DNA from: Rhizophagus irregularis
Taxonomy: Eukaryota > Glomeromycota > Glomeromycetes > Glomerales > Glomeraceae
Length of the DNA: 64,000 bases
Assembly: GCF_026210795.1 (NCBI RefSeq)
Contig: NC_089459.1
Coordinates: 1,612,001-1,676,000 of the forward strand
Reading direction: 5' to 3'
Both the position numbers and the translations under genes were made by a program. Under the pieces are notes generated by a model. That model searched no databases and was not told where the DNA came from. It saw only the letters and a list, made by a program, of their open reading frames with translations. Shown here piece by piece: positions 1-64,000 of the stretch. Each line of letters begins with the position of its first letter. The first letter of the stretch is position 1.

Positions 1-264
1 TATTTATATATTTTCTGAGATCCTTAAAATCCCAGTTAACCTAAAATTATCTTATAAGTAAACCTCCAAATGGAGCAGTAAAATTGTGTAAAATTAGGGT
101 GTGGAATTAGGATTAGGATTAGAGTTTGGAATTAGAATTAGGTTTTTAACTTTATTTATTTCTTTTTTTCTAATTTTTGATTGATGATTTAACTTGCAAA
201 AATAGATGCTAGGTAGAGCTTCGCAACTTGACCTAACAGATTGAATAATCTGATGGGTTGATCA

Positions 265-990
265 GAACCCCAAATATCACATATATAACTCACATTTGAG
301 TTTTAGCAAATTCAATTAAAATTAGATTAAACTTATAATTTTAGATAGAGCAAATTGATTATGAGTTTTAGCAAATTGTGTTGATTTTACAAAGTCATAT
401 TTTATATTTGAGCAAATTGGTACTTTTTTTTGAATTTAACTTATTCTTTTTTTAAAAAAACTTTTATTGATAATATTTTTAAAAATATTAATTTTGGGGT
501 CCAGGTTATATTTTGGCCAAAATTAAGTATAATTCCGGCCAAAATTAAGCATAATGCAGGCCAAAAACTGTCTGATTAGTTTCGCAACATTTTATTTTTT
601 AATAATTATTTATATTAATTTATTATTTATATTAATTATTATTTTATCTATAATTTACACATTTTTAATTATAAATTATAAAAATTAATAGTTTAATTTA
701 TATTAATTATTTATTTTTTATTGATAATAAAAAAAAAAATTGTTAATTTCAGTAAATTGACAATTAAATTTACCAATCTACAAATAATTTGAATAAACTG
801 AAATTATATTTTATTAAGCAAATTTAAACCTATATTATTTAGAATTTTACTATAATTCATATTTTGAGTTTTAGCAAATTAGTATAGATTTAAAATATGA
901 TAATTTGATTTTTAGCAAATTAAGTCTATTTTAGTACTAAATTCATGCAGATCAGTTATGAGTTATATATATGTCCAAAATATTCAATTA
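265..990. repeat. AT-rich inverted-repeat region, probable decayed element
   Basis: Words of the type TGAGTTTTAGCAAATT recur near 298, 363, 864 and 907, in opposite orientation on the two sides. The left edge (CATATATAACTCACATTTGA) resembles the complement of the right edge. An imperfect direct repeat (ATCTGAT...GGTTGATCAG) lies at 250-267 and 1001-1022. The middle carries GGCCAAAATTAAG words also seen in element B. Sequence 1-264 shows nothing I can name. Confidence 0.4.
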
Positions 991-1253
991 GATCATCATA
1001 ATCTGATATAGGTTGGATCAGTGCAGGACCCTGAACATCTATAATACAACTCACAAATGATCAACATCCATTTACTATTAACTCTACGCATCTATTTTTT
1101 TATAGTAGCTCTACGCAAACTTAAATCTAAGTTCAAAATTAACATTAGAATATACAAATGCAAACCCTTAGTGATACTATCATAGTACTATTGTAATCAT
1201 TAATTGTGTTACTTAACTCAACTTTAATTGATAACTTTCGTAACACTTTATAC

Positions 1254-1551
1254 AGGACCCCGGATATCTCCAAAACAGGTCATAAGTCACACTTTCGGCA
1301 GATTGGCCCATTTTTCAGGGGCTCAAAAAATCGTTTTTTGTAAATATCTCGGCATCCAGTGGTCCAATTTTGATGAACTTTTTTTTAAATTGTAGAGCTA
1401 AACGAGGGCTACAAAATAAAAAAAAAGTTCATTAAAATTGAATTACTGGATGCTGAGATATTTACAAAAAACGATTTTTTGAGTTTCAGCAAAAAGGGGT
1501 GTTTTTGGCCAAAAGTCCATTATGACCTTTATATTAGATATCCGGGGTCCT
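1254..1551. mobile_element. Foldback MITE C, copy 1
   Basis: A 298-bp element whose ends are inverted (AGGACCCCGGATATCT and complement). It is flanked by an exact 8-bp duplication CTTTATAC at 1246-1253 and 1552-1559. The whole interior folds back: the ATATCTCGGCATCCAGT region near 1360 pairs with its complement near 1450. There is no ORF. It lies inside element A downstream of the transposase gene. The AGGACCC ends resemble those of element A, so it may be a distant non-autonomous derivative; that link is inference. Confidence 0.92.
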
Positions 1552-3546
1552 CTTTATACCGATATTCATTTATTCTTTATATCATATTAGATTTAGATTT
1601 AAAAATTCTCAGTTTATGCTGTTAGCATGAATACTAAAATATTACCTTTATTTAAATTTTAATACATTTTACTTTAATTTGTAATAATTGCTTTTTTTAT
1701 ATCTTCACGATTAAAGTAATTATATATATTCTTCCCAAAATCTCTCAAATTTAAAGAATTCTCAGCCACAATAACATCCGTGTTTGCTAGATGATATATA
1801 ATATTACTAGGTTGTTGGTGTGTAAAAATCTTTGATTTTTCGCTAGTTATACCAGAAAAGATATTAAGATGAAGTGGCAAAAATACATAAAGCGTAATAT
1901 ATGATAGATTATCAAGGTCGGTTACTTCTCTCACATGATAAGAATGATAATTATATGTATTATAATACATTGCTACAATACATGCAATGCAAAGTGTTGA
2001 ACCAAAAATTACAATAACAAATTGATTATTTAATAGGGGCTTACTAGTATTAATATTAGCACAATCAATATTCGGAACTGAGAAAAATAAATTAATTATT
2101 AAAAATATAACAAAAAAATATATAAAGATATAATAAATATATATGAAAACTCACTTTCATAAATAAATGAATTAACATTTCATTTTTTCTTATTTTTAGA
2201 CTCTGTCAATTCTTCTCTATATCTTTGAGTAAGATTCGCTACCATAATTTTTCTGCTTTTTATCCAACGCTTTTCACATTGTGTAGTAAATCGCAGTTCT
2301 GGATTTTCATTATTGACAGAATATGCAACAATATGGTTTGCTTTATTTGAATTTATTGTTTTAGAATCATATTTTTTGCGATCTGTTTACCATGATATTT
2401 TCATTCCAATACTTTTAAATTGTAGGCTTCATGTTTAGCACGAATTTCTATCATTTGAGTAAAATTTAATTGGCCATCTAGAAGAACATATTGAACATCT
2501 AAAAAAAATAATGATTTGGAAGTTAAGATCAATAAAATAAATTTAACCTGTAATTATTGGAGTTAAAAGTGATAAGTAGATTGAGTAATTTTCACTAAGT
2601 CAACTTGTTTAGCAAAATCTTTAATATCTAATTCAGGAACATCATCATCTAATGAAGAAAAAGAATCAGTTTGTTTTGAAGCTATATCAATAGCCATAGA
2701 AATATCATTTTCCTTTAAAAATGAATCTTCATTTGATTCATTATTCATTCCGTTGTCCATTGAAATATCATAATCCTTCCGATTTTGAATTAAAACTATC
2801 AGTTCCATGTAAGTTAGGTTGAAGTTGTTTTCTGCTGGAACATGTATACCCAATGTCTCACATAATTCTGTCGCAAGACTAAAAGAATTGCTAAAAATAC
2901 TACGTATAGCAGAATCTGTTGGCCAATCACATAAAAGTTTAAGTTGCTCGATATTTAAGTCCATATTATTATATTCAAAATGATATTCTAAATAACATCA
3001 AATATTATATTAATTATAATTTTTTAATCAAAACAAAATACATTTAGAAAATAAAATTTATTTACCTTCACGTACTGATTTTTCTTTTGCATAGATAAAA
3101 TTATCATTTCTCAGTGCTTTAGAATATTGAGCAATTTTTGGAACAATATAAATTAATTCAGCAAAAGTAAAATCAGGGTTTATCTGACGAGTTATACCAA
3201 AAAAGTATTCAGCAGCTTCTGAACCATGCATCCATAGAAGTAAAGGAACTGATGGATAATATTCCCGATGTGCTTTTACTAGAAGAACTATAGACTCTGC
3301 CAAAGATACCAAAATAGAATAACTTTGATCAGCTAAAAAATTTTTCTTTAAACTGATAAAATTGGGATATGTTTCTAATAAGTTTAATATGTGCTGATAC
3401 CAAAAACGGAGGAAGAAAAATAATGTCATAGCCATTTTAATACGTTCCAATGGACTGATTTTTCGATTAAGACAACAATCAATCAGTTCACCTTAACAAT
3501 ATACAATTTTAATTAGATATATGAGTATAGTCAACTCCCTCTATAG

Positions 3547-3723
3547 TATACATGCCACCCAAATTATTTTGGACTGCCGTAATTATAAGTAAAATCCCAA
3601 ATTCAATTATGGCATCCCAAATTATTTTGGCACTTTACATAGTAAATTATATATAAACCAAATGAATTATGGCATCCCAAATTATAATTATGGCATCACA
3701 AAATAATTTGGGCAGCATGTATA
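3547..3723. mobile_element. Foldback MITE E
   Basis: A 177-bp element with inverted ends TATACATGCCACCCAAATTA and TATACATGCTGCCCAAATTA (read inward), flanked by an exact 8-bp duplication CTCTATAG at 3539-3546 and 3724-3731. The motif GGCATCCCAAATTAT is repeated internally. It has no coding capacity. It is inserted in the left terminal region of element B, so it is younger than B. Confidence 0.88.
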
Positions 3724-3929
3724 CTCTATAGTCACTCCTGTTATAGTCACATTCTACTATATAGTCACACCAGTTGAATGTTCAAAACACTTTATTATTA
3801 AAATCTATCCTATATAGTCACAATCTATCTATAGTCACTATCACACTTATCCTCAAAAATCTTATATTAAAAAGAACCGTTTATAATCACAGTTATATAA
3901 AGAATATATTAAATAACTTGTCATCTAAT

Positions 3930-4226
3930 AGGACCCCGGATATCTAATATAAAGGTCATAATGGACTTTTGGCCAAAAACACCCCTTTTTGCTAAAACTC
4001 AAAAAATCGTTTTTTGTAAATATCTCAGCATCCAGTAATTCAATTTTAATGAACTTTTTTTTATTTTGTAGCCCTCATTTAGCTCTACAATTTAAAAAAA
4101 AGTTCATCAAAATTGGACTACTGGATGCCGAGATATTTACAAAAAACGATTTTTTGAGCCCCTGAAAAATGGGCCAATCTGCCGAAAGTGTGACTTATGA
4201 CCTGTTTTGGAGATATCCGGGGTCCT
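3930..4226. mobile_element. Foldback MITE C, copy 2
   Basis: A 297-bp copy of the element at 1254-1551 in the opposite orientation and almost identical to it. It is flanked by an exact 8-bp duplication CATCTAAT at 3922-3929 and 4227-4234. The near identity of the two copies suggests recent activity compared with the decayed host elements around them. It is inserted in element B. Confidence 0.92.
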
Positions 4227-5631
4227 CATCTAATAATCGTACAAAGATGTACCATAGCTTGTTAGAATCATCTCACTGAGACGAATCGAATGGTGGTAGT
4301 TTTATCCTTTTATGATCACTGGCTGATGAATTATTCGACAAAATGTTAAGCATTGGCATTATTATATTTCTTGATTTACGTTTACTGCGCCATTTAACAT
4401 TTTGCTGAATTTCTCGGTACCTAGTGATTATAAAAAGATGATTAATAGCTCGTTGGAATCCTCTCATCAAGACGAATCGAATGGTGGTAAGCTCATCTCT
4501 CTGTGATCAATATTGACGGAGTTACTACTTAAAAACCATTTAATATTTTTTAATTTCGGAAATTGATCTAGTGATTGGATTTCGATGTATTTTATACCAT
4601 TAGATTCGTCGCATCAAGACGAATCGAATGGTAGTAAGATCGTCTCTCTAGGATCAATATTGGCAGAGTTATTATACAAAAACCATTAATATTTTTTTAA
4701 CTTCGGAAATTAATCTAGTGATTGGATTTCGATGTATTTTATACCATTAGAATCGTCTCATCGAGACGAATCGAATGGCGGTAAGATCATCTCTCTACGA
4801 TTAATATTGGCTGAGTTACGATACAATAAAGTTTTAAGTATAATTTTGGCCAAAATTATGTTAATTTTTGGCCGGAATTATTATATACTAATATAAGAAA
4901 TTTTTTATATAGTCACATCTCTTTATAATCACCAAATATGGACTGTCCCAAATGTGTGACTATAAAGAGAGTTGACTGTATTACATAAATAAAACAAATA
5001 ATTAAATAACACTTATCAAATATAAACAATAATACAAAAAATCTACACATTTCCTCACTTTCAGAATTTTCTAAATGTTGTAGATATACAGTTTTTAATA
5101 GTGCTCCTACCGGGTCAGATTCGGTCAGGTTTGGAGAATATATCCGACTCGACCCGGCAAAAATAGAAATGATCCGATTTTAACCTGACCCGAGTATATT
5201 TAATTCGAATAACCCAGGTTAGACCCGAAATTTTCATTGAATAATATACTGTATGCTTAGTAATATATCAAAAATATCATATGGGCTGATCGTGCTCATC
5301 TCACTAAATAAGTTTATGTGATGTTGACGAGTTGTACCACCCAAGATCGTGAGTTGTACCACTGGTGTACCACCCAAAAATGTGTGATAAAAAAAACTCC
5401 CACCAAAAAAAGTCACTCAAAACGCATTTGAAAAAAAAAAAGAAATCCAATAACCGCACAGGACATAACCTTTTCGCTATTGAAATCGCAAGTTCAGATC
5501 AGTTTTAGATCAGTTTCATTTCGAAATTAACAAAATTAAGAAATATTATAAAAAGTAGTCTTATACGAACCTTTATAAATAGTTGCACTTAAAACGAAGT
5601 TTAGTCACATTTTATAAAAAGAATTGCACCA

Positions 5632-8264
5632 TGGTGAGTTAGCAATAATATAATTATTGTTAGATTTTTGCTAAATTTCTTATAATTTATATAGGTCGCC
5701 AGAGTTTTTTGTCATGATTATCCTAATAATCCTTACATGATGCCTTATACTCTATCGGAAACGCTTCATTCACAAGTATAAAGGTAATAGCAACTGATAC
5801 TATCCACAAAATATTAAATACACGCAAAAAAGTAGTAGGAGCATCGTTCAATATCAAATTCCAGATGGATACATCATAGAAACGGAAGCTGCAAACAAAG
5901 CAATACGTTGTGAAACGAAATACATCCCGGTAAATAAAGTGAGTGATGATCTTAAACTAATAAGCGTAATTTGTTATCTGTTATATAACAAAATCATTTA
6001 TTAATGTGAACAAGGTTTTATACACTATAATATGGAAAGAAGGACGGGCAGAATATTCAATATCTAGTGAACGATCAGCAAGTGGGGCAATAAATGCTTT
6101 TTTAAAGGTAAATTTTTAGAAATTAGAAATTATTTAATGTATTAATTATTATGTCTAACTATAATTTCTAAAAATATTAAAAATGTAACATCTATTTTTA
6201 TAGAGAATTAGCCGAGAAAATTCTAGACTTTCTGGGATACATGTTTTTGGATTAGATATTGAAATATTACATCAAGCACGAACTGAAGAATTAACTATAG
6301 CAAAAACTACTAATATTGACAAAAGAAAGCGGCCTTAGTGAAGTATCAGTATCACAACAAAATAAACGATATGCATCATTTGGGAGAGATGCTCACAAGA
6401 AAATCAAACAGCTTATTTTACAACATCGGATGGTTTTCGAGTCCGGGTAGCCAATTCACTTACGTAATATGGAATTGGAATATGAAGATCATATTATTAA
6501 TATAAAATACAATCTATTATTAGATCATATAAAATTAGATGCCTATGTGCGTGCCGTGATGAAGCTTTATTAGGACGTGATGGTTACCGAAGGCTTGCTG
6601 CTGTAGAAGCACGATTGACACGTGAATATCAAGTTGCACAAAGAAGAATAGAAATTACAAAATTAATCAATGAACAAATACCAATCGAACAATTAATCTT
6701 AATAAAGAGGTTAATCAACTTGATGATGATGATGAACATCAAAGCAATCCTGATGGAATCATGGTTGATGAACAAGAAATTGGTAATGGTGTTTATCGAT
6801 CTATTAGAAATCTTCTTCAAATATTTATTCCTATTTGGAATGAATCAAATCCTCCAATTCTTCAACCAGGGAGATACAATTAATTTGAAACTTGGTGGAG
6901 ACGGTAGAAATGTGGGCCGCAAACAGAATCATGTGATGTTAACTATTTGTTTATTAAATGAAAAAGATGAAGTATTAAAACCAGATCATCAGTATAGGTA
7001 GTATTAATTTTGTAATTTTTTAGAACATTTATTAAATAATGAGAAATTAGTATTTGCCTTTTTATAGGTAAAGAAAAATATGAAACATTAGCTAAAGTTG
7101 GAAATCTATTTAAGTATCAGCTCCAAGATCTTCAAGAAAATGGAATATCTGTTGATGGTGTGCATTGGCCAATTGAATTATATTTTTCTGGTGACTGGAA
7201 ATTTATGTATAATATAATGGGATTAAATGCACCAAATGCAAGATATTTTTGCCTATATTGTGATTGTGAAGCAAGTAATCGTTGGAATGTAGATTTATGT
7301 TGGCCAATTAATAAAAATACAAAGTGTAAGTGTAAACTTATTAAAATAATTTATGTTAAATTAATTATAAACATTATTTTAAATTAACAGGTCAAAAAAA
7401 ACCACCTTTATTTCCTGCTATTAAGCAAGAAAATTACATTCCAGACGAATTACATCTATTATTACGTATTTCAGATGTGTTAATGGAATGTTTTTTTAAT
7501 GATTTATTCAAAAAAAGGGAATTTGAACGAGAAATTAAAAATCAAATAGAACAAACCATGAAGTCAATTAAAGTTCATTTTGAATTTTTTAAATCAAGAT
7601 CAAATAAGGCAAGCCGACTTGACCTCATTAATTTGGGAATCCGACAAGAAAAAGGTTTTGCAACATTTCCCTATTGTTAATTTTATTTCAGGAAAACGTG
7701 GTGAAGAAATTCAAAAACTATGGCGTGATTTTTATGATTTATACTTAGTTTTGAGAAGTCCTAATCTAACATATTCAGAAATTGATAATTTCGAAAATAA
7801 AGCAAAGCAATGGATTAAATTGTTTTGTCGGCCAAGTCGAGGGCAAATGAACTCAGCATCACAAATACCGGGTTTATATAGAAAAGAGGATGTTACCCCT
7901 TATATGCATGTTTTTTCCCAGCACATTCCAGAATTTTTGCGAAATCTAAAGGAAAAAAATATGGGATTGCGGGTTTTTTCTACTTCAAGCATTGAAAAAA
8001 AAAACCATAATCAGGTATATCACTTTTATTTTTTTTTTAAATCATTTTGTTTGACTAATTACGTTATCTCTATTTTTATCTATAAATTTTAGGTTAGACT
8101 ATTTTTTTGTGGAACAACTATGGGTGGTGGAACCAGGAGGAAAACCTGTAGTATATGATATTATGGAGTTTGAAAATCGTCAGTTATATTATTTAATAAA
8201 TAATACGCCGCAAGAAATTCTGATGCGACATATTGATGCAGGGGACAAAGAAAACAAAGACTAA
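5632..8264 (+). pseudogene. Transposase of element D, decayed
   Basis: Plus-strand coding pieces with short introns begin near an ATG at 5632 followed at once by a GTGAGT donor. A region near 6030-6110 reads AEYSISSERSASGAINAF. The catalytic part carries LKLGGDGRNVGRKQNH (about 6890), then FSGDWKFMYNIMGL with CLYCDC (about 7190-7270), and a late SSIEKKNHNQ (about 7990). A GD...CxxC arrangement and a late acidic residue suggest a DDE/RNase-H transposase with a zinc-binding insertion. Stops and frameshifts near 5785, 6335, 6445, 6570 and 7610 disable it. It ends at a TAA at 8262-8264, nine bases from the end of the convergent accessory gene. Family name not assigned. Confidence 0.65.
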
Positions 8265-8273
8265 AAGTGGAAT

Positions 8274-9046
8274 TTACTTACTCTGATTCATATCTTGAAG
8301 TGGCCGAGGTAAAATGTAACGGAATTTCTTCTTAACAGGCTGTTTTAAATTGTTGGATAAAGATGATGTATCTTCTTGAAATATTGAAAATTGTGAATTT
8401 GGTGTAGGTGTTTGGTTTATGTTACTATAATAAAAAAATTATGAATAAATGTAAATTTTAAAAAAAAATAATAATAAACTCATTACTTTTCTTGAAATTC
8501 TCCAGAGTCTGTAATAAAATTACATGTCATTCTTCCTAATGTGAACTTTCTATTATTCTCTAATAATACCGTCTGGCTCCATATAAATTTAACTTGATAC
8601 ATATTTTCATAATCTTCAAGTAAGACATAACCTTTAGTATTAGTTAGAGGATTTTGTCGGAAACTCCACTGATCATAGTGAAGTATTTGCTTAAGTCTGT
8701 TTTCTCCTGTTAACCCCCAAAATAACATTGATATTTATGTTTAGCAGGACTGTATTTGAACTTTTCTTCATCTTTAAATAGATATACAAATATGTTTTCT
8801 GGAAATGTTTCGATTGAAAAGCATTTTTTCCCAATGGCATGTCGAGAAAAACCTAGTTTTTTTTTAATAAGAATTATAAAGGAGTTTATGTATTGAGACA
8901 TTTGTTCGAAGTAGGACGAGGAAGAGAATAAATGGGGTATTGTTTTTATTGTGCGAATGTTTATTTCTTTCATAAACGAATAATTTTTGATAAGTTGTAA
9001 AAGCTTTAAAACAAAGCTTACAGCAAATAGACAACGGGTTTTCCAT
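8274..9046 (-). pseudogene. Accessory zinc-finger protein of element D, decayed
   Basis: On the minus strand an ATG at 9046 opens a stretch with CKLCFKAFTTYQ and a following HSH, resembling a C2H2-type finger. After a frameshift near 8920 the reading continues with FPENIFVYLFKDEEKFKYSP, then HKYQCYFGGLTGENRL, GYVLLEDYEN, TCNFITDSGEFQ, and after an intron near 8425-8485 a tail ending in RYILPRPLQDMNQSK with stop at 8274-8276. A coherent C-terminus across an intron argues for a real second gene rather than chance ORFs. Function unknown; a DNA-binding helper is inference from the finger-like start. Confidence 0.5.
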
Positions 9047-12000
9047 CAGGACGTGAAAAACTACTGTACAACGATTACTGAATAAATATCGTATAGTACA
9101 TGCAATAATCACATTGTTGATCTGTGTGACAAAATTGAGGAGGAGTCAAATTGGCCCATATGTTTTTTCAAATATAATTTTTTCAATAACGCAAGGTAAT
9201 TGATCTACAAGATGATCATATAGGTCACACAACTTTTGTTATTAAAACTAAAGCTAAGCACGAATTTAAAGATATCTTCAATTTCCTGTTTATTTATTGC
9301 TTTATATTTGAACTATAAAATCGAAATTATATCACTTGCTTTAAAAGAAATTTGACTATACTTTATATCTGCCAGGACTTTAAACACATGCATGCTCTAA
9401 TTCTATCTGCTTTAAGACTACATCTTTTTGCAGCTATCAAATCGGTTCCACTGGAAACTATTGGAATGCTGGTTGCTTTATTAATCATCAAAATCAACTT
9501 ATTAGTTAATGTAATGTTAATAATTAAAATAATAATTCATACACATACCCAAAATTGCGAGGTGATCTCTAGCAATTTTCGCTAAGTGAGGATATACTAC
9601 CTCATTTATCTAACAAAATTATATAACATAATCAATATTAATGTGTAATCGATATGTGATCAGTGATTTTAATGATCATCCGGGTCTAATTCGGGTCAAA
9701 ACTCGAGTCAAGGAAATGAATGATCCGACCCGACGGGTTGGGTCATGCGGGTCACGGGTTATTAAAATTGTTAGTACCGACCCGATTTAAAATTTACTCA
9801 GATTGAATTATCCGGGTTAGACCCGAATTTTGCGGAGCACTAGTTTTTAAATTTGATGAGCAAAAAGCTCTATATGCGGCAGCATCATCCTGTCTATCAA
9901 GTTTAACAATATCTTGTTTATACATTACAGAATCTAAACGTTGAGAAATGAGTAGAAAATGATCAAAACGTGCAGTTGATCTTCCAAATGATAAAACTTG
10001 TGCTCCAGACATAATCACATTTTGGCAAGTTTTTTTGGCATGTTTTGAGTCTTGAACTCTTAAAACAGGGCCAACTGATGGTATAATCGGGCAGCTGAAT
10101 GTTATGTCAAATCTTGTATCAATCATTTGTAATCTCTCATCAATTGACATACTTTGAATTAATGTTTGAGTCTGAAATTCCACTAATGCACCATCAGAAC
10201 TAATACTTATTAGGATGTATAAGTTTAATTGAGATGCAATATTCATCAAAAGTTTTTGGTGAAGATCAACAATATCGGCTGTTTTATCTGAACCATTATT
10301 CAGAATTAATGCGATGACTACTGGTGGAAATTTAGAAAGTGGAACCTATTATATTTTCAATACATTGTATAATTAATCAATCAAATTTAATAATACTGTT
10401 AATTAAATAACAAATCTTACTTGCAGAATGTACACTTGAACACTACTTGCAAATGCTTTTTTACTTTTGATTTCATTAATTATTTGATTAATTTGATCGT
10501 AATCAGAAATTTTTGTTTCGTTATTATTGAATGTTGATTCAACAATACAGCCAAATTGTGGAGAATAACGAAGACCAATTTTTAATTTAGTGTTATCAGT
10601 CATAGCGACAATAGGACCTTTGTAATGCAAGGTATCTATTAATCATTTAAATCTTGCTACATTTTCATAGCAAAGATCTGGATCAGTAAGATAATCATTC
10701 TCATTTCTTTTAGTCGTCTTTATTAAAATTAATTTATAAAATAAAATATATCAGTATTAAATAAGTAATTATGTCAATACTGAAAGAAATTATAACGAAT
10801 TACCTAATACTTTGAATAATTCGTTCTTTCAATTTTGCCGAAAAAGATCTAAAGCCCGATTGCTAAAACTACCTAAAATTACAAGAAAGCTGGTAAACTC
10901 CTCTGAATATTTAAGATTTTGTCGACCTGAACTTTTCTCTTTTCGTAAATATGCTTGAATCATAACATGACATAATCCAGCAAATATAGGTTTATCGTTA
11001 AAAGCACCCTTCATTGCTTTGTTAGCCAAGGTAAGCGGTAAGCCACATATTTGGATTATTAGTTATGTCATCTCCTTTAATAATGTTCCAAATCTGAAGT
11101 AAATCAGCATTTTGCAAATACTTCTTCATTGGATCATTTTCAAACCAGAATGAAGGTATATGTTTTATGTTTTCAGGTTTCAGTGTTAGAATAAAAATCT
11201 GATTTTTCAATCAAACATCAAAACGTAATGCCAAACATGCAATGCAACAGATTTTGTTGCGACATGTTTTATCAACAAATCTGTTACACTCTTTCGCACA
11301 TACGGAATCACCTAAAATAAAATTAAATGTAAATAATTTTATTATGAAAAAATTCAATAGTATGAATAAAATAAACTAAAAAAAGGATAATCTTACTTTC
11401 ACGATCAATAAACCATGTACTTTCGGCATATATTTGTCGATTAAGAATCCTTTTTTCTTTAATGTTAATTCTTTTTCTAGAAAATCCTTTTTTAAATTTA
11501 TTTGGCCATATTTCTTTTGCAATTACTTCTATATGACAAGATCCACCAAACTTTGCAGGCGTTCGTTCTATATATTCTGAAATACTAGCTGAACAAAGAC
11601 CATTACAAGCTCTTCTTTTATTTGAAGTGAAATTAACATTTTCATTACCGGTGATATCGATAATAAAACTTATATTTTCTTTTCCTTCATATTCGTCTAC
11701 ACTAATAATATCATTATCATCCATTGCATCCTCAACTTCACTATTCCAATCTTCCCATTCTTCATCAGAATCATTAATTTCATGTTTCTTAGTATCAAAA
11801 AAATGATATATAGTTTTTTGACCTTCAACTCGTTTACACCCATTACTTCTGGCATGACGGTTAATATAATCCTCATCCCACTTTCTTGACAGTTTAATTA
11901 TTACACCACACACACAAATAACTTTTTTGCGCGTAAAACTTTAGCAACATATAGATGTTTCTTCAAACGTTCTTTTGAATACTTCCAACTTACTATAATT

Positions 12001-12544
12001 TGTAAAGTAAACTATTTAATATAATTTTAAAAAATAAGAACGCGTTTAGATATGAAAAAGTATACCAAATAGCAGACCGCGACGTGTAGGTAAGGAAAAA
12101 TAGAAGAAATGTAGCCATTATGTAATTGGTCATTACATAAAATAATAAATTCGGTTTTTTCTTTTAGAACATTATAATATAATCGGAAAAGGATTTTATA
12201 TATATTTATTTTGATTATCTTATTTGATTATCTTGACCAATATAAATTCTACGCATCTTCAAACCCTTAGTTTTAATTTAAGAGTAAAATACGCAAATAT
12301 AAATTATGAGTAGTACAAAATAAGTCCAGTACTACGCAAATCAATTTGTGAGTTTCAAAAAAATTTTCATATGATTGCTACGCAATCCTAAATGTAAGTT
12401 ATATCATAGATGTTCAGGGTCCTCTAATGCCGCCTTGTTGAGGTCTACTGATACAGTAACGATAGTGTATTTCTGTTGCGATTTAAATTTAATCGTGATA
12501 ACATGACCTCAGGCCTTTAAGTGATTAAGGACATTAAGTTGGGT

Positions 12545-13025
12545 CTATCGGGAGGGAATATCATATACTATAATTTCTCGAATATTCTCCTTAATTTCAG
12601 AATTATATCCAGTCATCACAGTGCTAATTGTTTTTGGCGCAAATGTAGCAGGTTGTTTCTTGGAAGCCTTATGGCTAGTACTAGATGTGCTAGTTTTTAA
12701 AACGGGCACAGTTTTTTGCTTCTTTTTATCCATATTAAGAGAAGGTGAACTCGGTCTGCTGGAGTCACTATTCGAGTCCTATTTAACTGCATCCACATAG
12801 AAAACTCGCTTTTTTCTTCCTTTTCCTTTGGGAGTAAAAGGTACGGCATCTGCTTTAAGAGTTTTGGGTGATACGGAAATAGAGGGCTCATCCTCTATCT
12901 GATCTACTTTTGACTCAATTTATGCTACAAGCTGCTGTAATTGTGATTGGGGTTTAGGGTATGCATAAATTTCCATTTCCATTAAGACATTTTCTGTAGA
13001 ACTGGACGTGTAATTGGTTTGTTGT
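12545..13025 (-). pseudogene. LINE ORF1-like (gag-like) fragment
   Basis: Minus-strand reading across two frames and several stops gives SVSPKTLKADAVPFTPKGK, then MDKKKQKTVPVLKTSTSS and IREIIVYDIP. These resemble the N-terminal part of an ORF1/gag-like protein of glomeromycotan non-LTR elements as I recall it. Stops occur near 12780 and 12925. No full domain remains. Confidence 0.45.
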
Positions 13026-13029
13026 GATG

Positions 13030-13400
13030 ATGTCATCAAACTTTACTTCCAGATGTTTTCAACCCTCTGACCAAGCAAAAGTTGAAAATGTTGAGAGTAC
13101 GTAAGTACAATAAAGAGGAAGTGGTAAAGTTTGTTGAGGTTTTTTATGCCAAAAGTACTGAAAACTTCTCAATATTCAGATAATAGAGCTTCATAAGGTG
13201 CTAGATCCTCATCGGCAGTAAGTTTAATGGTATCAATTATGTGTTTTTCACTTATGTTATCTGCGGCATATTCTCTTAGGCCAACCTTCAAAAAGGCAAG
13301 AAAAGAACTATCTCTGAGGTTATTAATATGTTGTTTGACCTTTAAATAGTCAATTAGAGATCGGTTGTTATTGTCGTAAGCTATTTTTAATGAAAAAGTT
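13030..13400. pseudogene. Unidentified decayed coding fragments
   Basis: Two stretches lack a start but keep a coherent reading. On the plus strand, 13032-13180 includes FNPLTKQKLKMLRVRKYN and ends in a stop. On the minus strand, about 13395-13175 includes SLIDYLKVKQHINNL and ADNISEKHIIDTIKLTAD. I do not recognise the families; both look like repeat-derived remnants. Confidence 0.3.
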
Positions 13401-13429
13401 GCTAAAATTTTCTTGGGAAAAAATGGTCC

Positions 13430-13690
13430 ATGTGATCGTCAGAAAGAGTTCCAAAATTTTTTCATTAACCAATAATATTAAGAATTGAAGTAAGGTAAAT
13501 TACTAGTAAATTTAAAATTTTTTCTGAAGACTTTTATTAGAAGTAAGTGAAGTCCTATTTATAATAAGTTTTATTGAATTTCACTTTTCTTCAGAATTTT
13601 GCTAACTTTTTAATAAAACTTTTATATAATTTTACTATTTTAGCATTTTACTAACTTACCAAAATCCTCTAGTTTCTCTAGCAATTTTAC
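13430..13690. repeat. Diverged copy of the 38.9-kb short inverted-repeat element
   Basis: The stretch CTTCAGAATTTTGCTAACTT through CCTCTAGTTTCTCTAGCA matches, with many substitutions, the interior and right side of the repeat at 38884-39129. Clear ends are not visible. Confidence 0.45.
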
Positions 13691-14399
13691 CAAAAATTTG
13701 GTATTCACATTCTAAATAGTAAAAAAAAAGAGTTAATGTACTTTTTATAATTCTATATTTAAAAGATGGAAATTCAAATACTCAAAATTCTGATTTTCTG
13801 TTTTTACAAAATAAAAAAAAGTAGTTAGTAAAATACTATAATGATTATTTCTTAAAAAAATATACATACATTGTATATAAAATTATTTCTATCTGAAAAT
13901 ATAGTTTTAAATAATTGCAATTTATACAGAATGTTTATAAAAACAAAACAAAATATATAGAATGTATAGAAAATATAAAAAACTTGGTATAAAAAAAATA
14001 TCACAAAAAAAAAATCTTTTTTTTTAATGTCTTTTAAAAAAGAATGTATTGGTATTTAGTAATAATAAAAAAGAAAGAAATAATTAAATTATTAATTTAA
14101 TCTAATCATTGAAGTATACAAAAAAATTCTGATTTTTTTAATAATAAATTTCCATTGATTTCATTAATCCTATTAGTATACTGATTTAATTTAACAGGTT
14201 TTTTTAACTTGCCTTATGCTAAATGTAGGAAAGTATTATTATAATAATTAGCTGGAAGTTATACTTTATGTTTGACTACCTTTATGACTGATTTGAAGAT
14301 TTCTTCATATTTCTTATCTTTTCAGATAGTAGTTTTTAGGCTGTATTCGAACTTTAGAAGTAAAATGGTATTTATGATATATATTAGCTATATATAAAT

Positions 14400-14890
14400 T
14401 ATATATTTGCATTTAATAGCCTTTAGTATTATTGAGATTTCTTTTTTTACTATCAATTCTATGTATTTGTTTTCTTTATCTATTTTAAACCATACTTTTA
14501 ATAATATTTGTATTGAATTTGAATTTTTGTTAGCAAACACTTTGTTTTTGTTTTTCTCTATTTTAAGAAATCTTTTATTTTTGTTACTATCTTCTGGATT
14601 TACAATTATAATTTCAGATTTTTCTTTATTTATTTTTATATTATTAATATTAAAAAATTCATCAGCAATTAGTGATTTTTTTTTGCTTTATCTTTACTTT
14701 TAACTATCTATTATATATCATCTGTATAAACTGAAATGGCAGTTTATATCTTTATATTCTATTTTTTATTGCAGATTACATTATTTGGCCATTTCAGTTC
14801 CATTGTGTATTCTAATAATTTGTCTTTCTGTATTCTGTAAAGCAAAGAATCATAAAAAATTCTTCATATAAAGAGGAACATCACCTTGCC
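14400..14890 (-). pseudogene. Reverse-transcriptase fragment of a decayed LINE
   Basis: Read on the minus strand from about 14890: RQGDVPLYMKNF, RIQKDKLLEYTMELKWPNN, a YTDDI motif (the YxDD box of reverse transcriptases, near 14730), then NINNIKINKEKSEIIIVN. Frameshifts and stops separate the pieces. The long plus-strand ORF at 14407-14703 is the antisense shadow of this fragment. Confidence 0.6.
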
Positions 14891-14899
14891 TAATCATAA

Positions 14900-15900
14900 T
14901 CTTTTCAATTAATATTATAATTTCTGAATAATTTATATTAACTAGATGGTATATATTTAATAATTCATTCTTTTTTTTTTGATTTAATTTTCTGTTATTT
15001 CTTTAGTAAGTAAATTGATTTACCTTTATATTTAAAAATTCCTTTTTTTGTTTTGACAATTTTTAGTTAAAATTTGTAATTATAAATACTGATAGTAAAT
15101 CTGAAGAAATTAACCTTAATATTAAAAAAGCATCAATAATAAACCAATTATCATTTAAATAAATTTTCAATTTACTTTACAGTTCTTAAAAATATTTTTT
15201 AATTTTTTACTATAATATTTATAAATTGTTTTTTAATGATTTTTCCTTTATTTCATAATATGTATAAGTTCTTTTTTAAATAAATAAAATATCTATATAT
15301 GATCAAAATTGTTTTCCTTTTCTTTAATATATATTTTTATAATTTTATTATAAATCTTACCTATTTAATAGGAAAGTTTTTAATGACTTTTTTTAAAAAA
15401 ATCAAAATATAATTGTTTTTTAATAATTTGACTTCTGAAATAACCTTTTACTTTTATAATTATCAATCATCATTTTTGATTTATTGATAAATATTCATTA
15501 ATATTTAAAAAATCTTTATCATCTGATAAAAAAATACTTCTTTCCAATTTCTTTAATCAACTTGCTAAAAGTATTTGAACGGTATTTTTTCAAAAATGTT
15601 AAACCATATTTTCTTGCCATCTAGTATTGTAGTAAAAAGATGGTTAATTTTCATGGATTTGTTATAATGAGATATACTGGATGGTAATATTTTTGTAATT
15701 CTGTAATTGATAGATAATTGGTTATTATTACAAGTCTTTAAATTAAAAAATGCTAATAAATTTTCATCTATTGAAGCTAAAGATATGAAAATTTCACCAC
15801 TTAATTCATCATATTATGACATATCTAATGAGCTTCAGTTCGTTCTTTTATAATTAATAGATAATATAATATCTTGATAATTCTGTATCCAATTAGTAAA
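14900..15900. other. AT-rich region without recognised genes
   Basis: Low-complexity A/T-rich sequence with short poly-A and poly-T runs. It may contain further eroded LINE sequence upstream of the reverse-transcriptase fragment, but no reading is long enough to support that. Confidence 0.6.
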
Positions 15901-15903
15901 ATA

Positions 15904-16090
15904 CAGTCAAACCTTTATATAACGATATGTCGGGACATATATGAAATTTTTAGAAAATATCGTTATATCAAAGTTATACCGATATTTATATGTCCTCACA
16001 TATAGTGGGAAAATAATAAAATTTTATCGGTATAACAAGTTTTTAATAGTATATCGGTATATCGAATATCGGTATATCGAGGTTAGACTG
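15904..16090. mobile_element. pogo-like (Tc1/mariner) MITE
   Basis: The ends are CAGTCAAACCTTTATATAAC and GGTTAGACTG (complement CAGTCTAACC), with TA on both sides (15902-15903 and 16091-16092). The CAGTcaAACCTCTATATAACG-type end is characteristic of pogo/Fot elements. It is 187 bp, has subterminal TATCGGTATA repeats and no ORF, so it is non-autonomous. Confidence 0.85.
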
Positions 16091-16129
16091 TATTATTGAA
16101 ATGTATTGAATTTGAAAAAATTAATTATT

Positions 16130-16345
16130 AGCATGTCAAAATGTCAAGGCATTACGTTATTTGTGAACCAAGGCTCATTAAGTTTGTTGTAATGAGAAGC
16201 ATCAAATGGTGATGTTTTTATGTCTCTACCTTGTCTCCTATCAATCAAAGAAATACAAAAATAGCACCAATTGATGCATCTCATAATGAGCTTTTATAAT
16301 CATCTTTCTGCGATCACTGGATGGTGAGCAATAGCGATTTAATGT
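16130..16345. repeat. Decayed copy of the hairpin module family
   Basis: The blocks ATCAAATGGTGATG...ATGTCTCTA and CACCAATTGATGCATCTC followed by GATCACTGGATGGTGAGCAA align in order with the modules of the palindromic element at 62264-63470 (for example GACCACTGGATGGCGAATAA). The target hairpin arms have mutated. Confidence 0.5.
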
Positions 16346-16711
16346 TCTTGAAAAAAATACTGTCCAAATACTTTTGGCATGCTGGTATATACATGCAATA
16401 ATTTCATTATTATTGCCGCTTTTATAGTGTAAGAAGAGATATCACGACCCTACCAACAACCAATAATTATTTACGGCAATTTCTATAAAACATTTAAACA
16501 TTCGTTTATATTTATTTACTTAGAAATATTCAAATTAGGCTGTTCAGATAATTTTTGTGAAAAACGCAAATAATAGTATTACAGTATTACAGAAGGAAAT
16601 TTTTTAATTTAATTATGACAGCTAGCAAATACATAAAATGTTCTGGAATATATATTCTTTATAAAATAATACTTTTTTTTAATTGATAAAATATTCGACA
16701 GAATTTTTTCT

Positions 16712-18994
<2,283 letters not shown>

Positions 18995-19644
18995 TTCAAT
19001 AATTATTTCCTAAAAAATCTGTATATTTTATCAGCGCAAGGGAAATAAGGAAATATAAAGCAAAAAAAAATACCTTTAGTAAGAAATTTATGTTAATACG
19101 CGACCTTTATAAAAAAAATTTTTTAGATCATCTTATCGGTTGTGATACATGATTGTGGCACGTAAGAATTGTCATAAAATGTCATTTGGACTAAGCCATA
19201 CTATGGTCTGATTGTTTCCATTTTAAATTCTATGCTACAAACGTTTTGCCATAAAAGATTCAAAAGAAAAGAAGCTACAAACTGTAGTTCTTTCATTGTA
19301 TTTATTTAGACACGAGAAATGCGTAAATTTTTGTAAAAATTGTGCTATCCTGAAATGATCATTTGGCATTAATCCAAATGACAATCTAAATGATTTACTA
19401 AATTGAATTCATTTGTCATTTAAAACTGATTGTGAATGTTTTTATAAATGAGATGTATTAATGTATTAATGTATTTGATTGGATAACGTTTAAAAACGCT
19501 TATACTTTATCCTAGTCCCAGAATTTCGATGATCTACTGTGTACAGATCACATGTCAATCAGCTGGTGTTATTAAAATTAGATCAAAAAAAATTTTTGAT
19601 CCCAGGCTCGTCCCCACCATAATAATATTATAGTAATAGTAAAA
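18995..19644. promoter_or_regulatory. Divergent upstream region of KRS1 and RPN9
   Basis: 650 bp separate the two start codons. The KRS1 side holds a likely 5'-UTR intron ending just upstream of the ATG. GC-richer DNA at 19500-19620 lies next to the RPN9 start. I see no motif that I can assign with confidence. Confidence 0.5.
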
Positions 19645-21189
19645 ATGGTCTCTTATCAACAAGACACGAAAATGGATTTAGATCAAAGTCCTATAGAAGT
19701 TTTGAATGAACTTCGTAAACAGTGTTCACCTGATTTACAAGAATACCTAAACACGTTTGAAGACCTTTATGACCGTAAATTATGGCATCAACTTACCTTG
19801 AAGATTGAAGAATTTTTTTCGATACCAGCCTCGGGGTCATTTCAAGTACCTTTATTTCAACATTTTATATCTGACTGGGAGAATAGGATGAACAAGCTTA
19901 AATTAGTAACATTGGGACTTTCCGTTGTGAAACAGTTTAATGGTAAGTCTCCTTAGCTCTCAAAAATACAGATCTTGAATTAACATATCAACTCATACAA
20001 TTTTACTTAACATTTATAGATAACAATCAAGCATTAAGTTTTCTGACGTCTCTGGTAGAGAAAGTTAACACACCTGACACGAGAGATGCATATGTTCATG
20101 CTGTCATGGAAACGGCTTATATAAAACTTATTTTAGGCGATTTTGAAGGAACAAAGAGCGCCATTGATGAATGTGAAAAAATTCTTGACAAGTTTGATTC
20201 AGTAGAAACCGTTATTCATGCAAGTTTTTATAGAGTTTGTGCTGAATATTTTAAGGTAAAGTAATATTAATTTAATTGATCTTAAGTAATACAACTGAAA
20301 GTTTTTTTTTGCTAAATTTAGGCAAAAGCAAATTTTCCAGAATTTTACAAAAATGCTCTGCTTTATTTAGCATGCATTAATCTTGATGCTTTGACACCGG
20401 ATGAAAAAACTAATAGAGCGTATGATTTGGCAATTAGTGCTCTCTTAGGAGAAACTATTTATAATTTTGGTGAGCTGGTAAGTTGAATTATTTCTATTCG
20501 AGATTACAACACGCGTAACTTATTTCTCAAATTTCTTTGGTTGTACTAGTTAATGCATCCTATCTTGGATGCTTTAACAGGAACTCCTCATGAATGGCTT
20601 AGAAATCTACTGTTTGCGTATAATGTAGGAGATCTTGCAAAGTTCGAAACGTTATCAGTGAATTTTGCTCAAATGGTAAGAAATTAATGAACGAAATAGT
20701 ATTCCTCACAATATAAGAAATTTTTTATTTATATGATTACTCATCTTTACATTGCTTAATAGCCACTTTTACAAGATAGTTTTGTGTTTTTGCGCCAGAA
20801 GATTTGTTTGATGTCATTGATTGAAGCTGTATTTCAGAGAAGTTCGGATAACAGAACTATTTCATTTTCAACTATTTGTTCTGTAACTTTATTACCACCT
20901 GAAGAGGTATTTTAATTATTTTCAATATTGTTAAACGCGTGTATATATTATTTAAATTTGTTTAATATAATAGGTGGAATATTTAATTATGAAAGCTCTC
21001 TCGCTTAAACTAATTCGTGGATCGATTGATCAAGTTCGAGAAGTTGTTATGGTTACATGGGTTCAACCACGTGTATTAGATTTAGTTCAAATTGATGGTA
21101 TGAGACAAAGATTGCAAGAATGGGACGAGAATGTAAAGAAAACTGCTATTATTGTAGAAAATGAAACTCCCGAATTATTTGTTCAATAA
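19645..21189 (+). CDS. RPN9: 26S proteasome lid subunit Rpn9 (PSMD13)
   Basis: A PCI-domain subunit of the 19S regulatory-particle lid, needed for lid assembly and ubiquitin-dependent proteolysis. Six exons: 19645-19942, 20020-20255, 20322-20477, 20550-20675, 20763-20906 and 20974-21189; 1176 nt, 391 aa, close to yeast Rpn9 (393). The N-terminal two thirds are helical, TPR-like repeats (LWHQLTLKIEEFF, NALLYLACINLDAL, TPHEWLRNLLFAYNVGDL). The C-terminal PCI winged helix is visible as TISFSTICSVTLLPPEEVEYLIMKAL and ends with VQPRVLDLVQIDGMRQRLQEW, the usual Rpn9 tail. The start could instead be the internal ATG at 19672. All introns are GT-AG and 66-90 nt long. Confidence 0.96.
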
Positions 21190-21861
21190 ATGCAATTTTA
21201 TAATAATCTTATTTAAAATTTATATGATAAACTTAGAAAATTATGTATTTTTTAAAATAAAATTGGTTTATTCTATTTATGTTGTAAATTCGTTGTTGAG
21301 TGTCCATGTTTTTAAAGAACATCATATTACGGTAAAATGATATGTTATGAATGTAAATAGCGTAATGCATAATAAATAATTGAAAATAATAATTTAATTA
21401 ATTACGCTTCAACATCCAAAATTTAATTTTTTTTTTTTAGCTGTACTTTAACGAATGTTAATTAAAAACGCACTCAAATACATACTCATGTGAACACCGA
21501 ACACGCTGTACACAGATTGAATTATTGAATAAACGTAAATTTTTTTTATTAATGTCTATCAATTATACAAAAATAAAAAAAATATTACAAGATGAAAGAA
21601 AAAAAATATTTATTTGACAAAAAATTTACAAAGAAAAAGTGAAGAGTAAAATTTTTTCACTCTTCGCAATGGTTAATTGCATGAATCATCGAATTCTCGA
21701 ATTTGATTAAAAAAGGGTTGATAAAATACAAATAAAGAGAAAGAAAACAAGATTTGGTAAAGAACAAGCAGCAACAAGCTTTTTGTGTGGCAGATCATTG
21801 TTTAACTATTATCGAGAAGGACAAGATTATGTAAACCGAATTATTGTTATGATCCTCTATT
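21190..21861. other. Convergent 3' region between RPN9 and the inositol kinase
   Basis: No gene seen. It holds the two 3' UTRs; AATAAA-like words occur near 21255 on the plus strand. The rest is A/T-rich. Confidence 0.5.
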
Positions 21862-24350
21862 TTAGATTGATTCAGTTGGTATTTTGTTAAGTGTTTTTTC
21901 GGGTGATGTGTTATTATAATAAATATCCGAAAACACATCATCTTCCTCACCGATATCTTCAGGTATTATACCACAACGGTCTTTATATATGGTCTCAAAT
22001 GACCTACATAAATTTTTCAACCCTAATAAATATCCTCTATCAAAACCTTTTGTCGGTGGATATCTACATTCACTAGGAAGATAATCTTTACCCGTTGTAC
22101 AATGAGCAAAATCAATTATCCTAATGTCTATGTCGCGTGGATTGTTCTCATCGCCGTCATAAATCAATAGTAAACTACTCGCATAAAATCGGTAGTTATC
22201 CAGACTTTTTATAATTTTGGCCAGCCTTCGAAGCTTACGTATGATGATAGGAATATGATGATCCAGCAACTTGTGCCCATTATGAATAAAATCTTCTAGT
22301 GTGTTTTGGAAGGTATCCTGGTTCAAAGATCGACCGTAGTATTTACTCTGGAATTTAAATTTACGAGTAGTAGTCTTATAGACCTATATTTTATTTTCAA
22401 AATTAACAACTTTTTTAATAATCAATCATTAAAAGATGATAGTTTTGTTTAAAAGACTAATTTAATTTACCTGCATGCCACAAATCCTTACACCCAAGGT
22501 TTTACTAGTAGTCTCTGCGCATTTCTTTATTTGACTCTCACGTTTTTCTGGTGAGGCATCAATTCCGAATTGGCGGGTACCCATCTTAAGATCCAAGACA
22601 CAAGGATATTTCAACCCAGCGGTGAGATCTTCAAGTAAGACAAACTGTTGAACTTCATTTTGTAATTTGGAAAGTTGTGTAGCATTATAACAATGCAAGG
22701 ACCATGGATTGTTTATCTTTTCTGATGATGATGGCGTCAACATCTCCGTGTTTTTTTCTAGTTCTTCGTTTGAAGTCTTTATAATACGTCTCTTAGAGGG
22801 TCTACATTGAAGATTTGTTGTAGAATTTCGCGTTGAAGAAGTAAATTCTTCTATTTTGAAGATTGTTGGAGAGTCTATGAGAATCTGAGGCGTCATGTTT
22901 GGAGACGACGTAGCGGATTGAGCTTTTAAATGAATAGAAGTAAGGTGATCTTCTTTTCTCGTTGAAGTCGATTCTTTATTACAGTTATCCACTTCATAAT
23001 CTTCTAAAGGCTTATTTGATAAAATATCGTAAGATATTTTCGGATTCTTATCATTAATATGGCAAATATCTGTTAGACTTCTTGACATTTCTGATGTATT
23101 GCTACTAGGTTTCTCTGAATTAGAAATGTTTATCATTGAATGCCTCCTCGTTATATAGGATCGTAAAGCTTTTGGTGAAAATACTTCACCAAGTACTTCC
23201 TCCTTTAATTGTTTGTTTACCTTGGTACATAAGCCTTGAGAATTTACATTATCAAAACAATCTTTATCATAGTTTTCCTTATCCAAATTGTGATCATGGT
23301 CAACAAATGAATTCACTTTATTAAGCATCCATTCTGGCAACAAATGTTTATTTTGTTCAAATACTACTTCGGGCATTGACCCTAATTCACCTCGATGGGT
23401 AACATTAAGAACCCCCAAATATTGAGATACAAAAGGTAAAAGATCAGGACGTAGCGTCTCTAAAATTTCATAGAATTGATGTTCTCTACGTACTAAAGGT
23501 TTACAAACTGCCCTTTTCGAAAACCTGAAAAATGATGTATGACCTCCAACTTGATTGTCAAACGGTGTCAATCTAACTGAGGGTGGAGATAAGGGATCAT
23601 TGAAAAAATTGTACAATTCTTCATCGTCTGTAACATCATCACCTTCGTCATCCTCCGAAAAATCTTTTTCTGAATCAGAAACATTGATTTTAACATTTTT
23701 TGATAATTTGTAAGGATTCTGCGGAGATATTTGTACAGAATTAAAATAATCTGTTACAATTGATAACGATTGTGGAGAAGTTTCCGAATGTAAAGAACTT
23801 GTTGGCGATATGGTCGAAATATTATCTTCAACATCTGATATACCGTGCTTAAAAAGGTTTAAAGTCAATGAATTCTTTCGTCCACTGGATGATGTTAATT
23901 TTGAGGTTGATTTAATTCCGTTAACGTCAGCAGCGGATGATCCAATTGAACGACGCTTATGACTTTTATTTGATACATTAATAGTAAAGTTGATTAGAAG
24001 TATTTATTAAATGACAAAATAAAAAAAAATGTTTACAAACTTGGATAGCATTCATTCGGTAACTGTTGCTATATACGAATGACAGCTATTCAGTCTGGAA
24101 TATCCAATTATAATAAATAATATATGGCACAATTACAATAAGAATTAACAAAATTTCTCAATAAATACCTTGTTAAATTCTCTGATCGTGACATATTTGT
24201 TTGGTTATTTTTTTGAAGAGTGATATTTGATATTGGAGCCATATCTGTTAGGAGCGACCCATCGAAGGAATCAGGTATGGTACTTAAACGGTGTTCAGCA
24301 AAAACGGACGAATTGAAGACAGAAGGTGCAGTTTCAGTTATAGTAAGCAT
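21862..24350 (-). CDS. KCS1: Inositol hexakisphosphate kinase (Kcs1-like)
   Basis: Makes inositol pyrophosphates (PP-IP5) from IP6 and ATP; in fungi it signals phosphate and energy state. Three exons: 24350-24169, 23962-22471 and 22383-21862; 2196 nt, 731 aa. The family signature is complete: [14 protein letters not shown] (the PxxxDxKxG inositol-binding motif) near the end of exon 2, [14 protein letters not shown] (SSLL motif) and RIIDFAHC (catalytic metal-binding IDF) in exon 3. About 430 N-terminal residues are low-complexity, Ser/Thr-rich and acidic (for example [20 protein letters not shown]), as in other long fungal Kcs1 proteins. The kinase domain starts near [20 protein letters not shown] and is split by a long linker. 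The first intron (about 205 nt) has a weak acceptor context. Confidence 0.93.
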
Positions 24351-27300
24351 TGAGTTCCGTTATTTCAAGCTTTGTAATAATTATTAACTTATATCAAAAA
24401 AGGTAGAGTAGAACGAAATGGAAAAAAAAGAATATACATATACTATATTCTTTTTTTTAATGAACTTGAGGTCTATTTATATTTGAAAAAAACAACGCAC
24501 GAGTTTCTTTTCCAGTTGAATAAGGTAAGATAATAAATATATATCGGAACAATAAGTAGCTAAAAGTGTAATGTTACACGCGGTCACAAAATATTTTAAA
24601 TTACAGAATTCGGTTATATAAATATTTACTCATGCCCGATTGTGGTTTACACAATAAGTCTTATCGTAGCATTCATAATTATGATATATATGATATAATA
24701 ATTATAATAGTTTTATATAAAATAGCCGGAAACGTAAATCCATCTCCGCAATAAAAAAAAAAATAAGGTATTCAATCTTTTTAAACTACCCTACCTAATA
24801 TTCCTGACGTTTGGGAATGGACATTGAAAGAATCTCCCAGATTATTGGTAACAAGAAAAATTTTTCACGCTCTAATTCCATTAGAAAAATACAAAAATAA
24901 ACAAACAAGCAGAAGGATTCATCACAAGACTTTTTTTCCATAGTCCCTTCTTTTTATAGTAAAGTCACATTCCATAAATGGTAAAGAGAAAATAGATAAG
25001 GTAATTCATATAAACAAACTTTTGATTTAATATTCGAGGGAATTATCTTTCTCACGCAGTAATATTGCCTCCCCAAGTTGCTTTTTTTATTATGGGAAAA
25101 TTGTGCAAGCGCCCACGTGTTCGTAACGAAGTATTTTTTTCAGTATGCAATATTGTCGATGCTCTACAGCTCTACATCAAGCTCATTCTATGTTTCGATT
25201 CGATGTACGTCATATCTTTTTGGTTTATCACACCGTCTTTCAGAATTTTAATTTTTCTTTACTATAATAATACTAATTTTTCTCCTTTTGTTATGCATAG
25301 AATTGTATGTTATTGAATATCGAGTATTTAGGAAATTAGAAAAAAAATTTTTAATTCACCAAACTAATATCTTAGTTTTAAGTTGACTGATTTCATGAAA
25401 ATTGATTATGATTGGACGGAAATATTCAACAATGATAAAAATTATTGAATATTATTTATTTATTTGTAGAAAATCTTTATTATATATTTTGTCCAACAAA
25501 TTATTTCATATTTAAAATGTGGGTTTATCCATACTCTTCATGAGCTTTTTCAGTGTTGCTCAAAATAATCACGAGGCCAGTATGGACAATTATTTCAAAT
25601 ACTCCTTTCAATTCTCCCTGTCTAATAGCGAAATTAGTGAACGTGCCTGAATATAATTTAATCACTTAATCACTTAATTGATCGTTCTTCTATTAACAAA
25701 AAATTTTTTTTTTGAATTTTTAATTTTTTAACCGAGTACAACATATTTTTAAAGCCGGAATGGCGCTGTCACGCCAACCTGCATTTTTTATTCTAATAAC
25801 CTTGTCAGGATTAGAAAAAATTCCCATTTTTATTAACATTAATCATGTAAATATTTGGTTAAAAGTTGTTAATTGCGGGTAAGTTATAGTTAAAAACTTT
25901 CCGCAACATTTTACATATCGTTTTTCTTAATCGTGCAGATAGATTTAAACCCATCTACTCGTCTAATCCTACTCATCTAACCCAAGTAGATTTTTATCTA
26001 ATACCTTATTTATCCTAGTCAGCTTTTTCTCGTAATGTTATTCCGTATTAAAAAAAAATTTTAAAATAAACATTACGAGATTTAATCATCATATTGCAAA
26101 TTAGTTCTATTATCTAACTTTTTTAGTTGTACGGGATGAGGCGTTTGAAAATCATGGACATAAATAAATTGTGGAAAACTATAAAAAAATTTTTCGTCTT
26201 TTTTTATATATTAGAAGTTTCTGATGTTCTATATTATACAAAGCTTGTATATTCTTTTTAAAGAAGCCTTGTGAATAAAACGGAGAAATTTAACACTCTA
26301 AACTTATTAAGAAATTTTTAATAAGGTTCGATTTATGTATCATTTTTCATTTAGAATTACGAAAAAAGTATATCGCTTAAATGATTTTATTAATTGGTAG
26401 TACAAATTCCACAATGCTATGTTTCAGTCTTATGTCGGTCATTATAGCCACCTGAATTTCTCAACTCAATAATCTTTAATATACATCTGCGTGGTAAATT
26501 ACACGTGACAAGAATTTCACTAGTCCTTCACATATGATCCTATAAATATATTAAAAGTAGGCTGGGCGATTCCTCTCGTATGTCTGGGGGATTGGACGAA
26601 CTCGCATTAGCTTAGTTTTGATTCGTTATCTTTGTATTCCATTCTGCTAGCAGTTGCTTGTAGTCCCGGATCCGATGTCTATATAATAAAAATAAAATAT
26701 TAAAAGTATATATTTTTGATATGGTTTGTCTTATCTTACATTATTCTTTTTAATTCAAAATGATGAGAAAATCATAACTTTTTTTCCAGGTATTTCATAA
26801 ATAAATAGACCGATAACCATTCCTACATATGTTTGTCTTTTTTCCAATTGTTTGATTTGTTTCACGTTCTCATTCCAATTGCGAGATCAAAAGAACCCTA
26901 TACTGTCATTGTCAAGATTGACTATTTCTCGTAGAATTGGGATACTATTGGGATTGATATATCACGTCCCAAATACCATTCAGGTGGAACTTTAAATATT
27001 TGTTAAGGCTGTTGACAGTACTAAGGATTCACACCAACCTTTAAAAGTAAGGTATAGAATACTGTCATCCATTTTTCTAGGATTCTCAAATTCACTAGAG
27101 TTTTCTCCCAGTTTTCGATTTTAGAATATTTCATACATGAATTCTCATATTATTCAAAAAATATCTTGATCAGACTACAGATGCTATGTTCTTCTCTTCA
27201 AAAGTTCTTATAATACTTGATTTTAGCGACTCAAGTTACATCAATGTGTAACAAATATAGGATCTTGATATTGATGTTTTAGTTATCTTTGTTCCATACA

Positions 27301-27850
27301 ATTCTGAGACTTTACCTATTCTGGAGTCATGTTTGGTACGCTTAATATGCTGTATAAATATTAATTCATTTATCTAGATCAAATTCCAAAATCTAATCCA
27401 AGATTCGAATAGTCCATATAACTTAATTACAACCTTTTTTTCATTTCGCACAAAACTAAATTATTCACAGCGGCCTTGTTTTATATCAAACAAAACAGCC
27501 TTACAGTAATTATTAAATGATTTAATAGACTACTGTAACAAAATATAGATAAAGTATGTTAGTAAAGACAATTAGCGTGGAATAATTATACATTTTGAAT
27601 ATGTATGTCGTATGGTAGAATATACGTTAGTTATTCTTTCGTAAAAATATTTTTTTTTTACCCTTGAATTATATGATTATAATTAATACCTTGCGTAAGC
27701 TTTATTTATCAATAACTTTTTCTGGAGACAGAGAAATCCGGAGCAATTCGGAATTGTTTTGATAAGATGAGATTTACGTGACATTTTATTGTTACACGAC
27801 ATCAATAAAACTTTTTTTTACAAGTTGGTTTTTTTTTTACGTTTATAAAA
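24351..27850. other. 3.5-kb intergenic region without a supported gene
   Basis: The part nearest 24350 is the upstream region of the inositol kinase gene. The rest is A/T-rich with slightly more balanced composition at 26450-27450. Six-frame reading there gives only fragments broken by stops. I see no tRNA, rRNA or repeat structure. Confidence 0.5.
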
Positions 27851-28416
27851 ATGTCTGACACTATTAAAGACTCTGAAGATGATAAGAAATATAATTGCAA
27901 TCTAGTACAAGCATTTGATCAATATATATTATGTTGCAGTATATATCCTTACATCTTTATAAACATCCTTGTATTCTTATATAAAAAATTCATTTAACTA
28001 ATAAAAAATTTTTCTTATCCTGCTCATTAGCTATTGGGGGACAAGCAATAAATTACTATAGATATGGAGAACGTAAAAGTTGTAAGTCAAAATGGGAAGA
28101 CCTAAAATTTTGTTTACAACTTAAATCTAAACCCATTGACATTCGTAAGGTAAGTATTCCCTTATTTGATGGGAAAATGTATGAATTCAATTTAAATTTT
28201 ATGTCATTATGAATAGAAATTGATATTGGAAAGAGAATCTCTTAAAGAAGAACAAAAAAGTAAAGAAAGAAGTTCTTTAGATGTTTGGGAAATCAGAGAG
28301 TAAGTGAGATTTTAAGGTTGCCTTTAAGTTTTTTTCTTATAGAACTTTTTTAATTTATTTTTTTTAATGAATTTTATAGTAAACCTTTGCAAAATTTTCC
28401 TCCAAATATACCCTAA
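27851..28416 (+). CDS. EMI1: Emi1/DUF3128-family small cysteine protein
   Basis: Four short exons: 27851-27938, 28031-28149, 28217-28299 and 28380-28416; 327 nt, 108 aa. The core reads IGGQAINYYRYGERKSCKSK and then WEDLKFCLQLKSKP, which matches the DUF3128 (early meiotic induction protein 1) pattern of an aromatic YRYGE followed by a CX9C pair (C47, C57). Two more cysteines sit at 28-29 and one at 16. Yeast Emi1 is linked to early meiotic gene induction and mitochondria; the biochemical role is unknown. The C-terminus is a charged helix (KKLILERESLKEEQKSKERS) ending in DKPLQNFPPNIP. No targeting sequence is obvious. Intron phases agree. Confidence 0.8.
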
Positions 28417-28459
28417 ATTTTAGTTTTAGAACAAATAATATTTTCATAAATTTTCATAA

Positions 28460-29194
28460 TTAATGAGATTCGCTATTACACCATTCCTCATATTTTTGTT
28501 TATCTAATAATTCCTTAAATTCGTCGGGATTAGATAATTTTATTTTACATAGCCATCCTAAAATAAAAAAAGAAAAATTATTAAAAATAACTAAATGCAT
28601 ATTATTAAAAGTTATACTTACCGTCACTTTCAGGACTACTGTTTATTAAACTAGGTTTATCTGTAAGGTTAGAATTAGATTTAATTATTTCACCACTAAC
28701 AGGTGCATAAATATCACTTGCAGCTTTAACACTTTCAACTGCACCAATATTATCTATCGAAAATACACAAAAAAATTCCCGTTAAATATTATTAAAATCT
28801 TTACTTTAAAAAGAAATTTCTTATAGTACACTTACCAGACTTTTTAACAAACTTCCCCTCTTCAGGTATTTCTACGAAAACTACATCTCCAAGAGAAGTT
28901 TGAGCATAGTCAGTAATACCGACTGTACCAATCCCATCATCATCAACATCAATCCATTCGTGTTCTTCAGTGTATTTCTTTTCTATATTTTATAACAATG
29001 AATACGTTATTTCATAAACTATTAAATTAACGTTCTGTGAACAACTTACTGCTGCTGTATTGCCTCAAAAACAACGAGTTTCCAAAGTTAGTAGCACTAA
29101 TAATTATTGGTGGTCGAATATGTACTCTTTTATTACCAAAACCACCTAATACTGTTATCTTTGAAGAAAAACTACGTAGCGTTGTAAATGACAT
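28460..29194 (-). CDS. GCV3: Glycine cleavage system H protein, mitochondrial
   Basis: The lipoyl carrier of the glycine decarboxylase complex; it shuttles the aminomethyl group between the P, T and L proteins in the mitochondrial matrix. Four exons: 29194-29050, 28982-28836, 28753-28622 and 28557-28460; 522 nt, 173 aa. The lipoyl domain shows [20 protein letters not shown], a [18 protein letters not shown] block and the attachment motif [13 protein letters not shown] with lipoyl-lysine at residue 107. The first 48 residues are Ser/Arg-rich and lack acidic residues, as expected for a matrix targeting peptide. The in-frame ATG at 29239 is possible, but 29194 gives the better presequence and leaves 138 bp to the divergent dynactin gene. 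Confidence 0.95.
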
Positions 29195-29332
29195 TCTGAA
29201 AAAAAAAATTGTTTCAAAAAAAGTGCGCGTGCAAGCCATCTCATTTGCACATCAGTCACGTGATATCAAAATTTTAGACATTCCTTTGTTTCATGAATGA
29301 CGTAAAAAAATTTTATTACAATTGTCAAAAAG
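29195..29332. promoter_or_regulatory. Compact divergent promoter, GCV3 / DCTN6
   Basis: Only 138 bp separate the two start codons. It contains CATCAGTCACGTGATATC (E-box-like CACGTG core at 29257-29262), the sort of site bHLH factors bind. Function inferred from position. Confidence 0.5.
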
Positions 29333-30430
29333 ATGCCAAAGTAATTATTAAAACTTATTAAAATTTTTAACGTCGCATTAGATACACTAATTTGATCTTG
29401 TTTTAATTATTCAGAGATATAAATATAGGCAAAAATGCAGTCGTTTGTAAGGACATTGAAATTAGGGGCGAAATACAAATTGGTAAGTAGATTCAGACAA
29501 GTTTTACAGAAAAGCAGTAACTCAACATTTTTATCGTACCTTCTTTCTTTCTTGGTAAAACGTATTAATAGGAGCTGGTAAATATTTTTTATCTTACATT
29601 TTATTATTATTATTAGTATAAATTTATAAACCAACGTTGTAAATTCTAGGTACAATTTTACATCCTCAATGTAAAATTCTTGCCTTAAAAGGTCCAATTA
29701 TCTTTGGTCAGAATAATATCGTTGAGGAAAATGTGACAATAATTAACAAGTAGACAATACTTTATTTTTTATATTTTTTTTTATTTCGTAATCTTTGATT
29801 CATAATGAATTTCTAGTTCACAGACAGCTTTGACTATCGGAAATGAAAATGTTTTTGAAGTAGGATGCTGTAAGTAAATTTTTATTTTCACAAATTTGAA
29901 ATTTATTTCGTCATTTATATTAAACTTTTGTTTAGACGTTGAAGGAACGAAAATTGGGAACAGGAATATAATAGAAGCAAAAGGTAAAAATATATTTTTT
30001 TCCTTATTCGTAATTTGCCGTCAATCAAATTAACTTTTTTCTTTTTGACATACTAAATAGCAAGGATCTTAGGCAATACATCTCTAGGTGACAATTGTGT
30101 TATTGGTGCTGTATGTTCGACCAAGAAAGATGAGGTCATTCCAGATAATACAGTTATATTCGGTGATCATAACAACCGACGAACTCAAACAGCATCAGCT
30201 AATGTAAATTCTTTTATTTGTTTGTTTTTTTCAGTTTTGGACATTTCTGTGCTTATGTTATGAAACTTATATCTTATCAGCAACAGTCCAGCTTGCATAC
30301 ACGCCATTTGGATTATCTTCGAGAAGTTTTGCCTAAATTTAACCATGTCGCATCTGATTCGCAGGAAGCTGTTACTCACTCTGCTCATTCTACTCATTCG
30401 AGAAAAGTAAAACAAACAGCTTCCCATTAG
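29333..30430 (+). CDS. DCTN6: Dynactin subunit 6 (p27)
   Basis: A pointed-end-complex subunit of dynactin, the adaptor that links dynein to cargo. Eight exons: 29333-29340, 29415-29482, 29572-29577, 29650-29749, 29817-29869, 29936-29983, 30061-30203 and 30281-30430; 576 nt, 191 aa, the usual family length (about 190). The body is a left-handed beta-helix of hexapeptide repeats (GEIQIGAGTILHP, IIFGQNNIVEENVTI, LTIGNENVFEVGC, TKIGNRNIIEAKARI, TSLGDNCVIGAVC). The C-terminus is the DCTN6 helix (HTRHLDYLREVLPKFN). The model needs an 8-nt first coding exon and a 6-nt internal microexon (GAGCTG) to keep the frame and the hexapeptide period. Confidence 0.9.
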
Positions 30431-31034
30431 AATACATAATCATAAGAGCTACAAACTTTTTATTTATTCTTAGCATTTGTATTTTAAAAGAACAAATGTC
30501 AATCATCCAATTTTTTTTATGAACTTCAGTTTTATTATTTTTATCGCTTTTAGTTTATTTTAACACGTAGTCATTAATAATTTCTTTCTTTGTTATTAAG
30601 GAACAATTAGACAGGATTAAGGAGACAATCAAATAAAAGTGAGGAACCAAGAATAAAGTTCGTGACAAAATTTCTTCCTGAGATTCCGTGAGAGGGATAG
30701 CTATTTACTTTGTGAAATGTCAAAAGAACCTATAATTAAAGGCTATATTTGTTATAATAGTAACGGCGGTCGGCATACATTTAGATCAATAATAAACGGA
30801 TATTTACAACTAAACATTAATTGTTATCGAGAAAATATATAGCAATACATTTTGCTGTTTAATATTATAACTATAATTTAGGCCAAATTACAAGCTAATG
30901 ACGGTAAACATAATGAAAGTTACAAAGCTGAGCTTCTCTCGCATTCTGGGGAGAACTTCTTGACGGAAAAGGAAAATTACTGTCGTTCATAACGGATTAA
31001 AAATAAAAATAGCGATATGATAAAAATAAAAACT
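30431..31034. other. Intergenic region, no gene seen
   Basis: The convergent 3' region between DCTN6 and the macrodomain gene. The sequence is of mixed composition, and ORFs are short and broken. Confidence 0.5.
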
Positions 31035-31550
31035 TTAAAATAGATACAAGTAAAACATAGTCATCATCATATCACATCCTTTAAATACTTTTCTGATGGT
31101 ATCATGCACAAATTCTAAGGGCAATTCATCCAATCCAACACCAATTCTAGGTAAACATAAATGTTTTACATTTAATTCTTCACAAACTTTTCTTAAATCC
31201 AATAAAGCTAATTCAAAATTTTCTCTTGTAGGTTTATGATAACACTTTTGTTTTGTAATAATGTAAAAAATATATCGGTTATCTCTTTTAAGTGTAGCAA
31301 CCTGTCCAATTTTTTTATTCTGATCAAGTAATTCTTTTACACCGTAATATTTTCGTTTGAAAATTGTAGCTATGCCTTTACCCATTTTAAAATCTGCAGA
31401 TACACAGTGAGCTAAACTTGAATTTTCTGGTGCATCAACAAATAAATCTCCTTGAATTTCTTTAAATATAAAGTTATTATCTTGAGTATTTGGTGAGACG
31501 ATAGGATTTAGTTCATTTGCGTTAGTTTGGAATGATTGATCAGGAGACAT
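31035..31550 (-). CDS. ADP-ribose glycohydrolase OARD1/TARG1-type macrodomain protein
   Basis: A macrodomain enzyme that removes ADP-ribose from acidic residues or deacylates O-acetyl-ADP-ribose in the metazoan homologue. Single exon, 171 aa. After about 28 variable residues the domain reads FKEIQGDLFVDAP, NSSLAHCVSADFKMGKGIA, FKRKYYGVKELLDQ, RYIFYIITKQKCYHKPT and LPRIGVGLDELPLEFV. These match OARD1 in order, including the lysine of the ITK segment and the aspartate of GVGLD that act in catalysis in the human enzyme. It is divergent from the seryl-tRNA synthetase gene. The function is assigned from the family, not tested. Confidence 0.9.
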   Translation of the reverse strand: MSPDQSFQTNANELNPIVSPNTQDNNFIFKEIQGDLFVDAPENSSLAHCVSADFKMGKGIATIFKRKYYGVKELLDQNKKIGQVATLKRDNRYIFYIITKQKCYHKPTRENFELALLDLRKVCEELNVKHLCLPRIGVGLDELPLEFVHDTIRKVFKGCDMMMTMFYLYLF

Positions 31551-31878
31551 TTGATTTTTTTTTAAAAGAATGTTTCGCTAAAAAAAGTGTTAATAAATTT
31601 TTTTTTTGTTGCTTTTAATTTGCTTTTTTTTTCTTTATAAGTATAGTTGATTGCCAAAATTAAACCTAATGTAGAAAAAAGTTCAGCTAATTATCGAAAT
31701 AAAACTGCGGCTAAATCACGAAACCAAGTACCGTACACGCAGTAAAACTGCGGTTGCATCACGAAATACCTCATCAAGTGAGTCATTTTCAGTCAAGTTA
31801 CACGATCTCAAAGAAATATATAAACGAGTTCTGCTAATTCTTTTAATTTGTTAATAATTACAAATTTTTAAAGAGAAA
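31551..31878. promoter_or_regulatory. Divergent promoter of the macrodomain gene and SerRS
   Basis: A 328-bp shared upstream region. It holds two direct copies of a 23-24-bp word: AAAACTGCGG followed by CTAAATCACGAAA at 31701-31723 and AAAACTGCGG followed by TTGCATCACGAAA at 31744-31766, 43 bp apart. This is a candidate binding-site pair. Confidence 0.5.
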
Positions 31879-33761
31879 ATGTTGGACCTTAATCTTTTTC
31901 AACCTGATAAGGGTGGTGACCCTGGACTTATTCGAGAATCTCAACGAAAAAGAGGAGCTCCTATTGAATTAGTTGACAAAGTCATTGATATGTATGATAA
32001 TTGGAGGAAAGGTTATTGTTCTTTATTAATTGATTCGTATCATTTTTATCGCATCTGAAAATTATTATTTTATTTGTGAGTAATAAAAATGATCTTATTC
32101 CTTTTTTGATAGAATTCAACTAACACTTTTTTTTTGATTAACTGCGTTAAATCTGGAAATTAAAGTAAGATTTGAATTAGATCAGATCCTCAAAAAACAA
32201 AATTCAATTCAAAAGGAAATTGGTTTAAAAAAAAAGGCGAGTTTAATTGACAATGTAAAAATCGCGTATTTTGTTTCAATTAAAACGTATCTATAATCTT
32301 TGTTTTCTTTCATTAAAGAATAAAGAAGATGCATCAACACTGATTGCAGAGAAAGACTCCCTTAGTTCTGAAAAAGATCGTCTTACCGCTCTAGAAAAAG
32401 AAAAAGAAGAGTCTCTTAGAGTAACAGCTGCTACTATTGGTAACATTGTCCATCATTCAGTTCCTACTTCATTAGATGAAACAGATAATGAAATTATTAG
32501 AAAATGGGAACCACCAGCAGATACGGAAGGTGGAGATGGTGAGAGAAAACCTATTAAAAAAACAGGTATCCTTTCACATCATGAAGTGTTATATAGAATT
32601 GACGGATATGATCCTGAAAGAGGTAAAATTTCATCTACTATTACATATTATATATTGTAAATTATCATCTTACTCTTTACAATTAAATAGGAACAAATAT
32701 TGCTGGTCATCGAGGTTATTTTTTGACAAATGATGGTGTGGATCTTAATATGGCACTTATACAATATGGACTTTCATTTTTGAGGAAGAGGGGTTATAAA
32801 AAATTGCAGACGCCATTTTTTATGAGAAGAGAATATATGGCAAAAACTGCTCAATTAGAACAATTTGATGAAGAGTTATATAAAGTAATATCTAACATTA
32901 TTTGTTAACTTATATTCTATGTTGCATTTGGAATAATAATTATTAATTCGGTATAGGTTCTTGAAGAAAAAAGTGAAGAGAAAGATGAAAAATATTTAAT
33001 TGCAACGTCAGAACAACCTATTTCGGCCTTTCATGCGAATGAATGGTTTGAACGACCATCGGAACAATTGCCATTAAAGTGAGTATATTAAGTAACGCAT
33101 TTTATTCACAGTTTTGTTAATTGTTTTTTGATGTATTTTATAAGATACGCTGGATATTCTACATGTTTCCGTAAAGAAGCTGGAGCTCATGGAAAAGATA
33201 CATGGGGAATTTTTAGAGTTCATCAATTTGAAAAAGTTGAGCAATTTGTTATTACTGAACCAGAAAAATCTTGGGAACAGTTTGATGAAATGATTAAATT
33301 TTCTGAGGAATTTTATCAATCACTTGGACTACCTTATCAAATAGTTTCAATTGTTTCTGGAGCACTTAATAATGCTGCAGCAAAAAAATATGATTTAGAA
33401 GCTTGGTTTCCTTATCAAGGGGAATATAAAGAATTAGTTAGTTGTTCAAATTGTACTGATTATCAATCCAGAAGGTTGGAAATTAGATGTGGTGTAAAAA
33501 AAATGGGTGATCGTGAAAAGAAATATGTACATTGTTTAAACGCTACGTTATGTGCTAGTGAGAGAGCTTTATGTTGCATTCTGGAAAATTATCAAACACC
33601 TGAGGTACGGAATATTTGAAAAGTTTATTTTGGTGTATTTTAAAATTATTTGATTAAATTTTCTTTTTTCATAGGGTGTTGTTATACCAGAAGTACTTCG
33701 TCCATACATGGATGGTAGGGATTTCTTACCATTTATTAAAGCTTTACCAAAGAAAAAATAA
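31879..33761 (+). CDS. SES1: Cytosolic seryl-tRNA synthetase
   Basis: A class II synthetase charging tRNA-Ser. Seven exons: 31879-32011, 32166-32236, 32319-32622, 32691-32884, 32957-33078, 33145-33604 and 33675-33761; 1371 nt, 456 aa. The N-terminal tRNA-binding coiled coil spans roughly residues 35-110 ([20 protein letters not shown] and [20 protein letters not shown]). The core shows [17 protein letters not shown] (motif 1 region), [20 protein letters not shown] (motif 2) and [19 protein letters not shown] (motif 3). It ends in [20 protein letters not shown], usual for fungal cytosolic enzymes. The second intron appears to use a GC donor (AAG|GCGAGT); no GT donor gives the right frame. All other introns are GT-AG. 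Confidence 0.95.
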
Positions 33762-34554
33762 AGTCGTATTATTTCTTTTTATGCATCATAATTTTGAAGT
33801 GACTTCAGATTGTAATCCTAAAAATTGTTAGATTTTTTAATTTGAATAAAATAAATTGAAGCATATGTAATTTTAAAATGCACGAACATAAAGGATTGTA
33901 AGTTTATTACAACGACATTGCAATCTCATAATTACGAAACATTTGTAACACATTTTTTTTTATGTTTTATAAAATCATTTATTTTGCTTAGGTTTTCATA
34001 GGTTTATATTAATAAACTTATGTAAGACCTAAATATTGAAAAGGCCTGAATTTTTTTTTTACATACGAAAATTGGAGTAAAATTTTTTTTTTACAAGAAA
34101 AAATAAGCTAAAATAAGCTAAAATACAACATTTTTTGTTGTTTAAATGAAAAAAAAAAGTATTAAAATTTAAATTTCCTCTAAAACCTCTCAGCACCAAA
34201 TGGAGAGAGAGATGTGAGGATTTTTATTGAAAAAAAAGAAATTAAAAGAAAAAAAAAGTGACCTTTTTCTGGTGGTAAACAAAAACAAAAAAAAAATGTT
34301 TTAAAAGTTCGTTTATTTGTTTGACCACCAAGTCACGAAAATAATTGTTGTATAATAAATTTTAAAAGGTCATATATTAGTTGAATTATAAATTTACTCC
34401 AAATTTTTTTTTTTTAAAAGAAAATAAAAGAATTATATATATAGAGCTTAAAAATTACAAAGAGGTAAAAGGGATTCTTATGGTTTGTTTATACCATATA
34501 AAAAAAAATTATATTTGCATGGAGGTCCCAAATTACAACTTTGTAATTTCGAGC
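33762..34554. other. Convergent 3' region between SerRS and alpha-tubulin
   Basis: A/T-rich, with many A- and T-runs and no gene. ORFs near 34381-34593 are chance readings in tubulin 3' flanking DNA. Confidence 0.5.
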
Positions 34555-37300
<2,746 letters not shown>

Positions 37301-38519
37301 GCGTTTTTTTCTTATTATTTAGGTATAATTAAATTTCTGAATAAATCAAAAAATTTGTTTAAATAATTATATTTAAAAATAATTATCTACATATATTTCT
37401 GCATTATTAGCATTAACTGATAAAAAAAATATTTATAGTTTTATATAATTACAGTATATTTATATAAAGTTTTATTAATCATTTAATATTAATAGAATAA
37501 ATCCAAAATGATATTTTAAATTATTTTTAATACTTTATATAAATTATATTTATTGATCTTAAAGGCTTTGATATTATATTTAAAATATATTATATATTAA
37601 GTCAAATACTTATTGTATAATGTGATACAGATAATTATAATAAAGGTTATATTCACAGTACTAATTAAAAACCTACCCAATATATATAAATTTTGTTATT
37701 TTAATGTCCATTTTTAATATATAACTTTTATATTATACTAAAATATCCATTTTAATCATATAATTTATATATAAAATCAAAACAAGTTAAATAGTTAGTA
37801 TACTAAATAATTACAAATATTTTAAATTTCTAAAAAAGCCAAGTAATTTTTTAAAGTTATATTTAAAGATATAAAGATTTATTTCTAAATAATAAGTGCA
37901 GAATTATATATATTGATATATTGTATTAATAAATATTTATTTGTAATTAATTAATTTAAAAAAATATTATTATTATTTCTTTTTTTTTTTATTTATAGGA
38001 AATAAACTTTTAGGCTATAATTATCCAGGTGATTTCTCACTCCTTTTCTGAATTTAATATATAAAAATAATATCATACAAATTATTTTTTCAATTAATAT
38101 AACTTTATATAACTTTTAAAATTATAATTTATAGATTTTGTCTATTTTACAAATTTACTTAATACTTTAAGAAAAGTTATAAATACCATTTTTGACATAT
38201 TTAATAATTATAATTTGAAAGATAAGAAATATCAAATTTAATCTAAAATAAAAAATAAATTTACTTTATTTTTTTTATTTTATATCTAAATAATTTTTTT
38301 TAGTAAAATTTAAAATTGGCAATATTAATATTAAAATTAAAAGTTACTAAAAATTAATTCCTTTTGTTATAATTAGATTGCCACAGATTTTTAAGCGATC
38401 AATGTATTAAATTTCCATTGACATAAAATATATAATATGTTAAAAGAAAATTGCAGTTAATATACAGTACTTCTTTAAATTTTTTTATTAATTAGTAATT
38501 AAAATTTTTTATCACCTGG

Positions 38520-38690
38520 CTACTAATTGGTATTTAGGATTTTTTCTGCCAGTTATAAACTGGCGGACCAATTAGTATATCTAGGATGATAAAAAAGTTA
38601 TTTACTGATCTAGTTTAGTATATAAATGGGCCATCATCCTTCGGATAATAACCCATTTATATACTACTAGATTAGTAAATAACTAATACA
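38520..38690. repeat. Compound hairpin region
   Basis: Several inverted pairs occur in a row: ACTAATTGGT/ACCAATTAGT, TGCCAGT/ACTGGCG around TATAA, and a long pair TAGTATATAAATGGG/CCCATTTATATACTA (38619-38664) with outer arms GTTATTTACT/AGTAAATAAC. The last could form a stem of over 30 bp with small bulges. Confidence 0.75.
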
Positions 38691-38883
38691 TATTCATTTA
38701 TGGTAAATTTTACTGGAATATGATTTACATTATATTTTATATAAATTTAATAAGTTTTATAGTGAAATTTATCTGCTAATAAAATATTCATTAAAAAAAA
38801 AAAAAATTTACTTTAATTATACTATAATATTATATAAAAATTTACTTTTTTTTGAAAATAAAAAAGTTTAAATATTAATATAA

Positions 38884-39129
38884 TTAAGGTTGTCTGCTTA
38901 AACCTTTCCAAAATTCTATGATTAATTTCTCCAAAATTTTACTATAGTTTTATTATAGTTTTGGCAAGGTTTTGGCAGTTTCAGCATTTATAATAAGTTT
39001 CGTCAGGTTTTGTTTTTCTTCAGAGTTTTGCTAATTTTTTAATAAGACTTTCATATAGTTTTGGCAAAGTTTCACTATTTTGGCATTTCGCCAACTTGCC
39101 AAAACCTTCTAGTTTCTCCACAACCTTAA
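38884..39129. mobile_element. Short inverted-repeat element with TTAA edges
   Basis: The ends are TTAAGGTTGT (38884-38893) and ACAACCTTAA (39120-39129), exact complements, about 246 bp overall. Read as GGTTGT ends with a TTAA duplication it would suit a piggyBac-like target, but with only 10 bp of inverted repeat the superfamily cannot be fixed. A diverged relative is at 13430-13690. Confidence 0.6.
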
Positions 39130-41499
39130 ATATAATATAATAAAAATTATTTCTAATAAATTTCATCTCTAATAACTGAAATATTAAAATAATTCTAAAT
39201 TTAATAAAATTTTTTATTCTATAAAATAAATTTAAATCTAAAAAATATAAAAAAATTTGATATAATTTAAATGACTAACTGCTAAAAAAATTTATATTAA
39301 AATATAGTAATTAATTTTAATAATCATTAAATTAAATAATTTCAAATTTTCACATAATATCTATACTATAATATATTAAAATTTGAATTACTGGTTATTA
39401 AAAGAATTTCAGAATATATGTTTATAAATTATATTTTAGTTTTAATAAATTAATCCAAATTTAACTTAAAAATTCAATTTAAATTTTTAATAAATTTAAT
39501 ATTAAACTTTAAAAAATAATTTTACTATTATTTAACTTATCTCAATAAAAGAAATCAAATGGTATAAATTTTATTAAAATCTAATTGCTAATTAAGATTT
39601 TACAATTAATAACTATTATATAAATAAATATTTAAATGTAATGATTTTACCAATATTAAAACTAAAAAAATAATTTTACTATCATTTGATTTGTTTCAAT
39701 AAGAAAATAAAATAATATAAATATAAAATAATTTGTATAATTTTTGTTAATATTAAAAATAAAAAAATAATTTAATTCATCTTAATAAAAAAAATAAATA
39801 AAATTGAATAATATAAATTTTATTAAATATAATTACTAAATAAGATTTTATAATTAATAATTATTATAAATAAATACATTGATCTCTATTAATATTATTA
39901 ATATTGAATTTAAAAAAATGATTTTACTACTACTTCATATTTAATATTTTAGTATATTCATATATAATTTATATGTTATAATTAGATTTTAACAGATAAT
40001 AGCATTTTTAAGAATAGTAAAATACTCATATTTTTATAAGATTTTTTATCAAGATTTCTTTAGATTAATTAAAATTTTTAATAATTTTTTTTAAATATAT
40101 ATATAAATTAATTTACAAAAACTTAATATAACTTTTTATAATAATTTTCTATTTATTTAATATTATAATTAATAAACTTTTATATGAATTTAGTTTTATT
40201 TAATTATATTGTATAATAATTAAAATATTCAAATTTTTTTAATTGCAATTTTTTTTTAATATACTATTATTACTGTATATATATTTTAAAAGTAAAATAA
40301 TATTGAATTTTTGGTAAATTATTTAAATTTTTAGGTAATATAAATTTATAAATTAATATAAAGTAAATTTTAGTAAATATTTATTATATTATATAAATCT
40401 GTTTAATAGAAAATTGAACTTCTTTTAATGATATTCTTTTTTTTTTAATTTTATAATATATTTGTATTTTATTATAAAATATTAAATTATAACTATATAT
40501 TAAAATTATTAATTTATTTTTTTTAAAAAAATAAATTTTAATATATTGTTTAATATACTTTATTTTATAAAAACCAAACTACAATAGTAATTAATTACAA
40601 AAGAAATTATAAATCCAAGAAAATTTCTATGAAAAAAAACAATTCAGTAAAAAGTTTATGAAAAAAAAGTTTAGTATACATAAAAAATTCACATCATTTG
40701 CAAATTCTAACAACTAATTAAACTAAGTATAATTATAATTCCTATTACTGATTCAAACTAATCTACTTAATTTCTGTAAAAATATTCAAATCTTTATTAA
40801 AACCTTTTAGTTAATATTGTGTTAGCTGAATCGCATTTATAAATATAATTTCTTGGATTTTTTCAAGATTCTTCAGTTAACCTTTTTCTTATTAGAAGAG
40901 AAATTATTAATTTAATAATATAAATAAAATAATTTTATATTTTTTTAAAAAAAAGATTTTTTTAATTTATTTATACCTTTACTGCTGTATTTTATTGAGA
41001 ATATTTTTAAAAATTCAAATTGGAATCTATTTATATTATTTTATTATATAAGATTCTGGACTTTTTAATACAATAGCAAAGCAAAATATTTTATATAAAT
41101 ACAGGATATTAGTTAAAAAATATAAGAAGTTAAGCTTATAAGTTACAACTTCAGCTTTATGTTTCTTAAGTGAATAAATAAGTAGAGTTGTAACTTTTTA
41201 TTTTTTAATAAATATTTTTTAATTTCTAGGTGTTTTATCCATTTCATTAGAATAAAGTGAATAAAGATATTCAAATCTATTTACTAATCCTAATTAGAAA
41301 TAAATATTTACATAAAAATTAAATTAATTTTTGCTTTATTTAATATTTTTTACAACTGAAGTTTCAATTATCTGAAGCTAATAAATAAATGAGTAATAGA
41401 TTTAATGCAATTTTAATTCAAATACTTCAAGATGATTTAATTTCAAGAACTCTGGAGAGAAATAAAAAAATAAAACAGTAGTTTCTCCTACATATATTT

Positions 41500-43763
41500 A
41501 TTTATTTTCAAAATACTCATATTGCCGTATTGTGGTTATCATCATTATATCACATGATATTCGTTATAAATTTATGCTAATGTCTGCTTTAATTTCAAGT
41601 GCACACCTTATCATTTAATGCATATAATATGCGAATAAACTACTACCACATCAATTCCCTTACGCAAAGTTTGAAATTCTTACCCAATGCATGGTTCCTT
41701 GAAATATGAGAATTTCATTTCTGATTTTTTTTGTGTATATGTTATTAATAATCACGTAACAGTCGTAACATCCTGTCCATTGGTCAGAATCGAAATCACA
41801 TGACTCCATTTTCCAACGTACTCTGGTCGTTGTCGGAAATAATTCCAATGCCTTATCCACATCCTGTTCATTATCTATTTCATTGGCTATTGCATTTCAA
41901 CCTGTCAAGGATGGTTCGAGTCCCTCCTCGATTATACCCAACAATTCTACCATTCTAAGAAGTCAAATATATTAAATTTTTTTTTTCTAAAAAAAAAATT
42001 TCAAAATTAATTACTGTATATATTAATTGAGATATTTAATAATATTTAAGATTATTTTATTTGCTATACTTCAAACAGATCAATAAATAGTTGCATGGTC
42101 TCATTGTAATTTAGGTAACACTTTATCTATGAGTAATTGAATAGGTCTAATCACAAAGCCAAGCCCATAGTGAGTTTGGAACGGAATAAGTTCGGCTGTA
42201 TTTTATTTATAGTAATTTTTTTTTTTATATAGCTATTTAATGCAATTACAAAAGGATTATGTCTCATTTTTATTAGATTTTCGGTCAAGTGTAATCCGAT
42301 GAATCAATCTAGCATGCAACGAGGGGTTGAAAGATCCTTTTACATATAATAGTACATGCATTTAAGAAAGTAATCGTAATAACCGAAAGGTAAATTTGCT
42401 TTATAAGGATTAATTAGATTTTTAAGAAATAAATAATAATTATAGTTTTATATTAAATTTTCATTGAAGTGAAGTACGTGTTTGAAAGTGTTTTTATTTG
42501 AAATACAAATAATAAATAAAGGGGGCTTTTTACACAGGAAAACTTTAAATTTCTCAATAACAATCAAAAACGGAGAACTGAATGATAAATTTTTTTTTAT
42601 TACGCAATGTTTCTTTAAATTACCCAAATAAATTGGTTTTATGTAATAATACATTAATTATATTAATTATTTTAATTTCTAACTTTAATTGGTTAAAATG
42701 AATAATATATAAGTAATTTTTTTCAATCAACCAAGAATTTTTATAATTCGATACGAATACGCAAGTGGTTACGCCAAAATCTGTATTATTATGCATTTTG
42801 AAAGAAGGAATTTACCGGGAAATTTTCTTTTTTAAAAAAAAAAAAAAAAAAAAAATTTTTTACAAAATTAACAAATAATCTTCCTTGTTTAAAAGAATAT
42901 TCTAGGATTATCAGCGGAATTACCGGATTTGTTATTTAAGTTCATGCAGGTTCACTAGAATCAAATAAAATTAATGAGAATTGAATTTTTTTAAAACACT
43001 AGAAAATATATTTTAAAAGATTTACAATATTATAATAATATTGGTCCCTGATTAAAGTAATACAATATATATTTGTGTTTTGGATGAACAAATTAAAAAA
43101 AAATTTCTTAAGTGTTACATTTAACGCATGTAAAGAAAGAATTTTTATACGTGTATTTATATGTTATATTTAATGGTCGGTGATTAATTGATTAATTGAT
43201 TAAACTTATCGTAACCATTCATTACATTCATTATTTAACTAATATATATTTATGTGTGTTACGCGTTAATACGTTTTAAATTATTAATATTGTATTTAAA
43301 GAGATAAATTGGTTTTGGTTTCACCCTTTTCTTTTTTTCTGGAGTTCTTCTTGTAAAAGCTCTTTTTTATGCAAATATTTTAAAAAAAAAGAAAAGTAAG
43401 TTTTCGATAAATTATTAATTGAATTTGAAAGGTTACAATTATTTCGGGATCGAATGTTGATCCGAAATGATTTCCAAGCGTTGGGAATGTTGGGAATGTT
43501 GGGAATGTTGGGAGTGTTGAAATGTTGAAATGTTTAAAATCCCTTGAAAAAAATTGAAATCCCTTGAAAAAATAAAAAAATATTATCACGCGTACAAATT
43601 CAATCAACTTACGTGACAAAAAAAACGCGAAATTATTATAATTAAAAATTAATTTATTTTTCTTTTTTTTTATAGACTTTTAGGTACATACCTTCCTTTT
43701 GAAAAAAAAAATTAAAAATATCTGGACCTATAAAGATTTTTCATTTAAAAAAATCCTTTCATA
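41500..43763. other. Intergenic region upstream of the 7-TM gene
   Basis: Mixed to AT-rich. A minus-strand stretch at 41860-41700 (KALELFPTTTRVRWKMESCD then DSDQWTGCYDCY) looks protein-like but is short and isolated, and may be an eroded gene fragment. A 22-nt A-run is at 42834-42855. No gene supported. Confidence 0.4.
43481..43532. repeat. 9-bp minisatellite
   Basis: Tandem TTGGGAATG at 43481, 43490 and 43499, then TTGGGAGTG at 43508 and two shortened TTGAAATG units at 43517 and 43525. It is followed by a short duplicated AAATCCCTTGAAAAA. Confidence 0.9.
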
Positions 43764-44800
43764 ATGGGTACCCCACTAGAATTAGGATTTTTATCTTTTA
43801 GTGTTGCATTTACGTCCATATCATTCATATTTTTATTATATCAATGTATAATAAATTTTACAAAATTACGACTTGCGTGGTAAGATTTTTTTTTTCCATA
43901 TTTTTTATTTATTTATTTATTAATTAATTAATTATTTATTTATTTATTTAATTATTTATTATAGTTTATTATCCACATTTACAATAATTATAATTAGTAT
44001 AAGTAATTTTTACTGGGATCAGGATCCAACAAAATTATTTATACCAAGAAGTGTTTATTGGATATTATTTGCATTTATTAGAGCAACTTATACGACTATA
44101 ATAGTCGTATGTATGTTAGATATGGGTAGAAAATTTTATGAAAAATATCGTTGGAATACTACACTTTTTAAAGCTACTGTATTACATTTAATTATTTTTG
44201 ACTGTATAAATATTGCTGATGCCGTTTTAATTCTCATTCATCTGAGTGATACATCTAATTTACCTTTATTTATCGGTCAGGTATGTATTAAAATATTTTA
44301 AATTCTTTTAAATTTTATATATATATATTCTAAATTTCTTTCTTTTATTCATATAGTTGATTGTAGGAGTTATAACAATACTATCATCATTCCTCTATTC
44401 TTTCTTACCGGTTATATCATTACGTATATGTTTTAATAACAGACAACAATCATCTATTATTAAAAGAAAAAGAATGAATAATATAAGCGCTCAATCAGCT
44501 GCTGTAGGTGCTTGGTATATGAGCATAACTGGTATATTATCAATTTGTTATTTAATACTTTATTTGGTCACTTTTGCTTTTACGGATAAATTAAGTTATA
44601 GTGCAATTGGTAACTCTTTTGATTCATTAATAAGAACTGGTATTTCTTTAGCTGTAGCTTTACCCCCTCCTACTAAATTAATTCAATTTATGAAATCAAA
44701 AATTATTATATCTTATGATGTTCCTCATGATTCTAATGATATTAGAGAAAGTTGCAAAGTTTTAAAAGTTGATGATCAAGAATTTGAAGAATCTGCTTAA
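43764..44800 (+). CDS. Seven-transmembrane protein, family unknown
   Basis: Three exons: 43764-43879, 43965-44280 and 44357-44800; 876 nt, 291 aa. Hydropathy read by eye gives seven helices: residues about 5-30 (LSFSVAFTSISFIFLLYQCI), 38-57, 70-92 (YWILFAFIRATYTTIIVVC), 110-135, 140-168 (LIVGVITILSSFLYSFLP), 188-215 (YMSITGILSICYLILYLV) and 225-255. The loop after helix 5 is basic (NNRQQSSIIKRKRMN) and the C-tail is acidic, so the C-terminus is probably cytosolic. The layout is GPCR-like, but I see no signature motif that ties it to a named class. It looks like a lineage-type fungal membrane protein. Phases agree and introns are GT-AG. Confidence 0.8.
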
Positions 44801-45244
44801 ATTTCCTTTAAAGATATACTTAATAATAATATATGTGTAAAAAAAAAACAAAAAAAAAATTTAAAAAAATTTATAAAATTTAATTATTTATATATTGTCA
44901 CGTGGCACAGCAAATAAGTTTTGCATAAATTAAATTTGTATAGGCGACAGTAGATTTCTTATCATTAGAATTAATTTTTTTTAATATTGTATATAATTTT
45001 TGATTTATTTAACATTTATTTATTTTTATTCAAGTTTCATTTGATATTTCTTGAAATAAAATTAATAAAATTCCAATTGCAAATTTTCTTGTAAAATGAC
45101 AAAATGATAATAGAAAACTCTATGTATCAACCTATCAATATCTATATATATAATTTCATTGCTCTTTTACCTAGTAATAATACAATTTTTTTCTGTTAGA
45201 TTATAATTAAAATTACAAAAAACTATGAATATTACAATTCTATT

Positions 45245-46338
45245 TTATTCTTCTATCATCAACTTTTGAAATACTCTCTCCAATACAGAAAACGCTTCAT
45301 CACCTAATCCAAGAAATATTACATTTTGGCATACCTAAATAATTTTTTATATTATTAATAATTCTTCAAAATCATATCACTTAATTTCAATTACCTGCTC
45401 AAAATTTCTAGACGTTATTGTATCCATCCAAGCTTTATCGTCATGATTATATAACCATGTTAAAATTGGTTCAATCGTAGAAATTGATGGTATAGGAATG
45501 GTCATCCTTGTTACATATCTTCCATAAGAAATTGGTCGAAGAAATATCGTTGTTGAAAAATAATGAACCATTTTTGAAAATAATTCACTCTGTGGAGATA
45601 AATATTGTAATTGTACAACAATCTCTAATGTCATCGGTTTTTTATGTTGTTGTGTAATTTGACTCGAAGATGATGAACCTGATAAAGTTGGTGAATAATA
45701 AAATGATGTTGTAGTTGAAGAATAAGAAGTTGGTTCATCATCTTTTTGTTCAATATCATCATCACAAATTCCATTATCATCAATAAATTGTTCTTTAAAA
45801 AGTTCATCTAATGCTTCAGCAGGTTCAACTTCTTTTATGTCAAATTGTTCCGAATCAGATAATGATATTAAAATTGATTTATTGTCAGCAAAAGAATATT
45901 TTCTATTCCATTCTGTAAAACTTAATAAACGTACAATAGTACATTTATGAAAAATTGTAGAACCAAGTAATGTCATTTGACCAAGAAGTTGATAAAATGT
46001 TGAAACTCCTAATTCTGTTGGAAAATCAACTTCAACGATTTCATTTATATGATCACTTGGTAAATTTGGCATGTTATTTGTAATAGATTGAATAAATGAA
46101 AAAAACCATGATGTTGTCAATTCTTTATTTACTGTGGATGGCATTTCTGAAATATGGGGTGTAATAATATCATCAGCTAGTTCTCTCTTCTTTCGAAAAT
46201 TCGATTTTCTTAGGAAAAAAAATCGATGATGATTTTTAATAATAATACTTTACCATTACGCTTTCTCTTTTCTTGTTCCAAGATATTATTCTTTTTAATA
46301 AAAGAAGTAAGTTTTGAATAATTAAGCGGAAAACCCAT
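45245..46338 (-). CDS. 318-aa orphan protein
   Basis: Proposed exons 46338-46254, 46176-45395 and 45334-45245; 957 nt, 318 aa. The last exon is well supported: reading through a GT-AG intron turns the 3' end into NFEQ followed by VCQNVIFLGLGDEAFSVLER. The first intron is less sure because its acceptor (ACTAG) lacks a pyrimidine tract; the alternative start is the ATG at 46144. The N-terminus is basic (KKNNILEQEKRKRN). The middle has a low-complexity Ser/Thr/Tyr run (SYSSTTTSFYYSPTLSGSS) between two ordered-looking halves (FHKCTIVRLLSFTEWNRKYS; IVVQLQYLSPQSELFSKMVH). I recognise no domain. Function unknown. Confidence 0.7.
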
Positions 46339-47400
46339 GTGGAAATTGGTCAACTTTGGATCAGAACAAAAAAAAAACCAACAAAATTACGATATGTAAA
46401 AAACTATATATATATAAAAGAGTATCCATGAAGTTACAATAATGTAACAAACTATATTTAGTTCAAAAAAAAAAAGATCCAAAAAAAAGTATATATATAT
46501 CTATATAAAATAAAAATTAAAAAAAATACCAAAAATACCAAATTCGCGAAAAAAAGATGTACCATCAAAAAATAATAACAATAGTATTATTACGTGATCT
46601 GATTCATATATAGAGGTACGAAGAAAAAAAAAGTCATTTATTATCATATGTTTATTACACGTTGTTTTTGATTTTCTTGTTTATCCTAAAAATATCACCA
46701 AAATTTAGTCGTTTTATAAAGTTTAATTATATTATTATTATTATTATATTTTAAATGTACTCCTGTACTCCTTGAATAAAGTGATTAATGTAATTAAGTA
46801 ATTTGATATAATTTGATACAATAATCAAATGATCAAATTTCACTTGCTGATTAATTTTATTTTTTTACTTGAACAAACCACTTATATTTAAGAAAAAAAA
46901 GAATTTTGATGGATGAGGAAATTGGAACACGAATTAAACGTAATCAATTTCTTATCATGTGATTTGATTTGCGTTACTCCGTTACTCCTCGCGAGAAAAT
47001 ATTATGTAAGAATAAGTACGTTATTATAGAATGTCTAAAAGGCCAAATCTTCTAAGTTGTATTTACAATAATGTGAATGTTTAATTATTATTTTTTTATT
47101 ATAAATTATGAAATAAATATTAAGGAATTGCTTGTTACAATGGTGAATTATTGAAGTTGTAATGTAAGAGTTGGATAAAATTCACTCTTATTTATTAATA
47201 CTTTATATATAAGAAAAACTAGATACTTCTCCTCCATAATACATAATCTTTTTTTGACGAGTTTTTTTAACTATATGATATATATATTAATAATCTAATT
47301 CAAGGAAATGAAAAGAATAAAGAAGAATAAAAGGATAAGTAAAAATAAAATTAAACCAAGGTAAAAAAAATATTTACCAGTGTAATTTTCACCATATATT
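46339..47400. other. Upstream region of the orphan gene, no gene seen
   Basis: Purine-rich A/G runs near the start (46370-46640), then A/T-rich DNA. No ORF or repeat structure supported. Confidence 0.4.
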
Positions 47401-50400
47401 CAGTATATATTCATTATGTTAAATTTAAATTTTTTGTTTTAAAAAAACTAATAATTTTATTAATAAAAAGTAGTTAAAAAGAAGGTTTATATAAATATAT
47501 ACTAAAAATACAATCAATTTATAATTTAAATAATAAAGCTAAAATAGAATATTTTATATTACAAAAAATGCCAAAATCAGTTTTTTCCTCCAGTCTTTTT
47601 TATCTTACTTTCAGAAATAATATTGCATTTTATAGAATCTGCTTACTAATACAAAACAAGTTTTTTTGATAGTGATTTTATATCTTTAAGGTTTATTGAT
47701 AAATAAACTTCTCTCCAAATTTAATATATCTATCATATTAATATTTTGTATTTATTAACTATGATTTCTTCATTCATTTAAATGTAAATACTGAAGCATT
47801 TTTTACAAATAGACAAAAAAAAAATTTTTCAGTATATTTCAATAAATTTTCAGTATATTTTTAGTATATATTCAGTAATATTAATATATTTTTGGTAAAT
47901 TCAGTTAAAGATGTTAGCCTTAATTATTTTTAAAAAATTTTGAATTACAACTATAAAATTCTTATAGCTTTAATTAATTAATTATAACATATAAAAATTT
48001 TGTGTTACAGCACTTTTTTGAATTACGACTAACATATTTAAATTCAGTTCATTTAGATTCAATATATTTATTAGTATATTTGATATATTCAGTTTAAAAA
48101 ATTTATTAAATAAAAATTATTAATTGCATGTTTTTTAATATATTAGCAATTAAGCTGAAAAAAAAAGACTATAACTAATAATGTATATATCTTAAAAAAT
48201 ATTAATAATAAAGGTTATTGACTTGGTAGTGCTTATGAGCAAAAATTCAAAAAAAAATTATATTCTGCATTTAAATCTAAAAGTAAAATTAATGATCTTA
48301 GTAAAAAGTTATTGATTGAGTATTTTGAACAAAAGGAAGAGTTTCAGTGAATCTATGCTAACGATAAAAATAACTAAATAATATAAATACTAAATTTAAA
48401 TTTAAAATTAATTTTGATCAGATAACTCATATTAAGCTTAAAGCCAAATATTCTATCTGCTAAAATTAATTTTAAACAGATGTTCTATACTGAATTTGAA
48501 GTTAAATATTCTTTTAAACTAAAATCACTTAAATCTTTAATTAAAACACTAAAAAAAAAGCAGATTTAAACTTATGTAAGATTTTTAGAATGTTTTTTCA
48601 CTTATTAATTTTAATTGCTGATCCATCACTTAATAATATAAAATTAATCTGTAAATCTAATGTAAATTTTATATAAATTACATTAATTGGCATATTTTAA
48701 TGCTGATTTTGTCTTATAAGATTACATTTAAATATAATAATGACTTATCAATCAAATAATACTAAATATGAATAATCTACAAAAAAAAAAAATTTATTAT
48801 TTAATATAAAATTTAACAAATTTATTTTAAAGAAAGTTACCATTCCATCTTATATTTTAATTAAATTAATTTTATATACAAATTTTACAAGTTTTTTTTA
48901 CATTATTAAAAAATATATAATATTTTTTTTTAATTTTTTTGGCATATCTTGATTCTACTAATTTTGAAAAACACATTCAAGTAAAGTAATATCTTTTTCT
49001 AGCAAAATTTTGAAGTATTTATATTGTTATAATTTAAGAGAATTACTAAACTTAACCTGGGGGAATTTTCCTCCCCTTTCCCTTTATTTCAATTTTTAAT
49101 TAAAATATTGACTTGTATAGTAATTTAAGAATAAGATTATATGTAAATTTATGAAAAGAAAAGGTTTTATTAAGTTAAAAAGGGTAGTTGTTCAGATGGT
49201 TTTTGAGAAAATTACATAATTTTGATTTTATAGTTAAATTATATTTTTCATGATAAAAATTTTTTTTAAAACCAAAAATTGCCAAATTTTTATGCGATTA
49301 ATATCCACTTATATTTATTTTATATATTTCATAAAAAAAGTTTATTTTTTTTAAATTTTTGAGGGGGGAGGAATTATCCCCCGGTTAAGATTAGCAATAC
49401 TCATAATTTAATATATAAAAATTTGTTAAAATTTATTATAGATTACTAATTATTTTATACTGTTGAGTGGTAAACTAACAATTAATTGATTTTTTGCAGG
49501 AAAAATATTTTTGTTTGCTATAATGCAGTAGATTTTGTAATAATCTAACTAAGAAAACACTAAAAGTGATATGTATTTCATCCACTAAGTTTAAATTTTC
49601 ACTTAATAGTGCATATATAAGGTAATTTTATATTATGACAAATGATTTGACAATTAATAATATTAGAACTAGGATTTTAATATTGCTTTTATATATCTGT
49701 TATTTTAATAAATTATCAAATATGCTGTAATAATAAAAAAAAAAATTATAAATTTTTTTTAAATGTAAAAAATTTATTATTTAATATTAATTATATTTAC
49801 CAGTATTTTTAATTAAAAATTTCTTAATTTACATTAAATATTTTTATATATATTATAAAAAAAAATTATATAAAAATTTTTAATAAATATAATTTTAAAA
49901 ATATATAATATAATATATGTATTTTTGTTTATTTTGCAAATTTATTTAAAGTATCAAAGTGAATTAAAAGTATAAAAGAAAAAAATTTCACTACTAATCA
50001 CATGGATTATATTTTTATGAATTTTTCAACTATTAAAAAATATTAAAATATAAACTAAGTTGTTGATAAAACTTCAGTTTTATTTTTAAAGAGGCAAATA
50101 TCTTACTGAAGAGCTTGCTGAAAGATAGTTTATTGACTTTATTGATATAATTTTGAAATATTATCACAATTCAAATATAACTAAAATTTTCTAAATCTTT
50201 GTGAGTTATTATTTAAAATTCCAAATATATATAATCATATGTATAATTTAAATTCAAAATATAATAAATAACTCAGAATTTACAAATATTAATTAAAAAA
50301 GAATACATGCATTTTGTATATATTTTTATCATGTTTGCAAAACTTTGAAAATACTTTCTAAAGACAAAATGCAAAATGTTTATAAAAAAAATCTGCTGAC

Positions 50401-51795
50401 CTGAATATGTCAATAAAATCTACTAATAACCTACCAGTTATACAACATTATTCTTCATTAATAAATAAAAAATTATTGGAAATTTTAAACACTAATCAAT
50501 GGATATACATATTGCATTATTAAAAAAACTACTAAATGTATAAGCTAAATCCTTTACCTTTAAAGGTAAAAATAAACAGATCAATTACACTAAAATGATA
50601 TCACAAAATGCAAATAGTAATAATAGCAGGTCAAATTCTTTCATACCTTTTAGAAGTAAATCACAAAAATAAACTACTTTGAAAAGTAATAACATCAGTA
50701 ATAAAAGTATATAGCATAAAATTAAGAAATAACAATATACTTTAGAGAAGAAAATTTTAACAATTATGACTGAATATAATTTATTAATTAAAAACAATAT
50801 CTGTAAAATTATTATTTATGATATCCTTTTTAAATGGTCTCAACTCAAAATCTAAACTATCTTAAAGAATAAAATCACATAATTGCTATAAAACTTAAAT
50901 TACAGAAAAAATATGTTACAGTTACTGTATTAATCAACCTTAACAAAATGGCTTTAAGACATTATTCCATTGAGAGAAATGCCTGTATGATAATTTTTAA
51001 TAATCTGAAATTTGAAACAATACAAAAAATATAAGAAATTCTAAGCTATTTTAATAAATATTTCTAAATCTATGATAATAAGTATTTTATATTTTGCTAA
51101 AAATCCAATCTAATCATTATTTGCATTAATAAGTAAGATAAAAGGTGTAGTAAATTGATTATATATTACAATTTTCAGGCTGATTTGAACAAGGTTACTA
51201 ATATAAAAGTCAGTTTATAAAAATACACTAGTATTTAAAAATAATACTTTACATTCATTATGAATAGATTTAAAAATAGACTATCAAAAAAGAATCTCCA
51301 CTAGAAATAAAAACCAGGTAGTTATACAAAAATCTTTAGGTAATAAAAAGCAGAAAGAAAAGCCTTTTGAAAAAACTTATAACAAAAAACAGAAGTAGTA
51401 GAATTAGAAAAGCTTTGATAGTACTAACAAACTAACAGTTTTAGCTGAAATTAAATTATTATTAAAAAAGATTTGTTTACTGGTGATTACTTCCTACTTG
51501 AATTATTTTTTTATTACTTTTTTCATTTATAATTGTTTTATTCTGAATTTGTTATTTTACTTCTTTTTTTTTTTTGTTGTATGCTGATTCTGAAATAGTC
51601 CTTTGTGAAATACTCATAGGTATAGTTGTATAGATTAGAAGGAGGGCTCCCCTTTAAGAATAGTTTGCTTTATACAATTAACATACTTTCTGAATCAGAA
51701 TTTCCATCTGATAGTGCATAAATAAAGTCTTAGTTTAAGATGATAAGTAGTTTAATATTTAATTAATTAGGATATTTTTTTGCTCATTCAATATA
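47400..51795. other. Second long AT-rich island with eroded coding traces
   Basis: About 4.4 kb of A/T-dominated DNA. A coherent 40-codon reading occurs at about 48225-48350 on the plus strand (SAYEQKFKKKLYSAFKSKSK then KLLIEYFEQKEEFQ, stop). A loose tandem repetition follows around 48395-48520 (AAAATTAATTTT...AAATATTCT twice). A short inverted-repeat element lies at 49047-49394. No intact gene. Confidence 0.6.
49047..49394. mobile_element. Probable short inverted-repeat element
   Basis: The left edge CTTAACCTGGGGGAATTTTC then CTCCCC (49051-49076) is matched in inverted form by GGGGGGAGGAATTATCCCCC then GGTTAAG on the right (49363-49389). The G/C-rich ends stand out sharply in AT-rich DNA. 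The interior has no ORF. No certain target duplication. Confidence 0.6.
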
Positions 51796-51799
51796 TGTA

Positions 51800-52332
51800 C
51801 AGTCAACTCTCTTTATAGTCACACATTTGGGACAGTCCATATTTGGTGATTATGAAGAGATGTGACTATATAAAAAATTTCTTATATTTGTATATTATAA
51901 TTCCGGCCAAAAATTAACATAATTTTAGCCAGAATTATACTTAAAACTTTATTGTATCGTAACTTCGCCAATATTAATCGTAGAGAGATGATCTTACCGC
52001 CATTCGATTCGTCTTGATGAGACGGTTCTAATGGTATAAAATACGTCGAAATCCAATCACTAGATTAATTTCCAAAATTAAAAAAATATTAATGGTTTTT
52101 GTGTAATAACTCCGTCAATATTGATCACAGAGAGATGAGCTTACCACCATTCGATTCGTCTCGATGAGGCGATTCCAACGAGCTATAAATCGTCTTTTTA
52201 CAATCACTAGGTACCGAGAAATCTAGCAAAATGTTAAATGGCGCAGTAAACGTAAATCAAGAAATATTATAATGCCGATGTTTAACATTTTGTTGAATAA
52301 CTCGTCAGCCAGTGATCGGAAAAAAATAAAAC
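51800..52332. mobile_element. Truncated copy of Tc1/mariner-like element B
   Basis: Starts with TA then CAGTCAACTCTCTTTATAGT at 51798-51819 and follows the complement of 4978 down to about 4300, including the GGCCAAAAATTAAC block and two hairpin modules (near 52005 and 52160). It stops where LINE sequence begins near 52333, so one element is cut by, or fused to, the other. Confidence 0.8.
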
Positions 52333-52467
52333 AAAAACTAAAACTAACTCTCTCCCATTCTGCTCACTTGACAATATTTACGAAAAAATAAAAAATTTTT
52401 TCGGAGTTTTTTATTACTTTTTCTTTATAATTTCTTTATTTTAGATAACTACTACGACACTTTACAA

Positions 52468-54538
52468 ATGAATAAAGATAACAAAAAGAAAAATAACCAG
52501 TCTAACAAAGATACTACATCTAAACGTCCTGCCTCTAGCTCTCCAGCAGGCAACGTTTCTGGTCAAGGTTCCTCTATATCTGGCCCTTCGAACACTCCAC
52601 CTTCGACCACCTCTACTAATAAACGTACCAGAGTCAGTGCTGACGACTCTGTCACGTGATGTTCGATAAACCTCTCACGCTTCCTGGCCCTGTTGAGACA
52701 ACTTCCGCTGAGATACCTTCTCAACCCGATACCTCCTCTCTCGATGCTTCGCAACACGCCCCTACTAACAACAACGATAAAGGCAAAAGCCCTGAAATTA
52801 CTTCCCACAAGATGCCTAGCCCTGAACGTCGCATGCCTCTCCGGACGCGTCCCAAGCTGCAGTACAATCTCAACCTACACTTTTCTACGCCTCGGCCGCT
52901 CCTAATGACGTCGATGGCTTTTGGAATCACTTCGCTTCAAACCGCGACGCGTGCGACGCGGTTGATCGACAACTTTCCTTGTACTCCTCTTATGGTAGTC
53001 GTGCCACGTATAGTGGATCCAACGATTTGAAGAGGATCATCGTCCACTTCCGAAAAAAGGAAGATCTTGACAAAGCCACAGCCTCCCCTATGGATTCTTT
53101 GTTTGGCTTGCATTTCCATGCATATGACCCCCAGGCTATTAAGGCTGATGAACACGCGCGTACTGCATGGTTACCGATATCCCCCTTTTTCTAACTGACG
53201 CTCTTTTGCGTGGTACCTTTTCTCGTTACGGCAATATTACTCGTCGCCATACCCGTTTATCTAAACTTTATCGTACTGCATACATTACCTTTGAATCTAC
53301 TGGTGCTTACAGAACGCTAGGCTCTCTGGGCGTCCAGCTGGATGAGACATTGTTTGCGTATTTGCCCCGCTACTTTACCGCTTTGAACAACGCGCTGAAA
53401 GACGTGCTTATGTTGCTTTACTTGCCGGTCTCCCACGTGGCACTATAGCGGTCGATCTTGCTGAAATTGCCGATGAAATTTCTGCTAAATCTATCGATGT
53501 TCATACCCATGAATTCTTACGATCCCCACCCAAGCGCTACGCCTATTGCCATTTTGCTCTGAAACGCTATGGAAAATGCTAAATCTATTTCATGTTCTTC
53601 AAGAATTTACAACCCGCCTTACCAATTGCATTTTGCCTCCGGAAACCTCATTTTGTATCTTTCTCGGAAATTGGCCACCTGGCAGCCTCGTCATCGTACG
53701 AGGGTACGCCCTAACTTGTAACCCCGATCGATGCGGTTCTTCATCTAGACCTAATCGCCCTTCTCGCCCTTGGCAATCTAATGATAAATTACGTGCTTTA
53801 TATAACAAGCATCTACCTCCTTCTCATCCTGCTAAACGACATAACCGTTTTGCCCGCCCTGATAACAATAATGATGGACAAAGCCGTACCAATGCTTCTC
53901 GCCATCGTTCTAAATCCAGACCTAGTAATCGACAACAATCTCGTTCTCGTTCTCAACATCAACCATGGAATCGCGACAATCTTAATAACAATAATAATAA
54001 TCTACGTCGTCGTATTCCTGATGCAAATGAACTTGATTACTATATTGATGGCATGGATGTTACATACCCTGCTCCTCCTACTGTGCTTACTGATTGGAAA
54101 TCTATTGGTGCTGCTCTTGAAAAAGTAGTTGAAGAATTAGCCCTTCTTACCACACAATTTGCTACCATGAACAGCCGCATCACTAATTTGGAATCTGCTA
54201 TGGCTGCTCGTGCTCCTATTCCTGGCCCTTTTGTCACTAAACCTCCTTCCTACATCCCTTCCTCTATGCAAGGATGGGATGATACAGTGAATCGAAATGA
54301 CAATAATATTCTCGTTGATGTTACTTCTCCTCCTTTGCAATCAACAAGTGGTTTTTCCCCGATTCTTCATTTTGCTCCCATTCCACCTTCCAACGTCGCT
54401 CCTTCCTCCCCTATTGATATGGAACAGCGTCTCTCCTCTCTTTCCGATACTGTTGCCTCCTTGGCTGGCTCGATTAAAGAAGGAATCCAACAAAACAACC
54501 TCATCTTAGCTCAGCAACAAGGCCAAGCTAATCAATAA
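52468..54538 (+). pseudogene. LINE ORF1 (RNA-binding, gag-like), frameshifted
   Basis: Starts at ATG 52468 with a Ser/Thr/Pro/Lys-rich leader, changes frame near 52655, 52870, 53165 and 53400-53580, and ends in an intact 3' part to a TAA at 54536-54538. The middle resembles an RRM (LIVHFRKKEDL-type and LYRTAYITFES stretches, the latter near 53270). The C-terminal part is Arg/Ser/Gln-rich (RHRSKSRPSNRQQSRSRSQ) followed by Asn runs and a helical segment (LEKVVEELALLTTQFATMNS), a plausible coiled coil. This is the usual ORF1 layout; binding to LINE RNA is inferred from it. Confidence 0.75.
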
Positions 54539-54591
54539 TTGTTCTTTTTTTCTCTTCCCCTTCTTTATTACCGATTTATCAGTGTGTAATA

Positions 54592-57500
54592 ATGATGGAC
54601 AACAAAAAACATAATTTTTCCCCTCACCCCTCTCCCCTTATCAAATTTGGTCAATTAAATGTTAATGGTTTATGTTCCCCAGTTCGACAACAACATTTGC
54701 TTAATTTTTTTCTTCACTCCTCCTTTGGTGCTTTATCTATTAATGATACGCGTCTTTCCCCTTCAAATGCTAAATTTATTTTTAAAAATGAACACTTCCA
54801 ACATCACTTCAAGTCCTATTGGGCTTGTTCATCTTCTTCTTCTCGCCCTCATGATGGTGTTGGTATTTTGTTACGTAATCCCCTTCATAAACATGTTCAA
54901 ACAATTGATCCTTGGAATGGTCGACTTCTTAAATTAGATTTGTTTTTTCATCAAACAAAAATTTCTATTATTTCCATATATTATCCCCCTTCTGGTTCTG
55001 TTCATCAATCTATTTGCAATGATCTTATTGCCAAACTTCTTTCTTGGCTCGATTTTGCCCGAGCTAATAATTATTTTGTAGTTATTCTTGGCGACTTCAA
55101 TGCTGATGTAATCGCTCATTCTAATTATTCACCTAATCATTTTAAGCTTCTTCGCTCGCTTTCTTCTCGGTTTTTTACTGATCATCAAGCTCACTCCTCT
55201 ACAAATGGTCCTGATCCCACTTTCTTTCATGATAATGGATCTTCTCGACTGGATTATATTTGGTCTTCACCTGGTTTTCCTGCCCCTGGTCTCTTTTCGC
55301 AAGTGGTTTCTTGCCCGGATCTCCTTGATCGTCCTTTTACCGATCACAAAGTTCTTTCAACTGTTTTTGACTTCAGTTCTTGCCTGGCTATTTTGGCTAA
55401 ATCTCGTCTTAAACAAAAACTAGAATTGCGTACTATTTTCTCTTACGCTTCCACTTCAGTTGAACAATGGAATAATTTTACCACTGAAGTAGATGATTCT
55501 CTTGGAGTTTATTTAGATAGACAATATCGCCCTAATTTTGATTTCTCCTCTCTTTCTCTTGATCGTATGTGGCATGCATTGAAAGCTGCCATAATTAGTG
55601 CTGCTATTGAAACTTTACCTTTTCAAAAAGTCTCCAACACACACCGACATTCGTACTCTCCTGAATTAACTAAACTTATTGCTATTAACAAGTTTTTAGA
55701 TCGATTTTTATATCGCCTTACTACTCGTCGTTCTAATCGGCCTTCTCAGATTGCGCAAATGACTGCCGCTTTGCCCTCCCATCTTGAGAATCTTACATCC
55801 TGCCTCCCCGATTACTCAGTTCCTACCTATTCTACAACCCCGCATCTGTATTTAAATCGTTTTTACGATCACAGAAGAATTTAGTTTCTGCCTTTTTATC
55901 TACTAAATTCGCCCAACACCTTACGGACTCAGTGGAATATTATACTGCACTACGTGACGAACACTTTTCGACCTCGCTTGGCACCTTTATAGATTCTGCC
56001 CTATCAGTAGAAAAACGCTCGATTGTTCTTGACCGTGTTTTGGTCATTTTGGACTCTACTCCTACCTTTTTAACGGATCCTTCGGATATTAAACAAGCTG
56101 CTATTTCTCATTTTCAATCAATTGTTTCTCCCCCGTTAACCCGTTACTCTTCCATCATTTCATTTCCTGCCCGATGGCAACAAGCTTACACTCCTCTTGC
56201 TAATGCGTCTGCTTTACTATACGATCCCTGTTTTCGCTCTATTTCGCTACAAGAATGGTCTACTGTGATTTCCTCCATGCCAAATAACAAAACTTCTGGC
56301 CCTTCAAAAATTTCTTATGAGATGATTAAACATCTGTCCGGTGAAGCCTTGGATTTCTCTCTTTTATTGGCCAATACCTGCCTTTCTCGCGGTGATATTC
56401 CTGCTGATTGGCGTGAAGCTGTGGTTTATCCTATTCCTAAACCTCACGACTTTGATGCTCAACTTAAGAACACTCGACCTATTACTCTTCTGGAAACAGT
56501 TCGAAAATGTGTAGTTAAGGTCGTCACGAATCGTCTCTCCAACATTCTTGCTGATAATAAAGTTCTCCAAGGTGGAAATTTTGCTGGCTTACCTGGTGGT
56601 TCTACTGATGTCCCTATCAAAATGCTTGATGCGATTATCCATCAACATAAACACGACTCTACTGATGATCAGGAACTATGGATCGTTTCTCGAAGATATC
56701 TCTAAAGCTTTTGATTCTATGGATTTAAATATGCTTAAATTAGCTTTAGATAGGTTACATATCCCTGCACTTTTAGTGCGATTTATTTTAAATCTTTTTA
56801 CACGACGAAATAATAAGATAATTACCTGTCATGGCGATACAGCTGCTTATAGAGTACGTGTTGGTATCGATCGAAGGAGAAATCATTTCCCCTCTTCTTT
56901 GGGTTATTTATTTGGATCCTTTACTCACTGTTTTGAATCAAGAAGCACGAGATCCTTTTATTTTAAAATCTTCAGCTCTTTTAAATTATTCTCCACTTGA
57001 ATTTGAACAACATTCTTTACCAATTTCACATTTAACGTTTATGGATGATTCTACACTTATTGCTTCTTCAAAATCTGGAATAGAAGACCATCTTTCTATT
57101 ACTGCTGAATTTTATACTTTAAATAATGTTCAAGCTAATTCAGCTAAATATGTTCTTCTTTCATCTTCTTCACATTCTTCAAAGATTATTTTTGATCTTA
57201 CACCTTCTTTTTTAGTTTCTGATTTGTCTCTTTCCCTTTCCTCTTTATCTTTGTATGCTTCCTTTCGCTTTTTAGGCGTTTGGTTTTCCTTATCTGCCTC
57301 TCCTAATTTTGTTCTCAAACAAGCGCGCTCCATGGTTAAAGATATGGCAGCTCTCCTGGGACCGAAGAAATTATTAGCACAACATGTGGCTTATCTCTAC
57401 AATGCTGTCCTTCTTCCGCGATTGGAATTTCGTCTTCAAACTACCCTTTTCTCTGAAAGTACTATTCAATCAATAGTTAAACCTATGTTTTCAGTACTTC

Positions 57501-59985
57501 GAAGAAAAGCTGGTCTTGCTACGACTACTCCGTCGCCCCCTGTTATTTCTCAAACTTCCCTTTTCGATTCAAAATGCTTTCTATCGCTTTCTTTCTTCCC
57601 ATATTGCATCTTGGCAAAAAATTTTCACTCATCCCTGATTTCAAAGATTTTGCCCTTTATGCTATCTCCTATCTTCAAGGATATCTGGGTGCTGAAAGTT
57701 GCCCGACTACTATTAACTTAGAACCATGGTCACAGATCGTTTCTTTGCGAACGCATACTTTGTTTAATTCGTTATTGTTTTCTTCGCGTTTGAACATCAC
57801 GTGGTCTCTTACCTTCCGGCCTTTGAGGCATGATCTACAACCTGCTCTGCCACTCTGATCTATTCTTCCTCATTCCATTTTTCAATTGAGTTGGAAACTT
57901 TGGAAAAACTTGAATATATTTGTGCTTGCTCAGTTGGTTTCTCCTTGTGGACGTTATCTTATGAATTGGCCTGACCTTCGTTATCTTGGCATCGTTGGTC
58001 GTAAAGGACGGATCCCTAATTGGTTTACTTTTATTAATAATAATTTTCTCTCTTCTTCTTCTTCTACTTTACTTTTATCTTCATATTTTATTAATTCTTC
58101 TTTTACTTTAGCTTCTCCTTGTTTATTAGATCATACTGTTAAAGATTATTTTTTTTATCCTCAATGGGCTATTACTCTCGACTCGCTACTCAAACTTTAT
58201 CTGTTGGTCGTGTGTGTATCACTTATAAGAAACAAAACTCGGCTATTATGTCTCATTGGCTTCCTATATCTACCTCGGCTGATGAACGATCCTATGACCC
58301 TTGTCCCGGTTGTGCTCTTAACATTCCCGCCTTATCCATGAAATCTGCCATTCGACAACGCTGTAATAGCGAGAAATGCTTTTTTAATGTAACCCTATCA
58401 GATACTGTGGGCTATCCTACCAGAAATGCCAAAGTCTTTGCGGCTTATCTTCCCATTACTCTATCTACTTCATGGAGTTATGCAACCTCCTTGGCTCTTG
58501 TTCATTTTTCGAACGCGTCTCCCGCTCTTTCTCCTCTCTTTAAGGATAGTATCGATAGAATTGAAGACACTATTTTACCACTTTCGGTGCAATCTTTGTA
58601 CACAGATGGTTCGTTCCATCCTGCCAATGATTCTTCGCCTTCTTCCATGACCTCTGCTTGGATCGCTCTTGATGATGTTGGACTTGTTCTGGAATCTTCT
58701 TCCATGCATCTCCCTTCTTACTTTCCTTCCGCTTTGCGTTCTGAAATTTCTGCTGTTCTGTTAGGATTGAATGCCCTTTTCTGTGATTCGTCAATCTCTA
58801 TTCATACTGATTGTAGTCAGTTAATTTCACTATGGACACGGTTTGTTGATGCTCCTTTCTCACCGAAGTTGCTCCGAGAACCTAATCATCTTCTTTGGCT
58901 TTCTATTCGACAACTCATCATGGATCGTAATTTTAATGTCGAATTGATTAAAGTCCCTGCTCATGGCGATGATATCTACAATATACAAGCGGATTATTTG
59001 GCAAAAGATGCTCATTCGTCTTCACAACCCACTACCCTACTTTCAACATTTTGTTATGCTCCATGCTTGTTGACCTTTAACTCCTTGCCTATTGACGTGA
59101 ATATTCGACATTTTCTCCGCTTTATTGCAGATGCTCGTGCTCTTTTATCTTTCTGTTCACTAGCGCGTTTTACTGCTCTTGGTTCTCCTTCACTTTTTGA
59201 TTGGGCTGGTATATATTTTTGCCTTTCACAAATTAAAGGTTTTGCTTCACATAGGAATGGTCGTCCTGAATTTTGGATCTTCTGCATTAAACTTCTTTTG
59301 GATATGTTGCCTACCTTAACTACTCTTCAACAACGTAAACCTTACTTATATTCTCCTGACTGGCTCTGTCCGCAGTGTAACTCTGCTCCTGAAGATTTGA
59401 ATCATCTTTGGACTTGTCCTTATATTTTACTGGATTTAAATCCCTGTTTAACACACCGGTCTGAAGTCATTAAATTTAGAGATTCTTGTTTATCTTCTTT
59501 CTTATCCTTGAAATCTTTGGATAATTCCTTTCATACTGAGTTCTTTGCTTTGGATTGCTGGAACTATGAAGCTCCTTCTTCATCCTGTCTTTGGCTTACT
59601 CGAGGATTGTTGCCTGCGCATTTAACGGCATTTTTGAATCAATACTTTCCTCTCTCTCGTTATATACAAGATTATTTCTCCCCTTCTTAATGACTTCCAA
59701 GTCGAATTATATGGTGAAATTTGGCTGTGTCGGAATGTTCTTTTTCATGCTTGGGAGGAGTCGCAGGGTATCTCGGCTGCTTCCAAATTACGTGGCCCAT
59801 CTACAAATTCTTTCCCTAATACTACTCCTCCACAACAACACAACTCTTCTTTGGCGTCAGTTTCTCAGGATTCCTGGATTTCTTGGATATCCTCTTCTAT
59901 AATTCGGGGTGGATCTTGGATCTCGCACTTGGATTTTCTGCGCCGCTTAACAGTTCAACCTCTTAGGATCTCTTTCTGGTAACGG
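54592..59985 (+). pseudogene. LINE ORF2 polyprotein: endonuclease, RT, RNase H, zinc knuckle
   Basis: ATG at 54592. The endonuclease is intact in the first frame to 55884: FGQLNVNGL, VVILGDFNADV, SRLDYIWSS and FTDHKVLST mark the AP-endonuclease motifs. After a frameshift near 55840 the RT fingers follow (SGPSKISYEMIKHL, DWREAVVYPIPKP, RPITLLETVRKCV), then more shifts near 56680 and 56870. The catalytic box is FMDD at 57038-57049. Breaks at about 57600, 57857 and 58165 lead to RNase H (YTDGSF, SEISAVLLGLNAL, IHTDCSQL, ADYLAKDAH). A knuckle CPQC...H...C lies at 59367-59417. A last shift near 59670 leads to GEIWLCRNVLFHAW, ending around 59985. Not functional as it stands. Confidence 0.85.
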
Positions 59986-60216
59986 ACTGGATTTTTGGAT
60001 GTTGGATAGTTGACTCACACTGGCCTTCGCGTAAAGTTGGGGTATGCGATTCTGTAATAGTTCAGTTTTTCTTTGCTTTAATTTTATTTTAGTTTAGATT
60101 TCTTTACTTATATGAGTCGTGAAGCTACTCTTTTTATTTTTTATTAGTTTATTTTCTTATTTTTGTAATATTGTTCGATTATTTTTCGAAATCCAAAATA
60201 TAAATAAAAGATAAAG

Positions 60217-60799
60217 TCATAAGACTGTTTGCACAGGAAAAAAATAAAACTGTTCATGCACAGAACAGGTAGCATGGCTATATGGGTTCAATTCCCTACC
60301 CTCTCCCGGTCCTAGGCGTGATCCCTGGTGGCCTTGATACCCACCGTAAGCGGGGTGATCCTGGATAGATGCTGCTACTTCCTGTCGAGTGGTCACACAA
60401 AGTATACCACTTGGGAGTAAACAACTGTACTATCGGTGCTTGGTAATCGCGGGCTGTAGTGGCTTTGAGTGAGCTTAGTACCTAACGTGGTGGTATGAAA
60501 GGGTACTTAGATGGTTGATGTTACCTGTCGAAAGTCCTCAATGAGAAAGTAGATGCTCTCTAAAGGTCGTTAAATAAATTGAGTATCAGTATCATGCAAT
60601 GGGTATAGGATGAGTAGGCGGCGTGTCTAGCTTCAGATCAGCCTAAAATGGCCCGATGGGAGATGTCTTTTATAGTGGTGCTGTTACCTGAGGAATTAAG
60701 TCTCGGTATAATGGTTGCCCAGTGAAGATGATAGGACACAGACCCGAGATTAGTCTCATAAGAGGCAATGGGTGGTCTGGCCGTAAACACTAGCAAAGG
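60217..60799 (+). repeat. Tandem repeat unit A (partial)
   Basis: Begins right after the LINE. It shares order and sequence with unit B: GGTGATCCTGGA..., ACTTCCTGTCGAGTGGTCAC, GTACTATCGGTGCTTGGTAA, AATTGAGTATCAGTATCATG, GATAGGACACAGACCCGAGA and the tail GGAAAAAAATAAAAC at about 60798-60812. Its head holds GGGTTCAATTCCC, similar to a polymerase III B box. No protein is encoded. Confidence 0.8.
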
Positions 60800-60812
60800 A
60801 AAAAAATAAAAC

Positions 60813-61533
60813 GGGACTTCCTGTCCGGGTGGTCACTCTACGATACCGCTTGGGGTCAGTAATGGCTAGATGGTCGTCCTAGATGGTAAAGCTGAGGGTG
60901 CAATGTCTTAGTGGTAGTTAGACCTTCTGTTATTAGGTGCCCTTAGACCAACCGGAATGTTCGTTGCGCGGAACAGGTAAGCAGGGTAGCAGGTTGGCCA
61001 ATTCCTACTTCGGCACCCCTACCTCCCAGGCCCCATTTGGCGATCCCCTGGTGGTTTGATACCCACCATAAAGGGGTGATCCTGGACAGATGCCTGCTAC
61101 TTCCTGTCCGAGTGGTCACTAAAAAGTATACCACTTGGGGTAAACAACTGTACTATCGGTGCTAAGTAATCGCGGGCTGTAGTGGCCTTTGAGTGAGACT
61201 TAGTACCTAAAATGGTGGTATGGAAGGGTCTAGATGGTTGATGTTACCTGTCGAAAGTCCTCCATGAAAGTAGATGCTTTCTCAAAGGTCGTTAAATAAA
61301 TTGAGTATCAGTATCATGCAATGGGTATAGGATGAGTAGGCGGCGTGTACGTAGCTCAGATCAGCTAAATGGCCCGATGGGGGATGTATAGTGGTGCTGT
61401 TACGCCGAGGAATTAAGTGTTTTCGGTTTAATGGTTGAGCCCATTGAAGATGATAGGACACAGACCCGAGATTAGTCACATAAGAGGCAATGGGTGGTCT
61501 GGCCGTAAACACTTGCAAAGGAAAAAAATAAAA
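60813..61533 (+). repeat. Tandem repeat unit B (complete)
   Basis: A unit of about 720 bp from GGGACTTCCTGTCCGGGTGG to the tail GGAAAAAAATAAAAC (ending 61534). It contains an internal duplication: a 40-bp block starting ACTTCCTGTCCG and ending CACTTGGGGT or CGCTTGGGGT occurs at about 60816 and again at about 61098. Short reading frames here are not conserved between units, so it is non-coding. Confidence 0.8.
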
Positions 61534-61558
61534 CCCTAGGGTTGGTCACCCTATCTCG

Positions 61559-61627
61559 GTGGTTAGTCACTGAGACCCTCATTAAGCCTGAGTATGGTGA
61601 GGTCGCAGGTTCGATTCCCATGACCAC
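61559..61627 (+). ncRNA. tRNA-like sequence, probable tRNA-derived SINE head
   Basis: A 69-nt stretch whose ends pair like an acceptor stem (GTGGTTA with TGACCAC, one G-U). It has an anticodon-like arm CTCA-TTAAGCC-TGAG and a perfect B-box match GGTTCGATTCC. The D arm is degenerate and the T stem pairs poorly, so it is unlikely to be a working tRNA. It is followed by GGAAATAAAAA, a SINE-like tail. Confidence 0.45.
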
Positions 61628-61634
61628 GGAAATA

Positions 61635-61830
61635 AAAAGAATTTTACTGCGGACGCTACAACCAATAGCGTGAAGGTACAGGGATTAGTGTAGTTGGACT
61701 GCATCATGGTGAATTAGTGTGTACGGTTAGGCCGCACATTTCACTAAGGGTCAGAAGGTGTCCTAACGTTCTATGAGCCGATAGTATGTGCGCGATCCCC
61801 CCGTATCATGTCATACTATACCCGCCTTGA
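61635..61830. repeat. Spacer between repeat units
   Basis: The part from about 61750 (GGTGTCCTAACGTTCTATGA) recurs in altered form at 63765-63845 (GGTGTCCTTAGCATTTTCTA), so it belongs to the repeat unit in longer copies. The first 115 bp are not matched elsewhere in the window. Confidence 0.5.
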
Positions 61831-63755
61831 GGGGGACTTCCTGTTCAGGGTGGTCAGCTCCACGATACCACTTGGGGTCAGTAATGGCTAGATGGTTGTC
61901 CTAGATGGTAAAGCTGAGGGTGCAATGTCTTAGTGGTAGTTTGACCTTCGATGTGCTAGGCCGAACCAAGGTGTTCGTGCGCGGAACGAGGTAGCGTAGT
62001 TATGGGGTTCGGTACGTGCAGGGTCCTGGTTGGTGGATGCACAGGTGGTTGATACACGCCAAGGGTGATCCTGGACAGAAGCCTGCTACTTCCTGTCCGA
62101 GTGGTCACTACAAAGTATACCTTGGGACTTGGGGTAAAACGAACTGTACTTATCAGTCTTGGAAGTAATCGCGGGGCTGTAATTGAACTTGTAAGTGACG
62201 GCTTAGTACACCTAAAATGGTGGTATGGAAGGGTACTAGATGGTTGATGTTACCTGTCGAAAGTAAAGCTCCGAACGGGTCGGTTTGGTCCGGATTATAG
62301 ACGGTTCAGATTAGAGCCGAAATCCGTAAGAACCGAACCGAAAAACCGGCGGTTCGGTTCGGTTTAATCCGATTTCTATAAAAATGCGAAAAATCGAATA
62401 GCCGGCCATCTAGTGGTCATATAAAGTCGAGCCATATATCATTGGATTCGTCTCGATGAGACGCGTCGAATGGTAGTAAGATCATGTCTCTAGCATCGAT
62501 AGATCACACGTCAACCCACGCTAAATGATTTATAAATAATTGGAATTAGCAAGCTATCTATCGGTGCTAGAGATATGATCTTAGCACCATTCGACGCGTC
62601 TCAGTGAGACGAATCCAATGAATATAAATTCGTTCATGTACGACCACTGGATGGCGAATAATATCAAGTTTCGCATTTTTTTAAAATTTTTGAGCGTTAA
62701 AAATTAAAAATTAAAAATTCCGATACATGAATTTATTCGTCGTCCAATGGTCGTACAAATATGTATTAGGACTCATTGGATTCGTCTCGATAGCAGGTCG
62801 AAGAATGGTGGTGAGATCATGTCTCTAGCATTAATAGATCGTAAGTTAATTCACGCTAAATAATTTATAAAAAATTGGCATTAGCATGCTATCTATCGAT
62901 GCTAGAGACGTGATCTTACCACCATTCGACTCGTCTCATCGAGACGAATCCAATGAGTCGTAATACATATTTGTACGACCATTGGACGACGAATAAATTC
63001 ATGTATCGGAATTTTTAATTTTTAACGCTCGAAAATTTTAAAAAAATGCGAAACTTGATATTATTCGCCATCCAGTGGTCGTACACGAACGAATTTATAT
63101 TCATTGGATTCGTCTCACTGAGACGCGTCGAATGGTGCTAAGATCATGTCTCTAGCACCGATAGATATCTTGCTAATTCAAATTATTTATAAATCATTTA
63201 GCGTGGGTTGACGTGTGATCTATCGATGCTAGAGACATGATCTTACCACCATTCGACGCGTCTCGTCGAGAGGAATCCAATGATATATGGCTCGACTTTG
63301 TACGATCACTAGACGGCCAGCTATTCGATTTTTTGCATTTTTATAAAAAATCGGATTAAACTGAACTGAACCGCCAGTTTTTCGGTTCTAATACCCGAAC
63401 CGAACCGAACCGAATTTTGAGCCGGTTTCGGATCGGTTCCCCGGTTTAGCCCGAACCGTTCGGAGCTTTAGTCGAAAGTCCTCCATGAAAGTAGATGCTC
63501 TCTAAAGGTCATTAAATAAATTGAGTATCAGTATCATGCAATGGGTATAGGATGAGTAGGCGGCGTGTCGCAGCACGAATCAGCCTATAATGGCCCGATG
63601 GGGGATGTCTTCTATAGTGGTGCTGTTACCTGAGGAATTAAGTACTCGGTATAATAATTGCCCATTGAAGATGATAGGACACAGACCCGAGATTAGTCTT
63701 ATAAGAGGCAATGGGTGGTCTGGCCGTAAACGATTAGAAAGGAAAAAATAAAACC
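61830..63755 (+). repeat. Tandem repeat unit C, split by a palindromic element
   Basis: Unit sequence runs 61830-62263 and resumes at 63471-63755 after the inserted element, keeping the order GTTACCTGTCGAAAG | TCCTCCATGAAAGTAGATGC. It carries many small insertions compared with unit B and ends with a six-A version of the tail (GGAAAAAATAAAAC). Confidence 0.8.
62264..63470. mobile_element. Giant palindromic hAT-like element G
   Basis: 1207 bp with perfect 15-bp ends TAAAGCTCCGAACGG and complement, and an exact 8-bp duplication GTCGAAAG at 62256-62263 and 63471-63478. The left half (to about 62867) is the reverse complement of the right half over its full length with scattered mismatches. The ends fit YARNG and carry CCGAACCG/CGGTTCGG subterminal repeats, as in many hAT elements and similar in style to element D. 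Inside are six hairpin modules alternating in orientation (near 62450, 62600, 62785, 62935, 63115 and 63265). No ORF. Confidence 0.92.
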
Positions 63756-63837
63756 CTTGCGGTAACGGTGTCCTTAGCATTTTCTATGAGGCCGTTGGCA
63801 TGTACGCAGTCCCTGTCCCGAGGTCACTACTATACCT

Positions 63838-64000
63838 TAAAGGGGGACTTCGTCCGGGTGGTCACTCTACGATACCGCTTGGGGTCAGTAATGGCTAGAT
63901 GGTCATCCTAGATGGTAAAGCTGAGGGTGCAATATCGAGTGGTAGTTAGACCTTCTGTTAGGTCTTAGGCCAACCAAGGCTGTTCGTGCGCGAACGATAG
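63838..64000 (+). repeat. Tandem repeat unit D (cut by window end)
   Basis: Restarts with GGGGGACTTCGTCCGGGTGG, then CACTCTACGATACCGCTTGG and GTAATGGCTAGATGGTCATC, matching unit B from its first base. The array therefore continues beyond the window. Confidence 0.8.

Follow-up and report, generated by a model that had tools for sequence, protein, structure and literature searches.

We compared the copies of a short hairpin that recurs in a stretch of the Rhizophagus irregularis genome and found that it is only the apex of a quasi-palindromic module of about 140 nt. This module is carried within non-autonomous DNA transposons, among which termini and target site duplications (TSDs) distinguish at least three kinds. 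It is reasonably probable that the module is rarely exchanged cargo of several transposon kinds, used in one of them, element B, as a landing site by a LINE.

The hairpin is the apex of a 140-nt module

The window analyzed here comprises 64,000 nt. Its modules and their carriers are as follows (bit scores are from a module profile).

1254..1551, unstranded: element F, second copy, 8-bp TSD CTTTATAC
3528..4980, + strand: element B, Tc1/mariner-like MITE split by element F, both termini and TA flanks
3930..4226, unstranded: element F, hAT-like, AGGACCCCGGATATCT termini, within B module 1, 8-bp TSD CATCTAAT
4221..4346, + strand: B module 1, 5' arm interrupted by F, 3' arm the LINE target (intact, empty target at 4311), 92 bits
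4398..4539, + strand: B module 4 type, 5' arm the counterpart of the second target (intact), 106 bits
4548..4686, + strand: B module 2, 112 bits
4692..4831, + strand: B module 3, 114 bits
about 15550-16390: element J, Tc1-like termini by eye only
15752..15864, - strand: decayed module in element J, 28 bits
16226..16340, - strand: decayed module in element J, 33 bits
51800..52334, - strand: second B copy, right half, cut by the LINE (sequence, junction and terminus evidence)
51947..52087, - strand: module in second B copy, 109 bits
52092..52234, - strand: module in second B copy, 119 bits
62264..63470, unstranded: element G, hAT-like MITE, TAAAGCTCCGAACGG termini, nested in retro units, 8-bp TSD GTCGAAAG
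62385..62525, + strand: G module 1, 111 bits
62533..62676, - strand: G module 2, 113 bits
62720..62861, + strand: G module 3, damaged apex, 82 bits
62869..63009, - strand: G module 4, 115 bits
63046..63189, + strand: G module 5, 112 bits
63197..63336, - strand: G module 6, 110 bits

An earlier note on this DNA, made from the letters alone, had pointed to the recurrence of the hairpin, and this is real: AATGGTGGTAAGATCATCTC and the whole hairpin are each matched 11 times in the window with up to three mismatches where 0.00 matches are expected, and GATTCGTCTC is matched 20 times with up to one mismatch where 1.8 are expected. With up to three mismatches, we recovered the four copies in B (4265, 4456, 4603, 4750) and the two in the second B copy (52006, 52153). 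Five of the six hairpins claimed for G were likewise recovered (62445, 62593, 62928, 63107, 63255), but the sixth (62779) retains the 5' half and lacks the 3' half of the stem; the profile still calls a module there. The mutated copy at 16.2 kb also exists, but its profile match is weak, and a second weak module lies near it. The unit is not, however, a 23-nt hairpin with a tail, as had been proposed. It is about 140 nt long and palindromic along its length, and the profile matches most module copies in the window on both strands.

Genome-wide, the hairpin pattern with up to two mismatches occurs in 1,943 places, compared with 0 for the reversed control. Thirty representative modules form an alignment of 147 columns, in which 27 of the modules have no gap. 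In the G, C, and D copies that we saw, most of the interior is taken up by modules, and local repetition alters their number per carrier: G copies hold 4, 6, or 8, and one B copy has four identical units in a row. In some module copies (L048, by eye) the outer arms pair over a dozen letters. A coding function was rejected, as all six frames contain stops; these are depleted in two frames (38 and 43 versus 74.2 and 62.5 expected). A nucleosome-sized unit was likewise discarded: modules are spaced at 147 nt in B and C, but this spacing is absent from D and E and from the intervals that separate G pairs.

The module resides in transposons with different ends

We assigned 44 loci (L001-L044) to carriers, finding 18 in B, 14 in C, 9 in G, 1 in D, and 2 with unresolved termini; this sample is biased to intact cores because its loci were picked by a hairpin with at most one mismatch. 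Loci L045-L091 were picked instead by G, C, or B termini. That the module is common to unrelated transposon families is correct, but the spread goes far beyond the two families originally named. The TA duplication ascribed to B and the 8-bp duplication ascribed to G were both borne out by a scan of termini and TSDs. B is a Tc1/mariner-like MITE, whose right end is flanked by TA in 29 of 29 cases and whose left ends, among those listed, are also preceded by TA. In the hAT-like element G, an 8-bp TSD with at most one mismatch accompanies 22 of 24 terminus pairs, and the same holds for 22 of 23 copies of C, also hAT-like, for which both ends were found (28 loci scanned). Element F, also hAT-like, has an 8-bp TSD in both copies (2/2); G, C, and F all have short inverted ends. 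The arms of F resemble the outer arm of the module (score 46, the best of 300 shuffles reaching 24). In D, a 3-bp TSD was read by eye in all 13 copies with both ends. CACTA/CMC termini begin with CACT(A/G). Those of D begin with CACAGG, and we therefore call it CACTA-like rather than a member of that group.

Modules were found at 13 of the 15 usable loci picked by B termini, the exceptions being L067 and L074; L073 was left out, its extracted stretch being too short. One G copy of 135 bp (L047) has no modules. Elements recombine and collapse (L014, L047). Among 836 candidate hAT dimerization domains, 150 were scored, and the two lying closest to an end of G or C were inspected. The first, at L092, was rejected as an autonomous carrier, being an ordinary G copy next to an unrelated hAT gene. 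At L093, a C copy is broken at L093:734 and hAT frames run from 2992 on; within 8.4 kb (L093 or L145) we found no second terminus for this copy, apart from weak matches within the hAT gene itself. The sequence enclosed by two G-like ends (L045/L046), 10 kb long, is free of modules and has a single frame of 120 amino acids or more.

A LINE and a shorter partner land in element B

The second B copy in the window is interrupted by a LINE.

52335..60237, + strand: LINE in B module 1, decayed, frames broken, GGAAAAAAATAAAAC on both flanks
54532..55884, + strand: LINE endonuclease frame (Exo_endo_phos), PF03372, 6.7e-11
56822..57721, + strand: LINE reverse transcriptase piece (RVT_1), PF00078, 1.2e-6, 28.8 bits (curated cut-off 29.6)
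58143..59690, + strand: LINE RNase H frame, PF00075, 8.3e-8
60253..64000, + strand: stack of more retro units on the 3' side of the LINE, repeat families D4, D7, D8, D20

The earlier suggestion that the module attracts insertion survives in a narrower form: B, rather than modules in general, receives insertions of a LINE and of its shorter partner. They occur at fixed positions, for the most part in a single module arm, with a TSD of about 14 nt. LINE insertion is restricted to a defined target: among 100 listed of its 326 3' ends, 97 abut B, with 53 at the module-1 arm, 43 at the right terminus, and 1 at the module-4 arm, while the 3 others include one string with one letter too many. The flanking repeat of the window LINE is a variant of the usual target, AAAAGGATAAAAC, and this is the one copy in which we saw a TSD at both ends; 5' junctions at the target were found at L063, L065, and L066. 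The 3' junction of the LINE and retro stack with B lies 0.9 kb past the window end (L107:902). In the window LINE, PF03372, PF14529, and PF00075 score over their cut-offs, and PF00078 just under. We read one truncated LINE copy, in L127, where 21 nt of the 3' end remain at the target.

For the partner, both junctions were located in 6 loci, with 135-993 nt between them (insert plus TSD). Five of these copies are truncated; their 5' truncations differ and the 3' end is constant. We counted 124 junctions between the partner 3' end and the module-1 target, and 236 empty sites. Another 53 listed partner 3' ends have no counterpart in the module-1 junction list, and 21 of these were inspected (including L022). 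The regenerated target site is re-used in tandem. By eye, LINE and partner 3' ends are alike over a few letters, TTGCA(A/C)AGG, and the partner has A- and B-box-like letters; neither ARAGORN (6 loci) nor Rfam (5 loci) detected a tRNA-like head. A pattern search returned 0 places where a partner 3' end adjoins a D-module arm, and no D arm occurs among the flanks of the 100 listed LINE 3' ends. That the partner was not found at D modules argues for recognition of B by these retroelements, not of the module in itself. On the literature searched, the LINE with its partner would be a hitherto undescribed system of target-specific retrotransposons in an AM-fungus genome.

Descent of the modules and alternative explanations

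We built a module tree from the 30 representatives minus J1, J2, and a collapsed G module, plus two modules from L048. Modules mostly cluster by family, the family label taking 8 changes where 7 is the minimum possible. A single clade for B modules is nearly rejected (p-AU 0.076), and exchange between families may therefore be commoner than we propose. Between families, the core (35 columns) is more conserved than the arms (0.20 versus 0.43). It is also the slower part within groups (0.026 versus 0.043, the largest group mixing two B modules), and the contrast between the two comparisons does not reach significance (P = 0.12). The data are suggestive of purifying selection on the core, but not at a significant level. 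Pure passenger DNA does not predict a core better conserved than the arms between families.

These data bear on the idea that the module is a functional cis-site, for instance one bound by a dimeric host protein, which aids amplification and was for this reason acquired or kept by several superfamilies. The between-family conservation of the core, the gap-free alignment of most of the diverse copies, and the share of modules in G, C, and D interiors fit such a site, but the core is slower within groups too, the contrast lacks significance, and G copies carry 4, 6, 8, or, in the 135-bp copy, no modules. We regard a cis-site as unlikely.

Less probable still is an old miniature mobile element, a palindromic MITE, that jumped into different transposons. 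The palindromic form and length of the module, the pairing outer arms at L048, carriers of at least three kinds, and the recognizable arms in F would all agree with such an origin. Yet 41 of the 44 hairpin-selected loci are whole or broken B, G, and C carriers, the modules mostly group by carrier family, and in an unsystematic look at the 44 loci we noticed no TSD bounded by the module. Independent mobility, as the earlier note had entertained, is thus not borne out.

A structured RNA, either a small-RNA precursor or a functional hairpin RNA, had also been considered, and long hairpins are present on both strands. The stems, however, show no compensatory changes: 65.1% of cells are paired versus 67.0% in shuffles, covariation is 0.137 versus 0.157 with all 500 shuffles equal or higher, and the RNAalifold covariation term is -0.18. 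Rfam gave no match at gathering level in the window. The lax matches in G are mostly to microRNA precursors, all below gathering scores; any long hairpin may give such matches. We consider this reading highly improbable. Finally, descent of B and G by deletion or rearrangement from one module-bearing ancestor, the outcome that the earlier note had set against its own proposal, is so unlikely as to be negligible: the modules are homologous and elements do recombine and collapse (L014, L047), but the four carrier families differ in termini and in TSD length (2, 3, and 8 bp).

Proposed explanation and relation to known systems

In the cargo explanation that we prefer, the module would be non-coding, quasi-palindromic DNA of about 140 nt enclosed by the termini of non-autonomous DNA transposons of several kinds; each time a carrier is mobilized by its own transposase, the module would be copied along as a passenger. 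Its passage between carriers, by nested insertion or recombination, would be rare, about once per family and perhaps twice for B, and the module would then have multiplied inside each carrier. A LINE with an APE-type endonuclease and its partner of about 1 kb insert at a fixed point of the B module-1 arm and, much less often, in the matching arm of B module 4; the LINE, for which this was seen, also uses one point in the right terminus of B. Insertion would probably proceed by target-primed reverse transcription with a sequence-selective endonuclease, and B, with hundreds of copies, may be treated by the retroelements as a safe haven. A bolder version, which we put forward only tentatively and think doubtful, sees a selfish cassette that, lacking its own transposase, changed vehicles across three or more superfamilies. 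The arm motif (AGTGATYG followed by an A-rich run) would be the recognition site of LINE and partner and the carriers their safe haven, placing three levels of mobile DNA on one palindrome.

Tx1L inserts into Tx1D. An RNase H domain is not known from Tx1, and the window LINE, which has one, differs in this. Clade aside, its fixed sites in repetitive DNA resemble target use in the Tx1 group as far as the accessible text describes it (PMC3747384, PMC5035012), but here the targets lie in a module arm inside a MITE and in the terminus of a MITE. Transposons are named among the known targets of target-specific non-LTR retrotransposons in the available part of one account (PMC5035012). As in the LINE/SINE pairs covered by the accessible sections of PMC3747384, the same target sites are used by a shorter, non-autonomous element whose 3' end is partly similar; unlike in those pairs, the partner is about 1 kb long, has at most a putative tRNA-like head, and has few 3' letters in common with the LINE. 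The FoTeRs of Fusarium, reported as telomere-associated non-LTR retrotransposons (PMC12857005), are fungal LINEs as well and are likewise linked to a single kind of genomic location, but there it is the telomere and here a MITE. Among DNA transposons, Tetris and DAIBAM of Drosophila virilis are, in the accessible text of PMC4079207, non-autonomous and foldback-like, with internal tandem repeats of about 220 bp that also exist outside the elements as longer arrays. Internal repeats in a non-autonomous DNA transposon are thus a trait of both systems, but Tetris and DAIBAM have the same terminal ends and probably depend on a single autonomous partner, whereas here the internal repeat is shared and the ends and TSDs differ between transposon kinds. 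Accounts of Rhizophagus irregularis repeats give MITE and LINE classes and many unclassified repeats, and the parts available contain no mention of a common module or of LINE site specificity (PMC11075540, PMC8647823). None of six strings, of which five represent the module core and the sixth is an arm-like one taken from repeats in other organisms, occurs in the literature searched, and exact core patterns matched 0 stretches in viral and prokaryote contigs.

The internal filler of MITEs is usually held to be private to a family. A homologous block in Tc1-, hAT-, and CACTA-like carriers indicates that non-coding cargo can cross transposon kinds. With hundreds of filled and empty sites, the target rules of the LINE and its partner are directly measurable, and the module could explain part of the unclassified repeat fraction in AM-fungus annotations.

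The module and its copies

The window is AT-rich and filled with repeats, and a pattern search of it found the hairpin and tail described in an earlier note far above chance. A profile built from the hairpin copies shows that the hairpin is the apex of a larger unit of ~140 nt, which is palindromic along its full length and which the profile search matches on both strands for most copies. All the copies that the note had counted were recovered, with one G module incomplete and the 16.2-kb copy decayed and accompanied by a second at 15.75 kb.

Modules in the window (profile search)
4221-4831: four modules in B, a Tc1/mariner-like MITE
51.9-52.2 kb: two modules in a second copy of B
62385-63336: six modules in the hAT-like element G, the third of which has lost half its hairpin
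15.75 and 16.2 kb: two decayed modules in element J, Tc1-like by eye only

A short element with inverted ends (ACAGTCAAACC.. / ..GGTTAGACTGT) lies between the two decayed modules of J, at 15904-16096.

In the 146.7-Mb assembly (32 contigs), the hairpin pattern occurs at 1,943 places with up to two mismatches, and the pattern read backwards at none. We fetched 44 loci (L001-L044), each around a hairpin with at most one mismatch. By our assignment, the chosen hairpin is carried by B in 18 loci, by G in 9, by C in 14 and by D in 1, C and D being additions to the carriers first named; the two remaining hairpins (L006, L042) lie in elements without an assigned family. An alignment of 30 representative modules, taken from different carriers, spans 147 columns, and 27 of the modules have no gap.

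The module is shared by at least three kinds of DNA transposon

The carriers are non-autonomous, hold the module inside them and are flanked by target duplications such as ordinary DNA transposons make.

Termini and target duplications of the carriers and of F
G, hAT-like: termini TAAAGCTCCGAACGG; 8-bp duplication with at most one mismatch in 22/24 terminus pairs (exceptions: L047, a 135-bp copy without modules, and L041)
C, hAT-like: termini TATAGTTGTTTCCGAAATT and AATTTCGGACACAAGTATA; 8-bp duplication in 22/23 two-ended copies from 28 loci scanned (exception: L081)
B, Tc1/mariner-like: TA adjoins the right terminus in 29/29
D, CACTA-like: termini CACAGGTCGAAAAGTG; 3-bp duplication in 13/13 two-ended copies, read by eye
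F, hAT-like, window 1254-1551 and 3930-4226: 8-bp duplications

Because these termini and duplications differ, the module is common to Tc1/mariner-, hAT- and CACTA-like carriers, and one ancestral element is very unlikely for B and G, which are probably moved by different machinery, as had been proposed. A 398-bp relative of G in L048 carries two modules, inverted and clearly distinct, and its duplication has a single mismatch. The arms of F match those of C modules over 38 columns (score 46; best of 300 shuffles, 24), its apex differs from the module apex, and a comparison of its arms with the D module gave no match. The second F copy sits inside module 1 of the window's B.

Two further loci are recorded here. 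Between inverted G-like termini, L045/L046 (G000:C4:4641600-4652010) contain a 10-kb stretch with no modules and almost no long frames, and by eye the inverted repeat runs on beyond the termini. A C copy in L093 (119-734, G000:C22), 96% identical to L012, ends exactly at a module's outer end; a second terminus was sought over 8.4 kb and not found, and hAT transposase frames lie 2.3 kb past this break.

Two retroelements enter B at fixed points

In seven of the 44 loci (L019, L022, L027, L029, L030, L031, L039), B module 1 gives way, always at the same position, to a GC-rich repeat. At all junctions read, the target in the insert's sense is ..CAGTGATCGG AAAAGGATAAAACTA CCACCATTCG... A retroelement of ~1 kb, which we call the partner and which ends ..GTCTGGCCGTAAACACTTGCAAAGG, has both its junctions in six loci; the distance from one to the other, counting insert and duplication, is 135, 140, 163, 307, 335 or 993 nt. 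Its 3' end stays the same in all six, and its 5' end varies; the 993-nt insert, which may be complete, starts with a head, GGGTTGGTCACCC, that recurs elsewhere, and the remaining five inserts are truncated. Agreement of the first target copy extends over 14 letters in five loci and over 18 letters in L019; the GG that precedes it is ambiguous, the insert itself also ending in GG. Constant 3' end, variable 5' end and target duplication are, at the level of sequence, the marks of target-primed reverse transcription. The site is unoccupied in other B copies (L018, L020, L021, L025, L026, L036, L038, L060-L062, L064, L068, L069, L071, L075 and window 4311).

The second retroelement is a LINE:

52335-60237: LINE with broken frames, inserted at the fixed point of B module 1

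It encodes an APE-type endonuclease (PF03372, PF14529) and RNase H (PF00075), and a reverse transcriptase piece (PF00078) scores just below the curated cut-off. The LINE terminates in ..GTCATAAGACTGTTTGCACAGG at its 3' end, and both flanks show the usual target in the variant form GGAAAAAAATAAAAC, as expected of a duplication. The LINE 5' end also adjoins the target in L063, L065 and L066. Stacked retro units lie behind the LINE in the window and in L063, L065, L066 and L107. Units of ~1 kb starting with GGGTTGGTCACCC (L126, L131, L135, L142-L144) have A- and B-box-like letters and the look of a SINE; neither ARAGORN (6 loci) nor Rfam (5 loci) found a tRNA, so the apparent tRNA likeness of the partner is unconfirmed. 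Such units are often stacked at a spacing of 990-1006 nt. Retroelement copies line up head to tail through re-use of the regenerated target in L121-L124, L126, L131, L135 and L142-L144.

LINE 3' ends occur at 326 places in the genome (reversed control: 2, one per strand). Among the 100 listed, 53 adjoin the module-1 target, 43 lie at one constant position in the right terminus of B, 1 at the corresponding arm of module 4 and 3 elsewhere, one of these terminus-like. The 43, together with L006 and L067, place the same or a sister LINE at one point in that terminus, before ..ATAATCACCAAATATG. Partner 3' ends occur at 239 places; among the 100 listed, 47 pair with listed module-1 target junctions. 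Inspection of 21 of the other 53 placed 10 at the module-1 target with small changes (L022 included), 5 at the module-4 arm (one, L139, with other sequence after the target) and 6 on another retro copy. Genome-wide, at up to three mismatches throughout, there are 124 partner junctions with module 1, 10 with module 4 and none with the D arm, and 236 empty module-1 sites. LINE and partner therefore recognise B, at one of its termini and at two module arms that match. The suggestion that the module attracts insertion thus holds for these points in B and not for every module.

Structure, coding and spread of the module

Over 55 symmetric pairs in the 30-row alignment, standard pairs fill 65.1% of cells, as against 35-44% with slid partners, which confirms the palindrome. 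When the 3' letters are shuffled among sequences, 67.0% of cells pair, and the covariation score of 0.137 compares with 0.157 in the shuffles (500/500 shuffles at least as high). Since shuffles pair and covary at least as well, no compensatory stem change is seen; with RNAalifold finding 11 pairs (covariation term -0.18), and no Rfam match in the window at gathering level, we reject the earlier idea of a transcribed structured RNA. Stops in all six frames dismiss a coding sequence.

Net length changes affect 11/162 full-length modules in terminus-selected carriers (L049-L091). Between group consensuses the difference is 0.20 for the 35-column core and 0.43 for the arms; within groups the values are 0.026 and 0.043, both inflated by a largest group that mixes two B modules. 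The core-versus-arm contrast between and within groups is not significant (P = 0.12). Selection on the module is thus not clear, and room is left for a core that may be functional.

Exchange of modules between carriers is rare, to judge from a tree of 29 modules in which the carrier label takes 8 changes (minimum possible, 7). C modules as one clade are not rejected (p-AU 0.54); one clade for the B modules is nearly rejected (p-AU 0.076), because two of them group with C modules (support 98/91). Multiplication inside carriers is seen directly: G copies hold 4, 6 or 8 modules, and one B copy (L036) has four successive units identical over 143 letters. In L014 (808-1203), G has collapsed to 396 bp: a single near-perfect palindromic module remains, and the element is flanked by an 8-bp duplication.

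Discussion

Six sequence strings, five of them from the module core, had no occurrence in the open-licence papers searched, among which we also found no report of target-specific LINEs or SINEs in AM fungi. In the portions consulted, published work describes the foldback transposon Tetris with internal tandem repeats of ~220 bp (PMC4079207), target-specific non-LTR retrotransposons of the Tx1 group with transposons among their targets (PMC3747384, PMC5035012), telomere-associated LINEs in Fusarium (PMC12857005) and, for R. irregularis, many unclassified repeats and LINE classes listed there without insertion-site data (PMC8647823, PMC11075540).

Both retroelements insert into B at fixed points and duplicate the target. 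The choice of site would be made by the LINE endonuclease, and the LINE machinery may also serve the partner. The module itself would be cargo that passed from one carrier to another on rare occasions, through nesting or recombination.
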